From: an uncultured Prevotellaceae bacterium
Lineage (GTDB): Bacteria > Bacteroidota > Bacteroidia > Bacteroidales > Bacteroidaceae
DNA length: 64,000 bases
Assembly (NCBI GenBank): GCA_900315095.1
Contig: OMXS01000003.1
Coordinates: forward strand, 62,001-126,000
Direction of reading: 5' to 3'
A model generated the notes under the pieces. That model was not told where the DNA came from. It saw only the letters and a list, made by a program, of their open reading frames with translations, and searched no databases. Positions within the stretch are counted from its first letter, which is position 1. Every line of letters begins with the position of its first letter. The translations under genes were made by a program, and so were the position numbers. Shown here in pieces: positions 1 to 64,000 of this stretch.

Positions 1-2557
1 CTTTCTTGCCTTCTATGATGTAGATTCCAGCAGGAAGGTCGCTGAGTGATGTGGCATTGCGACGTACCAACTGACCTTGAACATTATAGATGTTGTGTGG
101 CTCGTCATTGCTGATTCTGATACCCTTGATATCATTCACTACTGCAACACCGTCGATGATGAGTTTGCCAGGGATATACTTAATCTTGTAGTTCTGTGCC
201 TCGCCGCCGCTTATGGTAAGAACATACTCGCCTTCTGGGCTATCAAATGTAGCATTGCTTGTAACGGTAGGCAGGGTAGTGAACACACTCTCGTCCTCGC
301 CGTTTACAAATCCCTCGTAGTGGAGAACGAACTCTGGATCTTCCTCATACTGCTTGCGTGTAGCATCCTCAACGGTAACCTTGAGCGGTGCGCCGGTAAT
401 AATGAGATAACCCTCCTCGAATGTCACGTCAGGAGCATCGATTGTGCCTGCAGAGATATGGATTGGATATCTTCCAACAGGAGAATCAGGTGTAGCATCT
501 GTATAAATCTCAGGTGTTCCTGATACGAAGTCGCCGAAGAGTTGATAGCCGAATGACGGATTCTCTTCACCATACTTGCGTGCTGCGTTGCGTGGTTTAA
601 TGGTAGTACCATACTCCTTTACATTAAGTAAATCTTTCCAACCATAAGCCTTGCTATAGAGGTCCTTTGTTCCTGCTGGTACAAACAGCTTGCATGAAGA
701 TGCGCTAATGCCTTCGAATGCTGAAGCGCCTACTGTTGGTGGAGTGCGGCTTTCTGAGCGCAGTTGTGACAGGCCAGAGCAGTTGAGCATAACCTCGCGT
801 CCCATTTCGGTAACTGTTTCAGGAACAATGACCTTGGTCAACTTAGAGCATCCTGCCATAGCGTATGCATGAACCTTTGTCACGGTGCTTGGAATTGTAT
901 ATTCACCTCTTGCTATTGGTGTCATAGCGATGAGTTCGGTGCCGTCGTTGTTGAAGATAGCATTCTCAACAACGGTATAGTTCTGTCCTTCGGTTTCCTC
1001 AGGCATCTGCAGTTCTGTCATGCGGTTGAGCAGAGCCAATGCACCGTCGCCGTAGTTCTTTATTGTCTTAGGCAACTTCAGCGAGCGCAGGTTGCTTGCC
1101 TTGTAGAATGCCTTGTAAGGCAGTTCGTCGTCGGCTGTGGTATAGGTGATGCCGTTCTCTACGAGATACGGGTTGCCACCAGCCACGATGCGCGCCTCTG
1201 AGAGGTCGAGCGAGAACATCTTTCCTTTGGTCTTATTGCCTTCGCTGTCAACTCCAGCCATCTCGCGCAGCAGTTTGAGGTCGCTACTGTTGATATCACC
1301 TGTAATCTTCAACTCGCCTGTTACGAGACGGTCTTCCTCAGCAATCTGATTTGACAGAGTGCCCGGAGTGGCAAGAGTAAGGTCCTTAGTCTGTAAGTCA
1401 ACAGGCGCGCCGCCTTCGATACCGATGACCATGTCCTGATAGTATTTCCACTCGTAGCTGTCAACATCGAGCAGGTCAACGTCATAGTAGCCGTCGCCAT
1501 CACCGCTCCATCCCCAGTTAACACTTACCAGTCCGTTTTCGTCATATCCGTCGAATACGAACTCATGTCCCACTGAGCCAAACCAACTTGATGACACACC
1601 GCCGTACATCAAGGGGCGACCTTCGCTCAGTTCCTTGAAGATGAGACCCATCCAGTCCTCAGTAGAGAGGCCAGAATCGTTGCGGTCGTAGAATGTTGCT
1701 GTCTCAATGCCGAAGTTGCGGCGCAGACCGTCGGCTGCCAGATTGGTGTATGTACCTGAACCGTCCAGCGCATATTCCATGTCTGATGCCACACCACAGT
1801 GATAGCTGAGCAGAGCCACAGCTTTTGCTTGCTCTTCGGTGTACTGCCCTGCGATGTATTGGTCGAGCATGTTGTCATAGTCGTAGAATGCCTCCTCGAA
1901 GTTCACGGTGTATGTTCCATTTCCTCCCTGCTGTTCCACGGTCACCGAGTGGGTGCCGATACCAGTAGTAGGATATTTGTTGTGAGCCAGCACCTGTGCC
2001 ATAGCCGTTGCCACGCATCCTACAACGCAGCGTTCTGTGTCGTTGCCATAGTCGTGGCCGTCGCCGCCGCCTGAGTATACTCCTGGCGGGCAGTAGTTGT
2101 TATATGGTACTGCCTGGTCCCATTTTGTGGTACACATTGTGGGGACATACGGCTCGTAGAGGTCAGGGTTAGGAACCACGGGAGTTCTCTTGATACCCTT
2201 TGCAACATAGTGTTTTCCGGCAGCCTCCATGGCTTCCATCCACCACTTCAGATTCTCGTTCTTGGTGTTTACATCGAACTTGGTGTCGCTGTAGCCCAGA
2301 ATTTCGGGCAGCAGGTCGTCGGTAGAGACGATGGCGAAGCCGCCATCCTCGAATCCCATCACCGATGTTGCCTCCATGCGTTTCAGTTCTTTCACCTCGC
2401 CTGTGCGTGGTGCCTTGTGCATTTTTGAACGATTAGCGTTAATGGCCTTTTTTGCGAGAGACATCATCTCCGCCTTTGTTCTTGGTTTGGCAAATGAACT
2501 AATGGAAATTAGCAATGCAAGACCAATGAACAATGTTGTCTTGTAGTTGTTTTGCAT
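1..2557 (-). CDS. C10-family (interpain/streptopain-like) cysteine protease with LRR and MBG domains, 3' end cut by window
   Basis: The reading frame opens at the ATG at 2557 and stays open to the left edge, about 852 codons. It begins with a signal peptide (MQNNYKTTLFIGLALLIS...). A prodomain is followed by the C10 catalytic core: Cys about 181 in GCVATAMAQ, His about 331 in GHEFVFDGYD, and VNWGWSG after it. The roughly 150-residue Cys-His spacing fits SpeB/interpain. Residues about 410-650 are BspA-like leucine-rich repeats. Two MBG-type beta domains follow (about 655-795), then a sorting-like tail with NIYNVQGQLVRR and AGIYIIEGKK. By comparison with neighbouring proteins only a few residues (VVIK-like) and the stop are missing. 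Likely exported and cell-surface or secreted; the substrate is unknown. Because it has no stop inside the window, automatic ORF calls miss it. Confidence 0.9.
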   Translation of the reverse strand, partial: MQNNYKTTLFIGLALLISISSFAKPRTKAEMMSLAKKAINANRSKMHKAPRTGEVKELKRMEATSVMGFEDGGFAIVSTDDLLPEILGYSDTKFDVNTKNENLKWWMEAMEAAGKHYVAKGIKRTPVVPNPDLYEPYVPTMCTTKWDQAVPYNNYCPPGVYSGGGDGHDYGNDTERCVVGCVATAMAQVLAHNKYPTTGIGTHSVTVEQQGGNGTYTVNFEEAFYDYDNMLDQYIAGQYTEEQAKAVALLSYHCGVASDMEYALDGSGTYTNLAADGLRRNFGIETATFYDRNDSGLSTEDWMGLIFKELSEGRPLMYGGVSSSWFGSVGHEFVFDGYDENGLVSVNWGWSGDGDGYYDVDLLDVDSYEWKYYQDMVIGIEGGAPVDLQTKDLTLATPGTLSNQIAEEDRLVTGELKITGDINSSDLKLLREMAGVDSEGNKTKGKMFSLDLSEARIVAGGNPYLVENGITYTTADDELPYKAFYKASNLRSLKLPKTIKNYGDGALALLNRMTELQMPEETEGQNYTVVENAIFNNDGTELIAMTPIARGEYTIPSTVTKVHAYAMAGCSKLTKVIVPETVTEMGREVMLNCSGLSQLRSESRTPPTVGASAFEGISASSCKLFVPAGTKDLYSKAYGWKDLLNVKEYGTTIKPRNAARKYGEENPSFGYQLFGDFVSGTPEIYTDATPDSPVGRYPIHISAGTIDAPDVTFEEGYLIITGAPLKVTVEDATRKQYEEDPEFVLHYEGFVNGEDESVFTTLPTVTSNATFDSPEGEYVLTISGGEAQNYKIKYIPGKLIIDGVAVVNDIKGIRISNDEPHNIYNVQGQLVRRNATSLSDLPAGIYIIEGKK

Positions 2558-2587
2558 TTTAATATTTATTCTGTTATTATTTGGTTG

Positions 2588-2618
2588 CAAAGGTAACAAA
2601 AGAATTGCAAATAACAAA
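2588..2618 (-). promoter_or_regulatory. Bacteroidota-type promoter of the C10 protease gene
   Basis: On the minus strand there is a TTTG box at 2618-2615 and, 19 bp on, TACCTTTG at 2595-2588, matching the -33 TTTG / -7 TAnnTTTG consensus. It lies about 30 bp before the ATG at 2557. Confidence 0.7.
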
Positions 2619-2620
2619 CA

Positions 2621-2654
2621 AAATCCGCTGTTTCTTAATTAAAACAGCGGATTT
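2621..2654 (-). terminator. Rho-independent terminator after the large secreted protein
   Basis: A perfect 13-bp stem (AAATCCGCTGTTT with its complement) surrounds an 8-nt loop. It is followed on the minus strand by a T-rich stretch. It lies directly downstream of the stop at 2699, and its T-tract overlaps the -33 box of the next gene. Confidence 0.8.
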
Positions 2655-2698
2655 CGTTTAATAATTTAAGTATTCAAGTCTTATAAAGACTCGTTTAC

Positions 2699-5600
2699 TT
2701 ACTTGATGATCACCTTCTTATCGTTGATGATGTAGAGTCCTCTCAGACCCTCAAGGCTTGTAGCCTGCTTGCGAACGAGCTTACCATCGATAGAGTAGAT
2801 GTCAACTGGCTTGCCGTCAACAGTAACCTTGTCGATAGCTGTTGTAGTAACAGGATCGGCAGATACTGGAGCAGACTCCTGGCCGTTGGTGTAAACAGCA
2901 GATACAGAAATTGTATGCTCACCGCTCTCGTCGATTTCAACATTGAATGTTGTGCCATCGGTCTGGTCAACGAGCTCACCGTCAACATAGATGTTGTAGT
3001 GGTCGATTTCGCCACCGCCTGTGGTGAAGGTAATATCGTCGAGCAGCAGAGCCCAAACGTCGGTAGAAGTGTGACGGATAGCGAAGTACTTAGTGCCTGC
3101 AGGCAGGTCAACAGATACTTCCTCCCAATCTACAGCACTTGTAGTCTTAGCCTCCACAAGGCTGAAGCTTGCAATCTCCTTATCGGTAGAAGAAGCCAGA
3201 ACCTCATAACTCTCAGCACCGTAAGAGTCAACGAGCTCGCGAACATAGAAGCTGATGGTCTGTGCAACACCTGGCAGCTCTGGTGAAATCAGCCAGTTGT
3301 CAGTTGCAGCGATTGCACCTTGTGGTTCAGCAACACATGTAGAGATGAAGTACTTGTTGCCGCTGTGTGCAGGATACTGCTGATCCAGTGTGCCAGAACT
3401 TGCTGTAAGTTGTGATGGGTTGAATACCTGCCATGAACCTGGCTGTCCGAGTGAACTTTCAAGTCCATTGAATCCATAGCCCCAATAGCCGTTGTTGCCG
3501 TCGTAAACGGTCCAGTCGCCGATGTTACCAGTCTGGCTAACCTCTCCTCCGTTTTCTCCAGCAGTTGGGTCGAACAGGCCACCGTCATCGAAGTCGTCGT
3601 AAGACTCAACGTCATCAGTTGCTTCCTCGGTAGATGTGCTTGGAGCGCTCCATGCTACGTCAACGGTCTTGCCGTCTTCCTCTACCTCTGCAGTCACGTT
3701 CTCAGGACCAGCAGCAGAAGACTGCTTGATGGTGATGATAGCCTCAGAAGTGTTGTCGGTCTCGTCGAGGTCAACCTCTGGAGTAACGGTAGCTGTGATT
3801 GTTACGTCGCCAGCCTCGTCGAAGATGGTTGTCTCGTAGTCGATATCGAACTTCTTGCTCTCGAACATTGCCAGAGGCTCCTCGATATCCTGGTTGAAGA
3901 GTTCCTTGTCGCCAGCCTTAACTGTGAGGTTATAGCTGTCGATGGTTTCCTCACCGATGTTCTCAACCTTAGCGGTAACGGTTACCTTGTTACCAGCCTG
4001 AACGGTCTTAGGTGCAGAGATGTCAACAGCGAGGTTGTACTGATAGAGGTCGCCAATCTTGATGTTGTCGATGATTACAGTCTCTTGAACTGCAGGGAAG
4101 TTAGCCTTGAAACCAATCTGGTTGTAGCGTCCGTTCTTAGCGCTTGAAGGTATGCTAACCTTGAATGACTGATACTCGTCGGTCAGAGTAACGGTCTCAA
4201 CGTCTGTTGATGTTCCGTCTGGTGAAAGAACGAATATTGTCAGGGCGCTTACGCTGCTTGTACCCTTCTTAGCATCGAAGATGATGGTTGGGTTAGCAGC
4301 AGGGTTAAGGTTCACCTTACCAGTGAAGAATGTAACCTCACCAGCCTCTCCATATGCCTGAAGTGCAAGTGCAGCATCGTCACCGTCAGAAGTGTCATCT
4401 GTTACGCCAAGTCTTGCATTGTCGCTAGAATCCCATACATAATGCAATGTCGAACCTGTGAAGCTTTCTGCAATTGGCAACTCGTAAGGAGCACCAACAA
4501 TAGCGTATGTATAAGCATAGGTAGGATCGGTCTCGTTAGTGCCAACCTTTACAGAGGCACCGAAGTACTGGAATTTCTGATCGCCTTCGTCAACTGGATA
4601 GTCGAATGTGCCGGTGGTTTGGCCTGTTACGGTTCCGAGGATTCCGTCCTCAACGAGATAATCGCCGAAGATAGATGACTCAATGGCCAACTTGTAGATG
4701 CCGTATTCAGCATTAGCTGGGTTCACGTAGCCGCCGTTAGCACCAGTCACCTCATCCCAAGCGAATGTCAGAGATGTAGCTGTGTCGGCAGTCTTCTCGA
4801 AGCCTGTTACGGCAGCAGGAACATCCTGTCCAACGAATACGCTAACCTTGTTAGACTTCTGTCCGTCACCGCTTTCGTTAGCAGCAACAACGTAGTAAAC
4901 GTATGTCTTGCCGTCCTCAACGTCGGTGTCGGTCCATGTCTGTGCAGAACCAGGAGCAACGCCGGTCAGAGTGTTAACCAATACGTCGTCACGATAGATC
5001 TTAACGTCCTCAGTGCCGCTCAGAGCAGAGCCGTCAACAGCATTTGCAGGAGCAGTGAATGAGAGGTCTACATTGAGAGCACCCTCAGCACCTGGAGTTG
5101 CTGTCAGTTCTGCGGCAGCAGGAGCGGTAGGCTCTGCACCAGCCTCAATTGACAGCTTGCTAACGCAGAGGTTGAGTTGGTCCGCATCAGAAATAGCATG
5201 GATAGCGATGTAATAGATGCCATTTGCAGAAACAGTGAATTCGCCCTCATAGTCGTCGAAATTACCAGTGCCTACAACAGTCTCAGGTATTACGGTCTGG
5301 TTGAGGCCAGCTGCAGTAGCTTCCTGTCCAACCTTCACTTCCATTTTCTCAGGCCAGTTTGCGCTTCCCTTAGCACTCACTGTGATTTTGTAACTCTTGC
5401 CTGCAACGAGGTTAAATGGAGCAGAGATGAGGTAGTCGTCAGCAGCGTTTGAAGAACTATAGCCATAGTATGTGCCGTAACTTGCACTCCATGTCCATGT
5501 CTTGCTGTCAGCATTGTTATCAATAATAGAGAATGTTGAGAAGGTCTCGTTGGTTGTGAGATTAAATGTGTAAGGTACATCGAGAACAGCAGTCAGGAAT

Positions 5601-8185
5601 ACAGAGATTTCCTCGCTCTTTCCGCCAATGCCAGAAGCACCATAAGAGATAACCTGATACTTGTGTGTACCGATGGTCAGGTCAGAAGCAATGTCCATGT
5701 ATGTATGTGCTGAGCCTGGAGCAGGATTCTCGATAGTGTGGATGACGTTGCCGTCGCGCAGAATCTCAATCTTTGTGATGTCGCCTTCAGCAAGGTCTGC
5801 ACCGTCGATAGACTTTGTAGGAGCGTTGAATGCTATTGTAGCACCCAGATCATCGCTAAGAGGAGTGACTGTCAGATCGTCAACAGCTGCAGGAGCATTA
5901 CCCTCAGCGCCAACCTCGATAACCAACTTCTTAATCTTCAGATTGAACTGATCGGCATCAGATGTAGCGTGGATAGCCACATAGTAAGTGCCAGCCTCGT
6001 CTGGAGTGAAGGTGCCTTCATATTCAGTATCTGCAGAAGTCTTAATAGTTGTCTCAGGGATAATAGTTGAGCTCAGTCCTTCAGCAGTAGCGGTCTTGCC
6101 TGCCTTAACCTCGAACTTCTCTGGGTATGTATTGCTTGAAGCAGCAGTAACTGTAACGTTGTAGCTCTTGCCAGCCTCCAGTTTGATAGGCAGGATGAGG
6201 TAGTCGTCAGCTTGGTTTGTACTACTATATGGATAGTATGCACCGTAAGAAGCAGACCATGTCCAAGTCTTGCCGTCATTGTTAGCATCGATTACACCAT
6301 AGTCGTCGATAGTTCCCTCCTGTGAGAAGTCGCCAGTGTAAGGAGCTGTGATAGGAGCAGCCTCAATGAGGAAGTTGTCAACATACTGCTTAAACATGTC
6401 GTTAGACGTGTTGTGGATACCGATGTAGTAGTAGCCAGTCTCAGTTACGGAGAACCCTTCTGTCTCGTATGTTGAATAATCCGTTTTATTATTAATAGTC
6501 TGTTCAGCCAATACTACGGTTCCTGCTGACAGAGCATCTGCAGTTGCCTCTTTGGCAGCTTTAACCTCAAATGTTTCTGGGTAATCTGTAGACTGAACCT
6601 TAGAGTCGATGGCAAAATGATATTTCTTGCCTGCAACTAACTTGATAGCCGGAGAAACGAGCCAGTCATCGTTAGGCGCAGCATAACTAATAACAAACTC
6701 ACCATTAGAAGCGCCCCATGTAACACCATCGTTGTTGGCATTAATTACTGTGAAGTGCTTCTGTAATGAAGCATCGCTGAAGTCGTTGCTATATGGCAGC
6801 TCGTCAATCTGTGTTGGAGCTGGTGCCTCAGCATAGAGAGTAAGAGCAGAAATCCACTGCAAGTAGTAGATGCGGTCCTCAGCAGCATTACCCAAAAGTT
6901 GGTTTGTTGAGGTAAGTGTTTTGGCGGTGGCATCATAGGTCATAGTGAAAGCATCTACCAAAGATTCGCCGTCTGTACCGTAAGCCCAGATTGGCGTGGT
7001 ACCGTAGTTGCCAATGAACTGTTCGCTTTCGAATGTAACGGTTGTGCCACTGATAGTACCCTTAATCCAAGAGTCAGGGAAGTCGCTGAAGATACCGCTA
7101 ATATAAACGTCGTTGTCAACAAAGGCAACATTTACGTCTGTACCAGTAACGGTGGCACCGTCTTCGTCGGTCTGCTCGCGATACCATGTTTCCACTGTAG
7201 CACCTGCAGGCAGTTCAACGAGGTCTGTCGAAGGTGGAACATATCCTTCGTCCAGTGTCCATACTGTGCCGTAGTCGCCATAGCCTTGCCATGAGTTGTC
7301 GTCGTCCCAGAATATACCGATGATTTTGCTGCTGCTTGAGCCTCCCAGCGAAATAGTGTTGCCGTCGATGGTGAATGTGATGTCACCAGAGCCTCTTGTA
7401 GCACCGGAACTGGTATAATCTCCCCAGTTAAGACTTAGCGTTGCATCATAACTAGCAGAGTAACCCAATGGTTGAGCACCTGCCACTGTGATGGTGTTGC
7501 CTTCCTTGGTTCCCTTTACCCATGAACCCTGTGAATATCTTGTGACAGGGTCTTTGATATATACAGTGCCATCGGAGGTCTCAACTATTGTTACATGACC
7601 GCTTTGTTCAGCCTCATAAACACTTCCACCGCTATAATAAAGAGCAGTACCTGTACGGGTGTAGTACTTAGTTTCGCCCTCTGCAGGAGCAGTAATGATA
7701 CCGTGCTCGTCAACGGTCTCTGCCTTTCGCGGAGCCTTGTTAGCAGAAGCGGTTGCAGGGTTGAATTGCTTGAACAATTCAGCCTTTGCGGCGTCGTTCT
7801 TCTTTGTTTGCTCTTTTGACAGACTGCCAACATAGTTCTTCACAGGAACGTTCTTGAACAGTCCGTTCTTCGGAACGAACTGTGGGCGCTCGAGGCTAGC
7901 CCAGTTTACCTGTGGAATGACCTCAGAAGCAGAAGCTTCCTTAGCGGCCTTGTCAATAAGATACTGTTCTTCCTCCAGAGAAGGCTTCTTCTCATCGGCA
8001 ACAGTTTGCTGCGCAGCAAGAGTCTTGGTGCGAACAGCATTCAATTCAGATGCCTTGATGCGCTTTTGACCAGCCAATTCTGTGCCAGCCTTTTTCTTCG
8101 GCGCCTTAGAGTTCTGAGCACCTGATGGCAATGACAGCAACAGAGCCGCTGCCAAAACCAAGAATGAGGTAGTTCTTTTACTCAT
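2699..8185 (-). CDS. Large secreted multi-domain protein (choice-of-anchor J, FnIII and CARDB-like repeats, sorting tail)
   Basis: About 1,828 residues from the ATG at 8185. An in-frame ATG at 8209 is possible, but the signal peptide MSKRTTSFLVLAAALLLS starts at 8185. Two beta-rich repeats (about 150-450) precede three related choice-of-anchor-J-like modules (about 465-610, 620-755, 875-1015). Each has the pattern NNDGKTWTW...ADDYLI...AGKSY...PEKFEVK...YYVAIHA. FnIII-like linkers, a CARDB-like segment (about 1380-1495) and a fourth, divergent jelly-roll module (about 1540-1725) follow. The C-terminus (DIYSIDGKLVRK...GLYIINDKKVIIK) resembles type IX secretion sorting tails. No catalytic motif was recognised, so an adhesin or carbohydrate/protein-binding role is an inference. 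It is monocistronic, with its own promoter and terminator. Confidence 0.85.
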   Translation of the reverse strand: MSKRTTSFLVLAAALLLSLPSGAQNSKAPKKKAGTELAGQKRIKASELNAVRTKTLAAQQTVADEKKPSLEEEQYLIDKAAKEASASEVIPQVNWASLERPQFVPKNGLFKNVPVKNYVGSLSKEQTKKNDAAKAELFKQFNPATASANKAPRKAETVDEHGIITAPAEGETKYYTRTGTALYYSGGSVYEAEQSGHVTIVETSDGTVYIKDPVTRYSQGSWVKGTKEGNTITVAGAQPLGYSASYDATLSLNWGDYTSSGATRGSGDITFTIDGNTISLGGSSSSKIIGIFWDDDNSWQGYGDYGTVWTLDEGYVPPSTDLVELPAGATVETWYREQTDEDGATVTGTDVNVAFVDNDVYISGIFSDFPDSWIKGTISGTTVTFESEQFIGNYGTTPIWAYGTDGESLVDAFTMTYDATAKTLTSTNQLLGNAAEDRIYYLQWISALTLYAEAPAPTQIDELPYSNDFSDASLQKHFTVINANNDGVTWGASNGEFVISYAAPNDDWLVSPAIKLVAGKKYHFAIDSKVQSTDYPETFEVKAAKEATADALSAGTVVLAEQTINNKTDYSTYETEGFSVTETGYYYIGIHNTSNDMFKQYVDNFLIEAAPITAPYTGDFSQEGTIDDYGVIDANNDGKTWTWSASYGAYYPYSSTNQADDYLILPIKLEAGKSYNVTVTAASSNTYPEKFEVKAGKTATAEGLSSTIIPETTIKTSADTEYEGTFTPDEAGTYYVAIHATSDADQFNLKIKKLVIEVGAEGNAPAAVDDLTVTPLSDDLGATIAFNAPTKSIDGADLAEGDITKIEILRDGNVIHTIENPAPGSAHTYMDIASDLTIGTHKYQVISYGASGIGGKSEEISVFLTAVLDVPYTFNLTTNETFSTFSIIDNNADSKTWTWSASYGTYYGYSSSNAADDYLISAPFNLVAGKSYKITVSAKGSANWPEKMEVKVGQEATAAGLNQTVIPETVVGTGNFDDYEGEFTVSANGIYYIAIHAISDADQLNLCVSKLSIEAGAEPTAPAAAELTATPGAEGALNVDLSFTAPANAVDGSALSGTEDVKIYRDDVLVNTLTGVAPGSAQTWTDTDVEDGKTYVYYVVAANESGDGQKSNKVSVFVGQDVPAAVTGFEKTADTATSLTFAWDEVTGANGGYVNPANAEYGIYKLAIESSIFGDYLVEDGILGTVTGQTTGTFDYPVDEGDQKFQYFGASVKVGTNETDPTYAYTYAIVGAPYELPIAESFTGSTLHYVWDSSDNARLGVTDDTSDGDDAALALQAYGEAGEVTFFTGKVNLNPAANPTIIFDAKKGTSSVSALTIFVLSPDGTSTDVETVTLTDEYQSFKVSIPSSAKNGRYNQIGFKANFPAVQETVIIDNIKIGDLYQYNLAVDISAPKTVQAGNKVTVTAKVENIGEETIDSYNLTVKAGDKELFNQDIEEPLAMFESKKFDIDYETTIFDEAGDVTITATVTPEVDLDETDNTSEAIITIKQSSAAGPENVTAEVEEDGKTVDVAWSAPSTSTEEATDDVESYDDFDDGGLFDPTAGENGGEVSQTGNIGDWTVYDGNNGYWGYGFNGLESSLGQPGSWQVFNPSQLTASSGTLDQQYPAHSGNKYFISTCVAEPQGAIAATDNWLISPELPGVAQTISFYVRELVDSYGAESYEVLASSTDKEIASFSLVEAKTTSAVDWEEVSVDLPAGTKYFAIRHTSTDVWALLLDDITFTTGGGEIDHYNIYVDGELVDQTDGTTFNVEIDESGEHTISVSAVYTNGQESAPVSADPVTTTAIDKVTVDGKPVDIYSIDGKLVRKQATSLEGLRGLYIINDKKVIIK

Positions 8186-8350
8186 AATTGAATTTTTAAA
8201 GTGAAACATAAATATTAATAGAAATTAATTTAATCCTTAGGTTGCTATTGGTTATATTATTGATTTTTGCTCGGCATAACATGCTTTCCGTAGGCAGTTA
8301 TTGGCTGTATTGGGATGTTATTTGTAGTCACGCCAAGAAATACACGTTTG

Positions 8351-8381
8351 CAAAAGTACAAAAAAAAATATTAAATGCAAA
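8351..8381 (-). promoter_or_regulatory. Promoter of the large secreted protein
   Basis: The minus strand has TTTG at 8381-8378 and TACTTTTG at 8358-8351, with a 19-bp spacer. It implies a leader of about 160 nt before the ATG at 8185. Confidence 0.65.
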
Positions 8382-8474
8382 CGTTTTCGTAACAATTTAC
8401 CTATTTTTGGTATTAAAAAGTTATAAAACATACCAAATATATGGTATTAAACGCGGTTTCAAAAGAGGGGAGCT

Positions 8475-8718
8475 GGAGTCAACAAAGTCAACAAAGTCAA
8501 CAAAGTCAACAAAGTCAACAGTCAACAAAAGCCCTTTTCGGGATTCAGGATTTTATGTGTCTCATTCTTTATATTATATATATATTATAATATATATATA
8601 ATATAAAATATATATACATATATTTTTAATAACATCCACCACAGCCAGCTGTCTGTCACCGTGGAAATCTCAAAAACCCCTTTTGTTGACTGTTGACTTT
8701 GTTGACTTTGTTGACTCC
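8475..8718. repeat. Element A: inverted arms of 9-bp tandem repeats around an AT-rich palindromic core
   Basis: The left arm (8475-8531) is GGA followed by tandem GTCAACAAA units, ending GTCAACAGTCAACAAAAG. The right arm (8680-8718) is its exact reverse complement except that it has two fewer 9-bp units (39 against 57 bp). Between them lie a GC-containing shoulder and an AT core (about 8566-8628) of alternating TATA runs. The 614-bp gap between 8210 and 8823 holds only this element and the upstream promoter. The translated STKSTKST open frames here are artefacts of the repeat. Confidence 0.9.
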
Positions 8719-8823
8719 ATTAATGCCCTTTCGCATGATGAAAAACCATGTTTTAGAGGGCGAAAGATGGTCTGTTGGGGGGCGGAAAGCATATCTTTCT
8801 CAACGCTCTTGCTATGCTCTTGC

Positions 8824-9480
8824 TCAGAATGCGCGTAATGTGTCGTCTGAAACGGTGAAGTGGATGTCGCGGCCGAAGACAGGCATGCCATAGACTTTCT
8901 CGGGATTGTCCTGCACGCGCGGGCGGGGGTCGAGTTCAAGCACGCCGATGAGTGCCTGCTGCTGTTCTTCGGTAAGTTCTGCCTGTAGTTGTTCGCTGAG
9001 CTCCACGCGGAGTTTCTTCCATTCCGTTTGCTCCACGAAGCCAGAGCGGGCATCGGGCTTAGAGTCGCAATACTTGATATACGGCTTGATGTCGAGGATG
9101 GGCGTGCCGTCCATGAGATCGGCGCCGCTGACAGTTATTACAGGTCCGCGCTTGTCGTCTATCTCCACCTTATTTATATACACGCACGAGAGACCTATGG
9201 GGTTGGGGCGGAACGGAGAGCGTGTGGCAAACACTCCCAGCCGCTTGTTGCCTCCCAGTCGGGGAGGGCGCACGGTGAGGCTGTCGCCTATGGTCTTGTT
9301 GGCTGAGAACTCCCAGATAATCCACAGGTGACTGAAGTCCTCCAGCCCTCTCACGGCATCCGCGTTGCGGTATTTCGGTTCAAATACAATCTCCCCTGTC
9401 AGTTGCTCCACCAGTCCGCTTTGTCTCGGTATGCCGAACTTGCTGGTGAATGGAGAGTGGAAATATGCTATCGGCTTCAT
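8824..9480 (-). CDS. trmO: tRNA (N6-threonylcarbamoyladenosine(37)-N6)-methyltransferase TrmO (TsaA/YaeB family)
   Basis: 218 residues. The family methylates N6 of t6A37 in threonine tRNAs using S-adenosylmethionine. Recognisable signatures are IAYFHSPF at the N-terminus, FSHLWIIWEF, RPPRLGGNKRLGVFATRSPF, RPNPIGLS and LMDGTPILDIKPYI. These cover the YaeB-like beta-barrel domain (residues about 1-145); the C-terminal part (about 150-218) with LDPRPRVQDN is also typical. Length is normal for the family. It lies 10 bp downstream of the RAYT-like gene on the same strand, so the two may be co-transcribed. The 3' side faces repeat element A, which may act as its terminator. Confidence 0.92.
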   Translation of the reverse strand: MKPIAYFHSPFTSKFGIPRQSGLVEQLTGEIVFEPKYRNADAVRGLEDFSHLWIIWEFSANKTIGDSLTVRPPRLGGNKRLGVFATRSPFRPNPIGLSCVYINKVEIDDKRGPVITVSGADLMDGTPILDIKPYIKYCDSKPDARSGFVEQTEWKKLRVELSEQLQAELTEEQQQALIGVLELDPRPRVQDNPEKVYGMPVFGRDIHFTVSDDTLRAF

Positions 9481-9490
9481 GTTTTGAAGT

Positions 9491-10522
9491 TTAGAGATTT
9501 GTTATTTCTTTTGCCATTTGGTTCATTGCGAGGCATTTGTCACGCGTTATCAGCAGCCTCTCGTTGTGGTGCTCCCATGGTGCGAGGATGAGCAGTTTGC
9601 CCTGTGCGCATGCTTCAAAGAACTCTCCGCCGGGTCTTGTATAGGGTGTCAGTCCGTTCTCTTCGATAAAGATTAGCGGCAGACGGGCGTTCATGGCGGC
9701 TCTCATTACGGCTTTCTCGCCTTTTGAAATGGCTGGTGATACGAGTACAGCCCCTTTCTTTGCTTGTGAGAGAAAGTATTCCACGCGCTCGGTTATCTCT
9801 TCATCGCTGAGACATCTTGAGCATTGCACCTGTAATCTCACGGGGCGAGAGAGAAGAAACCTGTTGCCGAGTGCAGAGTAGGTGCGCCCTGCTATAGTCA
9901 TGCCGAAGCGCACATGGAAGAGGTCGGGGCTTTGGCGTTTCATCATCAGTCGGCGAGGGTTGTCAGCAAGATAGTCAATCCACCTCTGCAGTTCTCCTTT
10001 GCCAGAGAGTATGTGGTCGTTGTATCCAAGGCTCCATAGCATGCCGTGCTCCCTGTCGTCAAGGCTGCGGTCCCGTTTCTCCCCAGGTTTTCTTTGCAGC
10101 GACGGCGTCGCAGCATAGCCTAACTGGCGGTAGTGCTTGTTGGTGCTTGCCTTGAACCCCTTGATGATATGTCCCAGATGCTGCTGCATTTGCTCGTGTA
10201 CGAAGAGGATGCCATGCAGATGGTCGGGCATCATTTGCACGGCGATGCTCGAAACCTCGGGGTGGTGCTTGCTTACGTCAAGCCATTCGCGCTTCACAAC
10301 CTCTCCCAGTTCTGTGAGCACCACATGCGGAGCCTCCGGAGAGTCTTTCTCGGCATCTATTCTGCCTGCAAGGGTGCCGAACAAAGGGCGCCGTCCTTCC
10401 GTGGTGAGCGTCACGAGATATATGCTGCGCCCCTCATAGTCGTGCCCTACGCGTCTTCTTAGCATAGAAGGCTTCTTCTCTCCGGCATATTGCTTGTGCT
10501 TCTCGTATTCCTCTTTGTTCAT
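9491..10522 (-). CDS. REP-associated (Y1/IS200-like) transposase fused to a DprA/SLOG-like Rossmann domain
   Basis: 343 residues. Residues about 30-200 match the Y1-transposase fold of RAYT proteins: SIYLVTLTTEGRRPLFG, the HUH pair His101-Leu-His103 in MMPDHLHGILF, and LWSLGYNDHIL with Tyr167 as the likely nucleophile. The helix LQRWIDYLADNPRRL follows. Residues about 215-343 form a second domain with QVQCSR, KGAVLVSPAISKGEKAVMRAA, LPLIFIEENG and LLILAPW, like the Rossmann region of DprA/SLOG proteins. RAYTs cut and join short palindromic repeats (REPs) as single-stranded DNA. The extra domain is unusual and resembles the N-terminal part of the protein at 18239-19348. Its REP targets are unknown; short hairpins at 12358 and about 45.9 kb are candidates. 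Confidence 0.85.
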   Translation of the reverse strand: MNKEEYEKHKQYAGEKKPSMLRRRVGHDYEGRSIYLVTLTTEGRRPLFGTLAGRIDAEKDSPEAPHVVLTELGEVVKREWLDVSKHHPEVSSIAVQMMPDHLHGILFVHEQMQQHLGHIIKGFKASTNKHYRQLGYAATPSLQRKPGEKRDRSLDDREHGMLWSLGYNDHILSGKGELQRWIDYLADNPRRLMMKRQSPDLFHVRFGMTIAGRTYSALGNRFLLSRPVRLQVQCSRCLSDEEITERVEYFLSQAKKGAVLVSPAISKGEKAVMRAAMNARLPLIFIEENGLTPYTRPGGEFFEACAQGKLLILAPWEHHNERLLITRDKCLAMNQMAKEITNL

Positions 10523-10544
10523 TATATGTATGGCATTGCCATTG

Positions 10545-10552
10545 CAAAAATA
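10545..10552 (-). promoter_or_regulatory. Putative -7 element for the RAYT-like/trmO unit
   Basis: The minus strand reads TATTTTTG, matching TAnnTTTG, 23 bp before the start codon. No clear TTTG -33 box was seen. Confidence 0.4.
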
Positions 10553-10615
10553 AGGAAAATAATTGTAAAGGGTAATCTTTGCTCAAGAAAAATGTGTTTT
10601 GTGGAAATAAATTGC

Positions 10616-10623
10616 TATCTTTG
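10616..10623 (+). promoter_or_regulatory. Putative -7 element for rmuC
   Basis: TATCTTTG matches TAnnTTTG and lies 23 bp before the rmuC ATG. A purine-rich ACGGAG sits directly before the ATG. Confidence 0.5.
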
Positions 10624-10646
10624 CGCTGGTAAAACGAATTACGGAG

Positions 10647-12062
10647 ATGGAGATACTTTACATAATAATAGGACTTGTGGCAGGACTGCTGATAGGCATC
10701 TTCTACGGCAGGGGAAAGACGGGTGCCCTCGCCACCGAACTGAAGATGACTGCAGAGGAAAACTCGCGCCTGCATAAGGACTCGGAACAGACGGACGGCC
10801 TCAGGCAGAGGTTGATGTCGCTGACGGCAGAGCGCGACAGGCTGATAACCGAGGCAGACATGCTGCGCCAGCAGATGGACCAAGCAAAAGAGCAGATGCA
10901 GCAGATGACGCAGCAGTTCGAGGAACGCCACCGCGAGGCCATCGAAGGTCAGCAGGCACGTTTTGCCGAGGTGATAGATAAGGTGAAGGCCGAGATGAAG
11001 GCCGCCACCAACGACATGCTGAAGCAGCGCCAGCAGGAGTTTGCGGAGCAGAGCAACTCGAACATAGGACAGATAGTTGACCCGCTTCGCAAGACCATCG
11101 CCGACATGAAACAGGCGCTTAGCGAAAACACGATAAAGCAAGTCTCGATGAGCAGCGAGATGAAGACAAACATGGAGAACATGATGCGCCAGAGCGAGGA
11201 GGCTCGCCGCAGCACCGAGGAACTGACACGTGCCTTCCGCCATGAGACAAAGGTGCAGGGCGACTGGGGCGAGGCGGTGCTCGACGAACTGCTTGAGTCG
11301 CAAGGGCTGCGATGCGGAATACACTACGAGACGCAAGCCACCATCCGCGACGCCAAGGGAAACGTGATACATCCCGAGGACGGAGCGAGCCTGAGACCTG
11401 ACATCATAGTGCATCTCGACAAGAACCGCGAACTGATAATAGACTCTAAGGTGTCGCTGTCAAGTTTCATCGACTATGTGAACGCCGAAAACTCTGATGA
11501 AAGGCAGCGGTTCCTGAAGGCGCATATCGACAGCATCTGGCGGCATGTGAAGGAACTCTCAGACAAAGACTACTCGTCATACATCCAGCCACCGAAGGTG
11601 AAGATGGACTATGTCATAATGTTCATGCCGCACACAGGAGCGCTGTGGACGGCACTTAACGCGCAGCCCGACCTCTGGCGCAAGGCAATGGAGAAGAATG
11701 TCTTTATAGCCGACGAGCAAACGCTTTTTGCCGCACTTCGCATCATAAACCTCACATGGACGCAGATAGTGCAGGCAGAGAACCACGAGAAGGTGTACCG
11801 CTTGGCAGAGGAAATGCTCGACCGCGTGGGCAAGTTCGTGAAGAGTTATGAGGAAATGGGCAAGCAGATAGAGAGACTGCAAAAGGCATACGAGGACGGA
11901 GGAAAGAAACTGGCGCCCAGCGGACAGAGCATCATCACAACATCAATGAAACTGATGAAACTGGGAGCGAAGCAGAATGCCAAGAATCCGGTAATCGACA
12001 GCGAGGACGTGGAAACGGTTGGCAGTCTGCCCTCAGATGAAGAAAACGACGACGAAACATAA
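10647..12062 (+). CDS. rmuC: DNA recombination protein RmuC
   Basis: 471 residues. An N-terminal membrane anchor (MEILYIIIGLVAGLLIGI) is followed by a long coiled coil rich in Glu, Gln and Arg (about 25-190). The RmuC domain (about 200-410) then shows QGDWGEAVLDELLESQGL, RPDIIVHLDKNRELIIDSKVS and YVIMFMPHTGALWTAL. The family limits DNA inversions and rearrangements at inverted repeats in E. coli and has a nuclease-like core. That is notable here because the window is rich in inverted repeats, although rmuC is a widespread housekeeping gene. The large open frame on the opposite strand is a shadow. Confidence 0.93.
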   Translation: MEILYIIIGLVAGLLIGIFYGRGKTGALATELKMTAEENSRLHKDSEQTDGLRQRLMSLTAERDRLITEADMLRQQMDQAKEQMQQMTQQFEERHREAIEGQQARFAEVIDKVKAEMKAATNDMLKQRQQEFAEQSNSNIGQIVDPLRKTIADMKQALSENTIKQVSMSSEMKTNMENMMRQSEEARRSTEELTRAFRHETKVQGDWGEAVLDELLESQGLRCGIHYETQATIRDAKGNVIHPEDGASLRPDIIVHLDKNRELIIDSKVSLSSFIDYVNAENSDERQRFLKAHIDSIWRHVKELSDKDYSSYIQPPKVKMDYVIMFMPHTGALWTALNAQPDLWRKAMEKNVFIADEQTLFAALRIINLTWTQIVQAENHEKVYRLAEEMLDRVGKFVKSYEEMGKQIERLQKAYEDGGKKLAPSGQSIITTSMKLMKLGAKQNAKNPVIDSEDVETVGSLPSDEENDDET

Positions 12063-12075
12063 ACATCAAGACAAT

Positions 12076-12342
12076 ATGAAACAATCGACCTACGAAACAA
12101 CGGGAACATGCAGCAAGATTATCAACTTCGAGCTAGATGACGAACAGCGCGTGCACAACGTGGAGTTCATCGGCGGCTGCCCTGGAAATACCATCGGAGT
12201 GAGCCGTCTGGTGGAAGGAAAGAAGGCGCAGGAGGTTATCGACATGCTGCAAGGCGTGCGTTGCGGATATAAGAGCACCAGTTGTCCCGACCAGCTGGCT
12301 ACAGCACTTGCTAAAGCACTAAGCGAGCAGACAGCAGGCTGA
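12076..12342 (+). CDS. TSCPD domain protein (TIGR03905-like)
   Basis: 88 residues from the ATG at 12076, just after rmuC. Cysteines occur in TGTCSK, GGCPGN, GVRCGY and STSCPDQLA, the last being the TSCPD motif also found near the C-terminus of some ribonucleotide reductases. The small stand-alone family has no proven function; the four conserved cysteines suggest metal binding. The longer frame starting at 12019 would overlap the rmuC 3' end and is less likely. Co-transcription with rmuC is probable, with a 13-bp gap. Confidence 0.8.
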   Translation: MKQSTYETTGTCSKIINFELDDEQRVHNVEFIGGCPGNTIGVSRLVEGKKAQEVIDMLQGVRCGYKSTSCPDQLATALAKALSEQTAG

Positions 12343-12357
12343 GGCATATCTAGTATG

Positions 12358-12374
12358 CTGCGTTGCCAACGCAG
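12358..12374. repeat. REP-like hairpin, copy 1
   Basis: CTGCGTTGCCAACGCAG is an 8-bp stem with one unpaired base. It is nearly the same as the two copies near 45.9 and 46.0 kb (CTGCGATGCCATCGCAG), with a paired T/A to A/T change on both arms and the same TATG flank on the left. Confidence 0.65.
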
Positions 12375-12396
12375 ACTCTCTCCCTCTCTCATAATA

Positions 12397-12690
12397 ATGG
12401 CTTGGAAACTGAAATACCGCTGCACAAGTTGCGGTTACGAAGCAGAAACCTATGAGGGCAAAGGACTCTTCGGGCAGCATATTACTGCCGTCAGTTGCCC
12501 CGACTGTCACTCCATTCAGAACATCGTTGTGGGTGGGGTGATAGGCGATGTGGCGCCGTCGTTCCGCAGCGAGGTGGGGCGGTTGTGCCTGCATTGTGGC
12601 AGCGAGCGCATCAAGGTGTGGAACCACACCACCTGCCCGCGCTGTGGCGGCAAGATGCAAGAAGACGAGGAAAAGGAGTTTTGGACGTGA
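12397..12690 (+). CDS. Small zinc-ribbon-like protein
   Basis: 97 residues from the ATG at 12397 (MAWKLKYRC). Four CxxC pairs are visible: CTSC, CPDC, CLHC and CPRC, arranged as two probable zinc ribbons (residues about 9-40 and 66-85). The tail is acidic (QEDEEKEFWT). No catalytic motif was seen, so a nucleic-acid or protein-binding role is only a guess. The frame extends upstream to 12355, but that part reads through the REP-like hairpin and is unlikely to be translated. It follows the TSCPD gene on the same strand. Confidence 0.75.
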   Translation: MAWKLKYRCTSCGYEAETYEGKGLFGQHITAVSCPDCHSIQNIVVGGVIGDVAPSFRSEVGRLCLHCGSERIKVWNHTTCPRCGGKMQEDEEKEFWT

Positions 12691-12698
12691 TTTTATAA

Positions 12699-12855
12699 TG
12701 TAGAATGGGAAATGTAGAATGTAGAATGGGAAATGTAGAATGTAGAATGGAAAATGTAGAATTATGATTACATTTCAAGAACTGGCTCCAAGGCATGGTT
12801 CATAGTTCTAATCATAATTCTACATTTTCCATTTTCCATTCTACATTCTTCATTT
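12699..12855. repeat. Inverted array of AATGTAGAATGG-type tandem units between convergent genes
   Basis: The left arm (about 12699-12771) repeats AATGTAGAATGGGA-like units and ends TAGAATTATGATTA. The right arm (about 12811-12855) is the inverted form (TAATCATAATTCTACATTTTCC...). About 40 bp of unrelated sequence lie between. It sits between the convergent stops at 12690 and 12856 and could work as a bidirectional terminator. Confidence 0.75.
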
Positions 12856-14379
12856 TTAAGAGTAGCATTTCCATATATCGTCAACAACCGACTTTGGCAT
12901 CGGCTTGCTGAGAAGGCTGGCGATGAACACAACCACAAAACCGCCAACCATAGCGATGGCACCGCAGTTGATAGGTGATACGGGGTTGCCGGCAAGCATA
13001 TTGGCAACGGTGATTCCTACGCCCCACACAAAGCATGCCCACACGCTGAAGGTGGTGACGCGCTTCCAGTAAAGACCGAGCATGAAAGGTGCGAGGAACG
13101 CTCCTGCCAATGCTCCCCACGAGATGCCCATCAGCTGGGCGATGAACGTCGGGGGATTGAGCGCTATCATCAGCGAAATGACTATGAAGAACACTATTAG
13201 CACGCGCATCACAACAACCTTGCGGCGCTCCACACGCTCGGCTACCTCGTCGTCAATCTCGCCACCTTTCACCTCACCTTCCTCCGATTTCTTGTCACGG
13301 TAGATGAGGTCTAGTGTCATCGTGCTGCTCGATGTGAGCACCAGCGACGCAAGCGTTGACATAGATGCCGAGAGAACAAGCAACACCACAAGGGCTATGA
13401 GTATGTCGGGAAGTGTCTGAAGCATGCCTGGAACCACAGCGTCGAAGTCAAGACGGCCATTGGGAAGGGTAGGGGGTGTGCCGAACAAACGGCCGAAACC
13501 GCCAAGGAAGTAGCAACCGCCTGCCACCACAAGGGCGAAGATGGTTGAGATGATGGTGCCGCGACGTATGGCACTCTCGTCGGTGATGCTGTAGAACTTG
13601 CCCACCATCTGAGGCAGTCCCCATGTTCCGAGTGACGTGAGGATAACCACGCCCAGCAGATTCCATGGGTCGGGACCTAAGATGTCGGCAAAGGAGCCGT
13701 TCTGTGCAGGGTTGTTGTCGGCAGGCAGCGACGCCATCTGGTGGAACGCCTCCACAAGACCGCCCTTCTGTGCCAGCACGGCAGCAATGATAGTAACTAT
13801 GCCAAAGAGCATGATGACGCCCTGGATGAAGTCGTTCATCGCCGTAGCCTTATATCCTCCGAGAATGACATATACCGCTGTGAGTATCGCCATGATGATG
13901 ACACAATACTCATAAGGAATGCCGAAGCCCATCTCGAAGAGTGATGAGATGCCTTTATAGACGCCTGCGGTGTAAGGGATGAGGAACACAAAGGCGATGA
14001 TAGAGGCTGCCACGCGCAGTCCCTGAGAACTGAAACGGGTGCCGAAGAAGTCGGGCATGGTGCGGCTCTGTATGTGCTGTGTCATCATCTTCGTGCGTTT
14101 GCCCAGCACCAGCCAAGCCAAGAGCGAGCCGATGACAGCGTTGCCCACACCTATCCAGGTGCTTGACATACCGTATTTCCAGCCGAACTGTCCGGCATAA
14201 CCAACGAAGACCACGGCCGAGAAATAACTTGTGCCGTAAGCAAAGGCGGTGAGCCACGGACCAACAGAACGTCCTCCAAGAACAAAACCATCAACACTCG
14301 ATGCCTGCTTGCGTGAATACAGTCCCACGCCAACCATCACGGCAAGGAAAACTATAGTAAGAAAAATCTTTATAAACAT
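12856..14379 (-). CDS. Sodium:solute symporter (SSS/SLC5 family)
   Basis: 507 residues with about 13 hydrophobic segments. Family features are the N-terminal VGLYSRKQASSVDGFVLGGRS, TAFAYGTSYFSAVVFVGYAG, and VYVILGGYKATAMNDFIQG in the middle, plus a hydrophilic loop (about 355-385) before the last helices. The substrate cannot be read from sequence; family members carry sugars, amino acids, nucleosides or carboxylates. The gene lies 30 bp downstream of the porin-like gene on the same strand, so the two probably form an outer-membrane/inner-membrane uptake pair. The 3' end runs into the inverted repeat array. Confidence 0.88.
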   Translation of the reverse strand: MFIKIFLTIVFLAVMVGVGLYSRKQASSVDGFVLGGRSVGPWLTAFAYGTSYFSAVVFVGYAGQFGWKYGMSSTWIGVGNAVIGSLLAWLVLGKRTKMMTQHIQSRTMPDFFGTRFSSQGLRVAASIIAFVFLIPYTAGVYKGISSLFEMGFGIPYEYCVIIMAILTAVYVILGGYKATAMNDFIQGVIMLFGIVTIIAAVLAQKGGLVEAFHQMASLPADNNPAQNGSFADILGPDPWNLLGVVILTSLGTWGLPQMVGKFYSITDESAIRRGTIISTIFALVVAGGCYFLGGFGRLFGTPPTLPNGRLDFDAVVPGMLQTLPDILIALVVLLVLSASMSTLASLVLTSSSTMTLDLIYRDKKSEEGEVKGGEIDDEVAERVERRKVVVMRVLIVFFIVISLMIALNPPTFIAQLMGISWGALAGAFLAPFMLGLYWKRVTTFSVWACFVWGVGITVANMLAGNPVSPINCGAIAMVGGFVVVFIASLLSKPMPKSVVDDIWKCYS

Positions 14380-14409
14380 AATTAATTATCCATTATCAAT
14401 TATCCATTA

Positions 14410-15489
14410 TTAGAACGCTACTTGCAACTGTGCCTGCAACGTGCTGTAATGCTCCTGTCCCATGTTCACAGGGTTTGCAAGGGTGTATTGCACCTGAGCA
14501 CGGCATGTGCGGTAGAACCAATGTTGCACGCCTACTGTAACATTAGTCTGTTGCATCTTGGCATCGGTGTTGTAATTGAAATAATCCACAGACCCCACTA
14601 CGTCGAGAATCTTGCACACCGGCACACTTCCTGTGATGTAGGCACCCCAGCTGTTCACGTCGCCGTCTCTGCCGCCAAGCACTTCGCCGTGCACGCTGGC
14701 AGCGCGGTTCTTCCAGTAGTCAACGCCAGCCACATGGCTCTTCCACTCCGCTCCTGCCGACCAGCGGTTGCGCTTGTAGTCTTCGCCAACAGCAATAGCG
14801 GGATTGTATTTCGACACGGCTATGGCATGTCCTGTGCCCAGCTGACCGCTTGCCACGATGCGCCAGTTCTCAACAGGACGGAAATCGAGCCTCAGGATAA
14901 CGTCCTTCTGGTTGTTCTTGTCCTTGACATTAATGCCCTGGCCTTGCATCACAGCCAACTCATAGTATAAATGATTGGCGAAGAGGTTGCCGTAGAGCAT
15001 CAGGCCAAGGTCGCGGCCATATTGCACACCGAAAAGGGGGTCGGAGCCGCAGCCCGACAGATAGGTAACACCTTGTGAGTAAACATCGATGAGTTCCATC
15101 TTCGTTGGAGATAGCGGGTTCTCCAAAGTATAGGAATTTTTAAATTGTCCGAAACGCACCGTTAGCGCATTGTTGTTGGTTATGCGGAAATCGGTGTAGA
15201 ACTCCTGTACCACACTCGAGAAATCGTGCATGAAAAGGAACGACCAGCGGTCGGTGATGCGTGCCTTCGCCCAGAACAGCGTACGCTTCAGGTCCACGGT
15301 GTTGGTGCTTTTCCCGTCTTGTCTTTTCCAGGTGTATCCCGCCTGTCCGTAGCCGTGTAGTTCGATGCGTTCCTTGAGGTTTGCCACCCAGTCGGGCACC
15401 TCGATAGTTTTCTTCTTGCCTTGCTCTTGTGCCGCGACAGTCAGCGACATAAAAGCGACGGCTGTCAAAAGGATTGCTTTCTTTTTCAT
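14410..15489 (-). CDS. Outer-membrane porin-like beta-barrel protein
   Basis: 359 residues from the ATG at 15489, which opens a clean signal peptide (MKKKAILLTAVAFMSLTVAAQ). The in-frame upstream ATG at 15546 would bury it. The rest is a series of alternating beta strands, with GYGQAGYTWKRQ, LKRTLFWAKARITDRWSFLF and RFGQFKNSYTLENPLSP, resembling phosphate-selective/OprO-P porins of Bacteroidota. It ends in the aromatic-rich VQHWFYRTCRAQVQYTL and LQAQLQVAF, as expected for a barrel. It is the first gene of a probable operon with the symporter. Confidence 0.78.
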   Translation of the reverse strand: MKKKAILLTAVAFMSLTVAAQEQGKKKTIEVPDWVANLKERIELHGYGQAGYTWKRQDGKSTNTVDLKRTLFWAKARITDRWSFLFMHDFSSVVQEFYTDFRITNNNALTVRFGQFKNSYTLENPLSPTKMELIDVYSQGVTYLSGCGSDPLFGVQYGRDLGLMLYGNLFANHLYYELAVMQGQGINVKDKNNQKDVILRLDFRPVENWRIVASGQLGTGHAIAVSKYNPAIAVGEDYKRNRWSAGAEWKSHVAGVDYWKNRAASVHGEVLGGRDGDVNSWGAYITGSVPVCKILDVVGSVDYFNYNTDAKMQQTNVTVGVQHWFYRTCRAQVQYTLANPVNMGQEHYSTLQAQLQVAF

Positions 15490-15523
15490 TACCTGTTGCT
15501 TTTTGTTGAGAAAATTATCGGCG

Positions 15524-15555
15524 CGAAGGTACATAATAAATTCCAAAGTAACAAA
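15524..15555 (-). promoter_or_regulatory. Promoter of the porin-symporter operon
   Basis: The minus strand has TTTG at 15555-15552, a 20-bp spacer and TACCTTCG at 15531-15524, one mismatch from TAnnTTTG, 35 bp before the ATG. Confidence 0.55.
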
Positions 15556-15725
15556 AAAGTTATGAATTAATTTTCACTTTGCATATATATCTTGCAAATT
15601 TATAACAAAATGACATATATTGAGCCGTTTTTGGTTATTCTTATCTTTTGCAGATGCCACGCAACAGCGTTTTTATTAATAATACCTTAAATAATCTCCC
15701 GTCAAAACAAAAAAAACACTTTTTA

Positions 15726-15757
15726 TTTGGAGATTAGAAATAAATCACGTACCTTTG
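15726..15757 (+). promoter_or_regulatory. Promoter of tRNA-His
   Basis: TTTG at 15726-15729, a 20-bp spacer and TACCTTTG at 15750-15757 match the Bacteroidota consensus about 30 bp before the tRNA. Confidence 0.7.
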
Positions 15758-15787
15758 CACCCGCTTTCAATAAGCAACCAATAACAC

Positions 15788-15862
15788 GGTGCCCGTAGTT
15801 CAGTTGGTTAGAGCGTCAGATTGTGGTTCTGAATGTCGTGGGTTCGAGTCCCACCGGGCACC
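15788..15862 (+). tRNA. tRNA-His (GTG)
   Basis: The cloverleaf folds fully: acceptor GTGCCCG with CGGGCAC, D arm GTTC/GAGC, anticodon arm TCAGA-TTGTGGT-TCTGA with anticodon GTG, and T arm GTGGG-TTCGAGT-CCCAC. An extra G at 15788 can pair with C73, the histidine identity element. CCA follows in the DNA (15863-15865). Confidence 0.97.
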
Positions 15863-15868
15863 CCAAAG

Positions 15869-15899
15869 AGACATCGCCGAAAGGCAATGTCTTTTTTTT
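15869..15899 (+). terminator. Terminator of tRNA-His
   Basis: AGACATCGCC-GAAA-GGCAATGTCT forms a 10-bp stem with one mismatch, followed by eight Ts. Confidence 0.85.
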
Positions 15900-15903
15900 G
15901 AGA

Positions 15904-15920
15904 AGTCCCACCGGGCACCC
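15904..15920 (+). repeat. Duplicated 3' end of tRNA-His (att-like)
   Basis: AGTCCCACCGGGCACCC repeats exactly the last 17 bp of the tRNA region at 15847-15863, 57 bp away and just after the terminator. Such copies are typical scars of integrase-mediated insertion at tRNA genes. No integrase lies nearby. Confidence 0.65.
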
Positions 15921-15930
15921 TAACAGTAAA

Positions 15931-15967
15931 CGTCGGAGATTCCAAGCAAACAATGGAGTCTCCGACG
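15931..15967. terminator. Strong hairpin, possible terminator of the lipoprotein gene
   Basis: CGTCGGAGATTCC pairs with GGAGTCTCCGACG (13 bp, one G-T pair) around an 11-nt loop. It lies just past the minus-strand stop at 16015, but no good T-tract follows. Confidence 0.5.
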
Positions 15968-16014
15968 CTTTGATGTATAGGACATCGTTCATCCTAGCCC
16001 TTTCGGTCAATTCA

Positions 16015-16497
16015 TTACCTTTTATTGCGGTTCAGCAATTCCTGCTTGTCAACTACGACCCAAATGGTATCAACCACATGACCTTGTTTCAATCCTGCTT
16101 GTTTAAGAGGATTGGCGAAGTCTCGGTCTAATACTTCAACACCATCAATGAAGTAATCTGACTCGCCGCGGTTTTGGAAGACATTCTTCAATCCCCAGAC
16201 CTCATGGTACTTCAGTTTCACCTTCCAACCCTCCACCTGTGCCTGATAGAGCAATTGAACTAGTGAATCCTGATCGGTTCTGTCATTATCAAATGAGAAA
16301 TAGAAAGGTGCGCCACTAGTGTTCATACCTGTCTGAGTTAAGTTTAGACTGCCTTCCCATGAGTCCCAAAACACTCCTTTCTTAGTGAATTCTATAAGAT
16401 TTCCTACTTTTTCTCCTACGGAATAGTTTTCCTTACAACTCTGCAACATGACAGATGCCGTAAAAGCTAATAACAACCATAAAATGTTTCTTCTCAT
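16015..16497 (-). CDS. Lipoprotein of unknown function (Bacteroidales family)
   Basis: 160 residues. The signal peptide MRRNILWLLLAFTASVMLQ is followed by the lipobox Cys in LQSCKENYS, so the mature protein should be lipid-anchored. The segment SVGEKVGNLIEFTKKGVFWDSWEGSLNL resembles a small lipoprotein family common in Bacteroides and Prevotella, sometimes mislabelled 6-phosphogluconate dehydrogenase. No enzymatic motif is visible. It is a single gene between tRNA-His and the metallo-hydrolase gene. Confidence 0.75.
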   Translation of the reverse strand: MRRNILWLLLAFTASVMLQSCKENYSVGEKVGNLIEFTKKGVFWDSWEGSLNLTQTGMNTSGAPFYFSFDNDRTDQDSLVQLLYQAQVEGWKVKLKYHEVWGLKNVFQNRGESDYFIDGVEVLDRDFANPLKQAGLKQGHVVDTIWVVVDKQELLNRNKR

Positions 16498-16594
16498 ATT
16501 TTATATTTTAAGTGTGACATTGATTTTCAATATTTTGATGCAAAGACAACACACCCTAGCAAAGAACCGCCGGTTTGAGCAGTCCCCGTTAACA

Positions 16595-17383
16595 TCATCT
16601 TGTTGTTCCACAGGAAAAAGCATGTATCTGGTCAGCCATCACACGTTGAAGGGTTGTGAAAACCGTGTCACCTGTACAATGGCTGGTATAGAATCGTGTA
16701 TGAGGATGCGCCGCTGTCAGCCTTTGCGCAAGAGAGACTAGTTCATCTTCCGACTCGTGGCCGTCGAGCAGATGGAATCCGCCCACTACAGAATGAACAG
16801 GCAAGGGACAGGCGGATAGGATGTTCTCCAGTCCGCTATGAGCGCAGCCGGTGAACAGCAGCCCGTCTGTATAAAGTGCGAGTTCATGGCGGAAATCGTC
16901 ATTAACGTATTGCCCTTCTGCGTTCTGAACGAAAAGGTGCTGGTTCCCTTTAGGCATAGGGTGAACATGAGGGATGTGTGCGATGATATGCACGTCGTCA
17001 TCTATCTTGCAACTCTTGCCGACAAGCATAAGTCTTTCTTCGGGAATCTCAGGCCATTCGGTAGTGATGCTATGCAGGTATTTCCGCTTAGAAAAGAATT
17101 TTCCCTTCATGGCATCAGGAGAAACAATCACTTTTGCCGTCTTGTTGATTTCCATGAAATAAGACAAGCCTCCAGCGTGGTCACTATGCCCATGAGAGAC
17201 GAACACATAGTCGACGGTACTGATGTCAAGGCTTAGCCGTTCTGCGTTGCGGATAAACATGTCGCTGGCTCCCGTGTCGAGCAATATACGGTGGCGCTCT
17301 GTCTCCAAAAGGATAGAAAGGCCATGCTCTGTTTCCATAGCAGGGTCATTCGTGCGATTATCAGCAAGTACTGTCCATCTCAT
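16595..17383 (-). CDS. MBL-fold metallo-hydrolase (DHPS-like/MJ0301 type)
   Basis: 262 residues. The metal-binding motif is SHGHSDHAGG (HxHxDH, residues about 63-70), with later ligands likely in FTGCAHSGLENI and the C-terminal YTSHCTGD. The order and the CAH motif fit the subfamily annotated 7,8-dihydropterin-6-methyl-4-(beta-D-ribofuranosyl)aminobenzene-5'-phosphate synthase-like. The true substrate is unknown. The start MRWTVLADNRT fits this family, which has no signal peptide, so it is cytoplasmic. It appears monocistronic. Confidence 0.85.
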   Translation of the reverse strand: MRWTVLADNRTNDPAMETEHGLSILLETERHRILLDTGASDMFIRNAERLSLDISTVDYVFVSHGHSDHAGGLSYFMEINKTAKVIVSPDAMKGKFFSKRKYLHSITTEWPEIPEERLMLVGKSCKIDDDVHIIAHIPHVHPMPKGNQHLFVQNAEGQYVNDDFRHELALYTDGLLFTGCAHSGLENILSACPLPVHSVVGGFHLLDGHESEDELVSLAQRLTAAHPHTRFYTSHCTGDTVFTTLQRVMADQIHAFSCGTTR

Positions 17384-17411
17384 AACCTATTTTTATTATA
17401 AGTTCTGGGTG

Positions 17412-17419
17412 CAAAGATA
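17412..17419 (-). promoter_or_regulatory. -7 element of the MBL-fold gene
   Basis: The minus strand reads TATCTTTG about 30 bp before the ATG at 17383. No clear -33 TTTG was seen. Confidence 0.5.
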
Positions 17420-17691
17420 CTCATTTTGAATGAATCTTGATATTATTTCGTTATGTAATGTGCCGTTTGACTGCAAATACCCTTCCATAATGATTTAGGT
17501 GCGTTGTTTTCCGAATCCCCCATTTTCTTATAAGTAGAGAAAAACATCGGAAAATGCAGTTCCTGCATCCTTTTTGATGCCTTTGAGGGAAGAATTTTGA
17601 TGTCTTTTGAGAAAATAAAACCATGCTGCTGACGGTATGATATGTCATATTTGTTTGATAATCAGCCTTTTAGAGGATATTGTCTATGCAG

Positions 17692-17852
17692 GTGTTTCAG
17701 CGTTTCAGCGTTTCAGTAGGGGGTATGCAATGTTTCAATACCATTATTATAATATATAATATATAATATATTGATTATTAGATAGTTATCTATATTATAG
17801 ATGAAACTGACACCCCCTCTTTACTACTGAAACGCTGAAACGTTGAAACGCT
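17692..17852. repeat. Element B: inverted arms of 8-bp CGTTTCAG repeats around an AT-rich core
   Basis: The left arm (17692-17719) is three GTTTCAG-containing units ending in TAG. The right arm (17824-17852) is its reverse complement with a single difference in one unit. Each arm is followed inward by a run of five Gs (on the arm strand), and the centre (about 17743-17800) is AT-only sequence with short palindromes. The remaining sequence from 17420 to 17691 shows no convincing gene. Confidence 0.9.
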
Positions 17853-17965
17853 CGGATACTTATTCTTCCTCTACAGGTATCTTCTTGCACTCTCACAAGG
17901 TACAAGTGACGATGCCAGAAGGCATCTATGGTGTTGCCACTTACAAGAGTTAAGACTGCATTATG

Positions 17966-18113
17966 ACATATAACCGTCATCTACTTATAAAAAATAAGCC
18001 CCAGAAGGCGGAACTTCCGGGGCTTTAGTGTATACATCTTCAAGATGCTTTATTCGTAATACTCAATTTTACGAGTCTGTTCTATTTCCTGACCCATCAT
18101 CGAGCTCTCGCGG
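17966..18113. repeat. Left 148-bp direct repeat bounding the defence island
   Basis: It aligns without gaps to 26747-26894 with about eight mismatches by eye. The repeat contains a terminator and the last 20-odd codons of the secreted-protein gene at 26831. Confidence 0.9.
17996..18026 (-). terminator. Terminator inside the left direct repeat
   Basis: It has the AAGCCCC...GGGGCTT stem of the right copy (26777-26806), with mismatches in the middle. Confidence 0.7.
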
Positions 18114-18208
18114 AAAAAATGGTTGCTTGTGTCATTCCGCTGCATTGCCTCATATGAATTCTTTATGTTGACGAAGACGAGTTTGTCTGTTTTGTTATGT
18201 GAGAACAT
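18050..18208 (-). pseudogene. Truncated paralogue of the secreted protein at 26831
   Basis: A 52-codon frame opens at the ATG at 18208 and ends SSMMGQEIEQTRKIEYYE, matching the C-terminus of the 172-residue protein at 26831 (SSMMGQEMEQTRKIEYYE). The first 30 codons (FVNIKNSYEAMQRN...) do not clearly match and no signal peptide is present. The simplest reading is a 3' fragment left by duplication when the island was acquired. Translation cannot be excluded. Confidence 0.7.
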
Positions 18209-18238
18209 ATTATAATTGTTTTTTATGTTCGATTATGC

Positions 18239-19348
18239 TTAACGACCCATTCCCTCTTTAAACTCTTCTATTGAGAACCATTTATCGACGACTTCTCTTT
18301 TGTATTGTTTGAGCAATGAGGGTTTGGATTGTATCTGGGAGATAGAATTAAGAGGAATCAGGTAGAGCTCTTCTGGCATGGATGGCTCTCCGCCAATACC
18401 TAATAAAATGAAAACATCAATAGCATTTTCTGTAGCATATTCTTGATATTGGACAATTTGTTCAGGTATGAATAACTGCTTAGAAAATCGTCTTGGGATG
18501 CTTGCTCGCCACTTGCATTCAACCGCAAACTTCTTTTTATGTCTATCATCTTTATAATCAAGCACAAAATCTGGGTATTTATTGCTGATAGGACTGATAT
18601 TTCCCAATGATTTGTCACCACGCCATTCTAATAATGAATAAGCCTTTGTCTCATTTAAGTCGAAGAGTTCTAAAACGAAATCTTCAAACTCTCGTCCTTT
18701 AAGTACTTCCTCAGGTAGTGTGATTGCCTTAATTCTGGTACGGACAGAGATATAGTTTCTTCGTAGTTGCTTCTTAATTGCGTGAAGCCCCATATCTTCA
18801 TAAAACATTCGCAATAGTATCTTGTCCTGCCATACCGTCCAACGTTGGTGAGTGGGTGAATTCTGTGGTTCTGTTGCCATCATCATTTCTTCTTGCTCCA
18901 GATAACAGATTTTTTGTACACCTGCCAAGAGCGGGAATATGCTACCGTTTTTATCAATATATCCACAAACGATATTCTCAGCCATCTGCATGACATACCG
19001 ATTCCTGAGCCTTGGTGTCTGGCCAGCCCCCTGAGGTTCATCGCGTTGAAGGACAAGGATAAGCATACGTTCTTCAGTCAAAGCTTTCTCTATCTGAACG
19101 TTGTACTTATCTGTAAAACGATTCATCACCACCAGAATCGTCGGCACCCGATTCACAAGCAAAGCCCTCATCACTTCATCTTCCAATTCTGATGAATTAA
19201 AGCAGATGACACAATCATTCGATGAAAGCGAATCCACCCAACCAAAGACCTTGTCGTACAGTGAATAGGGAGCATGTTTTGAACAAAGAAAGAGCGATTT
19301 CTCTCTGTTCAGCAAATCTTCGTTACCTATTTTGCTAATAATCCTCAT
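18239..19348 (-). CDS. SLOG-like / HTH / PD-(D/E)XK nuclease, putative restriction or defence protein
   Basis: 369 residues with three parts. Residues about 10-150 form a Rossmann-like domain: SLFLCSKHAP, NDCVICFNSSELEDEVMRALL, RVPTILVVMNR and RMLILVL, like DprA/SLOG proteins. Residues about 168-210 (RWTVWQDKILLRMF...ISVRTRIKAI) look like a SANT/Myb-type helix-turn-helix. Residues about 216-300 carry a PD-(D/E)XK site: GREFEDFV, KYPDFVLDY, then Glu277-Cys-Lys279 in AVECKW. A nuclease that senses a nucleotide-like ligand is a reasonable inference; the target is unknown. It is the last gene of the island's minus-strand series. Confidence 0.75.
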   Translation of the reverse strand: MRIISKIGNEDLLNREKSLFLCSKHAPYSLYDKVFGWVDSLSSNDCVICFNSSELEDEVMRALLVNRVPTILVVMNRFTDKYNVQIEKALTEERMLILVLQRDEPQGAGQTPRLRNRYVMQMAENIVCGYIDKNGSIFPLLAGVQKICYLEQEEMMMATEPQNSPTHQRWTVWQDKILLRMFYEDMGLHAIKKQLRRNYISVRTRIKAITLPEEVLKGREFEDFVLELFDLNETKAYSLLEWRGDKSLGNISPISNKYPDFVLDYKDDRHKKKFAVECKWRASIPRRFSKQLFIPEQIVQYQEYATENAIDVFILLGIGGEPSMPEELYLIPLNSISQIQSKPSLLKQYKREVVDKWFSIEEFKEGMGR

Positions 19349-19360
19349 ATATCTTAATAT

Positions 19361-19498
19361 TTAGATCTCACAACACTTCTGTTCCCATGTGATGGAACGA
19401 GGAATAACATACATTTGGCAAATCTTATTGCTGATGAACACATACTGAGTCCCTTTCGGGTCACCCTCTATCAAATATGATGTTACTGTTTTACCCAT
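19361..19498 (-). pseudogene. N-terminal remnant of a GIY-YIG nuclease family gene
   Basis: A 45-residue frame from the ATG at 19498: MGKTVTSYLIEGDPKGTQY and FISNKICQMYVIPRS. This matches the N-terminal strip that usually precedes the catalytic domain in a family of GIY-YIG nucleases. After PRS the sequence stops within about ten codons and the catalytic GIY...YIG region is absent. It lies 12 bp upstream of the nuclease gene. It may be a decayed gene or a small protein kept for another reason. Confidence 0.6.
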
Positions 19499-19556
19499 AA
19501 TGTCACATCAATTATATCAATGTTAATCAGTTATTGCGGAATGAATATTGGGAGAT

Positions 19557-20609
19557 CTATGATTTAATCTTCCATCTTGTATTACTTGCAACTCCAACAG
19601 ATTCTATTTTATTAGAATCCTGCAATTGTTTAAGATGTTTATTTATTGTAGCTTTTGAGAATCCTAACAATTTTGCAATATCATACAATGAAAGGCAAGA
19701 ATTAGGTGTTAGAACATTTATTATCTTTTCGTCTATACTCCCTGATAATGTGTTAGTTCGTTCTTCGGTTTTTGCAACCGTACCTTTTGTGATGTTATCA
19801 ACAAAAGTCACTCGTTGCCTACTCCATGTATTCAATCTACCCTCCAACTCATGATAGTAATCGGTCAATTCTTTATATAACTTATCAAGAGCAGTATGGT
19901 CTGTTAGCTTTTCAGCTTGCTTTGTATCACACAACCATCCAATTTCTTTAAAAGTAGTGTTGGGCAGTAAATAATATCTAACATTATTATTGTTAGTCCA
20001 TACAGCCCCCATCTCATTAAGGCATATTTCACTATTCTTATAATTGTTGGAAATCAGTAAGAAAGAGAAGTCTGCCGACAAGATATTCTCTTTTATATGC
20101 TTCCGAATATCATCCCCATTCTTGATATTCATGTCTTCAATGGAAGTGCAAAAAATATCATCAGGATCAAGACCTATTCCTAATTGAAGTATCCTGTCAC
20201 AAAATTCAGTAACGATACCTTTGTCTTTTGAAGAATGACTGATAAATATTTTGTGTCCATTTTGTGGTTTATTTGAATATAGTCCATCTAAAATCTTGAT
20301 TGCAGTTCTAATATCCCCAAAAGAATAGGCATTTATGAAGTCACCAAATATATTTTGAAAATATGGAGGTTGTGGAATCTGCAAAATACGAGAAGTACGA
20401 AATACTATCCTTTGAGTTGCATTCATTAGAATTTGGGCAATATCTGGATAGTCTTCTTTTATTATTGGAATTATTTGTTTGGAGATCTCTACAAGTTTTT
20501 GAGTTCTTGGCCCTATAATTGAATCATAATTAATATCTATTCCATTCAGCAAAGTTCTTGCCGAAGTTATTAGATCTCTTAGCTGACTATTATTCTTCAT
20601 TATTATCAA
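19557..20609 (-). CDS. TIR domain protein with C-terminal winged helix
   Basis: 350 residues; the start could also be nine bases in. An N-terminal helical region (1-115) is followed by a TIR domain (about 119-235): HKIFISHSSKDKGIVTEF, DDIFCTSIEDMNIKNGDD and SEICLNEMGAVW, where Glu199 is the candidate catalytic residue of NAD-cleaving TIRs. The C-terminus (about 290-350) is a winged HTH: LSLYDIAKLLGFSKATINKHLKQL. TIR effectors in bacteria usually deplete NAD+ on infection. It lies 24 bp downstream of the specificity gene on the same strand, so it is probably expressed with the restriction enzyme. What it senses is unknown. Confidence 0.82.
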   Translation of the reverse strand: MIIMKNNSQLRDLITSARTLLNGIDINYDSIIGPRTQKLVEISKQIIPIIKEDYPDIAQILMNATQRIVFRTSRILQIPQPPYFQNIFGDFINAYSFGDIRTAIKILDGLYSNKPQNGHKIFISHSSKDKGIVTEFCDRILQLGIGLDPDDIFCTSIEDMNIKNGDDIRKHIKENILSADFSFLLISNNYKNSEICLNEMGAVWTNNNNVRYYLLPNTTFKEIGWLCDTKQAEKLTDHTALDKLYKELTDYYHELEGRLNTWSRQRVTFVDNITKGTVAKTEERTNTLSGSIDEKIINVLTPNSCLSLYDIAKLLGFSKATINKHLKQLQDSNKIESVGVASNTRWKIKS

Positions 20610-20633
20610 AATATATTATTCCACTTTATCCTA

Positions 20634-21203
20634 CTATTTCAAATATTTATCAAGAATGACTTGCTTACGAAGATCACAACCAGCCATTATATCCTTTGCA
20701 TCTGCAATTAACTCATCATAGTGCAATATTTCATTTGCAATTCGTCTTTGTTCTTCCATATTAGGTAAGATAATACGATATTGGATAATGCCGTCTTTAT
20801 TACCACGTGGCATTTTTACACCTCTCGTTCCTGCTTCGTTCATAATAAAATCAAAGAACACGTCGCGACGCAAACTGTAATACAAAAAACGTTCATCTAC
20901 TTTTTCACTATCGGGTCGAAGCACGAGTACATCAGGAGAACAACTTCCATCACGATCTGCCTGCCAAATCTTTTTCAAATAGGGACGGATGTTTGAAAGA
21001 AGAATGTCACCTTTCTGATAGGCTATGGCAGAGTTGGTACTGTCCGTTCCGTCGTATGGACGGATGCCCTCACAATTTTGCAACATATTATCGGTTGTGA
21101 TGTACGATTCCATATCAATTTCGTTTGTTCTATATGTTACATATTTGCATATGTCGTTGATAATCACAAAATTACCCCCCCCCCCCATTTCGTCTTGATA
21201 CAA
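20634..21203 (-). CDS. Second target-recognition domain (HsdS half), out of frame with the upstream enzyme
   Basis: 189 residues if read from the TTG at 21203; an ATG directly before the G tract (21188) gives a shorter form. The content is one target-recognition domain plus coiled-coil spacer of a type I-like specificity subunit: NFVIINDICKYVTY, GDILLSNIRPYLKKIWQA, SPDVLVLRP, FLYYSLRRD and LPNMEEQRRIANEI. The real relation is with the upstream gene: both share the 12-G tract. Deleting one G or adding two would fuse the frames into one chain of about 1,235 residues with two recognition domains. In the present allele it may be silent or translated by re-initiation. Confidence 0.8.
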   Translation of the reverse strand: MYQDEMGGGGNFVIINDICKYVTYRTNEIDMESYITTDNMLQNCEGIRPYDGTDSTNSAIAYQKGDILLSNIRPYLKKIWQADRDGSCSPDVLVLRPDSEKVDERFLYYSLRRDVFFDFIMNEAGTRGVKMPRGNKDGIIQYRIILPNMEEQRRIANEILHYDELIADAKDIMAGCDLRKQVILDKYLK

Positions 21204-24200
21204 CTTCGAGTCTATCGAATATCTCAGCTATCTTTTCCCGATACGTTTCAATGCTCATGCGGCTGGTATTATATTCTTCATCTATTTGTTTACATTCTGA
21301 AACAACAATATCTTGTATGTCTTTAGGTGGTATGGGAAGTTGAACGGCTGCTATTCTCTCTGTTGAAGCACGATAAGAACGAGAGAAGCCATAGTGCTTT
21401 CCTACTTCTTCAAGAGCCAATGCCACAAAATATGGGTCAATATCTGAATCCAAAACCCTTATTACACCACAATGGTCTGTAGGATAAAATGCAATATCTT
21501 TATCAAGATATGCAACCATCCAATCTCCATCAATTCCCCATAATATAGACGGCTTGTCAAAATCATCAAAGAGTAAATGGTCAATAAACCCAAATTCTGC
21601 TTTAACATTTGCACTATATACAGGATAAATACCTTTCTCTTCTATGTCAGAGGAAAGAACACGACGCCCAATTCTTAATTCAAACTTGTTGGGGTCATTA
21701 AGTCGTTGAAGCGGATACTTACTATTTATCTTGTCTTCAATTTTTGCGGTCAAAGTAATAGACTTATAAAAGCACGAAAGAGGAAAATCTAACATGTCTT
21801 TCAGCCAATAACCTTTGACATGTTTTGCTATATCGTCCGACATTCCTAATATAGAGGCTCCACAGAAAGAGTTTCTTACTGCACATGCCAAAGTTCCTCT
21901 TGCGAAACGATCTTCAGCATTATAGAGTTTGCCTCCGGGTTGTTTTATTTTAATACCCTCTTGTCCCTTCCTATTACTCCACTCATAGCCAAGGAAGTCC
22001 TTTTGGTCTTTGTTGTCAGAAGGAGCCGTTATGACAAGGGTCTGTTGCTGATAGACAAGGGAGAAGTAATATAGTTTCTCCTTTTCAATTGCCAAAGCCC
22101 ATGAATAGAACCTTGTCCGGCGAATCTGTGCTTTCTCTTCTTCTGTGCATTTCTTTGGATATTTAATGCCGTCAAATTGAAATGCTTCGGCATAGCCTTT
22201 CAAATAGGAATCTGACATCACATCTTCTTTTGCTAACTCCTGACGCAAGAAAGAAAGGTATGTCTCTTTCTCTGTTTTTTGATGAGCAATGTAGGCATCC
22301 AATACCTGTGCATCTTCCCAATCAGTATCACCACAAATGGTCAAGATGCCATTCACAGTGTCTTTTGCCAGTTCTGCAAAACGTGGTGGTTCATTATACC
22401 TTTCAAGGAACAAAGTAACCGTGTTGGTTCCAGTTGCTCCAAATGTCTGACTGCCAAAAGCCACGATAGCCCGAATCTGGAAGTTTTGCAATAGGTTTTC
22501 ACGGGCAGCAATGCCACTTGATGATGTATCGTTAAGGATAGAGGAAGGCAGCACGACTGCCGCTATGCCTTTCGGTTTTAGAAGTTGTGCTATACGTTCC
22601 ACAAAGAGCATTTCAATTTCATCGCCATCCGTACTCACTTTATCTATTATAGAGAAAGTATTATTTTTGAGTTTTAGGTGTTGCTTAAAGCCTTTCACTG
22701 CATACGGAGGATTAGCAACGAGAATGTCGAACGAAGCTGGTATAATGCCCTTTTCTGGATAATTCTCCAAACCGTCACCAAAAATAATGTTACTACCTCC
22801 AGCGCCATTCATAAACATAGAGATTTTGGAAACACGAGCCAGTCTATAGTCTTTCTCTATGCCATAAATGTGTTTTTCTACCCAAGTGTTATCACCATCA
22901 GGACGTACCGCATTGATAGCCTCTACTCCTTCTGTCAAGAAATGACCAGCACCACAAGCATAGTCAATTACACGTGGTAAGTCGTGCTCATTTATGTAGT
23001 TCTGGAGAGGTAATGAATCCCATATAAAGCGTGTTATAGGAGTAGGTGTGAAGAACTGTCCTTCGTTCTGCTTGAAACCTTTGTTAAGCAGTTGCTCAAA
23101 CAAATCGCCTAGGAACTGGTGTTTACTTGGATAAACGATGCGGTAAGGCTGAAACAGCTGCACCACCTCTACAAGTATTTTGCCGTTCTGATAGAAAAGT
23201 TCCTCATTATGTACATCCTTGAAAGCAAAATCATTGTTTGTGTAGAACTTCAAAATTCGAAGCGTCTGCTTCAACTCTTCTATTGCAGCCTTTCGCTGAC
23301 TTCCTTTGTATTGTCGGAACAGATTGTCGGCATAATCAGCAGGCACATAGATCACCTTCTCCTTCATAAACTCCTCCATACCCTGCTGGTGAAGATGTTG
23401 AAGACGATCTTGAAGGCTTTCGTATGTATCTTGTCCCTGCTTATACTGGAAATCAACTACATCAAAGTCCTGTTTCTTAATTTCGTCCACCAGTTTGCAA
23501 ATAAAAAGAGCTACCAGACGATTGAAGGCATTTTCTTTATCGCTCACGTTGTTATGACGAAGAATTTCCTCAAACCGATTAACGATGCGGTCTTCTGGAG
23601 TGAAATCTTTTAGTTTCTTCTTCCTTAAAGGTGGAATGCCTATATTGTATGCTTGACTTTCCTCATTAAATACCACATCATCAAGCCATTGCTTTTGATA
23701 TGTTTCTTCCCATACTTCAAAACGTTCCTTATCATTGCGAGCATTGAGATAAATTTTAACGTCTTTGTCCTTTTCTGCCATTTTTGTAATGTTGGCATCA
23801 TCCGTACAGTTGATAACAAGGCACTTGTACAATAATCTGTCATCGTTCCAGTCGGAAGCATAAAGAGCAAGCCAGCGGGTGGATATTTCTTGTTGCCAAT
23901 AGCTGAACAGCTGGCCGCCATCCTCTTCTGTGTTCTTCTTTTCTTTGTTGAACTTCTCTCCTGCTGTTTTGCATTCTATTATTAGAAGGGATTTATTATC
24001 GCTGTCTTTAATAAGAATATCTGCTTTACCACCGCTTGGATCGTGTCCTAAAGTCCATCGAGGCTCCAATTCTATATGCTCAGGTCTATATCCCTTTTCT
24101 AATAAACGACAAACACATTCCAATACCACGAAATTCTCGTTTTTATCGAAATTGCTTGTAGTTTTATCATTCACGATTAGCCCTTTATCTTCTGGATAAA

Positions 24201-24330
24201 TGATTTTCTTGTTGTCAAAATCTACTGCAACAGTACAAGTGCTATACTCTCGCTTAAAGTATTCGCCCATTGACTCACGAATGAACCCAATATGATTTAG
24301 GACTTCTTTTAAATTATCTAATTGTATCAT
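21172..24330 (-). CDS. Single-chain restriction-methyltransferase-specificity enzyme (type IIG/type I-like RM)
   Basis: 1,052 residues. The N-terminus carries a nuclease site of the type I R-subunit style: Asp104 in GGKADILI and Glu119-Cys-Lys121 in LLIIECK. The middle is an N6-adenine methyltransferase: QFFTPTPITRFIWD, SAM motif IDYACGAGHFL at about 455 and catalytic NPPY at about 542. Residues about 860-1045 are a first target-recognition domain (RIGRRVLSSDIEEKGIYPVYS, WMVAYLDKDIAFY) followed by a spacer helix. The chain ends at the G tract. Nuclease, methylase and recognition in one chain explain the lack of separate hsdR. It lies 6 bp after the XRE regulator. Truncated and fused forms probably recognise different DNA sites, as described for the NgoAV system. 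Confidence 0.88.
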   Translation of the reverse strand: MIQLDNLKEVLNHIGFIRESMGEYFKREYSTCTVAVDFDNKKIIYPEDKGLIVNDKTTSNFDKNENFVVLECVCRLLEKGYRPEHIELEPRWTLGHDPSGGKADILIKDSDNKSLLIIECKTAGEKFNKEKKNTEEDGGQLFSYWQQEISTRWLALYASDWNDDRLLYKCLVINCTDDANITKMAEKDKDVKIYLNARNDKERFEVWEETYQKQWLDDVVFNEESQAYNIGIPPLRKKKLKDFTPEDRIVNRFEEILRHNNVSDKENAFNRLVALFICKLVDEIKKQDFDVVDFQYKQGQDTYESLQDRLQHLHQQGMEEFMKEKVIYVPADYADNLFRQYKGSQRKAAIEELKQTLRILKFYTNNDFAFKDVHNEELFYQNGKILVEVVQLFQPYRIVYPSKHQFLGDLFEQLLNKGFKQNEGQFFTPTPITRFIWDSLPLQNYINEHDLPRVIDYACGAGHFLTEGVEAINAVRPDGDNTWVEKHIYGIEKDYRLARVSKISMFMNGAGGSNIIFGDGLENYPEKGIIPASFDILVANPPYAVKGFKQHLKLKNNTFSIIDKVSTDGDEIEMLFVERIAQLLKPKGIAAVVLPSSILNDTSSSGIAARENLLQNFQIRAIVAFGSQTFGATGTNTVTLFLERYNEPPRFAELAKDTVNGILTICGDTDWEDAQVLDAYIAHQKTEKETYLSFLRQELAKEDVMSDSYLKGYAEAFQFDGIKYPKKCTEEEKAQIRRTRFYSWALAIEKEKLYYFSLVYQQQTLVITAPSDNKDQKDFLGYEWSNRKGQEGIKIKQPGGKLYNAEDRFARGTLACAVRNSFCGASILGMSDDIAKHVKGYWLKDMLDFPLSCFYKSITLTAKIEDKINSKYPLQRLNDPNKFELRIGRRVLSSDIEEKGIYPVYSANVKAEFGFIDHLLFDDFDKPSILWGIDGDWMVAYLDKDIAFYPTDHCGVIRVLDSDIDPYFVALALEEVGKHYGFSRSYRASTERIAAVQLPIPPKDIQDIVVSECKQIDEEYNTSRMSIETYREKIAEIFDRLEVVSRRNGGGG
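21175..21186 (-). repeat. Homopolymeric 12-G tract, predicted phase-variation switch
   Basis: Twelve Gs on the coding strand lie between the first and second recognition domains. With 12 Gs the upstream enzyme ends RRNGGGG-stop. With 11 or 14 it reads on in frame into the second domain, and with 13 it stops four codons later. Confidence 0.9.
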
Positions 24331-24336
24331 CTCTGC

Positions 24337-24555
24337 CTATTTTGTAGGTGTTATTAAAGTTCTTACATCCACATCCAGAATGGTTGCAATCTCATTCAAC
24401 TGTGTAATGGATGGCTGCACCTTATTGGCGCACCATCTGGAAACGGTGTTCTCTGATTTGCCAAGTTGTTCGGACAGCCAGCGGTTGGTCTTCCCTTGTT
24501 CTGCTAAGGCAGCTTTCAGCCTGTTTAGCATCATATTCTGTTGATTGTTCGACAT
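24337..24555 (-). CDS. XRE-family transcriptional regulator (RM controller-like)
   Basis: 72 residues. A single helix-turn-helix domain covers most of the protein: RLKAALAEQGKTNRWLSEQL, SENTVSRWCANKVQPS and LNEIATILDVDV. The size and the position directly before the restriction enzyme fit a controller (C) protein that times nuclease expression. The stop and the next start are 6 bp apart. Candidate operators are the palindromes at 26625-26677, and GTATCGGATA near its own promoter. Which of these it binds is inference. Confidence 0.85.
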   Translation of the reverse strand: MSNNQQNMMLNRLKAALAEQGKTNRWLSEQLGKSENTVSRWCANKVQPSITQLNEIATILDVDVRTLITPTK

Positions 24556-24576
24556 AATTTAATGATTATTTTGCTG

Positions 24577-24584
24577 CAAATATA
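24577..24584 (-). promoter_or_regulatory. -7 element of the XRE-RM-TIR unit
   Basis: The minus strand reads TATATTTG, followed by CAGCAAAA. The same TGTATATTTGCAGCAAAA occurs before the ATPase operon at 26606, suggesting shared origin or regulation. Confidence 0.55.
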
Positions 24585-24639
24585 CAAAAAGTATCGGATA
24601 TTGACATGTTGAATTGTTTAATTAAGCTATTCATTATAG

Positions 24640-25476
24640 TCAAGGTATATTTTTATCATATTCTTCTCTGTAGCTGACAATCTTCTTTCCAAAGTAGTCA
24701 AACAAGAATATTGGGAACGCATTAAGGATAGCAACCATGCATTCTTCTGTGTTGACGTACTTGGATAACTGGCTGTCGAAAATATCTTGCTGATTGTTCA
24801 CTTCGTCCGGCAACTCGTTCTTGTCATTGCAGATATAGTTTGCCTTGCTCGTGTTCATCGTGACAAGATGCAGCCAATTGGCCTTGGCTGTGTTTGCCTT
24901 CTGCAGAATCTTTGTTTCGTCGTCTGCGGGCTTAATGGTGAGCACGAGGTATTCCAGATTGCCACCATAGAAGGAGAATTCATGTACCTGGTGTTTAAAC
25001 TTCTCTTCTTGGCATTTCTGACGCGATACTGTATAGCTCCAATAATTATTATCTGGCAATTCTTTTGTATATCGTAGCGACTCTACCATTGGATAGTTGA
25101 TATACAACTTTCCTCTTCCTGTTTCATCCGCGAAATACTCCAGCAATTCAGAAAGCCTGTTGTTGTTTTCTTCAAGAGTCCTTGAGTCTTCCTGAAAGTC
25201 ATAATCAAAGAAGAGGTAGATTTCCGATACCTCATCTTCGCGGATGTTCTTTAATGTCTCATCGCCCTTTTCAAGCAGGATTTCCTTTAGGACAGAAACG
25301 GTATCAACCTCTAGCATTTCCTTCAGAGCATCATGGGCTTTCAGTTTTGTATAGAGTGAATAGATGTTGCTATTGTATGTGCATAAGAAAGTCTCCGACT
25401 TCTCGGGAAAGAAAAGTCGTTCGATAGACTCGAAATAGGTCTTGTCGTCTTTACCTTCAAATACAAACAATATCAT
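24640..25476 (-). CDS. TOPRIM-like (DUF4435/RloB-like) partner of the AAA ATPase
   Basis: 278 residues. The N-terminus FVFEGKDDKTYF (Glu7) and later EIYLFFDYDFQ (Asp91, Asp93) give the Glu and DxD pattern of TOPRIM nucleases. The family cannot be fixed by eye; DUF4435 (AriB of PARIS) and RloB (AbiLii) are the nearest ideas. Its start overlaps the ATPase stop by 4 bp, showing translational coupling. Such ATPase-TOPRIM pairs act in abortive infection: the ATPase senses and the TOPRIM protein cuts nucleic acid. Activity here is inferred. Confidence 0.65.
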   Translation of the reverse strand: MILFVFEGKDDKTYFESIERLFFPEKSETFLCTYNSNIYSLYTKLKAHDALKEMLEVDTVSVLKEILLEKGDETLKNIREDEVSEIYLFFDYDFQEDSRTLEENNNRLSELLEYFADETGRGKLYINYPMVESLRYTKELPDNNYWSYTVSRQKCQEEKFKHQVHEFSFYGGNLEYLVLTIKPADDETKILQKANTAKANWLHLVTMNTSKANYICNDKNELPDEVNNQQDIFDSQLSKYVNTEECMVAILNAFPIFLFDYFGKKIVSYREEYDKNIP

Positions 25477-26573
25477 ACTTCAAATGCCCCTCCACGGAAT
25501 AGTTTTTCTATGTTATGACCAAATCTCAATTCTTTGTCAGTACAACTTTGTAAGGGTTTAATCTTATTGTCTTGTAAGATGAAATTACAGTCAGGACGTA
25601 GGAGTTCATTTGTCATTAGATAGGTGTTATGTGACGATGTGAATACCTGACAATCGAGATTAAACAATTGCTTGCATACTTCAAAGGCCAACTTGAAGTG
25701 ATAGAACGCATCGAATTCGTCAATGAAGACAAAGGATGCTCTGTTCATATTCTTGAGCCAGTAATATAGGAGTTGTAGCGAAAGTGTGCCAGTAGAGGCA
25801 ATTTCGTCAAACAAGGCAATGCCTGATTCAAATTGGCATGCAAGAAGTTTATCTGTCGGATTAGGAGTGGCAAATATAAACTCTTGACCGCTCACATTCT
25901 TAAGAAATTCTGTAAAATCTTCTACTAATCCGTTTTTAATAATAAACTCGTCTAATTGCGTCACACCATTCTCAAGTCCAATATATTCATTGGCCTTAAG
26001 ACAACGGAACCATAACATTGAATCAACAAAATCACGAAGAAGAATTAGATAATGGCTCTTAGATAAAGGATAAGACGTCAATAAATAATTAACTATAGAA
26101 ATATTATTGGCATTTGTTTGAAGATTGTTCTTTGCATCAGGGTTAATCGGGAAAAGCCCTTCATCTAAATACAAATTATTGAATTCACGCTTGAACACAT
26201 TAGTACCATCAACTGTCAAAGACTCTGCGAACAATGTACCAAACATATTTTTCCCATAATTATATTCTACGATTTGAGAACCAAATTTGAATGTGTATTC
26301 AAAGAACACCTTGCCTTTGGGATCTCCTCCGTAAATATAGTTTTTGTAATAATCCGCTTTCTTAAACTTTTGCGTCAAATGATATACTATATCAAACAAA
26401 GCTAAACCAAAATTGGATTTTCCGGACCCATTGGGGCCATAGATTATACCATTTTTGATAATGCCATCTTTGATAGCATTAGTATTGAATGAATAGTTAC
26501 TTGGATGGGACAAATCCCATTCTATTCTTTCGGCAAAGCCTCGGAAGTTTTTTACGGCAAATTTGATAAGCAT
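25473..26573 (-). CDS. AAA ATPase of a two-gene defence module (AAA15/OLD-like)
   Basis: 366 residues. It starts MLIKFAVKNFRGFAERIEW, typical of SMC-like/RecF-like ATPases. Walker A is GPNGSGKSNFGLALF (about 48-56), the signature region lies near STGTLSLQLLYYW, and Walker B is SFVFIDEFDAF (about 282), followed by a switch His in FTSSHNTYL. No long coiled coil is present, so it resembles the compact ATPases of anti-phage modules (PARIS AriA, AbiLi) more than OLD proteins with a fused TOPRIM. It is followed by the TOPRIM-like gene with a 4-bp overlap, and is the first gene of its own operon. Confidence 0.82.
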   Translation of the reverse strand: MLIKFAVKNFRGFAERIEWDLSHPSNYSFNTNAIKDGIIKNGIIYGPNGSGKSNFGLALFDIVYHLTQKFKKADYYKNYIYGGDPKGKVFFEYTFKFGSQIVEYNYGKNMFGTLFAESLTVDGTNVFKREFNNLYLDEGLFPINPDAKNNLQTNANNISIVNYLLTSYPLSKSHYLILLRDFVDSMLWFRCLKANEYIGLENGVTQLDEFIIKNGLVEDFTEFLKNVSGQEFIFATPNPTDKLLACQFESGIALFDEIASTGTLSLQLLYYWLKNMNRASFVFIDEFDAFYHFKLAFEVCKQLFNLDCQVFTSSHNTYLMTNELLRPDCNFILQDNKIKPLQSCTDKELRFGHNIEKLFRGGAFEV

Positions 26574-26598
26574 AACTATTTACTTATTTGTTTTGCTG

Positions 26599-26606
26599 CA
26601 AATATA
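26599..26606 (-). promoter_or_regulatory. -7 element of the ATPase/TOPRIM operon
   Basis: The minus strand reads TATATTTG about 25 bp before the start at 26573, in a context shared with the XRE-RM promoter. Confidence 0.5.
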
Positions 26607-26624
26607 CATAAAATATTTTACATC

Positions 26625-26677
26625 CCGTAATTTTTTTACGGAAAAATAACATTTATCGTATTAAAAGTACGATAAAT
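26625..26677. promoter_or_regulatory. Two adjacent palindromes, putative operator of the ATPase operon
   Basis: CCGTAA-TTTTT-TTACGG is at 26625-26641. ATTTATCGTA-TTAAAAG-TACGATAAAT, with perfect 10-bp arms, is at 26651-26677. They lie just upstream of the -7 element, where a repressor such as the XRE protein could act. Confidence 0.5.
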
Positions 26678-26746
26678 AACATCGATGACATAAAAATATA
26701 GTCAAAATGTCATTTCTCATAGTCTCCGAATATGTGATTTTTCAAA

Positions 26747-26894
26747 ACATATAACCTTCATCTACTTATAACAAATAAGCCCCGGAAGTCGGAACTTCCG
26801 GGGCTTTAGTGTATACATCTTCAAGATGCTTTATTCGTAATACTCAATTTTACGAGTCTGCTCCATTTCCTGACCCATCATTGAGCTCTTGCGG
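26747..26894. repeat. Right 148-bp direct repeat bounding the defence island
   Basis: Partner of 17966-18113. It is part of the intact locus: the last codons and the terminator of the gene at 26831. Confidence 0.9.
26777..26806 (-). terminator. Terminator of the 26831 gene
   Basis: AAGCCCCGGAAG-TCGGAA-CTTCCGGGGCTT is a perfect 12-bp stem placed just after the stop. Confidence 0.8.
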
Positions 26895-27349
26895 CTGATC
26901 CAGTTGCCGTGGTCGTCACACTTGATGTCTTTGTATGGCATGTCCATTACCTGACCGCCCATGTCGATGCTTTGATTGGTTACAACACCATTTTCGTTGT
27001 ATTTGTATGTGATGGTAATGTCATTGCCCATCATGCTGGTCTTCTGGCTTACCACCTTTCCGTTCTCCCACTTGAAAGTAACGGGAATCTTCTCGCCGCG
27101 CATCTCTCTCTTGGCTGACTGGAGATAACCGTCTGCATCATATACAGCGTCGGTCATGCCGTTCTCCATCTTTCCGTCCTGGGTGAAATTAGTTACTTGG
27201 TTTTGTCCCATGAATGATGTTGAGATAGACTTTACTGGTCCCGTTGCCTCGTTAACTTCAACGTCATGGAACTTTGTCTGTGCTTGCATGGCAAAAGGAA
27301 CTGCCAGCAACGCAATCATCATGATTGCCTTTTTCATCGTTTTTTTCAT
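26831..27349 (-). CDS. Secreted YD-repeat-like protein of unknown function
   Basis: 172 residues with a signal peptide (KKAIMMIALLAVPFAMQAQ); a start four codons later is equally possible. The mature part has degenerate strand-turn units such as VYDADGYLQSAKREM, KWENGKVVSQKTSM, YKYNENGVVTNQS and CDDHGNWISRKSS, like short RHS/YD repeats. No function is known. Its 3' end carries the right-hand copy of the 148-bp repeat, so this is probably the original locus next to which the island was inserted. Confidence 0.75.
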   Translation of the reverse strand: MKKTMKKAIMMIALLAVPFAMQAQTKFHDVEVNEATGPVKSISTSFMGQNQVTNFTQDGKMENGMTDAVYDADGYLQSAKREMRGEKIPVTFKWENGKVVSQKTSMMGNDITITYKYNENGVVTNQSIDMGGQVMDMPYKDIKCDDHGNWISRKSSMMGQEMEQTRKIEYYE

Positions 27350-27485
27350 TGTTTTAAATTAATAAGTGTACTAATAAGTGGATTTATAAGTTAAATGTTC
27401 TCCTTTGACGCACAGAAATATAAATGGTTTAATTTACAATTAAAAATATACTATAAAATTAATGCAGTTTTTTTATTTTCCAAAG

Positions 27486-27516
27486 TTTGCGATTTGGCGG
27501 TTTTTTATTATCTTTG
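27486..27516 (+). promoter_or_regulatory. Promoter of the five-gene operon at 27530-30491
   Basis: TTTG at 27486-27489, a 19-bp spacer and TATCTTTG at 27509-27516 match the consensus 13 bp before the ATG. Confidence 0.75.
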
Positions 27517-27529
27517 CAATCTATAGCAT

Positions 27530-28141
27530 ATGGAACAAGAGAAAATACTGTTTTTACATGGATTCTACGCAAGCGGTTCTTGTGTGCCAGCAATGGCATT
27601 ACGGGAGTCGTTTGAAGGCGTTGCCGAGCTGCTGACACCCGATTTGCCGATGCATCCCAAGGAGGCCGTGGGGTTTATATGCGGTTTGTGTGAGGCAGAG
27701 CATCCCCATGTGCTGGTGGGCAACAGTTGCGGTTCGTTCTATGCCCAGATGATTGCGCCTGTTCTTGGTATCCCTGCGTTGCTGGGTAATCCTCATTTCA
27801 GAATGACGGAGTTCTTGATGCCGAGAATAGGACAGCATCAGTATAAGTCACCACGCAGGGATGGGAAACAAGACTTCGTGATTGACGAGCAGTTGATTAG
27901 TGAGTTTGCCGAAATGGAAGCACATCAGTTCGACCATTGCCGTGATGACTGTCGCGACCGTGTGTGGGGACTGTTCGGCGAGCATGACACGTTGGCGCAT
28001 TTTGAGCCGCTGTTCCTTGAACATTACGACCGTGCGTTCCATTTCCCTGGCAATCACACTCCTACTGCCGAAGAGGTTCGCGAGTGGTATGTGCCGCTTA
28101 TTAAACGATTGTTGCAAAGACATTATAACATATCATTATGA
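27530..28141 (+). CDS. YqiA/YcfP-family alpha/beta hydrolase
   Basis: 203 residues. It opens with ILFLHGFYASG (oxyanion region) and has the nucleophile elbow GNSCGSFYA (Gly-x-Ser-x-Gly, Ser about 67). The acid probably lies in GLFGEHDTL and the His in FPGNHTPT. The lack of a signal peptide implies a cytoplasmic esterase; the natural substrate is unknown. It is the first gene of an operon and overlaps the next by 4 bp. Confidence 0.83.
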   Translation: MEQEKILFLHGFYASGSCVPAMALRESFEGVAELLTPDLPMHPKEAVGFICGLCEAEHPHVLVGNSCGSFYAQMIAPVLGIPALLGNPHFRMTEFLMPRIGQHQYKSPRRDGKQDFVIDEQLISEFAEMEAHQFDHCRDDCRDRVWGLFGEHDTLAHFEPLFLEHYDRAFHFPGNHTPTAEEVREWYVPLIKRLLQRHYNISL

Positions 28142-28443
28142 ATAAGGTTCGGATTACAGCCATACGCCAGACGGTCTATCACGACTTGATGGCAGAATAT
28201 GAGAATCCTATCGAGCACACTTGTGACGTCAAGGAAGGAGAGCAATGGATATCTGTTGACGGCAAGTGTCCTGAAGGGATGTGCCCTGCTGCGTGGTTTT
28301 CTATGCGAGAGTTTGTGGAGTCGTTGGCTCGTGGCGAAGGCAATTTCTATGACGGGTGGATGAAGAACCCCATGAGCGCGATGATAAGCTGTAACGACGG
28401 TTTCCGGCCTTTCAGTTTTTATATTGAGGTAATCGACGATTAA
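28138..28443 (+). CDS. TIGR04076-family protein
   Basis: 101 residues. The pattern KVRITAIRQ...CDVKEGEQW...GKCPEGMCPAAWFSMREFVESLARGEG...CNDGFRPFSFYIE fits the small TIGR04076 family, often found next to flavoproteins and reductases. Its three central cysteines may bind metal; no function is established. The start overlaps the hydrolase stop by four bases. Confidence 0.75.
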   Translation: MNKVRITAIRQTVYHDLMAEYENPIEHTCDVKEGEQWISVDGKCPEGMCPAAWFSMREFVESLARGEGNFYDGWMKNPMSAMISCNDGFRPFSFYIEVIDD

Positions 28444-28470
28444 GAAAACAACTAATAGCATACACTAACT

Positions 28471-29118
28471 ATGAAAATGATTATAATTATAGACGGAGGA
28501 CCGCGCAAGAATTTCAATACGGCGTCTATGTTGCAGAAGTTCGCCGATGGCGCAAGTTCTGTAAGCGAAGATGTTGAGGTGAAGACCGTGCGACTCTATG
28601 GTCTTGATTATAAGGGATGCATGTCGTGTATGGCATGCAAGATAAAGGGCAAGGCATCGAATGTATGTAAGTTCCGTGATGCCCTTACTCCAGTACTTGA
28701 GGATATCGCAGATGCCGACGGACTGGTGCTTGGTTCCCCCATCTATTTTGGCGACGTGACAGGGCAGATGCGCACCTTCCTTGAGCGTCTGACATTCCCT
28801 TGGCTGTCGTATAACGACTATAGCATGACGGCTCCGAAACGTATGCTTGTGGTGCTCGTCGAGACAATGAACGGAACGCCAGAGATGAACAACAGTCAGG
28901 GCTACGGTTCAATGGAGTATTGCATCAAGAGTGCCCTCGGAGAACCTGAGCGTCTCATAGCTTACAACACATATCAGGTGAAGAACTACGACCGCTACGA
29001 ACTGGCAGGATTCTCGGAAGAGGTTAAGCGGAAATACCGTGAAGACCATTGGGAAGAGGACTTGAATCATGCCTTCGAGGCAGGCAAGCGTATGGCAGAG
29101 AAAATAGTTGAGGCATAG
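28471..29118 (+). CDS. Flavodoxin-like NAD(P)H-dependent FMN reductase / iron-sulfur flavoprotein family
   Basis: 215 residues. The N-terminal strand and phosphate loop MIIIIDGGPRKNFNTASML binds FMN. CMSCMACKIKGKASNVC (about 51-67) supplies the cysteine cluster seen in iron-sulfur flavoproteins. ADGLVLGSPIYFGDVTGQMRTFLERL is the second flavin-binding segment. A cytoplasmic redox enzyme is likely; the substrate is unknown. The stop shares a base with the start of the AraC gene, so the regulator probably controls this unit. Confidence 0.85.
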   Translation: MKMIIIIDGGPRKNFNTASMLQKFADGASSVSEDVEVKTVRLYGLDYKGCMSCMACKIKGKASNVCKFRDALTPVLEDIADADGLVLGSPIYFGDVTGQMRTFLERLTFPWLSYNDYSMTAPKRMLVVLVETMNGTPEMNNSQGYGSMEYCIKSALGEPERLIAYNTYQVKNYDRYELAGFSEEVKRKYREDHWEEDLNHAFEAGKRMAEKIVEA

Positions 29119-30050
29119 TGAAGATACAGTTGCACCTAAATCAAGCAAACGACTATGCGCACGACATTGGCGCACCAGTCTACCATCCTCACGTCTCCAT
29201 CATCCATTATGATGAGGTGGGGGAGATACGGCATACGCTCAACCGTTTCAACGTATATGCCTTGTTCTTGCAAAAGGAGTTTCCTGAGAATCTCACTTAC
29301 GGCATAGGCACGTATATTGAGGGCGAAGGTTCGTTGCTGGCCTATGCTCCTGGGCAGATAGGCGGAAAGGCAGATGACGGTACTCTGAGGCAGTATCACG
29401 GATGGGTGCTGATGTTCGATGCCGAGTTCATCCGCGACACACAGGTGGAGCGCCAGTTGCACGACTACCGTTTCTTCTCTTATAACTCCAATGAGGCACT
29501 CTTCCTGACCACCGAGGAGAAGGACATCCTGACAAGGCTGATGGCGAACATTCGTGCCGAATTGTCAATGCACGGGAAGGAAGTGCAGTCGGACAATATT
29601 GTGAAGGACTACATCCTGTTGATTCTCGACTATTGCAACCGCTTCTATGCTCGCCAGTTCAACGAGCAGGCAAACACGGGCAGCGACATCCTCACCCGTT
29701 TCCAGCAGGTGCTTGTCGACTATTATGCCCGTGGGCTTCAGAAGACGAAAGGTTTCCCCAACGTGAAATACTGTGCCAGCGAGCTGTGTCTTTCACCAGG
29801 TTATTTCGGCGACATAGTGCGCAACGCACTTGGTGAGAGTCCCAAAGACTATATCCGCGGTTTTGTCATCATGCGGGCGAAAAACCTGATACTCGGCGGA
29901 ATGAGCATCGCGCAAGTGGCAGAGGAACTGGGTTTCGACTATCCTCAGCACTTCACCCGAATGTTCAAGTCATCCACAGGTCAAACACCCTCCCAGTTCA
30001 TGCAGAGCAAGCGAGAGGAAGGAGGGCAGAAAGAGACGTCTCAAGACTAA
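29118..30050 (+). CDS. AraC-family transcriptional regulator
   Basis: 310 residues from a GTG start that overlaps the TAG of the flavoprotein gene. The N-terminal part (1-150) is a cupin-like sensing region with YHPHVSIIHYDE and GSLLAYAPGQIG. The C-terminal 100 residues are the double HTH: NVKYCASELCLSPGYFGDIV and MSIAQVAEELGFDYPQHFTRMFKSSTGQTPSQF. It may respond to redox or small-molecule stress and regulate its own operon; the ligand is unknown. Confidence 0.88.
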   Translation: MKIQLHLNQANDYAHDIGAPVYHPHVSIIHYDEVGEIRHTLNRFNVYALFLQKEFPENLTYGIGTYIEGEGSLLAYAPGQIGGKADDGTLRQYHGWVLMFDAEFIRDTQVERQLHDYRFFSYNSNEALFLTTEEKDILTRLMANIRAELSMHGKEVQSDNIVKDYILLILDYCNRFYARQFNEQANTGSDILTRFQQVLVDYYARGLQKTKGFPNVKYCASELCLSPGYFGDIVRNALGESPKDYIRGFVIMRAKNLILGGMSIAQVAEELGFDYPQHFTRMFKSSTGQTPSQFMQSKREEGGQKETSQD

Positions 30051-30059
30051 ATAACTACT

Positions 30060-30491
30060 ATGAAGACAGGCTACACAGTTCTTTTCATCGTCCTCCTTTT
30101 ATGTTCATGCGGCGCAGATAAAGGGAAGGAGAAAATGAAGCAGACGGAGTTGGAAATGCAAGAGTCCCCATATACTCCTCCTGCTGCAACGCCCGTTCGT
30201 ATAGATTCCGTCCCAAAGAATGAACCGCCAAAGGCTTCGCAGCCATCGACTTCTGCTAATAATACACCTGTGCCACCTTCTGCGAAGGAAATCGTAATAT
30301 CGAAAGAGTATCAGGAAGGTTATGAAAAAGGTTATGACGACGGCGAGGATGATGCTGTGATGGAAAATGGCTGGGGTGGTCAGTATGATGACCAATGCTG
30401 TTATAAAGGCAAGAAACGAAAGGATTATCAGCATGGTTACGATGAAGGTTACGAGGCTGGTTACTATGACAACAAAGACAGCGATGAGTAA
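30060..30491 (+). CDS. Small lipoprotein with GY(E/D)xGY repeats
   Basis: 143 residues. The signal MKTGYTVLFIVLLLCSCGADK has a lipobox Cys. A Pro/Ser/Thr-rich linker (about 35-75) follows. The C-terminal half has repeated Tyr-Gly-Asp motifs: YQEGYEKGYDDGEDDA and YQHGYDEGYEAGYYD. No enzymatic motif is present, so function is unknown. It is the last gene before a strong terminator. Confidence 0.7.
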   Translation: MKTGYTVLFIVLLLCSCGADKGKEKMKQTELEMQESPYTPPAATPVRIDSVPKNEPPKASQPSTSANNTPVPPSAKEIVISKEYQEGYEKGYDDGEDDAVMENGWGGQYDDQCCYKGKKRKDYQHGYDEGYEAGYYDNKDSDE

Positions 30492-30508
30492 CGCTGTCTT
30501 TCTTTTTC
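30474..30508 (+). terminator. Terminator of the five-gene operon
   Basis: AAAGACAGCG-ATGAGTAA-CGCTGTCTTT is followed by TCTTTTT. The left arm overlaps the last codons of the lipoprotein gene. Confidence 0.85.
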
Positions 30509-30565
30509 TGCAAATTTGGTAGATTATTCCGTAATTCATTTAACGCCTTTTCTGGTTATTTTCAA

Positions 30566-30573
30566 TATCTTTG
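30566..30573 (+). promoter_or_regulatory. -7 element of the cyclophilin-like/hydrolase operon
   Basis: TATCTTTG lies 53 bp before the ATG at 30627. No clear -33 box was found. Confidence 0.45.
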
Positions 30574-30626
30574 CACCCAGAAAGGATTATATTGTTTGTT
30601 GATATGGTTAATTGAAATGTGTAATT

Positions 30627-31226
30627 ATGGGAAAACCAATAATCATTCGTCTGCTTGTCATAGCTCTTGCCCTGCTCGTGATGTCGTGTGGAGGTGATGA
30701 GGCACAGGCGCAGACAATAAAAGAAGAGGATATGACAGAGAAAATGTATATTACCATTGGTAACCAGACGCTTCCCGTGACGTTGGTGAAGAACAACGCC
30801 ACAGAAGCACTTATGGCGGCACTCGCAGCAAATTCTATCACCTACGAAGCTGATGACTATGGCGGCTTCGAGAAAGTGGGCGCGCTGGGAATGTCGTTGC
30901 CCACAAGCAATCAGCAACTGACCACTCAGGCAGGCGATGTAATCCTATATAGCGGCAACCAGATAGTGCTTTTCTATGGAAGCAACTCATGGAGTTACAC
31001 CCGACTGGGACGTATCGAGTACGAGTCGTTGGAGCAGTTGAAGTCATTTCTGAAAGCAGGGCAGGGTAGAGTTAGCGTGACGCTATCGGCAGAGAATGCA
31101 ACGGACATCAGTTCGGCGAAAGCAGATGACAACGATTCTGATGGTTATATAGCGCTAAATGGTGTGCGGATGCAAAGTCCTGTGAGAGGAATATATATTA
31201 AGAACGGAAAGAAAATAGTGAAATGA
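30627..31226 (+). CDS. Cyclophilin-like-fold lipoprotein with a sorting-like tail
   Basis: 199 residues from the ATG at 30627. The lipobox is in ALLVMSCGG. The body, MYITIGNQTLPVTLVKNN, YGGFEKVGALGMSLP, GDVILYSGNQIVLFYG and YTRLGRIE, fits the cyclophilin-like domain (Cyclophil_like2) of small bacterial proteins, for which peptidyl-prolyl activity is not shown. The end, PVRGIYIKNGKKIVK, copies the tail of secreted neighbours such as GIFIVGGKKVVIK, which is odd for a lipoprotein. It overlaps the next gene by 4 bp. Confidence 0.75.
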   Translation: MGKPIIIRLLVIALALLVMSCGGDEAQAQTIKEEDMTEKMYITIGNQTLPVTLVKNNATEALMAALAANSITYEADDYGGFEKVGALGMSLPTSNQQLTTQAGDVILYSGNQIVLFYGSNSWSYTRLGRIEYESLEQLKSFLKAGQGRVSVTLSAENATDISSAKADDNDSDGYIALNGVRMQSPVRGIYIKNGKKIVK

Positions 31227-32338
31227 AGAAGCTAGTGTTATCGCTCATGTTCGTAGCGGGAGTGCTTACAGCATGCAATAAGGAAAACAATAAAAACGAA
31301 GAAGATATGACAAAGTTGGAATTAACACAGGAGTGGGACAAGGTGTTCCCGCTGAGTGACAAGGTGAACCACCAGAAGGTGACTTTTGAAACGCAGTACG
31401 GACTGATTTTAGCAGCTGACCTTTATACCCCGAAGGATGCTCAAGGTAAGATGGCGGCTCTGGCCGTCTCTGGTCCTTTTGGAGCTACCAAGGAGCAGTC
31501 GAGTGGCCTCTATGCCATGCGTATGGCAGAACGAGGCTTCGTGGCACTTGCCTTCGACCCCTCATTTACAGGTGAGAGTAGCGGCGAACCGCGCCGCACG
31601 GCTTCGCCCGACATAAACACAGAGGACTTTATGGCTGCTGTCGACTTTCTCTCAGGATTGGAGAATGTGGATGCTGAGAAGATTGGCATCATCGGCATCT
31701 GCGGATGGGGAGGCATCGCACTCAATGCTGCCGCTGCCGATACCCGCATCAAGGCTACCGTTGCCTCCACGATGTATGATATGACCCGCGTCAGCGGTAA
31801 TGGTTATTTCGACAGCGAGGACAAGGAGGAATCGCGTCATGCTGCCCGAGAGGCAATGGCCAAGCAGCGTCTGGCTGATCCGATGGCTATGGCTGGCGGT
31901 GTTGTTGACCCTCTGCCTGCCGATGCTCCGCAGTTCGTGAAGGACTATTACGACTACTACAAGACCGAACGCGGTTATCATAAACGCAGCGGTAACTCTA
32001 ACGACGGATGGCGTGCAATAGGTACTCAGGCATATACCAATGCCCGTTTCCTTTACTACACCAACGAGATTCGCTCTGCCGTTCTTGTGATGCACGGAGA
32101 GAAAGCCCATTCGCGCTACTTCGGTGAGGATGCCTATAAATATATGGTGGAGGGCAAGCCGGCAGCGGGCATCAAACCCAATCCCGTTCCTGAGAACAAG
32201 CAGTTGCTCATAATCCCAGGTGCCTCCCATTGCGACCTCTACGATGGCGGTTACACAGAGCTTGTGGGCAAGGGAGAACCTAAGAATCTCATTCCTTGGG
32301 ATACTCTTGCTGAGTTCTTCACGAAGTACCTGAAGTAA
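31223..32338 (+). CDS. Lipoprotein alpha/beta hydrolase with a Cys nucleophile motif (dienelactone-hydrolase-like)
   Basis: 371 residues. The lipobox is in GVLTACNKE. The hydrolase domain has the elbow GICGWGGIAL, where Cys replaces the usual Ser (Gly-x-Cys-x-Gly), as in dienelactone hydrolases. An acid lies near VLVMHGEKAHSRY and the His is in IPGASHCDLYDGG. The natural substrate is unknown; the relation to YcjY/peptidase-S9-like esterases is clear from DLYTPKD and AFDPSFTGESSG. It is translationally coupled to the cyclophilin-like lipoprotein. Confidence 0.8.
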   Translation: MKKLVLSLMFVAGVLTACNKENNKNEEDMTKLELTQEWDKVFPLSDKVNHQKVTFETQYGLILAADLYTPKDAQGKMAALAVSGPFGATKEQSSGLYAMRMAERGFVALAFDPSFTGESSGEPRRTASPDINTEDFMAAVDFLSGLENVDAEKIGIIGICGWGGIALNAAAADTRIKATVASTMYDMTRVSGNGYFDSEDKEESRHAAREAMAKQRLADPMAMAGGVVDPLPADAPQFVKDYYDYYKTERGYHKRSGNSNDGWRAIGTQAYTNARFLYYTNEIRSAVLVMHGEKAHSRYFGEDAYKYMVEGKPAAGIKPNPVPENKQLLIIPGASHCDLYDGGYTELVGKGEPKNLIPWDTLAEFFTKYLK

Positions 32339-32361
32339 TATCTCTGCGGACTTTAAGGACT

Positions 32362-32396
32362 AATAGGATAATCTTCGGATTATCCTATTTCTTTTT
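32362..32396 (+). terminator. Terminator after the hydrolase lipoprotein
   Basis: AATAGGATAATC-TTCG-GATTATCCTATT followed by TCTTTTT. The preceding CGGACTTTAAGGACT is repeated before the terminator after the GH3 gene. Confidence 0.9.
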
Positions 32397-32485
32397 AATT
32401 ATAATAAATGAACGATTATTTCTTTTCTGCCCATTTCATAGTTTATAAAAAAACAAACAATAGCCTATAGAAGAAAAATATTTTG

Positions 32486-32493
32486 TATCTTTG
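32486..32493 (+). promoter_or_regulatory. -7 element of the GH3 gene
   Basis: TATCTTTG lies 41 bp before the ATG. The -33 box is unclear. Confidence 0.45.
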
Positions 32494-32534
32494 CAACGAG
32501 AAAACTAAAAAATACTAACCTAACATAGAATAAC

Positions 32535-35015
32535 ATGAAAAAGTTTTTTGTAGTCGTTATGACGTTTGTCACGGTCACAGCACAGGCACAGAGAATTCAG
32601 AAACCTGCTATACCTCGTGACGCGGGCATTGAGGCGAAGGTGGAGAAGACTCTTTCGAGGATGACTCTCGACGAGAAAATAGGGCAGATGCTCGAACTGA
32701 ACTTCGACCTTATGGGCAAGATGACTGTAGAGAATGCCAAGGTCGACCGCGGGAAAGTGCACTCGGTAATGCAGCAGTATGGCGCTCCCGAAAATGAAAT
32801 CGAGACTGTGATGAATATGACAGACGCTCAGATAATAGAGCGGTTCGGCAACTATCCCGTGGATATTTACAAAGGGGATACACATCGAACGTGGAAACTC
32901 AACGAGATGATGCTCGACACACTCATCTCAAAATGGAAGGTGGGGTCTATTCTTAACGCACCAGGCACACGCGCAGCAACGGTGGAGCAATGGAGGCAAT
33001 GGATAGGAAAGATACAGGAAAAGTCGATGAAACACCTCGGCATTCCTGACGTCTATGGTCTCGACCACAATCACGGTGTGACTTACAGTCAGGGAGGCAC
33101 GCTATTCCCGCAGCCTATAAACCTCGCTGCGTCGTTCAACACCACTCTCGCACGCGAGATGGCTGAGGTGGCGGCATACGAGAGCCGCGCGGGAAACTGT
33201 CCGTGGGTGTATAACCCTGTGATCGACCTTGGTCGTGACCAGCGCTGGTCGCGTATATGGGAGAGTTTCGGTGAAGATGCTATCGTTAACTCGCATATGG
33301 TGGAGGCAGAGATAGCTGGATATCAGGGCAGCGACCCCAACCATCTGGGCAAGTATAACGTGGCAACGAGTGTGAAGCACTACTTCGCTTATGGTGCTCC
33401 GTTCTCAGGCAAGGACCGCACCCCGGCATACATCTCGCCAGCCATGTTGCGCGAGAAGTATTTCGAGCCTTTCAAGGCGGCTATTCAGGCTGGGGCGCTA
33501 ACCATCATGGTTAACTCGGCGAGCATCAACGGCGTTCCTGTGCATGCCAGCTATGAATACCTTACCAAGTGGCTCAAGGAAGACTTGCAATGGGACGGCA
33601 TGATAGTGACCGACTGGGCAGACATCAATAACCTCTTCACCCGAGAGAAGGTGGCAAAGGATAAGAAAGATGCCATTCGCATCGCAATAAATGCAGGCAT
33701 AGACATGTCGATGGACCCATATAGTGTGGAGTTCTGCATCCTTCTAAAAGAACTGGTGCAGGAAGGCAAGGTACCTATGGAGCGCATCGATGATGCCGTG
33801 CGTCGCATATTGCGACTGAAATATCGTCTGGGACTCTTCGACCAGCCTAACACAGGAGGTAAGGGTTATGAGAAATATGGTAGCGACGAGTTCGCACAGA
33901 AGGCTCTCCATGCGGCAGAGGAGGCAATGGTACTCCTTAAGAACGAAGGCAATATCTTGCCTCTCGCTTCGTCTCAGAAAAAGATACTCCTCACAGGTCC
34001 TAACGCTAACCAGATGCGCTGTCTTAACGGAGGATGGAGCTACACCTGGCAAGGCTCGGGTGCTGAGGACCTCGCTGAGAAGTACAACACCATCTATGAG
34101 GCGCTGTGCAATAAGTTCGGCAAGGAGAACATCACGCTGGAGCAGGGCGTGACATACAACGAACGAGGGGCTTACTACGATGAGAACGAGCCGCAGATAG
34201 AACGAGCTGTGAGTGCTGCAGCTGATGCCGATGTCATCGTGGCATGTATCGGAGAGAACAGTTACTGCGAGACACCAGGCAACCTCACCGACCTGTGGCT
34301 CTCTGCCAACCAGCGTAACCTTGTCAAGGCACTTGCACAGACGGGTAAGCCAATAGTGCTGGTTCTCAATGGCGGACGCCCGCGACTCATAGCCGACATC
34401 GAGCCGTTGGCAAAGGCGGTGGTTGACATCTTCCTTCCAGGAAACTATGGCGGCGATGCGTTGGCAAACCTGCTTGCAGGCGACGTCAACTTCTCTGCGA
34501 AGATGCCATATACCTATCCTCGAGAGATTAATTCTCTGCACACTTACGACTATAAGGTGAGTGAGGAGGTTGGCACGATGGCAGGAGCATATAACTACGA
34601 TGCCAAGGTGTCGCTTCAATGGCCTTTCGGATATGGCATAAGCTACACCACATACGAGTACTCTAATCTGCGGGTGGATAAGAAAACGTTTACTGCTGAC
34701 GATGTGCTCACCGTAACTGTTGACGTTCGCAACACGGGCAGCAGGGCAGGAAAGGAACCTGTGCTTCTCTATAGCAGCGACCTCGTGGCATCCCTCGTGC
34801 CTGACAACCGCCGTCTGCGTGATTTCACAAAGGTGGAACTGCAGCCTGGAGAGACAAAGACGGTAACGTTCCGTCTGCCTGCCAAGTCTCTCGCCTTTGT
34901 AGGCGCTGACGGCAAATGGATTCTCGAGGAGGGTGATTTCAACTTGAAAGTGGGCAACCAAACCATAGGCATCGAGTGCAGCGAGACAAAGAAATGGGAG
35001 GAACCTAACATCTGA
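32535..35015 (+). CDS. Glycoside hydrolase family 3 beta-glucosidase-like enzyme
   Basis: 826 residues with a signal peptide ([19 protein letters not shown]), so periplasmic or secreted. The N-terminal barrel has [41 protein letters not shown] and the nucleophile Asp (about 360) in [10 protein letters not shown]. The second domain follows with [16 protein letters not shown] and [21 protein letters not shown]-terminal FnIII-like domain (about 710-820) ends the chain. GH3 enzymes release terminal glucose or xylose from oligosaccharides. With the GH9 at 43.3 kb and the hybrid regulator between them, use of beta-glucan or cello-oligosaccharides is likely. Confidence 0.93.
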
Positions 35016-35046
35016 TTCCTCTCTCCCCATACGGACTTTAAATACT

Positions 35047-35083
35047 AATAGGATAATCTGCAACGGGTTATCCTATTTTCTTT
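35047..35083 (+). terminator. Terminator of the GH3 gene
   Basis: AATAGGATAATC pairs with GGTTATCCTATT around a short loop, followed by TTCTTT. It is a near copy of the terminator at 32362. Confidence 0.85.
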
Positions 35084-35102
35084 GGGAACCATATACTATT
35101 TG

Positions 35103-35252
35103 ACCTTTACGGTATTAGTGGGTTGCTCTTGGATTCGCCCTAACTTCAAGCCTATAAAGACAGGAAAGGGCTTCGACGTGGTGCGCTATGCGATGGCCGT
35201 GAGCAACGAACTCCTTTGGGCACTCGATGGCTTGGTAGAGAAGAGTGAGTGA
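35103..35252 (+). pseudogene. Gene fragment, C-terminal remnant of an unrecognised protein
   Basis: An open frame of about 49 codons without a start reads VGCSWIRPNFKPIKTGKGF and ends VSNELLWALDGLVEKSE before TGA at 35250. Codon use looks coding, but nothing upstream continues the frame past the terminator. I do not recognise the family. Confidence 0.45.
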
Positions 35253-35259
35253 ACAATCC

Positions 35260-35413
35260 AAATCTGACAGCTGACAGTCTGACAATTTAAAAAAAAGGTA
35301 ACACCCCTTTCTAAAGACTATATAACTAATTGATATATAGATAATTATATATAAATATAAGGGAGGCGATACCCTTAAAAAAACAACTGTCAGAACTGTC
35401 AGCTGTCAGATTT
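35260..35413. repeat. Element C: inverted arms of CTGACAG repeats around an AT-rich core
   Basis: The left arm (35260-35284) reads AAATCTGACAGCTGACAG plus TCTGACA. The right arm (35388-35413) is its reverse complement with one extra base. Inside are an A-run, a C-rich shoulder (GGTAACACCCC and, inverted, GGGTATCGCCTCCC) and an AT core (about 35313-35360) with TTGATATATAGATAATTAT. That core resembles element B's TTGATTATTAGATAGTTAT. Confidence 0.9.
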
Positions 35414-35448
35414 AGCAATTAAATTTTCATCTAAAAAGCAGTATATCA

Positions 35449-35764
35449 ATGAAATACGATATTACAAAACAGACAGCTCTCGGAGGTGTCAAAAGACATG
35501 CATGTACCACTAATTCCGATGCTTTTCCCTATATTAGGTGCACATGTAAGTGGTTCTAAATTTCAATACCCTGACCTCACTTGGAAGGAACTTTGTGGCC
35601 AAACGGCTAATCTCGTTGCAGAAAGTGGGGGTAACAAGGTCTAATTGTCACAATTAGCGGAAGCAATTACAAGACAATTTCGTGTTATTGAAGAGATGGA
35701 ATGTGAGAAATTTGCCATCTGTCTAAAACACCTAGATAATCGGCTTATTCGCCTTGTAGACTGA
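35449..35764 (+). pseudogene. Decayed gene with frameshift and in-frame stop
   Basis: A start-like ATG at 35449 (MKYDITKQTALGGVKR) shifts frame into a second stretch: MHVPLIPMLFPILGAHVSG, then QYPDLTWKELCGQTANLVAE. This second stretch meets TAA at 35642 and then continues in the same frame (LSQLAEAITRQFRVIEEM...CLKHLDNRLIRLVD) to TGA at 35762. The uninterrupted sense on both sides of the TAA argues for a broken gene. I cannot name the family. Confidence 0.5.
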
Positions 35765-35797
35765 TTGGGTCTAATAGTATATAATTGCCAAACAAAA

Positions 35798-35831
35798 AGA
35801 CCCGTCGTGCTAATCACAGCAGGACGGGTCT
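35798..35831. terminator. Bidirectional terminator between the pseudogene and the 35907 gene
   Basis: AGACCCGTCGTGCT and AGCAGGACGGGTCT form a 14-bp stem with one mismatch. A-rich sequence lies on the left and T-containing sequence on the right. Confidence 0.7.
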
Positions 35832-35906
35832 TGTCTGTCAATAAAATTTCAATACTTACTACAAATAACTAAATAATAACAAATTAATAAAACTCAAAAT
35901 GTTTAT

Positions 35907-36122
35907 TTACTCATCATCGTCTTCTGTCCAGAGATTATCGTAATTTTTTGCTGTGATGGCAGGTTCCCATCCTGGGCTTGGACCGTCATCTATAGGCTTT
36001 TTAATTACATCATCATATTTATCACTTTTAATCTGGGCACCCACAGGTGTTGCTGTACAGAGTGGATTCTCAACATTCAAATTAAACAGAACTGCCTTAG
36101 GTTCTATATATATCTTTTTCAT
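35907..36122 (-). CDS. Small conserved acidic protein downstream of the LRR gene
   Basis: 71 residues, MKKIYIEPKAVLFNLNVENP at the start and a very acidic end (NLWTEDDDE). The KK-YIEPK start is a pattern of short Prevotella proteins encoded near secreted proteins; none has a known function. There is no signal peptide. It lies 18 bp downstream of the 764-residue LRR protein gene on the same strand and is probably co-transcribed. Confidence 0.65.
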   Translation of the reverse strand: MKKIYIEPKAVLFNLNVENPLCTATPVGAQIKSDKYDDVIKKPIDDGPSPGWEPAITAKNYDNLWTEDDDE

Positions 36123-36140
36123 ATCTTAAAACTCTCTTTT

Positions 36141-38435
36141 TTATTTGATTACTACTTTCTTGCCACCTACAATGAATATGCCCTTAAGACCGTTCAGATC
36201 TTTCGAGTTCTCGCGAACTACCTGACCATTGAGGTTGTACACCTTGTCGTTGGTGAATGTTACAGGAATCTGGATTGTCGGGTTGCCGATACCAGTTACT
36301 ACGATATTGTCAGACAATCCATTGAAGTCAATATCAAGAGTGTCAAATTCCTTTGCAGCGCTGCTAACCGGAACAGAAGCCTCGACAAGAGCACAGTATG
36401 GTGACCAAGTGGCAATACCCTTTGACTTGAAGAACTGCGGAGTTGTTACACCGTGGTCTGGATCATATCCTAGATAGTAAGCTCCAACAGGGAGTGTAGG
36501 CGATGTGCCCATCACTTTATATTTACCGCTGGCGTCCTTAGGTCCGTAAATCTCTGCACCTAAATAACTACCTTTGAAAGTGAAGTCGGCAGGCTGAACA
36601 TTATCAGGATTGGCAGCACTAATTTGCAATCCCTGTTTTACGGCATTATTATTAAGAGCCGTTGTTGTCTTGTTCTGAATTGCTGTTATTGCTTCACCGA
36701 AAGCTTGACCACCATTTAATACGATGTCCCATTTCACGAAAAGGTCACTCTCCACATCAAATGTTGCAATTACCTCTTTTGTCACATAATCTGCCTGTCC
36801 TTCTACCTTTTCGAATTCCACTCCGCTATTTGGATTCGTTGGATCTGCAAGTACGACTTCCTTTCTCTTAGAGAACTTTATCTTCGCGGGGTGAATCATG
36901 TATGGAACGTTCTTTTTAAGAAGGTATCCTGTACTCTCATCAACTTCAGCATCTTGGTCGAAATTCAGAATAATCATCTTCTCATTCTCATCATAAACAG
37001 CACCAGAGAACTCCTTCAGCTCTGCACCAACACCGTATGCATTCATAAACTGGGCCTCGGTCATGTTGACAGGAAGGCAGATAGAATACCAACGACTTTC
37101 CTTGATACGCTCGTCGTAGAACACTTTCTGCTCCTTGAAGATGTTGTTACCGAGAATAAATTGTCGCCAACCACCGTATTCGCTTATAACATCATTGTCA
37201 GAATAGGCTCTATAAACTTCACCTGTTTCAGGGTCTGTTATAGTATTATAAGGGTTAATTTCATTACTTGCAGGCCAAGTAGTTCCTGTTTCGGAGTCTT
37301 TAAGAGAATAATGCATGTACTTTGGAACACGATAGTTGTCAATAGCTGTATTCGTTCCTGGATAATGGAGAACAGGCACAGTATAACTTTGATTATTAAA
37401 AGGAGAGTCAGAATAGTCTGAACCTGACCATGTTGAGGTAGAAGTATAATCTGCTGTGGAATATGTCGGATTGTCTCCTGCTGCCCAGTTGAAGTTATAC
37501 GTCTGGTTTGGCTCCATCAAGATGGCATTATAGGCCTTAAGATTGTCTGTATTTACATATATATTTGTTAATTGAATACAACCTTGGAAAATCTGAAGCC
37601 CATTTCGTTTGTCTGGCTCAGTAAGATCCATGTTGTCAGGAATGGTTATTGTACGGATTCCGCTTTCCTTGAAACAAAGGTACCCCATGTGTTTCAAATC
37701 TTCGGGCAATACAACGTATTCAAGACTATACGTTGCAGAAAAAGCCTTTTCTCCTAAATTGGTGATACTGTTATCAAAAACAACGTTTTTCAGTTCTTTA
37801 CAATGTTCAAAGATACTTAGACCAGAGCCGGAATCTGAACCCCATTTTCCACCATCAGCAGCCATGTCAGGAATAGAATATCCTTTACCAAGACTGAGGG
37901 TCTTAACCTTGGAGTCCTTGAAGGCATAACTCATAATTTGATAAGTTCCGTTATTATCCGGGAATACAACAGTCTCCAAGGATGTGTCGCCCTCAAATGC
38001 TTTTGTTGGAATAATCATTCCAGCGGTTTTGGGGAAAACAAGGGTCTTAAGTCTGTTCTTAAATGGATTAGGATTACCGTTACTTAAGAATGGGTTTGCA
38101 TCACCAGTTTCGGTTACACCAGCGACATCGCAGTTCTCAAGGTCTAAGATGTCAAGGCTTGTGCAATTGTTCAGTAAAGCCGTAGCCTTGTCTTTGCCTA
38201 ACTTGTGAGGGTTTTTGGTAACGATAACCAGTTCTTTGATTTCGCTGACTTTAATTTCTGTGTCGCCTTCCCTGTAGAAGACGTTGTTACCAGAGTTGAA
38301 AATGTCGAAGTCTGCTGGTTCGTTAATTGTAATTGTGTACCCCTTGTCATCTCCAGCGATAGGGGTAATGGTGGGCGTGGCCTTTGCTACCAAAGCAAAG
38401 AGCATTGCGATTGTAAATAGTAAAATTTTCTTCAT
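36141..38435 (-). CDS. Secreted BspA-like leucine-rich-repeat protein with sorting tail
   Basis: 764 residues. A signal peptide (MKKILLFTIAMLFALVAKA) is followed by LRR_5-type repeats (about 60-300): CTSLDILDLENC, DTSLETVVFPDN, CKELKNVVFDNS, YSLEYVVLPEDL and GIRTITIPDN. Beta-rich C-terminal modules (about 420-720) include RWYSICLPVNMTEAQF and GAYYLGYDPDHG. The tail, YNLNGQVVRENSK...GIFIVGGKKVVIK, resembles type IX secretion signals. BspA-like proteins bind host proteins or other cells; the ligand here is unknown. Confidence 0.85.
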   Translation of the reverse strand: MKKILLFTIAMLFALVAKATPTITPIAGDDKGYTITINEPADFDIFNSGNNVFYREGDTEIKVSEIKELVIVTKNPHKLGKDKATALLNNCTSLDILDLENCDVAGVTETGDANPFLSNGNPNPFKNRLKTLVFPKTAGMIIPTKAFEGDTSLETVVFPDNNGTYQIMSYAFKDSKVKTLSLGKGYSIPDMAADGGKWGSDSGSGLSIFEHCKELKNVVFDNSITNLGEKAFSATYSLEYVVLPEDLKHMGYLCFKESGIRTITIPDNMDLTEPDKRNGLQIFQGCIQLTNIYVNTDNLKAYNAILMEPNQTYNFNWAAGDNPTYSTADYTSTSTWSGSDYSDSPFNNQSYTVPVLHYPGTNTAIDNYRVPKYMHYSLKDSETGTTWPASNEINPYNTITDPETGEVYRAYSDNDVISEYGGWRQFILGNNIFKEQKVFYDERIKESRWYSICLPVNMTEAQFMNAYGVGAELKEFSGAVYDENEKMIILNFDQDAEVDESTGYLLKKNVPYMIHPAKIKFSKRKEVVLADPTNPNSGVEFEKVEGQADYVTKEVIATFDVESDLFVKWDIVLNGGQAFGEAITAIQNKTTTALNNNAVKQGLQISAANPDNVQPADFTFKGSYLGAEIYGPKDASGKYKVMGTSPTLPVGAYYLGYDPDHGVTTPQFFKSKGIATWSPYCALVEASVPVSSAAKEFDTLDIDFNGLSDNIVVTGIGNPTIQIPVTFTNDKVYNLNGQVVRENSKDLNGLKGIFIVGGKKVVIK

Positions 38436-38569
38436 TTTTTTAACTTTAGATTATATGCTATTATTTGTAACTGCGTTATCATTTTCAGTATGTACATGCA
38501 ATTGCACCGACGTGATAAACTGTAAGATTTTGGTGCGAAATATTTAAAAAACATTAGGTTTTGCGGCGG

Positions 38570-38577
38570 CAAAGTTA
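38570..38577 (-). promoter_or_regulatory. -7 element of the LRR-protein unit
   Basis: The minus strand reads TAACTTTG, about 130 bp before the ATG at 38435, with a weak TTTC at -33. The rest of the 38436-38870 gap holds a 22-bp tandem repeat and no gene. Confidence 0.4.
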
Positions 38578-38731
38578 TGATATTTATAAGAAAGGAGAAA
38601 ATATAAAACGCTGAAAAATAGGGCATTCAACAAATTATACCCCATTTTTCATCAAATGTTACCCTTGAAATATCGCTTTGTATCGTGAATATATACAGTT
38701 TTTCTGAACTATATGCATATTCCTGAAGTCC

Positions 38732-38797
38732 TCACTTGTGCCTTCTGAGGGTGTCACTTGTGCTTCCTGGCAGTCTCACTTGTGCTTCCTGACGATG
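38732..38797. repeat. Three-copy 22-bp tandem repeat
   Basis: TCACTTGTG starts at 38732, 38754 and 38776, each followed by a (C)CTTC(C)TG-type segment; a decayed fourth unit follows. Confidence 0.75.
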
Positions 38798-38871
38798 CCA
38801 TTAATATCTTCTGGCAGTACTTGATGTTGCTAGTGGTGACATACTTCATGTATGCTTTATCTCACGATACA

Positions 38872-38900
38872 CAAAAAGGGCATAGAAGAACTATGCCCTT
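38872..38900 (-). terminator. Terminator of the hybrid two-component gene
   Basis: AAGGGCATAG-AAGAA-CTATGCCCTT; on the minus strand a T-run (CCCTTTTTGTG) follows the stem. Confidence 0.85.
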
Positions 38901-38920
38901 ACGGTTGGTATTGCGGTTTG

Positions 38921-41900
38921 CTATTCTGCGTTGTTTTTGCTCTTGTACTCGCTTGGCAAGCAGCCGTACTCCTCGCTGAAGTGCTTCGCGAAGAGTTTGG
39001 GGTTGTTGAAGCCCACCTTATAAGCCACCTGCGATATAGGCAGCGACGGGTCGGCATCCATCAACTGGCGTGCTCGCTTCAATCGCAGAGAGCGGATGAA
39101 GAGTATTGGCCGCTTTCCTGTTATGAACTGCAACTTGCGGTTGAGGCCTGTACGGTGGATTCCAAGGATTGATGCCAGTTGGTCTACATTAAAGTCGGGC
39201 TCGTGCATGTGCTCGCTTACCACGGAGACGGCCTTCTGCAGCAGTTGTTCGTCGAGGGTGGTGATGGTCAGTTCTTCTGGTTCCACCTCTTGTTGTGTGC
39301 TGAATCGCTCCTGTGTTGCTTGTCGCCGTTCCATCCAGGCGTTTATGCGCAGTCGCAGTATGTCTATGTTGAACGGTTTGGTGATGTAGTCGCTGGCTCC
39401 CATTTGCAGTCCTTCCAGTTGGTCTTCCTCCAAAGCCTTGGCTGTGAGCAGTATCACTGGAATGTGACTTAGGTTGATGTCATTCTTTATTCGCTTTGTT
39501 AGTTCAAAACCGTTTATGCCAGGCATCATCACGTCGCTCACCACCACGTCTATTGTTTTCTCCTCGTCGGCGAGAATGTCCAGGGCATCGTTGCCGTTAG
39601 TGGCTGTTATGACGTTATAATCGTCTTGTAGCGATATTGTGATATATGAGAGCAGGTCGGTATTGTCGTCTACCACGAGGACGGTTGACGGGTGCAGGGT
39701 ATTGGTTTGTGGCTGAGTGGCGTCGGGTGATGCCACTTCTTCTGCCGGGAATGAGATAGTGAAGATGGTGCCTTGCGGAGAGTTTTTATCCACGCTTATG
39801 GTGCCGCCCATGAGGTCGGTATACTGCTTCACGATGTTCAGTCCGATGCCGCTGCTCTCGTGGCTTGTCTTCAGTTGCTTCGAGTGGTAGAAACGCTCGA
39901 AGATGTGTGGCAGTACTTCCTCGCTGATGCCTCCTCCTGTATCTGCCACACGCAGGGTGATGAGCGATTCTTTCTTGGCAGGTTCCACGGTGCAGTCGAG
40001 GCTTATCTCTCCCCCGTCGGGTGTGAACTTGAACGAGTTGGAGAGCAGGTTGTTCACTATCTTGCCCACCTTGTCGCTGTCTATCTGCACGATGTGTTGC
40101 TCTTGCGGCAAGTTGACGTTGAATTTAATCTTTCGCTTTTCTGCCATCGAATAAAATGCTTCTGCCATCTCGCTGAGCAATTTGCCGATGTTCGTTGGAG
40201 TCTTCTGTAGTGCCTCGTAGTTGCTGTCGAAGTTCCTCACGTCGAGAATTTGGTTAGCGAGTGTCAGCAGCCGGTCGGCGTTGTGCTTTATGGTACCGAG
40301 CAGAGTTAGTGTGTTGCCGCCGTCGGGTTTGTCGGTAAACCTTTTTATCAGTTGGTCGGCAGGTGCGATGATAAGCGTCAGCGGCGTTCGCAGGTCATGA
40401 CTTATGTTGGTAAAGAAGCGCGTCTTCATCTCGTTTAGCTTCTCCTCCTCTTGCTTTTGCCGAGCGATGCGGCGTAACTGCCGCTTGTAGTTGCGGCGGT
40501 TCCTGATGAAGAAGAACAGAGCGCTGCCGATGATAGCGGCTATAGCGGTCCATAGTGCAATACCCCAAGGAGAGAGCCAGAACGGCGGTCTGATTCTGAT
40601 GTGCATCATGTGGAATTCCTCAGCTGTGTCGTCTTCTTGAGGACCGGTGCGCAGTATAAGGTCATACTCTCCAGGCACTAGGTTAGACAGAGTTAAACTG
40701 TTGTCGGTCACGGGAAGCCAGTTGTTAGAATGTCCTCGAAGCTGATAGTAGTATTGGTCGGTGATTTCTGTCATGAATCCTCTCGGACGACACGCTATGA
40801 ATAGGTTCTTGCTCTCGTGGCCAAGGTCGAGATAACGGGTGTAGACGACATCTTCTTGGGTGTCGGCAGACATGTGCTTTCCGCTTAATGATTCAGGGGT
40901 TTGTATCTCTCCGTTGATCCTCAGCATTGTGATGATTGGAGCCTCGGGCTTTGCCTTTGCCTTTTTGTCTTCCACGAGCAGTCGCGGGTTAAATCCGATG
41001 ATACCGCGGTCGGTTCCTGCCACCATGTTTCCGTTCTCCAGAGAGAATAACGCTCTTTGGTTGTAGTGGAAGTCATAATTTATATTGAAGAGGTATCTGC
41101 TGAATATAAAACGCTTGCCGTCGTGGGTGATGCGCACCAGTCCTTGGTCTGTGGCGCACCACATATTGCCGTCGTTGTCTGCGCATATGGACATTACGAT
41201 GAACTTCTCCATGCTCTTCAACGTATGGGTCTTTCCCGTGGATGTCTCGTAAATGTAGATGGGCGAATGGTTGACGCCGCTCACCATCCATAGCCATCCT
41301 CGTTTGTCGGCATAGATGTCACGGTGGCCTTGCATCATGTGGTTGTCCTTGCCGAGAGTTGATATTGGTATTTTCTTCGTTGCGAGGTTAGCGGCATTCA
41401 CCTCATATATAAACTCGTTCGTAACAGCATATAGTTTACCGCCAGCAGTAGTGAGGTCGGTAATCCACGGGTTTTCTGTTGGCACAGTTTCTGTTGCACC
41501 CGTTATGGGGTTTACCGCCATGATGCCGTTTCCGAGTACAGCCACAAAGAGCCGTCCTCCAGGGATTGGCTGAACAATAGAGTAGGGCGACTTGTCTTGC
41601 AGGAAACGGCGTCCGTCGTCGGCGACAAGTCCTACGTTATAGACACCTGTCCATAGGTGATGCTGGCTGTCGGAGAATAGAGCGGTAACTGTACTCCCTC
41701 TGTATCGGTTTTCGAGAATAGAAAGGTCGCCCGAACTCTTCAAACGGAAGATTCCGCCGTCCTCAGAACCTGCCCAAAAACACTTGCTGTCAGAAGAGTT
41801 GGCAAGCGATATCACGTCCTCGGGATGGTATTGGCTTGCTGCGGAGGCGAGACTGAAGAATATGTATTTGTCCGTGTTTGGCGTAATAATGCTGAGGTTG

Positions 41901-42868
41901 CCTTTATTGTAAGATACTACCACAGCATCGAGTTCTTCGCTGTAGTAAAGTTTTTCGATGTGGTTGGTAAGCAGTCCTTCGGTGTTTGGCGGTGCCTGTG
42001 TGAAGTTTGTGAGTTCTTCTGAGTTAGGGCTGAAGATGTAGAGTCCGTTGTTTGTTGTTGCCACGAAGGTATAGGCAGAACGTGTGGTGACGATGCTTTT
42101 CACGTTGTGCACGTTGTTTATGTCTATCCATTCTTTACTGTCGTTGTCAAGACGGTAAAGGTGGTTGCCTGCTGCGAGCCACATGTTATGGACTTTGTCG
42201 CGAAGAATGATGAAGTGGTCGTTGGTTAACGGATGTGGCGTTTTCACAACGTTCTCTACGTTGTTCTTATGCGTTGCGATGCAGAAAATATTGTTCGGGG
42301 TGACCACAAAGACATCGTTGCCGTTGCTTTGCATGGCAAGAATGTTTCCGCTATGGGCGGGCATGCTAATGCGTTTGCTGCTCTTGTTCTTGAAATCATA
42401 GCAAAAGACTCCTTTCCCGTCGCTGAGCCATAGGTTGCCGTCCGAACTGATAATGGCAAGCCGTTCGTTGGCATAAGGCAGGTTGAGGCCTTTGAGGTAT
42501 GCCCTCACGTCTGTAATAAGGTGATTGCGATGCGGGTCGTATACGAGAATCTGGTTGGCATGAGTGCGCAGCCACAGTCGCCCAACGTTATCCTTCTTTA
42601 TGACAATAATGAGTTGGTTTAGCGCATCATGGCGTATATAACTGAAAGGGTTGCTGCTTTGCAGTTGCGCGAGTGTTGTTAGTCCGTTGGTGGTTCCTAC
42701 CCATACAATGCCTTCAGAGTCACGGCAAATGGAGTGGACTGCATGCCCTCGGGTGTCGATATGCTCGAAATGCGGATATTTCTCCTCAGGCCTTCCCTGA
42801 ATGGGGATGGCTACAGCGAGCGACAAAACAATTGTCAGACAGTAAAAAAACACCCTTTTTGTTATCAT
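38921..42868 (-). CDS. Hybrid two-component system sensor-regulator (HTCS)
   Basis: About 1,315 residues from the ATG at 42868 (MITKRVFFYCLTIVLSLAVA, a signal/anchor); an ATG at 42904 is less likely. The periplasmic part is a beta-propeller of Reg_prop repeats (GIVWVGTTNGLTTL, GRLWLRTHANQ, GNLWLSDGKGVF, GNMWCATDQGLV) and a Y_Y_Y domain. A membrane helix (ALWTAIAAIIGSALFFFI) leads to HisKA with His in FTNISHDLRTPLTL and an ATPase domain (IVNNLLSNSFKFTPDGGEI, HESSGIGLNIVKQ). The receiver has Asp in VVSDVMMPGING, and a C-terminal AraC-type HTH follows. HTCS proteins sense oligosaccharides and turn on polysaccharide-use genes. GH9, transcribed divergently, is the likely target. Confidence 0.95.
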   Translation of the reverse strand: MITKRVFFYCLTIVLSLAVAIPIQGRPEEKYPHFEHIDTRGHAVHSICRDSEGIVWVGTTNGLTTLAQLQSSNPFSYIRHDALNQLIIVIKKDNVGRLWLRTHANQILVYDPHRNHLITDVRAYLKGLNLPYANERLAIISSDGNLWLSDGKGVFCYDFKNKSSKRISMPAHSGNILAMQSNGNDVFVVTPNNIFCIATHKNNVENVVKTPHPLTNDHFIILRDKVHNMWLAAGNHLYRLDNDSKEWIDINNVHNVKSIVTTRSAYTFVATTNNGLYIFSPNSEELTNFTQAPPNTEGLLTNHIEKLYYSEELDAVVVSYNKGNLSIITPNTDKYIFFSLASAASQYHPEDVISLANSSDSKCFWAGSEDGGIFRLKSSGDLSILENRYRGSTVTALFSDSQHHLWTGVYNVGLVADDGRRFLQDKSPYSIVQPIPGGRLFVAVLGNGIMAVNPITGATETVPTENPWITDLTTAGGKLYAVTNEFIYEVNAANLATKKIPISTLGKDNHMMQGHRDIYADKRGWLWMVSGVNHSPIYIYETSTGKTHTLKSMEKFIVMSICADNDGNMWCATDQGLVRITHDGKRFIFSRYLFNINYDFHYNQRALFSLENGNMVAGTDRGIIGFNPRLLVEDKKAKAKPEAPIITMLRINGEIQTPESLSGKHMSADTQEDVVYTRYLDLGHESKNLFIACRPRGFMTEITDQYYYQLRGHSNNWLPVTDNSLTLSNLVPGEYDLILRTGPQEDDTAEEFHMMHIRIRPPFWLSPWGIALWTAIAAIIGSALFFFIRNRRNYKRQLRRIARQKQEEEKLNEMKTRFFTNISHDLRTPLTLIIAPADQLIKRFTDKPDGGNTLTLLGTIKHNADRLLTLANQILDVRNFDSNYEALQKTPTNIGKLLSEMAEAFYSMAEKRKIKFNVNLPQEQHIVQIDSDKVGKIVNNLLSNSFKFTPDGGEISLDCTVEPAKKESLITLRVADTGGGISEEVLPHIFERFYHSKQLKTSHESSGIGLNIVKQYTDLMGGTISVDKNSPQGTIFTISFPAEEVASPDATQPQTNTLHPSTVLVVDDNTDLLSYITISLQDDYNVITATNGNDALDILADEEKTIDVVVSDVMMPGINGFELTKRIKNDINLSHIPVILLTAKALEEDQLEGLQMGASDYITKPFNIDILRLRINAWMERRQATQERFSTQQEVEPEELTITTLDEQLLQKAVSVVSEHMHEPDFNVDQLASILGIHRTGLNRKLQFITGKRPILFIRSLRLKRARQLMDADPSLPISQVAYKVGFNNPKLFAKHFSEEYGCLPSEYKSKNNAE

Positions 42869-43012
42869 GATAGATTTATTGAATCTGTTATTCAACTTTC
42901 GCAAGCATCGCTTGCTCTGTAGATAGAGGGAGCTAAAAGCAGGTAGGGGGAGTTATAAGACAATAGTTTTTCCGCGTGATAATTGCAGGTAGAGTGATGT
43001 CCTCTGTCTCCC

Positions 43013-43028
43013 GTCGCCGTCAGGCGAC
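43013..43028. repeat. Short GC hairpin in the HTCS leader
   Basis: GTCGCC-GTCA-GGCGAC. A similar TCGCC-GTA-GGCGA hairpin occurs at 51724-51736, with the same ACTA on its right side. Confidence 0.5.
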
Positions 43029-43113
43029 TATCTCCCATAATCTTCCTATATCTTCTTAACATGCGAAACTAGAGTCTGTTATTTGTTCTTAGTATTTGTA
43101 TAATAAGCAGTTG

Positions 43114-43144
43114 CAAAGTTAATATAAATGTTTGAAAGTGCAAA
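43114..43144 (-). promoter_or_regulatory. Promoter of the HTCS gene
   Basis: The minus strand has TTTG at 43144-43141, a 19-bp spacer and TAACTTTG at 43121-43114, giving a leader of about 240 nt. Confidence 0.65.
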
Positions 43145-43278
43145 GTCTTTGTGAGACTTTTGTGCGTTAAGTGAATGGAAACTGTTAACATTCTATAATA
43201 TAATAAGTACCCAATGAAACTTATAGAAGGAAATAACGTCAAATATTTTGATTTTAAGAACCAAGAGAAACAACCTTA

Positions 43279-45900
43279 ATGAAAAAAAGTCTGCTTTCCA
43301 TTATTTTATTGACAGCAGCAGTTGGTGCCAGTGGGCAGGACTTGCAGCTGAACGACAAAGAGTATTTTGAACGACAAGGGGTAAACGTGCTGGTCTTCAG
43401 CAACAGTTTCAACGGAGGTTTCAACGATGAGAAGAACTCCGGCATCGAGATAGTGCACCACGGAGTGCGCACGGTGCAGGGTGGGGCGGTGCGTCTTAAC
43501 AATACCCCCGAGCAATGGGACCTCGTACCGAAGATGACCAGCCGTAAGGTTGACCGGGAGAACAACAGCATCGAGGTGGCGTTACGTTACGACGACTACG
43601 ACTTCGACAGCCGTGTAGTGGTTACATCGAAAGGCGCGGGTGTTGAGATTGCCGTATGGCTTGATAAGCCGGTACCCGAGGCGCTGGCTGGCGAGGCTGG
43701 CTTTAACATGGAGTTCCTGCCGTCGCAGTACTGGCTGAAGACATTCGTTATGGACGGCAGACTAAACCGCTTCCCGCGTTATGCCACAAGTCAGACCATT
43801 ACACGTCCTAACGCTCAGAAACCACGACAGTTCAAGGGATTCAAGACTTACGACGACCGCGGAACAAACCGCTTCATCGACCCGCTGCCGATAGACAGCG
43901 GTCACACGATACTTATGGCGCAGGATGCTCCAGAACGTATGATACGCATCAGCAGCACCGACGGAATGCTCAAACTATACGACGGTCGTATGCTGGCACA
44001 GAACGGATGGTTCGTGCTGCGCAGCGTTCTTCCGAAAGGCAAGACGGGCAAGGTGCTTACGTGGACGGTGGAGCCACATGCCATCGAGGGATGGATACGT
44101 GAGCCAAACATCGGTTTCTCGCAGGTGGGATATATGCCAGAGCAGCCTAAGGTGGCAGTTATCGAACTTGACAAGAAAGATACGCCACAGTCTTCTGCAT
44201 CGCTCTTCCGCATCAATGAGGACGGAACAGAAGAAGAGGCGTTCAAGGGAGGAATACAAACCTGGGGACCGTATTTCAAGTACAACTATGTAAAGTTCGA
44301 CTTCTCAAGTGTCACCCATCCAGGCGTCTATTATATTAAATATGGTAACACAAAGACCAACAATTTCCTGATAGACAACCATGTCTACGACAAGATAACC
44401 GATGCCACTACCGACGTGTGGGTGCCGATACATATGAACCATATGTATGTCAACGAGGGATACCGCACATGGCACGGCGAACCGTTCAAAGAGGGTTATC
44501 TGCAGGCACCAGAGAGCGACCACTTCGACCTGCACTCACAGGGGGCGACGACAGACACGAAGTATAAACCGCTGGAACTGATACCAGGACTGAATGTCGG
44601 TGGATTCTTCGATGCAGGCGATTTCGATATCGAGACAGGTTCCAATATCAACGTTGTGCAGAACTTCATCCGTACATGGGAACTCTTCAAGCCGCAGCGC
44701 GACGAGACATTCGTGAGTCAGAAGCAACGTTACGTTGACCTGCACCGTCCCGACGGAGTGCCAGACATACTGCAGTTCATCGAGCATGGCACGTTGAACC
44801 TCGTGGCTCAGGCGGAGCAGATAGGACACATGTCACAGACGCTCTCAAACTCTGTGCTCGACAACTATCATCACCTGGGCGATGCAGCAAGCATCACAGA
44901 CGGACTGCATTATGACCCGTCGCTGAAGCCGTATGAGGTTTCTGCCGACGGCAAACGTAGTGGAACACCCGATGACATGTGGGCGTTCACCACACGTAGT
45001 CCGCAACTCGACCTGCGTGCAGCCACGATGTTCGCTGCCGCCAGTCGTGCACTCAAGGGGTATAACGATGACCTGGCAGACAGGGCTTTGACTCAGTCGA
45101 AGCGTTTGATGCAGGAGGCAACGCGACTGTTAAACCAGCAGAAGAGCAGGGACGAGCAGGCAGAGCAAGACTTCAACTGGATTGACGGCACAGTGGACAA
45201 TGACTCGACGCCCGAGAAGAACAGACGAAGACTGATGGAGCGTAGCAGGAGAAACAGAAGGGAACTGGGTGACTTGAACACCAACTTGCAACTCTTTGCG
45301 GCAACGCAGGAGAAACAATATCTTGACAACTTCGAGAAACAGATATGGGATGCCCTTGAGCTGTCGGTGCCGAGAACGATGCAGACGGCACTTGATGCTA
45401 TCCCTTATATGGACGAGGCATACAAGCAGAAACTCCGTCCGTATGTGGTGAAGTATAACGAATACATAAAGAACTTCGACAAGGTGAATCCTTACGGAGT
45501 GCCTATTGGCTTGGGCAACTGGGCAGGTGTGAACATGGTACTTAACTTCGGCATCGCGGTGAACTACGCCCATATCTATTACCCCGACATCGTGAGCAAG
45601 AACGAGATATACCGTGTGGCGAACTGGCTATATGGTTGCCATCCGTACCACAACTACTCGTTCGTGGCGGTTGTGGGAGCCGCCCGTCCTAAGCAGGTTT
45701 TCTATGGCAACAACCGTGCCGACTTCTCCTTCATCCCTGGCAATGTGGCACCAGGACTGCTCTTCCGTAAGCCCGACCACTTCGAGAACTTCGACGACTG
45801 GCCCTTCCTGTGGGGACAAAACGAAGGCACAATTGCCGGCAACACCCAGTACGTCATCTTCGGCTCCTCATTCAAAAACATCGTTACAATAAATAATTGA
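43279..45900 (+). CDS. Glycoside hydrolase family 9 endoglucanase-like enzyme
   Basis: 873 residues with a signal peptide (MKKSLLSIILLTAAVGASG). An unassigned N-terminal beta region (about 20-270) precedes the GH9 Ig-like domain (about 275-365, IGFSQVGYMPEQPKVAVIEL). The catalytic barrel follows: GGFFDAGDFDIETGSN (about 444, catalytic Asp pair), RPDGVPDILQFIEHG, NPYGVPIGLGNWAG, WLYGCHPYHNYSFV and the proton donor Glu (about 848) in LWGQNEGTIAGN. GH9 enzymes cut beta-1,4-glucan by inversion. Position next to an HTCS and near GH3 supports cellulose or mixed-linkage glucan breakdown. The last codons lie inside a 73-bp tandem duplication. Confidence 0.93.
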   Translation: MKKSLLSIILLTAAVGASGQDLQLNDKEYFERQGVNVLVFSNSFNGGFNDEKNSGIEIVHHGVRTVQGGAVRLNNTPEQWDLVPKMTSRKVDRENNSIEVALRYDDYDFDSRVVVTSKGAGVEIAVWLDKPVPEALAGEAGFNMEFLPSQYWLKTFVMDGRLNRFPRYATSQTITRPNAQKPRQFKGFKTYDDRGTNRFIDPLPIDSGHTILMAQDAPERMIRISSTDGMLKLYDGRMLAQNGWFVLRSVLPKGKTGKVLTWTVEPHAIEGWIREPNIGFSQVGYMPEQPKVAVIELDKKDTPQSSASLFRINEDGTEEEAFKGGIQTWGPYFKYNYVKFDFSSVTHPGVYYIKYGNTKTNNFLIDNHVYDKITDATTDVWVPIHMNHMYVNEGYRTWHGEPFKEGYLQAPESDHFDLHSQGATTDTKYKPLELIPGLNVGGFFDAGDFDIETGSNINVVQNFIRTWELFKPQRDETFVSQKQRYVDLHRPDGVPDILQFIEHGTLNLVAQAEQIGHMSQTLSNSVLDNYHHLGDAASITDGLHYDPSLKPYEVSADGKRSGTPDDMWAFTTRSPQLDLRAATMFAAASRALKGYNDDLADRALTQSKRLMQEATRLLNQQKSRDEQAEQDFNWIDGTVDNDSTPEKNRRRLMERSRRNRRELGDLNTNLQLFAATQEKQYLDNFEKQIWDALELSVPRTMQTALDAIPYMDEAYKQKLRPYVVKYNEYIKNFDKVNPYGVPIGLGNWAGVNMVLNFGIAVNYAHIYYPDIVSKNEIYRVANWLYGCHPYHNYSFVAVVGAARPKQVFYGNNRADFSFIPGNVAPGLLFRKPDHFENFDDWPFLWGQNEGTIAGNTQYVIFGSSFKNIVTINN

Positions 45901-46018
45901 TGAAAGCGCCATCCGTTCACTATGCTGCGATGCCATCGCAGCCCCTCAAAACATCGTGACAATAAATAATTGACGAAAGTACCATCCGTTCACTATGCTG
46001 CGATGCCATCGCAGCCCC
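45874..46018. repeat. 73-bp tandem duplication carrying two REP-like hairpins
   Basis: Two units with a 73-bp period. Unit 1 holds the last codons and stop of the GH9 gene; unit 2 repeats them silently. Each unit contains CTGCGATGCCATCGCAG (45925-45941 and 45998-46014), related to the hairpin at 12358. Confidence 0.85.
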
Positions 46019-46043
46019 ATTAAATAAAAACAAAACAAAAAAA

Positions 46044-47036
46044 ATGAAACAAGACCAGATATTACGTGTCGGTATCATCGGCACAGGATGGATAGCAGAG
46101 AAGGCTGCCATCACACTTAGAGGACTAAAAGAATGTGAGGCTTATGCCATTGGTTCTCGCACAAAGGAAAAGGCAGAGACCTTTGCCAAGACATGGAACA
46201 TTCCTAAGGCATATGGCTCTTACTCGGAATTGATTGCCGACCCTGACGTGGACCTGTTATATATCGGTACGCCGCACTCTCATCACTTTGACGTTACCCG
46301 TGAGGCTTTGCTTGCAGGCAAACCATGTTTGGTGGAGAAAGCATTCATGGCAAACCATCGTGAGGCTGCAGAGATAGTAAGGATTGCCCACGAGCAGAAA
46401 GTGTTCTTGGCAGAAGCCATCTGGACACGTTATCAACCTGCGGTCGGTATCATTCGTGACCTCATCAGCAGCGGTCGCATAGGCACTCCACGACTTGTAA
46501 CGGCTACACTCGGCTATTCAATGGGCGACAAACCACGTATCATGCGTGCCGATCTCTGTGGCGGTGCGCTGCTCGACCTCGGTGTCTATGCACTTAATTT
46601 CGTCCGCATGTTCTTCCCTGCGAGCATAGAAAAGATTGAGAGCCAATGTGTTAAGAGCAAGACGGGAATGGACCTTACCAATGCCATAAGCCTTGTGCTG
46701 TCTGACGGCATCCTTGCTAATGTGCAGTCGAGTGCTGCATGTGTGGGTGATAATATCGGAGTGATTGCCGGAACCGATGGCAATCTTATCATTGATAATA
46801 TCAACAACCCACAGAAGATAACCGTGAACACTCACGACCGTGAGTTCGTTGAGGACATCCATGTGCCACAGCAGATTACAGGATATGAGTATGAGTTCCT
46901 CGCTTGTCGCGAAGCACTCATTGAAGGATTCCTCGAACCGCGCGAGATGCCGCATGAAGAGACGCTATACATCATGCAACTCATGGACGGCCTGCGCCAG
47001 AAGTGGGGCGTCCATTATCCGATGGATGAGGCATAA
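46044..47036 (+). CDS. Gfo/Idh/MocA-family oxidoreductase
   Basis: 330 residues. The N-terminal NAD(P)-binding fold starts RVGIIGTGWIAEKAA and continues with DLLYIGTPHSHHF and AGKPCLVEKAF; Glu-Lys is the EKP-like motif, here EKA. The C-terminal domain has GGALLDLGVYALNF, where the family keeps its substrate-binding residues. Members act on sugars, inositols or dihydrodiols; the trans-dihydrodiol dehydrogenase-like branch is closest by eye. It follows the GH9 gene after the tandem duplication and ends at a strong terminator. Confidence 0.88.
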   Translation: MKQDQILRVGIIGTGWIAEKAAITLRGLKECEAYAIGSRTKEKAETFAKTWNIPKAYGSYSELIADPDVDLLYIGTPHSHHFDVTREALLAGKPCLVEKAFMANHREAAEIVRIAHEQKVFLAEAIWTRYQPAVGIIRDLISSGRIGTPRLVTATLGYSMGDKPRIMRADLCGGALLDLGVYALNFVRMFFPASIEKIESQCVKSKTGMDLTNAISLVLSDGILANVQSSAACVGDNIGVIAGTDGNLIIDNINNPQKITVNTHDREFVEDIHVPQQITGYEYEFLACREALIEGFLEPREMPHEETLYIMQLMDGLRQKWGVHYPMDEA

Positions 47037-47038
47037 AA

Positions 47039-47085
47039 AGAAACTGGGGATACTGACAATAAGTCGGTATCCCCAGTTTCTAGTT
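47039..47085 (+). terminator. Terminator of the oxidoreductase gene
   Basis: AGAAACTGGGGATAC and GTATCCCCAGTTTCT form a perfect 15-bp stem. Confidence 0.85.
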
Positions 47086-47127
47086 TCTATTGTAGGGCTT
47101 AGTAGGTTAATAGCTTATTTGCTTAAT

Positions 47128-47283
47128 AGTTTAGAGTGTAGAGTCAGTTTGGTAGTGTAGAGTTTTTAAGTCTTTAAGACTCTAATCTTTGTAGCTGTCT
47201 CTAAACTCTAAACTCTAATCTCTACACGAACTACTGGTTTCAAGTTTCATGTTCAATGTTCAAAGTTCAATGTTCAATGTTCT
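47128..47283. repeat. Mixed inverted/tandem repeats (CTCTAAA and TTCAATG units)
   Basis: TTTAGAGTGTAGAG-type units (47130-47172) face CTCTAAACTCTAAACTC (47199-47216) in inverted order. From 47237 a second array of TTTCAAG, GTTCAATG and TTCAAAG units continues into the coding end of the next gene, whose last codons and stop (NIEH, TGA) are made of the repeat. Confidence 0.75.
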
Positions 47284-48376
47284 TTCTCCACCACCAGTGA
47301 TACATCCTGAAGAATGGTTCCGATATACATTCCTCAGGGAAATATCTAAAGAGCATCACGTCACGCTTTAGTCTCTGGCGGTTCCTTCCCACCGCGCTAT
47401 TGCGTGTGGCATCAGAAACACGCTCATCGTACTGTCCGAAGTTTCCCGTGAGCATTATCTCGTTCAGCAGAAATTTACCTGTCCTTTCATCGGGTTCAAT
47501 GAGCATATATTTCTTTTGCATCCCGAAAGACTCTCCCAACACATACATCACCGCTCGTGCAATCCTTGTCATACCGCATCTTTCTAGTTGCATGAGCACA
47601 GCCTCGCGCTTCTCATTGTCCTCTGCCAGTCCTGTGCTCACCAACATGTAATAGTAGTCGAGCAACTGTCGCAGTCCTATTCCCTCCTCATAGAGGTGAC
47701 GGTAGATATGGCTAAGCAGAAACACCGCATTGAATTCCGCCGTCGGCACACTCACTTTTCCTCCTCCCATATCTATGGTGTTAAGGAATTGCTTGCTTGA
47801 CTCCCCGTAGAAATATTTCTGCAGCCTACTGTTGGCTCTCGGACAGAACATATATGACGGACGATAGTGTATCTCCACCGCCACATCTCTCATAGCAGGG
47901 AAGTCCACATGGTGATACGATGCCTTCGTGTCTGGGGTGAACTGATGAGCATAATCGATAACCACTCTGGCGCATTGGTCAACATCCTTGCTGTTCCTTT
48001 CCTTCGGCAATACCCATGCGTCTATGTCACCGCTTTGACGTCTCAGTGGGGCAGGGTAGTATGCCGCTACACCCTGTCCTTTTAGAATACAGCAGTCAAA
48101 CCCGTCACGAATGAATTTCTCTGTAACCTTTGCACACGCCTCGTTCATCAGCGCGTTACGTTTCTCTATCTTCGATACCACCATGAACCATGGGAGTATC
48201 ATCTCGCGTGGCGGCCTCTGCTCTGCGGGCAATCGCTCCACTCCAGAGAATAACACACCTATAAGAGCCTGACGTGTGGCATTGTCATATATTTCATGCC
48301 ACTCCTCTATGGTAGGCGCCTCAGAGAATGCCTTCCTGTTTCCCAATGTTATCTGTAGCAGTTCAAAGAATTTCAT
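47267..48376 (-). CDS. Nucleotidyltransferase-fold protein (NTP_transf_5-like)
   Basis: 369 residues from the ATG at 48376 (MKFFELLQITLGNRKAF). The frame opens further up at 48457, but that stretch overlaps the next gene. The nucleotidyltransferase motif is RRQSGDIDAWVLP (about 137), preceded by CCILKGQGVAAYYP. Proteins of this group occur in polysaccharide and peptide-natural-product clusters; no substrate is known. It is the last gene of the surface-polysaccharide locus. Its C-terminal NIEH and stop are encoded by a repeat unit. Confidence 0.75.
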   Translation of the reverse strand: MKFFELLQITLGNRKAFSEAPTIEEWHEIYDNATRQALIGVLFSGVERLPAEQRPPREMILPWFMVVSKIEKRNALMNEACAKVTEKFIRDGFDCCILKGQGVAAYYPAPLRRQSGDIDAWVLPKERNSKDVDQCARVVIDYAHQFTPDTKASYHHVDFPAMRDVAVEIHYRPSYMFCPRANSRLQKYFYGESSKQFLNTIDMGGGKVSVPTAEFNAVFLLSHIYRHLYEEGIGLRQLLDYYYMLVSTGLAEDNEKREAVLMQLERCGMTRIARAVMYVLGESFGMQKKYMLIEPDERTGKFLLNEIMLTGNFGQYDERVSDATRNSAVGRNRQRLKRDVMLFRYFPEECISEPFFRMYHWWWRKNIEH

Positions 48377-48393
48377 GTTTAGAACGTAGTGTG

Positions 48394-49371
48394 TTAGTTG
48401 CTGTGTTCTTGCAGTACTTCTGTAATTACTTTGTCTATGAACCTTTCCTCCGAGCACTCCTCTCGCAGATACCTTTGGAATGCATCCACTTTCGCTGCAG
48501 CCTCCTCCTGATAATTGTAATAATACTCTATCTTTTCTGCGAAGTCCTTGTCATCTCCTTCCACAAGCACTCCGTGCTCTTCACCGATATACTCCCTCAT
48601 CACCTGTGTAGAGTTTGTGAATATCGGTTTTCCGAGCCATGCAGCCTGGAACATCACAATCAATCCCGCTGGTGCATTGGTGTCCACAGGCAGTAGAAGG
48701 AACGTTGATGAGTGCATATAACCCATGAAAGTCTTGTAGGGTACATCACATAGGATGCGCATATTCGACGGCACATTTGTCACCTTTTCTCTCTCCTTCC
48801 CGGGCATTATCACCACGAACCTGTATTCAGGGAGCAGACGCGCCACGCGCAAAACCATATTCCAGTCCCTCGACTGGTTGCCACCGCAGAAGATACGTTT
48901 TCCGTTATCTTTGAAAGGATATGCATATCCAGGGTAAAGGTTAATGTCACGCACGAGAGGGAAATCACGTTTTAATCCTAACCTTCTCTTTAGTGCCTCA
49001 CCATACTCCCGTGACGACACCGTAGCCTCCACCTTACTGTTTCTCAAAGCATATTTATAAAGGAATGCCGCCATTTTGTTTACAAATGTTGTTTTGTCTT
49101 TGAGTCTGATGTTTAGTGCCACGATGTTCCTGTCGCGGAACGTCAGAAGACAAATCCACCATGCGAGAATACCCTGAAAGTCATACCATGCAATGATTGT
49201 GTCTCCTTTTTTGCTTGCCTTCACCGCTCTCCACGCCCCTATGAGGTTATTCAGCCGCTCGCCATGAGAGACAGGGGAATGCACCCATTTAGTGGGCATC
49301 CCCCTGTCATTCATTCTCTCCACGAACCCCGTGAAGTATTTCCTGTCGTAGTGAGTTAGAAACCAGTACAT
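48394..49371 (-). CDS. Glycosyltransferase, GT4-like
   Basis: 325 residues. The C-terminal Rossmann half has GKRIFCGGNQSRDWNMVLRV, YRFVVIMPGK, RILCDVPYKTFMGYMHSSTF and the sugar-nucleotide site APAGLIVMFQAAWLGKPIF, where Glu is replaced compared with the usual EGFG..EAMA. The N-terminal half has WYDFQGILAWWICLL. It likely adds one sugar to the surface glycan at the cytoplasmic face. It is flanked on both sides by inverted repeat units. Confidence 0.75.
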   Translation of the reverse strand: MYWFLTHYDRKYFTGFVERMNDRGMPTKWVHSPVSHGERLNNLIGAWRAVKASKKGDTIIAWYDFQGILAWWICLLTFRDRNIVALNIRLKDKTTFVNKMAAFLYKYALRNSKVEATVSSREYGEALKRRLGLKRDFPLVRDINLYPGYAYPFKDNGKRIFCGGNQSRDWNMVLRVARLLPEYRFVVIMPGKEREKVTNVPSNMRILCDVPYKTFMGYMHSSTFLLLPVDTNAPAGLIVMFQAAWLGKPIFTNSTQVMREYIGEEHGVLVEGDDKDFAEKIEYYYNYQEEAAAKVDAFQRYLREECSEERFIDKVITEVLQEHSN

Positions 49372-49386
49372 AAAGGTTTTTTATCT

Positions 49387-49511
49387 TTGAACATTGAAAA
49401 TTGAACATTGAACTTTATGATTACCTATGAGTGAAGGCGAAATATAATGTTCAAAATATAATACTCAAAATATAATGCTCAAAGTTCAAAGTTCAATGCT
49501 CAATGCTCAAA
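49387..49511. repeat. Inverted array of TTGAACA / TTCAATG units
   Basis: The left arm (49387-49417) reads TTTGAACATTGAAAATTGAA and on. The right arm (49480-49511) reads AAAGTTCAAAGTTCAATGCTC and on. The centre has AAATATAAT units. The right arm forms the C-terminal SIEH and stop of the gene at 49493. Confidence 0.75.
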
Positions 49512-50608
49512 GAACGATAAACTTCCACCGTCTCCTCCGCAATCTTATCCCAGTCATAACGGCTCATGTCATAATCTACGTTATGGAACTCAGTCTCCGC
49601 ATTACGCTTCAGTTTCTCTGCCAGTTCCTCCACATCACCGAGGCGGAAGTAACTCTCGTTGTCAAGTCCTATTACCTTGTTTGCAGGAATGTCGCTTACA
49701 ATCACAGGCAGATGGTAACTCATTGCCTCGAGAAGTGCTATCGATAGTCCCTCGTGCGATGACGGAAGCACAAAACATCGTGCATTCGATAGCAGTGTCT
49801 GTAACTTTTCCCCACGCACGAAACCAGGAAGAATTACTTCTTGTTCATGTGTCAGACGCTCCAGCTTATGGTAGTACCCATCCTTGAAATCAGCATCACC
49901 GGCAAGCACCAGTTTCATGTCGTCCTTTCTTCTTCCTTTCGCATCTCTTGGGAATGCCATATCGAAGGCGTGGATGAGATGCTCAAGGTTCTTCTCTGGT
50001 ACAAAGCGCCACATGCCAACAACATACTTTCGCGGTTCCAGTCCGAGACTCTCAAGATAAGGCATATCCGTGTGGAAATGTGCCTCTGGAGCCCCGTTGA
50101 AAATCAAGTGGCAGTCGGTGCGGTTATATTTCCTAACGAGAATGTCCTGTATCACGCTTGAAATCACTATCACCCTGTCTGCAAACTTTGTACCGATTCT
50201 CTCTCCCAGTCGCAACATGAATCGTGCGAAACGTCCCCATTTCTCACGATCATAGTCCGGTCCATGGTGAGTGTACACCGCCTTCATCCCCAGCAATTTC
50301 ACGAAAGGTACGAGCAGCGCAGGTCCCACTGCATGTATGTGTACGATGTCTGCCCCATGTCTTTTGGCATATACGATAGACTTGAAAGTGTGCACTATGG
50401 TCTCCAGAGTCTTCAATCGTGGCGTGGAGATGTCTGCCAGATGTACCCCTCGCCACTCCGTTGCGTTGTCCTTCACATACCCCTTGCGACGAGTGACCGT
50501 TACGCCCACTCCCAGAGCAGCAATGCGCGGCAACAACTCCTCGCAGTGCGTCTCTATGCCGCCCAAAATGTCAGGTATGCCCCTAGTGCCTGTTACAACT
50601 ACTTTCAT
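49493..50608 (-). CDS. Glycosyltransferase GT4 (DUF1972/RfaB-like)
   Basis: 371 residues. The start MKVVVTGTRGIPDILGGIETHCEEL is typical of rhamnosyl/galactosyl transferases with a DUF1972-like N-terminus. VYTHHGPDYDREKWG, KYVVGMWRFVPEKNLEHLI, VILPGFVRGEKLQTLL and SHEGLSIALLEAMSYHLPVI (the E-x7-E donor site) complete the GT-B fold. A role in assembly of the surface polysaccharide is inferred. The C-terminal SIEH and stop come from the adjacent repeat. Confidence 0.85.
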   Translation of the reverse strand: MKVVVTGTRGIPDILGGIETHCEELLPRIAALGVGVTVTRRKGYVKDNATEWRGVHLADISTPRLKTLETIVHTFKSIVYAKRHGADIVHIHAVGPALLVPFVKLLGMKAVYTHHGPDYDREKWGRFARFMLRLGERIGTKFADRVIVISSVIQDILVRKYNRTDCHLIFNGAPEAHFHTDMPYLESLGLEPRKYVVGMWRFVPEKNLEHLIHAFDMAFPRDAKGRRKDDMKLVLAGDADFKDGYYHKLERLTHEQEVILPGFVRGEKLQTLLSNARCFVLPSSHEGLSIALLEAMSYHLPVIVSDIPANKVIGLDNESYFRLGDVEELAEKLKRNAETEFHNVDYDMSRYDWDKIAEETVEVYRSLSIEH

Positions 50609-50632
50609 CTATATGTCTATCACCTATCAACT

Positions 50633-50764
50633 CTCAACTGTTGGTTTCAGGTTTCATGTTTCAAGTTCAAAGTTTCATGTTTCATGGCAGCCGAGCTGCT
50701 GGTTTCAAGTTTCAGGTTCTTTGCTGCAAAGAACTCCTAACTCCTAATTCCTAACTCCTAACTT
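50633..50764. repeat. Array of TTTCA(A/T)G and CTCCTAA units with small palindromes
   Basis: It contains TTTCATG/TTTCAAG units (50644-50722), GGCAGCCGAGCTGC and GTTCTTTG-CTG-CAAAGAAC palindromes, and then about four 7-bp CTCCTAA units (50733-50764). Confidence 0.7.
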
Positions 50765-50768
50765 AGCG

Positions 50769-51575
50769 TCATCGCTTTTCCTTCCACACATTCCACAGGA
50801 ACAGTGCATTTCCTATGATATACCTCCTCCACATACGTTTCGGCTCAATGATAAGGCGATACAACCATTCTAGAGAATGCTCTTGCCACCACTTTGGAGC
50901 TCGTTTTGCCGTTCCTGCGAAGAAATCGAACACTGCCCCGATGGTTCCACAGTGACAATGAATGTCCAACTTGTCCCAGTGCGAGTACGCCCATTTCTCT
51001 TGCTTCGGCGCTGTCATTCCAATCCACAGCAAATCAGGATTCGCATCGTTTATAGCCTTTATTATTGCAGCATTATCCTCTTCAGTAAACTCTGGCTTGT
51101 AAGGTGGAGAATATGTAATAATTTCAAGATGTGGATACACCACCTTCGCCTTCTCCCGTATCAGTCCCAACACCTTCTCAGATGACCCCATAAACATGAC
51201 CTTGGGCATGTTTATGGGGTCCCATGAAGGTTCGTGCAAGCTGAGAGGAGAGTCCGATTCGTCAGAATCAAGTTTCCCCCTACGGGGGGGATTAAAGGGG
51301 GCTTCCAGTTTCCCCATCTCATATTCAAAAAGGTCCCATCCCGCGATACGCTCCTTCGGCTGATACTTCGCTTTCAACCATCTGCATGCCTTCACCACAC
51401 TTGCTCCGTCAGGAATCAGAGCATCCCCGTTCAACAGGCTTTCTGCAAACAACTCATCCTTCTGCGCCGTGTTATATGAATGTGCATTGATAGTGTTTAT
51501 CAGCACCTTACCGTCGGGTATTGCTGCCAGTTCCTCCTTGGAACACACAATCTTTATATCCTCAAGTCTCAGCAT
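50769..51575 (-). CDS. WecG/TagA/CpsF-family glycosyltransferase with an in-frame repeat insertion
   Basis: 268 residues. Family motifs are INTINAHSYNTAQ, LIPDGASVVKACRW, KVMFMGSSEKVL, YSPPYKPEF, PDLLWIGMTAPKQEKW and GTIGAVFDFFAGTAKRAPKWW. The family moves ManNAcA or similar sugars to a lipid-linked acceptor. Residues about 89-120 (APFNPPRRGKL, DSDESDSPLSL) look inserted: the DNA (about 51220-51312) is a C/G-run palindromic repeat with CCCCC-TAC-GGGGGG and AGTCCGATTC-GTCAGAATC. It keeps the frame open. It may disturb the fold or be a tolerated surface loop. Confidence 0.85.
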   Translation of the reverse strand: MLRLEDIKIVCSKEELAAIPDGKVLINTINAHSYNTAQKDELFAESLLNGDALIPDGASVVKACRWLKAKYQPKERIAGWDLFEYEMGKLEAPFNPPRRGKLDSDESDSPLSLHEPSWDPINMPKVMFMGSSEKVLGLIREKAKVVYPHLEIITYSPPYKPEFTEEDNAAIIKAINDANPDLLWIGMTAPKQEKWAYSHWDKLDIHCHCGTIGAVFDFFAGTAKRAPKWWQEHSLEWLYRLIIEPKRMWRRYIIGNALFLWNVWKEKR

Positions 51576-51805
51576 CTTGAATACTTATTTAGGGAAATAT
51601 ATACTATTAGACCTCATTGCTAACTAACTGATAATGAGCGTCATTTTGTGACAGAAATCTTGCAAATCATTTCAAATCTTACAATTGTGGATTTGTTTTA
51701 TTTGTGCAAATTTGTGGAATTTCTCGCCGTAGGCGACTAAATATCAATCTTTGCACAGTCTTTCTCTGTATGCGCTCGGCTTACTCGAGCGATTGCGTAG
51801 TTCGC

Positions 51806-51919
51806 TTATCCCTTGAAATCCCTGTCTTCGGGGTCCACATCCTGCGCATAGCGCAGGTTATATGCAATAATTAGTCCAATCACTACGAGGGCAACAACGC
51901 CCACAATAATCCAAGTCAT
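51806..51919 (-). CDS. Predicted 37-residue single-span membrane protein
   Basis: MTWIIVGVVALVVIGLIIAY followed by NLRYAQDVDPEDRDFKG. One hydrophobic helix with a short acidic cytoplasmic tail. The frame is too short for routine calling and I know no family for it. The tail-coding DNA contains the hairpin CCTGCGC-ATA-GCGCAGG. It stands alone between the WecG-like and acyltransferase genes. The rest of the 51576-52109 gap holds two small GC hairpins (51724 and 51773) and no other gene. Confidence 0.5.
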   Translation of the reverse strand: MTWIIVGVVALVVIGLIIAYNLRYAQDVDPEDRDFKG

Positions 51920-52032
51920 AAAAGTTATAGATGTTATAAAATTAGTTTAATGATATAAATGTCGGCAAGTACTCCGAAGGATTGATAAGAGTACAGATTG
52001 GGAGGTCGGTCAGTTATATTTGTTCTCACCCA

Positions 52033-52099
52033 CAATTCCCCGCCCATTGCAGGGGAGGGGCTAGGGGTGGGGTCGGTAATTTTTATCGTTTTAGTCCAA
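52033..52099. repeat. Direct repeat J1 flanking the acyltransferase gene
   Basis: It begins CAATTCCCCGCCC, continues AGGGGAGGGGCTAGGGGTGG and ends TAGTCCAA. It is a near copy of 52761-52826. Confidence 0.8.
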
Positions 52100-52109
52100 T
52101 GCCAATAAG

Positions 52110-52652
52110 CTAACAAGCCATTAAGCCATTAACCTGTTGAATATGCTTTTTCAAATCCTCCTCATCGTCAAACCTATCACGAATTTTCTTTGCTGGAACC
52201 CCTGCATAGATGGAATATGGTTCCGTATCATGCGTAACTACACTTCCTGCAGCAATAATTGTCCCATCAGCGATGTTTACACCACTCATCACTATAGCAC
52301 CAAACCCTATCCATACGTCATCTCCGATAGTAGTCATTTCGCCTTTGCCTTTCCAATCATAATCTTTGTCGCGTATGCAACTAGCCAGCCTCACCGCTGT
52401 TCCCACCTGCTGGTAGTTATGGTCGTAACGTCCCACAATCCCCACATGATTAGCAAGAATCACCCCATTTCCTATCTTGCAGTTCGTTTCTATTATCGAG
52501 TACTTCCCGATATAGAAATCGTCGCCGATAGTTATTTCATCTCGTGCCCAGAGGAACACCCCCCTGCCGCAATGAAACCTCTTTCCTATGTTATACCTGC
52601 GCCATACAACATTCTTGTACCACCAGTCGCGCAGTTTCTTAATAATGTTCAT
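52110..52652 (-). CDS. Left-handed beta-helix (hexapeptide) acyltransferase
   Basis: 180 residues from the ATG MNIIKKLRDWWYKN; the longer frame to 52778 reads through a G-rich repeat. Hexapeptide turns are visible: ITIGDDFYIGKYSII, CKIGNGVILANHVGIVG, TTIGDDVWIGFGAIVMSGV and ADGTIIAAGSVVTHD, ending YAGVPAKKIRDRF. The pattern is that of CatB/maa-like O-acetyltransferases using acetyl-CoA, which probably decorate the surface glycan. Direct repeats J1 and J2 bracket it, as if it were a movable cassette. Confidence 0.88.
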   Translation of the reverse strand: MNIIKKLRDWWYKNVVWRRYNIGKRFHCGRGVFLWARDEITIGDDFYIGKYSIIETNCKIGNGVILANHVGIVGRYDHNYQQVGTAVRLASCIRDKDYDWKGKGEMTTIGDDVWIGFGAIVMSGVNIADGTIIAAGSVVTHDTEPYSIYAGVPAKKIRDRFDDEEDLKKHIQQVNGLMAC

Positions 52653-52760
52653 AATTAAAAGCCTCTCCCCAGCCCTCCCCCAAAGGGAGGGGGCAAATAA
52701 ATGCAAATATAATTTTGTGTTTGTTGAGAATAATATTTCTCCTCTTTTCCCTCGCCCTTT

Positions 52761-52826
52761 CAATTCCCCGCCCCTCAAGGGGAGGGGCTAGGGGTGGGGT
52801 CTGTAATTATATTACTTATAGTCCAA
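52761..52826. repeat. Direct repeat J2 flanking the acyltransferase gene
   Basis: Same order of CAATTCCCCGCCC, GGGGAGGGGCTAGGGGTGG, GTAATT and AGTCCAA as J1. Related C/G-rich palindromes sit at about 52661-52693 and 52908-52937. Confidence 0.8.
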
Positions 52827-52936
52827 ACCAACAACAATAAACTCTAAAACTGCCTCTAAACTCTACACTTTCAACAAATCTCGCTCATCGTTCAACGCTC
52901 AACCCTCTTCCCCCCTCGGGGGGATATGAGGAGGGG

Positions 52937-54085
52937 TCAATTCAAAATTCTCTCCATATCCTCCCTAAGATGACTTACAGCAAGTCCCTCAAACTTTCTG
53001 TCATATTCAATGACCTTTTCTCTGTCAAGCCCTAACGCCTCCACCATCTTCTGAGAAAAGACCTTCTTGTCCCGTCCAGACACGACGAAACCGTTCTTTC
53101 CATCGGCAACCATCTCTCTTGCACTGCTGAAATCTGTGACTACACACGGCACGCCACATGCACAAGCCTCTACAAGTGTAGTAGACCATCCCTCAGCCAT
53201 TGAACCCATAACAAAGACATCAGCCTTGTTCAGCCATACCGCAATCTCCTTAGGTGCCATTTTCCCAAGTAATATGACAGAATCGTCAAGTCCCTGTTCA
53301 TGGATATAGCCTTTTATCTTGTCATGGTCCTCCCCGTCCCCGATGAAATAAAGGCGAGCATTGTTAACCTTCTCACGAGTAAGTTTCAATGCGTCAATCA
53401 TCAGTTTCCATCCCTTGAACCAACCGAGGCGACCGACGGTAACAAAAATCTTCTCATTGTCATCATGAGAAATCCTGTTCACACCATAGATACTGTCATC
53501 ATAACGTGTAGGAAATTCAATGACCTTGTCAACACTAATTTTCCCCTTGCTTCTCTCTGCAAAAGCCTTGCGGTCATTGCGGTCAGCAGCAGCAAGCAGT
53601 TTCCTTGCCTTTGCCGCCTTCGGCATAAGAAAGAACTTGTCGTATAGTCCTGCAAGATTTCTTGCCCATGGATAACGAGATATGCTCAGTGGATTCTCCA
53701 CTCCAGGCATGATATAGCATGTCTTTGACATGAAACCATCGGGTATGAAATACATCACCTCTGGTTTATGAGTCACAATCCAGTCAAAATCATTGCGTTT
53801 TAAGATGTTACGGATATACTTCTTAATATAGAAACAGTTCGTTATACGTTCAGGAATAAGTGGCCTTTTTGCGGAAGGAACCACCCTAGCCATAGAGAAA
53901 AACTCAAACTCCTGTCCGTCTATTTCCCTGTGCGTCCAAATCCCTACAGGAGTCCTGTCATCTGTCGTGATACCGGCAAGCATCAGGTCCCTGCCAAATG
54001 CCGGCAACATGTTACGATAGAAATTCAGTATCCCCCCAGTAGGATAATCCTCGTAATTAACGTTATCTATAACAAGAATCCTCAT
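52937..54085 (-). CDS. Glycosyltransferase GT4
   Basis: 382 residues. It begins MRILVIDNVNYEDYPTGGIL, with the Gly-Gly acceptor loop, and continues YIMPGVENPLSISRYPW, KIFVTVGRLGWFKGWKLMID, RLYFIGDGEDHDKIKGYI and VILLGKMAPKEIAVWL. MAEGWSTTLVEACACGVPCVV holds the E-x7-E donor-binding site. It is cytoplasmic and builds the locus glycan; the sugar is unknown. The 253-bp gap upstream (54086-54338) holds a few CATCGTTAACG units and no gene. Confidence 0.87.
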   Translation of the reverse strand: MRILVIDNVNYEDYPTGGILNFYRNMLPAFGRDLMLAGITTDDRTPVGIWTHREIDGQEFEFFSMARVVPSAKRPLIPERITNCFYIKKYIRNILKRNDFDWIVTHKPEVMYFIPDGFMSKTCYIMPGVENPLSISRYPWARNLAGLYDKFFLMPKAAKARKLLAAADRNDRKAFAERSKGKISVDKVIEFPTRYDDSIYGVNRISHDDNEKIFVTVGRLGWFKGWKLMIDALKLTREKVNNARLYFIGDGEDHDKIKGYIHEQGLDDSVILLGKMAPKEIAVWLNKADVFVMGSMAEGWSTTLVEACACGVPCVVTDFSSAREMVADGKNGFVVSGRDKKVFSQKMVEALGLDREKVIEYDRKFEGLAVSHLREDMERILN

Positions 54086-54338
54086 ACTAAATTATCATTT
54101 TTGTCATCGTTAACGTTTTTTGTTTTTTTTCTCCCACAAATGTCACGAATATTCACGAATCAATGAAAGGGTTAATCGTTGAGACGATTAGGAAGTAATT
54201 TAATTGAGGCATTCATGCAAAAGTGAACTTTTTCATGCCAACTTCATTTAAATTACATGATAGTCCTTCTGACTATCATCCTTTCATCTTAAAACATATT
54301 TATTAGTGTCCATTAGTGCATATTAGTGGGTAAAATTT

Positions 54339-55622
54339 TTATCGTCCTCGTTGTTCTACATCATCGTCATCGTCATCGTTTTCATTTTCGTCATCGTTAT
54401 CGTTAACGTTATCGTTATTTGTATTTCCGTTATCGTTATGGTTATCGTTATCGTTAATAATTATCAACCTCTTCTTCGTCACATACGACCCTCTCAATGC
54501 CATGGCAAGCAGCATAAAATATCCCATACCCTTACCAGAAAGGTAACTCGTATCCGCTGTACCCTCAAGGAAAAGTGCCAGCATGCACATTAGCGCAATT
54601 TTGTAAATAAGCAAATTCTTTATTCTATTAATATCTTTATACCGTCTTATCCAAAACCATAGGAAAAAGAATATTCCTACCATACCAAATTCTGCCATAG
54701 TAGGGAAGAATGCGTCTGCCAGGAACATAGGATTATCAGGGAATAATCCCCAAATATCATTCAATCCATATTTATAATACAGTGGAGAATAATACTTTGC
54801 TGCTGCATTTGTAGCAAACGTTCCTAAACCAGATCCTAAAGGTATGTAGTCAGAAAAAATAATTGTACCTGCGGTCTTATAACTCTCAGGTCTTGCCATA
54901 CGCTCTGATTTGGATACGTCTTCACTCATTCCTTCCACATAATATGCATTAAACTTATACCATGTAAAGAATAGAATTGCAATTAGAAGCACTCCAACCT
55001 GCATGTAGGTTAACAGATTATCCAATCTAAACTTGTTCTTAAGAAAGAATATAAGACCAATAAACATTACATACTCACCAAAGAACTTTGACTTTCCAGA
55101 TAGAAGTCCCAATGTAACAATCAGCACACCGATATATAGATGTTTTTTCTTGTCTCCTCTAAAGAAAATATAGACCAAACCGCACTGGAAACAAGCCTGT
55201 CCTATAGCGGCACTCTCTGTTCCCAATCTGAATCCAAACAAGAAGAAAGCAATTGCGACAAAATATACATAAAGGATCTTTTTTTGCTGTTTTTTTGTAA
55301 AAGTAGGAGCAAGCAAGTATGTGCAGTAAAAAATACAATATGGACGTACCTGTTGTTGAAGATCAAGAAATACCGATGCAGGGACGTTTATTGCCATGAC
55401 CAAAGAATACAGTACATAGGATAACATCAGAATTCCATATGTGTATATCTCTTTCTTAATATGATGCCCTGTGGTTTTCTTGATAAATGTGAAAAGGATG
55501 AGTCCTAATGTCATTAATTCATCAATATACTGGAAGCCTGCCTTGTCGTAAAAAAGGATACAAAAAGGCAAATACAATATCCAAAACCAAGTAAAAAAAG
55601 TACTTATTTTCATATCAATCAA
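54339..55622 (-). CDS. O-antigen/capsule polymerase-like membrane protein (Wzy type) with a repeat-coded Asn/Asp tail
   Basis: 427 residues; the start may be 9 bp in (MKISTFFTWFWILYLPF). About ten membrane helices carry the large periplasmic loop typical of Wzy/WaaL proteins (about 215-310, with SERMARPESYKTAGT, PLGSGLGTFA and FFPTMAEFGMVG). It should join glycan repeat units at the periplasmic face. The last 40 residues after KKRLIII are low-complexity Asn, Asp and Glu, encoded by GTTATC/GTCATC hexamer repeats (54342-54466). They were probably added by repeat insertion at the original stop. Confidence 0.8.
   Translation of the reverse strand: MIDMKISTFFTWFWILYLPFCILFYDKAGFQYIDELMTLGLILFTFIKKTTGHHIKKEIYTYGILMLSYVLYSLVMAINVPASVFLDLQQQVRPYCIFYCTYLLAPTFTKKQQKKILYVYFVAIAFFLFGFRLGTESAAIGQACFQCGLVYIFFRGDKKKHLYIGVLIVTLGLLSGKSKFFGEYVMFIGLIFFLKNKFRLDNLLTYMQVGVLLIAILFFTWYKFNAYYVEGMSEDVSKSERMARPESYKTAGTIIFSDYIPLGSGLGTFATNAAAKYYSPLYYKYGLNDIWGLFPDNPMFLADAFFPTMAEFGMVGIFFFLWFWIRRYKDINRIKNLLIYKIALMCMLALFLEGTADTSYLSGKGMGYFMLLAMALRGSYVTKKRLIIINDNDNHNDNGNTNNDNVNDNDDENENDDDDDDVEQRGR
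54342..54466. repeat. Hexamer (CGTTAT/CGTCAT) tandem array in the polymerase 3' end
   Basis: About twenty degenerate CGTTAT, CGTCAT and CGTTTT hexamers, the same motif as around the S23 gene at 57.1-57.6 kb. Confidence 0.85.
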
Positions 55623-56408
55623 TTATCTTAAATAAACATTATCTACATGAGCAACCTGCTGGTTATCAGGTGGTAGTTGCATATAATCACCATACATCTG
55701 CTTCAGATACTTATCATATTCTTTGAAGCCGCGTAACTTCAGATTTTCAAAATCATATCTGACGTTATTTCCATACCACTTTTTTTCAGCGCTCTCTTTA
55801 ATCCCCCATCTTCCAAAGATATTAGCAATGTCGTTCCCATCCCTCATTTCAGACAATATAGACAGCATTTTTTTAGGAAGATATTGTTTCCCGAAAGGTG
55901 TCGCCGCGCGCAGAACTCTCTTAACTAACCTTTTCAAGTTCCCTCCATCAGAAGAGTCCACAAATAAAAGTGTCTGGAGTCGTAGCAGTTTTCTTGCACG
56001 AGCAGCATCCTTTCCGTATTTCTCGCAAGTGACCAATGGGAATACATCTATATTGATTCCAAGTTTCACTTCAATAGAAAGATTAACTCTTGGGTCATCA
56101 ATGCATGTCTCAGTATCTTCAATTTTCATAAATGGATATACAACCGCCTTGCTGTTCTCAAAGGTGCAGCATCGCATTCCTCGGGGAAGTTCTTTCTCAA
56201 GAATACTTATTAATCTATTGTAGTGTTCATAAGGAACACCGAAGTCCATGTCATCATCCCAAGGAATAAAACCCTTATGGCGAATCGCCCCAAGCATAGT
56301 CCCTCCGAGCATATAATACGGGATGTCATGCTCTGTGCATATCTTGTCAAAGGCTTCAGCGATATTTAATATGCGCTGGTGTACTTCTTCAATATCTATT
56401 CTTGTCAT
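55623..56408 (-). CDS. LicD-family phosphotransferase
   Basis: 261 residues. The core motif is YYMLGGTMLGAIRHKGFIPWDDDMDFG (described by its key residues: GG-x-LGAIRH and WDDDMD, the metal-binding Asp cluster, about 33-58). NIDVFPLV follows. LicD proteins transfer phosphocholine or other phospho-polyols from CDP-donors to glycans. The cytidylyltransferase fusion at 57642 could supply the CDP-donor. It overlaps the SDR gene stop by 4 bp and is directly followed by the polymerase. Confidence 0.9.
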   Translation of the reverse strand: MTRIDIEEVHQRILNIAEAFDKICTEHDIPYYMLGGTMLGAIRHKGFIPWDDDMDFGVPYEHYNRLISILEKELPRGMRCCTFENSKAVVYPFMKIEDTETCIDDPRVNLSIEVKLGINIDVFPLVTCEKYGKDAARARKLLRLQTLLFVDSSDGGNLKRLVKRVLRAATPFGKQYLPKKMLSILSEMRDGNDIANIFGRWGIKESAEKKWYGNNVRYDFENLKLRGFKEYDKYLKQMYGDYMQLPPDNQQVAHVDNVYLR

Positions 56409-57142
56409 TTCACTCTGCCTGATGCAACCTTATATTCATAACTATGCAGTCCCTCTTTCCTGAAATCTGCATGGTAGCGTTCAAGCACATTCTTGAACAC
56501 TTCTTCGTATTGAGGAATGAAGAGGTCGTTTTTCTCTTCCATGTTCTTTATTATCTCTTCTGCTAACGGGGCAGTAACGTTCAAGTCCGTTGCACCCTGG
56601 TTGAAACTCGTTCCCTTGATGCTGCCAGGAGATACATTCAATATCCTGTTTGTCGTGCCCGATTTTGCCAGTTCCACGTTCACACTCTCAATGAAAATTT
56701 TTAGTGCTGCTTTGGTGGCACCATAAAGTGAGAAGAAAGGAGACGACATAAAACCTGCTATGCTAACCATAACTCCGCAATAGAAATCATCCTTGCTTGA
56801 TAACTTGTCGTAGAAATGTTTGATAATCCTTATTACAGGTATGGTATTCACATTGAAATACGTGGCAATCATCTCCTCCGGAATGTCTTTGAAGAGTGCC
56901 AGTTTACCGAATCCCGCAGTTATGATGAGACCGTCAATGTCATTAAACCTGTCAAAAACGGAATAATCGTTACTGGTAAGGTCAAATTGCACACTCTCGA
57001 TCTTCTCATGGCGGTACTCCTCTTTCAGTTCCGCCTTATCAACCACATACACCTTTTCCGTCTCAGTCCTTTTAGCTAATATATGAGCCATAGATAACCC
57101 TATACCATTAGCTCCACCAACTACTAATATTTTTTTCATCAT
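56405..57142 (-). CDS. Short-chain dehydrogenase/reductase
   Basis: 245 residues. The NAD(P) motif is ILVVGGANGIGLSMA (Gly-x3-Gly-x-Gly). DIDGLIITAGFG is the NNAG-like segment, and the catalytic Ser and YxxxK are in MVSIAGFM and LYGATKAALK. It may reduce a precursor of the polyol or sugar transferred by LicD, since SDRs often accompany LicD and TagD-like cytidylyltransferases. That link is inference. It is coupled to licD by a 4-bp overlap. Confidence 0.87.
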   Translation of the reverse strand: MMKKILVVGGANGIGLSMAHILAKRTETEKVYVVDKAELKEEYRHEKIESVQFDLTSNDYSVFDRFNDIDGLIITAGFGKLALFKDIPEEMIATYFNVNTIPVIRIIKHFYDKLSSKDDFYCGVMVSIAGFMSSPFFSLYGATKAALKIFIESVNVELAKSGTTNRILNVSPGSIKGTSFNQGATDLNVTAPLAEEIIKNMEEKNDLFIPQYEEVFKNVLERYHADFRKEGLHSYEYKVASGRVK

Positions 57143-57156
57143 TAATAATATTTTTA

Positions 57157-57174
57157 AACGAAAACGATGACGAA
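57157..57174 (-). repeat. Left inverted repeat flanking the four-helix-bundle gene
   Basis: AACGAAAACGATGACGAA is the exact reverse complement of 57575-57592 and 57611-57628. Confidence 0.85.
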
Positions 57175-57185
57175 AACGAAAACAA

Positions 57186-57566
57186 TTATTTCCTGATAGA
57201 ATTGACTAACCCTGTCAGTTGTTTTTCGATCGATATCAATTCGTCCAATAATTGATTGTATATGTTTATGTCGATGTAACCTACATTTTTAGAGATTAAT
57301 AATTGGGTTTCTACCTCATAAGCAGATCCAAGTGCAATGTCTAAGAAATGAGCAAATTCAGAATCAGAAGTTCTTGCAGAACCTTCAGCTATATTAGAGG
57401 AAATGGAGACGGCAGCCCTTTGTAATTGGTCACATAGTCCCTTTTTCTCAAAGTATGGCATATCAGATGTTATTTTATATATCTTTGTAGCATATTCAAC
57501 AGCCTGCTGCCAAACAGGGTAATTCCTGAAGTTCCGCGCCTTTTTCTTATTCTCCGTCATTTCCAT
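57186..57566 (-). CDS. Four-helix-bundle protein (S23 / 23S rRNA intervening-sequence protein family)
   Basis: 126 residues. Signatures are FRNYPVWQQAVEYATKIYKIT, GLCDQLQRAAVSISSNIAEG (the family hallmark), FAHFLDIALGSAYEVETQL and LISIEKQLTGLVNSI. The family was found inside intervening sequences of 23S rRNA and is related in fold to Avd, the accessory protein of diversity-generating retroelements; its biochemical role is unresolved. Here it interrupts the SDR and cytidylyltransferase genes of a polysaccharide operon. It is flanked by inverted hexamer repeats, as if the whole unit were a mobile cassette. Confidence 0.9.
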   Translation of the reverse strand: MEMTENKKKARNFRNYPVWQQAVEYATKIYKITSDMPYFEKKGLCDQLQRAAVSISSNIAEGSARTSDSEFAHFLDIALGSAYEVETQLLISKNVGYIDINIYNQLLDELISIEKQLTGLVNSIRK

Positions 57567-57636
57567 CGTTCGTCTTCGTCATCGTTTTCGTTATCGTTAA
57601 GGTTATCGTCTTCGTCATCGTTTTCGTTATCGTTAA
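57566..57636 (+). repeat. Right inverted repeat (hexamer array) upstream of the four-helix-bundle gene
   Basis: CGTCTTCGTCATCGTTTTCG occurs twice (about 57571-57590 and 57607-57626) with CGTTATCGTTAAGGTTATCG between. It faces the inverted copy at 57157. Confidence 0.85.
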
Positions 57637-57641
57637 TTTTT

Positions 57642-58988
57642 TTATATCTCTATAAAATTACGTCTTTCCTTAAATGCCTGCATGATATCAGCCATGGCAA
57701 TACTCTCTCTACGTCTCAGCCTCGCTGTACTGAAACGGTGATTCAAAATACACGATATGAACTCCTGTATTTCATATCTTAGACCTGCACCATCCCATTT
57801 ATAGAAGAACTTCTTGTTCTGGTTCTGGTCCTCAAAGCGGAACTCATAATAGTCTGTCAACCACCATGGAGACGGAACATAAGCATAACCTTTAGTTCCG
57901 GAGATAACGAGGTTACCTTCAGTCTTTACTCCGAGCCCCAGTTGGAACGAACACACCCCATGAGGATACTGTATCACACCTCTGGTGTAAATATCCACGC
58001 CATTATGCATCTTACTATACAAGTCAATGTTGGTATAGTCAGTTCCCATCAGTTTTATTATAGGCAACAGAGGATACGATCCCATCTCAAACATCGAACC
58101 ACCTGCCTGTTCTGCATCCAGTTCTCTTGTGAACTTGTCTCCCCAAAGTTTTGACTCAGATGCGTTAATGTCAACCACTTCACCTATTTGCCCGCTCTTT
58201 ATCATTGTTATAAGATGATTAAATGCGGGGCTATGGGCAGTCTTGTTTGCCTCCATAAGCACAACACCTTTCTCCTCTGCAAGTTTGAACAGTTCCCGTG
58301 CTTCGTTGCCATTCATGACAAGAGGCGTCTCGCACAAAACATGTTTCCCTGCTTCAAGCGCCTTCTTCGTAAGTTCATAATGACACAGATGCGGTGTTGC
58401 GATATATACAGCATCAACACCTTTCAGTAACTCATCATACGATTCGGCAATGCTCTCTATCTTATGTTTATCGGCAAAAGCACAGGCAACGTCTTTATTG
58501 ATGTCATACACAGAAACCACTTTTGCTGCACTTACCACCTCGCTCTCTGGAGCGAAACGCTGTGCGATTCTTCCTGCGCCAACAACACCAATATGTATGT
58601 CTTCTTGCATCTCCTCCCTTAACATTGTAGAGGAGATCCCTTCTGTTCGGGGAAGATAAACCACCTTACAGAACTCGTTCAGATAGTCAAACTTCCCTAT
58701 CCAGTCAGAACCGATGGCAAATATATCAACATCATATTTCTGAATGTCGTCAATCTTCTGTCCGACATAATCTTCAATGATTATCTTGTCGGCAAGTCCT
58801 GTCGCTTTTACTGCTTCAACACGTTCAAGAACATTATTTCGGACATTCAGTTTCCCTCGTTCACGGTCAAAGTTGTCATTGGTGACTCCGACTATCAGAT
58901 AGTCACCCAATGCTTTAGCACGTCGCAGAAGATTAATATGTCCTTGATGCAGTAGATCGTATGTTCCGTAGGTGATAACTCGTGTCAT
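57642..58988 (-). CDS. Fusion of TagD-like cytidylyltransferase and Gfo/Idh/MocA oxidoreductase
   Basis: 448 residues. Residues 1-130 are a glycerol-3-phosphate cytidylyltransferase-like domain: VITYGTYDLLHQGHINLLRRA (HxGH) and EGISSTMLR (the ISST signature). Residues about 131-448 are an oxidoreductase: IHIGVVGAGRIAQRFA, AVYIATPHLCHYELTKKAL, GKHVLCETPLVMN and GGSMFEMGSYPL. One chain could therefore make a sugar- or polyol-phosphate and activate it with CTP. The adjacent LicD and SDR genes support a CDP-polyol or CDP-choline-like donor for glycan decoration. The exact compound is unknown. Confidence 0.88.
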   Translation of the reverse strand: MTRVITYGTYDLLHQGHINLLRRAKALGDYLIVGVTNDNFDRERGKLNVRNNVLERVEAVKATGLADKIIIEDYVGQKIDDIQKYDVDIFAIGSDWIGKFDYLNEFCKVVYLPRTEGISSTMLREEMQEDIHIGVVGAGRIAQRFAPESEVVSAAKVVSVYDINKDVACAFADKHKIESIAESYDELLKGVDAVYIATPHLCHYELTKKALEAGKHVLCETPLVMNGNEARELFKLAEEKGVVLMEANKTAHSPAFNHLITMIKSGQIGEVVDINASESKLWGDKFTRELDAEQAGGSMFEMGSYPLLPIIKLMGTDYTNIDLYSKMHNGVDIYTRGVIQYPHGVCSFQLGLGVKTEGNLVISGTKGYAYVPSPWWLTDYYEFRFEDQNQNKKFFYKWDGAGLRYEIQEFISCILNHRFSTARLRRRESIAMADIMQAFKERRNFIEI

Positions 58989-58990
58989 AT

Positions 58991-60034
58991 TTATCTATTA
59001 ATTACTTTTTTGTATTCTTCAATATACCTTTTTGCGGTAATAGAAACATCGTAATAATTTTTTACATACTCGTAAGCAGGTTCAATCATGTTATAATCAT
59101 AACCGCCTTTCAAGACTGTTTCCAATTCATCTGCAAGGTTTTCTGTATCGGCGTTTTTGAAATGCATACCATATTTACCATAGGCGATGATTTCCATTGG
59201 ACCTTCTATATCGCTTACTAAAACAGGAACTTTTGCTGCCATTGCCTCTGCTACGGTAAGACCGAATCCTTCATATCGAGATGGCTGTATAAACACATCA
59301 TATTTACAAAGGTTGCTCTTTATGAAATCTTGATCTTTAAAACCCTCAAAGACAACATAATCAGAAATACGAAGTTCACTTGTTAATACTCTTAAGTCAT
59401 CCTCAGATTTCCCTGTTCCTATAAAATGCATTATAAAGTTTGTGATCCCCCTCTTATTTGCTAATATTCCTAAAGCATTCAGTAAAATATCCTGCCCCTT
59501 TTGAGAAGAAAATAATCTGCCTACTTGAACAATGTGATACACACCATCTTTAGGCGTACTGTTTTTCTTTGTAATAAAACTATTTACATCTATGCCATTG
59601 TCAACAACGGTTACATTCGTAAAACCTTGTTTTGCAGTATAATCCTTAACTGCATTGGATATTGCATATAATGCATCCATTTTCGGATACTCATCAGTTT
59701 TATTATGTGTATTATGGATTGTCCGTACAATTCTCCATTTTCCCTTTAATAATGTTGATACCTGATACGAGTGAACGTGTATAATATCTGGTCTGAATAA
59801 TAATAGATGGAAATTCAATTTGGCAATTTTATAATAATCTTTTGTCCCCGGTTTTCTATTTATCTTCTTAATTAAACACTTGGATGATATTTTATTAATG
59901 ATTGTTTCTTCTACAAAATCATTGATGATGAAAAGTGCAACTTTTTCAGTTCTAACTTGTTCATTTATGATGTTCACAAGCATCGTCTCCACTCCGCCTG
60001 TTTCCATTCCCCATACAACATGTGCGATTCTCAT
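58991..60034 (-). CDS. Glycosyltransferase GT4
   Basis: 347 residues. The start MRIAHVVWGMETGGVETMLV has the acceptor-side Gly-Gly-Val-Glu loop. IIHVHSYQVSTLLKG, TVVDNGIDVNSF and YHIVQVGRLFSSQKGQDILL follow. The donor site is RYEGFGLTVAEAMAAKVPVL (E-x7-E). It is a retaining GT-B enzyme of the polysaccharide locus; donor and acceptor are unknown. It lies two bases upstream of the fusion gene. Confidence 0.9.
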   Translation of the reverse strand: MRIAHVVWGMETGGVETMLVNIINEQVRTEKVALFIINDFVEETIINKISSKCLIKKINRKPGTKDYYKIAKLNFHLLLFRPDIIHVHSYQVSTLLKGKWRIVRTIHNTHNKTDEYPKMDALYAISNAVKDYTAKQGFTNVTVVDNGIDVNSFITKKNSTPKDGVYHIVQVGRLFSSQKGQDILLNALGILANKRGITNFIMHFIGTGKSEDDLRVLTSELRISDYVVFEGFKDQDFIKSNLCKYDVFIQPSRYEGFGLTVAEAMAAKVPVLVSDIEGPMEIIAYGKYGMHFKNADTENLADELETVLKGGYDYNMIEPAYEYVKNYYDVSITAKRYIEEYKKVINR

Positions 60035-60035
60035 T

Positions 60036-60968
60036 TTAAATAATACTGTAGTTACAATTATACAACCAGTCCATTATTTGTTTGGTACGAGAGTTCCAAT
60101 CGCCAAACTTTATGGCAACGCTCCTGTTCTTGTTAACAAGATTTTGATAATTGTCAATATGCTCAATTATATCTATAATTTGTTCTTCTTGATAATCTTT
60201 GTCTATTTCGATTACGGGATTATAACCTGTTAGGTCAACGAGTTCTTTGGGTGCTCGTCCAACAATTACAATCTTTGAAAGCATAGCCTCCCAATAGCGT
60301 TGTGTAAGGGTTTCTATATCTCCCGCTTTTTGTGGCTGGGTATCACAACGAGGAAAGCATACAGTAATTTTAGAATCTGAAAGGCCATTTACTAAGTCTT
60401 GTTCTGTCTTAAATAGATGCTCTCCGTTTTTACTATAGAGATGCTTGTAATTCGATGGGAGGTTAACATCAAAAACCTTTTTATTTCTTCTTCCGAACTC
60501 TAACAAGTCAATAGAACGTTCATTTAAATCCTTTCCTTCTTTATATTTGGATGTGTCAATGCCTTCTGTAATAGCCAAGATGTTCATCTGTGGAAATCTT
60601 TTTTTCATTCTGTCTGCAGTTTGAGACGATGTAAATACTGCAGTCCTTACATGGTGCTTTATTAACCAATGGCAAGTCTTCTCAAAATACATTGGCCAAC
60701 AGTCCCACACTAAAGGTATTATTTCGTACCGAGCATAATCAGGGAAAGTGTCAAAACTTAAACTTACAGGTTCAACAAAACGCAGTTGTGCTATTTTGTC
60801 ATTTTTATGAAAGGTCGGAAGTTCGAAATTAAATGCAAACTTATGGAATACTCTCCATGGATAATGGGTAGGCATCGTCTTACCTCCCATTTTCACCCAT
60901 GCATCATACACCTGCATTTTAAAATTTATGCCGTGATTATATGGAGCAACCGCAAAAACTTGTTTCAT
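60036..60968 (-). CDS. Glycosyltransferase-like protein (CgeB/GT1-like C-terminus)
   Basis: 310 residues. It begins MKQVFAVAPYNHGINFKMQV; YEIIPLVWDCWPMYFEKTC and AVFTSSQTADRMKKRFP follow. The C-terminal half has ERSIDLLEFGRRNKKVFD, SDSKITVCFPRCDTQPQKAG, LTQRYWEAMLSKIVIVGRAP and VIEIDKDYQEEQIID, like the GT-B half of CgeB/YkvP-type transferases. The donor Glu is in QRYWEAM. It overlaps the upstream acyltransferase gene by 4 bp. The sugar specificity is unknown. Confidence 0.72.
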   Translation of the reverse strand: MKQVFAVAPYNHGINFKMQVYDAWVKMGGKTMPTHYPWRVFHKFAFNFELPTFHKNDKIAQLRFVEPVSLSFDTFPDYARYEIIPLVWDCWPMYFEKTCHWLIKHHVRTAVFTSSQTADRMKKRFPQMNILAITEGIDTSKYKEGKDLNERSIDLLEFGRRNKKVFDVNLPSNYKHLYSKNGEHLFKTEQDLVNGLSDSKITVCFPRCDTQPQKAGDIETLTQRYWEAMLSKIVIVGRAPKELVDLTGYNPVIEIDKDYQEEQIIDIIEHIDNYQNLVNKNRSVAIKFGDWNSRTKQIMDWLYNCNYSII

Positions 60969-61534
60969 TTTAATCGTTTAATTATTCGGGCAGGATTACC
61001 TGCCGCTATGCAATCAGCGGGAATGCTTTTAGTAACTACACTCCCCGCACCGATGATTGAACGCGCTCCTATTGTGACACCTTTTAGCACAATAACATTA
61101 GCACCAAGCCAAGCATCGTCTTCAATTACCACAGGAGAAGAATGAACTATTCCATTATCTGTCCGTCTTTCTGCATAATCAATTTGATGAACATCGTTGT
61201 CCATTATGATGCAGTTTCCTCCGATTTTAACGTTATCTCCAATAGTTAGGCTTTCTTTTATCCACAAACAAGGAGAACTCATTCCAACATTGTTACCTAT
61301 TGTTATTTTACCCCTATGAGTGATAAAAATACATGCACGAATATTGCGACAGAGAGGGTTGATACAATCACCGCTCGTTAAAGTGAAGTTGTCTCCAACA
61401 GACATCTCTCCATTTCTTATTTGTAAGTATATTTTATCATATACTTGCAAATTCCTTCCAAAAGAAATTCCTTTTCTTTGGAAAAGAAGCCGGTTATATA
61501 ACCTGTAAAATTTAATTTTGAAGAAGTTGATCAA
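60965..61534 (-). CDS. Hexapeptide (left-handed beta-helix) O-acyltransferase
   Basis: 189 residues. Hexapeptide turns: MSVGDNFTLTSGDCI, ITIGNNVGMSSPCLWI, LTIGDNVKIGGNCIIMDND and VVIEDDAWLGANVIVLKGV, then TIGARSIIGAGSVVTKSIP, ending CIAAGNPARIIKRL. The catalytic His is likely in NDVHQIDYA. It is a maltose/galactoside O-acetyltransferase type enzyme and probably acetylates the surface glycan. It overlaps the upstream GT4 gene by 23 bp. Confidence 0.9.
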   Translation of the reverse strand: MINFFKIKFYRLYNRLLFQRKGISFGRNLQVYDKIYLQIRNGEMSVGDNFTLTSGDCINPLCRNIRACIFITHRGKITIGNNVGMSSPCLWIKESLTIGDNVKIGGNCIIMDNDVHQIDYAERRTDNGIVHSSPVVIEDDAWLGANVIVLKGVTIGARSIIGAGSVVTKSIPADCIAAGNPARIIKRLK

Positions 61535-62648
61535 TTTTGTGTAATATTTGTTCGTTAGAATATTCGAAATTCATAGCAGTTTTTTTCTTTCTGGTGTATT
61601 CACCATCCTCGTTGCCAATTATGCGTGCCAACACCTGAGGCATATCTTTTATGTTAGCAATCCATCCCATCGTTTCATCCACGACTTCATAGGCTACGGG
61701 GAAATCATTTGAAAGGACTGGGGTGTGCAATACTTTAGCTTCTGCTATAACGTATGAGAAACTCTCAGAGATAGAGGTACACACGACTAAATTGGAATTC
61801 CTTATGAAAGGATATGGATTATCTTTTGGACCAAGAAAGGCAACATTGTCTTGTACCTGATATCTTTCTATTTCTTTTTTCGTTATTTTTTCGTATGCAG
61901 TACCAGATGCTATTATATACCATTTAAATCTATCATGGTCAACTATTTTCGATAGATTATAAACTATCTCTGGTATGAGGTGGAACTGACTCTTTTCTGC
62001 AAATCTTCCAACGGAGAGTATCGTAAAATGTGATTTGTTAGGAAAATCAGATGTAATATCATAAGAACTATTACGAATCATTTTTGTATCGAGTGTGTTA
62101 TAAACTGTAACAAAATTAGACGAAAAGCATGGGAACAATTTTTTCATGCCGTCGGCAAAAGTCTCAGAAACACATACAATTTTCGAATAATCTTGGTATA
62201 AGTTTTCGAAATCTTTTTTCTCCTTTTCTCCAAACGCCATATATGGACTATGATACCATGCAATTTTATATGCATTATTCTTAATAAATGACACGAATTG
62301 AGTTGCAAGACCTTCTTGATACGCTATTATTGAATCATACTTATATTTTTCTTGTATAAGGTTCGCTTCTCTTCTGTACAGCCATGAATAATTATCTCGT
62401 CTGGTTATTCTGTTAAGTAAGCCTATGATTTTCCTCGTCATGATATTGTCATGGAGCCAATAGTATAGACGGGACTTTTTAATGATATAAGGTTTAAATA
62501 TGTTTTTATAATAATCTCCTCCATCCTCATAAAGGCAGTATATGTTAATATCGTATTTTTCTTTATCTAAAAAATACAAGAGATTTTCCAATGATTTATT
62601 TGTACCACCATGAGAATACTCTGGAATTACAAAAAGGATTTTCTTCAT
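61512..62648 (-). CDS. Glycosyltransferase GT4
   Basis: 378 residues. MKKILFVIPEYSHGGTNKSL opens the GT-B fold. KIAWYHSPYMAFGEKEKKDF, YSKIVCVSETFADGMKKLFP, HFTILSVGRFAEKSQFHLIP and VAFLGPKDNPYPFIRNSNL follow. The donor site is SISESFSYVIAEAKVLHTPV (Glu-x7-Glu). It resembles the capsular glycosyltransferases of Bacteroidales loci. Its end overlaps the downstream acyltransferase start by 23 bp, indicating coupling. Confidence 0.88.
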   Translation of the reverse strand: MKKILFVIPEYSHGGTNKSLENLLYFLDKEKYDINIYCLYEDGGDYYKNIFKPYIIKKSRLYYWLHDNIMTRKIIGLLNRITRRDNYSWLYRREANLIQEKYKYDSIIAYQEGLATQFVSFIKNNAYKIAWYHSPYMAFGEKEKKDFENLYQDYSKIVCVSETFADGMKKLFPCFSSNFVTVYNTLDTKMIRNSSYDITSDFPNKSHFTILSVGRFAEKSQFHLIPEIVYNLSKIVDHDRFKWYIIASGTAYEKITKKEIERYQVQDNVAFLGPKDNPYPFIRNSNLVVCTSISESFSYVIAEAKVLHTPVLSNDFPVAYEVVDETMGWIANIKDMPQVLARIIGNEDGEYTRKKKTAMNFEYSNEQILHKIDQLLQN

Positions 62649-62652
62649 TATT

Positions 62653-63267
62653 TTAACGGAGGTTGTTTTCTGTAAATATATTCTTTAATGTTTCTATTGA
62701 AATCCTAGCTTCTGGGGGATATAGTTTTTCTTCATGACGGATAATGTCGTCAAGTGGGAAAACTGGCTTTATAATTCTTGCGGGATTGCCCGCAATAACC
62801 ATATATGGAGGCCATTCTCCAGAAATTACGCATCCTGCCCCCACAATACACCCCCGACCTATATGTGCACCATTAAGTAATGTGACATTAATGCCGAGCC
62901 ATACATCTTCTTCAACGATAATGTCCCTGTCATACTTTCCTTCTTTGTCTAATTCATCTTTAATGGCATCCGTTACGTCATGTTTCCACATGCCGACGAG
63001 TGGCATGTGATTACCAGGACATACACATAGGTTATAGCTTGAAAAGGAACCGCGCTTCATAATAAACTTACTTCGTGGATTTAGAATCAGCCCTCCCTCT
63101 GGGATGGATGTGTTCTCATATAGGTATAAGTTTTTCTTACAGAAAACGATAACATCTGATGCCAAATATGCATCCTTGGCCATATACCCATATTCAGAAT
63201 GCCTGTCTATGTGGAGCAATTTGTCTATATGATTCTTTATTCTCTGTTTAATACTTACATAGTGCAT
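62653..63267 (-). CDS. Hexapeptide O-acyltransferase
   Basis: 204 residues. The N-terminal SKFIMKRGSFSSYNLCVCPG and the central IIVEEDVWLGINVTLLNGA, HIGRGCIVGAGCVISGEWPP and MVIAGNPARIIKPVFP give the beta-helix and the usual end. The likely catalytic His is in HKHDVTDA-like GMWKHDVTDAIKD. It belongs to the same large acetyltransferase family as the genes at 52110 and 60965 but differs at the N-terminus. It is probably a third decorating enzyme in the locus. Confidence 0.87.
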   Translation of the reverse strand: MHYVSIKQRIKNHIDKLLHIDRHSEYGYMAKDAYLASDVIVFCKKNLYLYENTSIPEGGLILNPRSKFIMKRGSFSSYNLCVCPGNHMPLVGMWKHDVTDAIKDELDKEGKYDRDIIVEEDVWLGINVTLLNGAHIGRGCIVGAGCVISGEWPPYMVIAGNPARIIKPVFPLDDIIRHEEKLYPPEARISIETLKNIFTENNLR

Positions 63268-63295
63268 ATAGAGTTTATATTATATTTGTATTATA

Positions 63296-64000
63296 TTAAT
63301 GCATTACACTAACTGTTGCTTTCATTGTTGTAAGATTCCCAACGCCCTGTCGTTTGCATTCCTCGTAAAGTTGTGGCATAAGAGACTCTATCTCTGTTTT
63401 ATCATAGATATAACCATTGTAAAAATAAACACTTGAATTAAATAGAATTATTTTGTCAAATCTCCATTTCATCAGAATGTATTCAACAGGGATATTAACT
63501 TCCTTTGCAACGACTATATAATGTAGTCCAAAACTTTCGGCAATACTAATTATTTCTTTCCTTGCATCGTCATGTGCACGTGGATGAAATTTAATATAAA
63601 GCAGGCTTCCTTTAGGTAATTCTGAAAACCGTTTTCTTATTATTGCATAAAAACATTCGTCTTTTCGATGACCTTCGTCGTGTGATTCTGACAAGAAAAG
63701 AATACGTTCGTTGTTATTGTTGAAGTCGAATTGTTGAAGATACCCGTTAAGTTGCTCTGAAAGTAAATCCTTGTCAACATATAATCTTTTGTCAAATGAT
63801 TCATGGTAATAACCGGGAACTATACTATATCTTTCGTCAATGGGTATGTGGTCTGTCAGTAATCCATAGTTATATCTAAACATGGCATACTTAACATGAT
63901 AAATTGGAAGATAGTACAAATAATCTTGTATTAATTCTTTGGCCTTGATAAATATGCCTTTTCTTTTTATTGAGGGCTGTTGTAGGTAATGACTTGAGCC
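63296..64000 (-). CDS. GT52/polysialyltransferase-like protein, 5' end beyond the window
   Basis: The frame is open from the right edge (64000) to the stop at 63296; at least 234 codons are visible. A TTG at 63919 is only an internal codon. The fold-defining pieces are DERYSIVPGYYHESF, RILFLSESHDEGHRKDE, LLYIKFHPRAHDDAR (the His-Pro nucleotide-binding motif) and KIILFNSSVYFYN. These fit the GT52/alpha-2,8-polysialyltransferase-like group, which often uses CMP-sialic acid. Sialylation is possible, but no CMP-sialate genes are in view. Confidence 0.7.
   Translation of the reverse strand, partial: GSSHYLQQPSIKRKGIFIKAKELIQDYLYYLPIYHVKYAMFRYNYGLLTDHIPIDERYSIVPGYYHESFDKRLYVDKDLLSEQLNGYLQQFDFNNNNERILFLSESHDEGHRKDECFYAIIRKRFSELPKGSLLYIKFHPRAHDDARKEIISIAESFGLHYIVVAKEVNIPVEYILMKWRFDKIILFNSSVYFYNGYIYDKTEIESLMPQLYEECKRQGVGNLTTMKATVSVMH

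Follow-up and report, generated by a model that had tools for sequence, protein, structure and literature searches.

The origin of SaPI was reportedly studied by Ubeda et al., and it is with the iteron origins of SaPI- and SCC-type elements that the loci described here can best be compared. In the account given in PMC7581432, the C-terminal domain of the SaPI initiator helicases recognises an iteron origin, to which these proteins apparently bind as two hexamers, and the origin of the SCC elements contains three 5-bp iterons (AAGTG) that are bound by the C-terminal domain of Cch2 (PMC7581432). The PLE of Vibrio cholerae, as far as PMC7145576 describes it, likewise carries satellite origin iterons that are bound by its own initiator, RepA_N. 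The original prediction for the DNA analysed here, which knew of no named class with the architecture it had found, therefore needs amending in this respect.

The window, a stretch of 64,000 nucleotides, contains the three elements A, B and C at 8475-8718, 17692-17852 and 35260-35413, each with inverted arms of short units around an AT-rich core as predicted, and the units could be mapped individually (Table 1). The boundaries first given for B and C enclose real elements and are too narrow, since homology extends over approximately 17475-17886 and 35084-35666. The proposed single family of three members holds for B and C, whose cores are homologous, but not for A, since no homology of its core to either was found. 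A fourth inverted heptamer element, absent from that prediction, lies at 12697-12856 and belongs to a further family.

Table 1 Features of the three elements in the window (a point marks features without strand)
Feature	Position	Strand	Remarks
Element A	8475..8718	.	TCANCA-type units in arms at its ends; AT core about 8569-8623
A left arm			6 TCANCA-type units at 8479, 8488, 8497, 8506, 8515, 8522
A right arm			4 TCANCA-type units at 8684, 8691, 8700, 8709
Element B, full extent	17475..17886	-	Orphan copy in reverse orientation; blastn to C13:123519-123951 and C41:76043-76466, then alignment
B iteron array	17695..17715	+	3 x TTTCA at 17695, 17703, 17711; extra inner copy at 17733
B AT-rich core	17745..17801	.	
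B inverted iteron array	17828..17848	-	3 x TTTCA at 17828, 17836, 17844; extra inner copy at 17802
Element C, full extent	35084..35666	+	Orphan copy of X-origin-Y junction
Remnant of gene X, 3' end (SNELLWALDGLVEKSE)	35084..35252	+	tblastn to X end at C13; ORF 35082-35252
C left iteron array	35265..35284	+	3 x TGACA at 35265, 35272, 35280
C AT-rich core, proposed unwinding element	35310..35365	.	Homologous cores identified
C right iteron array	35388..35408	-	3 x TGACA inverted, at 35388, 35397, 35404
Remnant of gene Y, 5' end	35449..35666	+	Matches C26:97519-97716, 50 % identity, 1 stop

Inverted arms of this kind are abundant in the source genome. Over 1,114,423 bases (8 of 58 contigs) we found 80 clusters, and a single local first-order Markov control gave 2, where a cluster is an exact match of at least 13 bp with a gap of 40-220 that is not AT-only; some of the 80 overlap mutually and a few lie inside genes. 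They divide into several families, with B and C in one and A in another. At 13 places in the same bases, counted without a shuffled control, three T-N-N-C-A pentamers of one class face three inverted ones 60-160 bp apart. The core of B matched 13 further places in the genome (blast, E < 1e-3), and when 17 genomic copies, including B and C, were aligned, homology passed beyond the arms on both sides and covered roughly 400-600 bp in total. In the copy at the end of contig C13, one flank passes into the end of an ORF, X, and the opposite flank into Y, an ORF of 394 codons that is followed by Z, a primase gene with a CHC2 zinc finger. Because B and C share homology with this copy, they represent truncated copies of the X/Y junction, from which nearly all of X and Y is gone. 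The Y of C13 is itself shortened by about 35 N-terminal codons, its right arm lying directly next to codons that align with residue ~36 in intact homologues; no other long Y of this type was found in the source genome (G000), and a distant paralogue of 23 % identity lies on C30. Element C aligns with C41:29584-30249 at 68.6 % identity over 672 columns and with C13:205272-205542 at 89 % over 274, and its iteron class, TGACA, is that of the resident Y locus at C13; the class of B differs.

The genomic copies carry six iteron classes, and some truncated copies have themselves been duplicated (L002/L004 at 92 %, L020/L021 at 87 %). A related family is origin-only and has TTGCA units; three copies of it in G000 share 96 % identity, and two other genomes contain relatives at 97, 89 and 87 %. 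The alignment of the 17 copies bears out a dispersed, non-coding family in which the core is kept and the arms vary together, and the unrelated sites at which copies sit agree with a mobile component, as had been suggested. The idea that the arms were acquired at the target finds no support: the conserved sequence of B and C continues outside the arms, and intact modules place the arms between X and Y. In our judgement, B and C are quite probably orphan replication origins of the X-Y-Z module, with arms that would be read by Y.

In intact relatives the order is a small gene X, the arms with their AT core, gene Y for an MCM-like AAA+ helicase and the primase gene Z, with X and Y co-directional and the arm region upstream of Y. 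A Y-like protein was found at E <= 1e-30 in 121 of 300 genomes drawn from the genus, a count that takes in longer paralogues about 30-35 % identical to Y; among the matches listed, 70 were at least 42 % identical, as judged by eye. Our set of loci combined 30 from this search with 80 of 197 confirmed relatives from named genomes, mostly rumen or gut Prevotellaceae or Bacteroidaceae MAGs, Segatella copri and a few others. Many of the latter duplicate loci of the genus draw, and 82 loci have a unique Y. Among 395 genomes sampled across the phylum, matches at E <= 1e-60 came only from the own genome and one genome of the same family. Gene clustering of 80 loci recovered Y in 75, Z in 70 and X in 54, with a cluster looking like X read on the other strand in 8 more, and also HU-like proteins in 22 and DUF4248 proteins in 14. 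No match to X was found in Pfam, NCBIfam or PHROGs; of the proteins compared with defence models, those of the X, Y, HU and DUF4248 types had no match, and Z matched DnaG-domain models only. Ten genes were chosen from the region upstream of X, several of them for their defence-like looks, and 5 match restriction or SNF2 defence-type models (PADLOC or Pfam). The literature searched contained no publication on the X-Y-Z family.

The position of the arms between two co-directional genes bears on whether the elements terminate transcription or form structured RNAs where genes end. Several copies do lie just past stop codons. We nevertheless give this reading hardly any credence and have rejected it, since in intact modules the region separates X from Y, the single Rfam match in the window at gathering score is a tRNA, with nothing at the elements, and both the unequal spacing of the arms and the protein code described below favour recognition at the level of DNA.

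The likeness of Y to MCM helicases lies in its predicted structure, with an MCM-type AAA+ fold over residues 17-374 and a predicted C-terminal winged helix, which was read from the secondary structure in a model of the entire protein. It differs from them in that identity is about 10 %, in its setting in a bacterial module with a primase, and in that no MCM model occurs among the Pfam hits of 26 Y members at E <= 1; DUF3987 (PF13148) matches two of the 26, with a best E of 0.0021. The Y profile searched against PDB sequences gave one weak hit, a cAMP-dependent kinase subunit, and no credible match. The structures of SaPI Rep and SCC Cch are absent from the best 50 structure matches to Y, which excludes nothing.

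Set against SaPI (PICI) elements, within what PMC7581432 describes of them, the module shares a short-iteron origin by the gene of a self-loading helicase and a primase gene within the element; here too the iteron arrays and an AT-rich region adjoin the initiator gene. Recognition of the iterons by the C-terminal domain of the helicase is a further likeness, supported statistically for Y by covariation and a hold-out test. The origin, however, lies upstream of the helicase gene here, between X and Y, and directly downstream in the SaPI account, and Z is CHC2/DnaG-like rather than an AEP primase. The Y profile has no credible sequence match among solved structures. No recurrent integrase family was seen within 9 kb of the 80 loci, as judged from the 25 most recurrent clusters by sequence starts and eight Pfam scans. 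With SCCmec the module has in common an initiator helicase (Cch/Cch2) whose C-terminal domain binds short iterons, three of 5 bp in that case; one array is reported there, whereas the X-Y-Z module has two inverted arrays round an AT core and a read-out that varies by locus. PLE resembles it in having a satellite iteron origin served by the element's own initiator and differs in that RepA_N is not a predicted helicase or primase (PMC7145576).

Between X and Y, the arms of most loci reduce to the pentamer T-N-N-C-A, typically three per arm and pointing coreward. Of 110 loci, 100 allowed the assignment of a class NN common to the two arms (CT 40, TC 29, CA 13, TA 8, TT 4, AA 3, GA 2, AT 1); the other ten were dropped, three as too short and seven without a shared class. 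Among the dropped loci, L150 and L158 of the training set have arms of C/A/G-TTCA in place of T-N-N-C-A, L155 and L223 carry an insertion, L188 has one arm, and L138 and L202 are without the region. The AA-class loci are mixed, with two TAACA and one TTACA per arm, as expected of a specificity switch in progress. The 40-base core of 82 relatives has a median AT content of 90 %, and a core motif with at most 7 mismatches in 28 is present in 75 of the 82, compared with none of 82 random AT-rich strings.

Iterons follow one another at a spacing of 6-9 bp in 300 of 308 intervals, and among the 86 loci whose arms each contain three iterons, the spacing pattern of one arm recurs in the other in only 18. 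The arms are thus not simple mutual copies, and their common element is a putative binding site. A further comparison is with foldback transposons (FB, Galileo), which are mobile and have inverted arms of short tandem units. As elements of that type, the arms would form a stem, hairpin-templated repair would copy one arm to the other and slippage would alter the unit. In keeping with this, the inverted arms of two loci match over 25 and 29 bp, spacers are 71 % identical within a locus (98 positions) and 60 % between loci of the same class and spacing (1191), and in A and the TTGCA family the arms sit at the termini of mobile units or close to them. For B and C the arms are internal rather than terminal and tied to a helicase, no transposase was noticed in the recurrent-gene clustering, and besides the unequal spacing, the common 5-bp iteron is predicted by a helix of protein Y encoded about 1.2 kb off. 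A foldback origin is therefore highly improbable, and copying of one arm onto the other by hairpin repair, which the original prediction had offered as a mechanism, is rejected as the main cause in B and C; a minor contribution is possible, given the somewhat better match of spacers within loci.

If a single protein reads all iterons, some of its residues have to track NN. When every usable column was scored by mutual information, columns 409 and 405 of Y came out on top, ahead of any column of X or Z. The two ranked 1 and 2, with column 412 at rank 4, once the set had been dereplicated at 90 %, and when 44 disjoint closest pairs of different class were contrasted with 44 of the same class, columns 409, 412 and 405 ranked 1, 2 and 3, the two sets being unmatched in mean identity (0.75 and 0.83, respectively). 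With classes shuffled inside 80 % identity clusters, the same three columns still exceeded all 500 shuffles. For the first letter alone, column 405 came only fourth, behind columns 5, 92 and 77 in the N-terminal half of Y; lineage, or linkage to the arms close by, may account for these three. For the whole class, the leading columns are in the part of the gene most distant from the arms, which argues against linkage as the cause. The contrast for X had few pairs (9 and 12) and best columns of 0.61, so that X may also have a part in iteron recognition. Among unique loci, a K at column 409 is paired with C in 23 of 25 cases and a V with T in 37 of 43; Q is always paired with A (6 of 6), as are small residues and I (8 of 8). 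At column 405, H is paired with C in 42 of 43.

Prediction rules were fixed before 33 further loci were fetched, drawn from the 40 remaining listed matches at least 42 % identical by eye, of which the other seven were partial; one of the 33, L309, lies in a region seen earlier (L267). The class was predicted correctly in 23 of the 27 loci with at least two iterons per arm and wrongly in four (L315, L319, L323 and L326), which becomes 20 of 24 after dereplication at 90 % and 16 of 19 at 80 %. The nearest overall Y was correct in 16 of 27; the helix was right in 9 of its 11 failures and wrong in 2 of its 16 successes. Shuffled predictions gave a mean of 6.7 matches and a maximum of 16 in 100,000. 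Six other loci complete the set: L334 and L340, with one clear iteron in one arm, agree with the prediction, the arms of L335-L337 consist of CTTCA units with T-N-N-C-A absent, and the sixth is without upstream sequence. A later locus on a viral contig also fits the code by eye. The exceptions comprise L200 of the training set and the four hold-out failures, and in L200 and L323 the helix is of one class and the arms of another. From this statistical association, one helix of the C-terminal winged-helix domain of Y appears to read all iterons.

We propose the following mechanism. Y would bind every iteron of both arrays through this one helix, so that a change in its specificity would force all iterons, in both arms, to follow. 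It would load as two opposed rings on the inverted arrays and melt the AT core, after which Z would prime replication. The main rival to this origin reading is that the arms are operators for the control of the X-Y-Z operon, negative or positive, by Y or by X; the AT core would then be promoter DNA with no replication start. The arms do lie directly upstream of Y, the code shows association with recognition rather than replication, and the phage, plasmid and viral-contig searches revealed no free replicon with Y. We consider this unlikely on the whole, since inverted arrays, a core of ~90 % AT, an MCM-like helicase and an adjoining primase suit an origin better, and since orphan copies devoid of the operon retain both arms (at least three iterons per arm in 13 of 17, one of which is the C13 locus with Y, and 2+3 or 3+2 in the other four). 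The two functions could also be combined. Replication of the module as a free element is hypothetical: no recurrent integrase family was seen within 9 kb, and Y had no match in the phage and plasmid collections and a single relative among viral contigs.

Element A belongs elsewhere. It has a 96 % copy at C41:57854-58093 and a homologue of its inner sequence with other arms at C32:84909-85084, so that the inner sequence recurs with differing units (TCAACA and TCATCA), and no remnant of X or Y was seen in it. A-like hits occur in 15 of the 300 genus genomes, its own included, many of them short AT-core matches; nine of the loci were read, and no initiator was found. As a guess, A is probably the origin of another family.

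The longer VirE/DUF3987-type paralogues of Y show no arms directly before the gene in 16 regions. In L273 and L280, inverted TGACA arms surround an AT core two genes upstream of the DUF3987-like paralogue. The first gene of the paralogue operon was found in 14 of 250 genomes, and in 14 of 17 such loci (L280 included) that gene is preceded by inverted arms at least 9 bp long, built mainly from TGACA or TCACA units; 13 of these 14 enclose 30 bases with at least 90 % AT, and L343, L346 and L357 have no inverted arms there. The paralogues were accordingly discarded as an arm-free negative control, and their sequences suggest a second module type with arms. In some pairs of loci, identity of at least 85 % spans the arms and Y and stops around them (L162/L166, 89.7 % from 8768 to 10293), a pattern that joint exchange of origin and initiator would produce.

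Taken jointly, these observations allow a broader reading that we advance tentatively, as possible rather than probable. The modules would form a chromosomal replicon family of Prevotella with an MCM-like initiator and a helix code (residue 404 for the first and residue 408 for the second variable base of T-N-N-C-A, in L130 numbering), in which repeated switching moves six or more iterons together. Origin-only copies such as B, C, A and the TTGCA family would be satellites whose movement or replication occurs in trans, and the entry of a cognate element may cause helicases to be loaded at dispersed orphan origins on the host chromosome. The puzzle of the co-varying arms becomes a code of protein-DNA recognition that draws on over 80 natural examples for training and has passed a hold-out test. 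Bacterial gene modules gain an MCM-like initiator family with inverted iteron arrays, in a genus that is common in gut and rumen, as the sources of the named genomes also suggest. This opens to test how the specificity of a multi-site origin changes and whether dispersed orphan origins act in their host.

Besides elements A, B and C, which carry inverted arms around an AT-rich core, the window holds a fourth inverted heptamer element, of which there are at least nine copies, with the core present in both orientations. Two additional families of inverted tandem-unit elements, with the units GTTGAGCG and GGAGTTAAG, both lie within loci L056-L114. Arms of GGTCACAGCTGTGACC type, in several tandem copies, are clustered at three places on contigs of the source genome, and the cluster on C30 lies ~1.6 kb upstream of a distant DUF3987-like ORF, a paralogue of the MCM-like AAA+ helicase Y.

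Coordinates of repeat elements and neighbouring genes in the window and on contigs (C-numbers) of the source genome
Feature	Position	Detail
Fourth inverted heptamer element	window 12697-12856	arms AATGTAG/AATGGAG; core TTATGATTAC...GTAATCATAA
GTTGAGCG / GGAGTTAAG families	C13:34687, 88370, 92655; C26:38501, 198359; C32:7145, 41695; C24:77140	
GGTCACAGCTGTGACC-type arm clusters	C13:81612-82001; C26:231995-232383; C30:173457-174010	
Degenerate heptamer arrays	window 47199-47282, 49387-49512, 50644-50763	
148-bp repeat	window 17966-18113, 26747-26894	
73-bp tandem duplication	window 45875-46018	94 % matches
Gene group adjoining element B	window 19557-24330	

The three degenerate heptamer arrays are intergenic for the most part, and the scan found no inverted partner for any of them. 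The two places of the 148-bp repeat are 95 % identical, with 83 % identity to one in another genome, and the 73-bp tandem duplication overlaps the end of an ORF (43279-45900). Adjoining element B are neighbouring genes for two proteins, one combining a TIR domain with a winged HTH and the other joining an N6-methylase and a specificity domain in a single fusion; the group looks like a defence island.

At L011 and L240, loci of two species, similar cellulase-like genes are each followed by an origin-like element, and the element families differ. A second module type (L273, L280, L342-L356) has an AT core between inverted TGACA or TCACA arms; these lie upstream of a 231-aa gene, which precedes a DUF3987-like protein by two genes.

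Several modules depart from the proposed code relating the recognition helix, in the predicted C-terminal winged-helix part of Y, to the 5-bp iterons (T-N-N-C-A) of the arms. The deep-branch Y loci L335-L337 have CTTCA arms, with C in place of the first iteron T, and the helix reads K-V-A. The modules at L200 and L323, which combine the helix of one iteron class with the arms of another, are perhaps recombinants.
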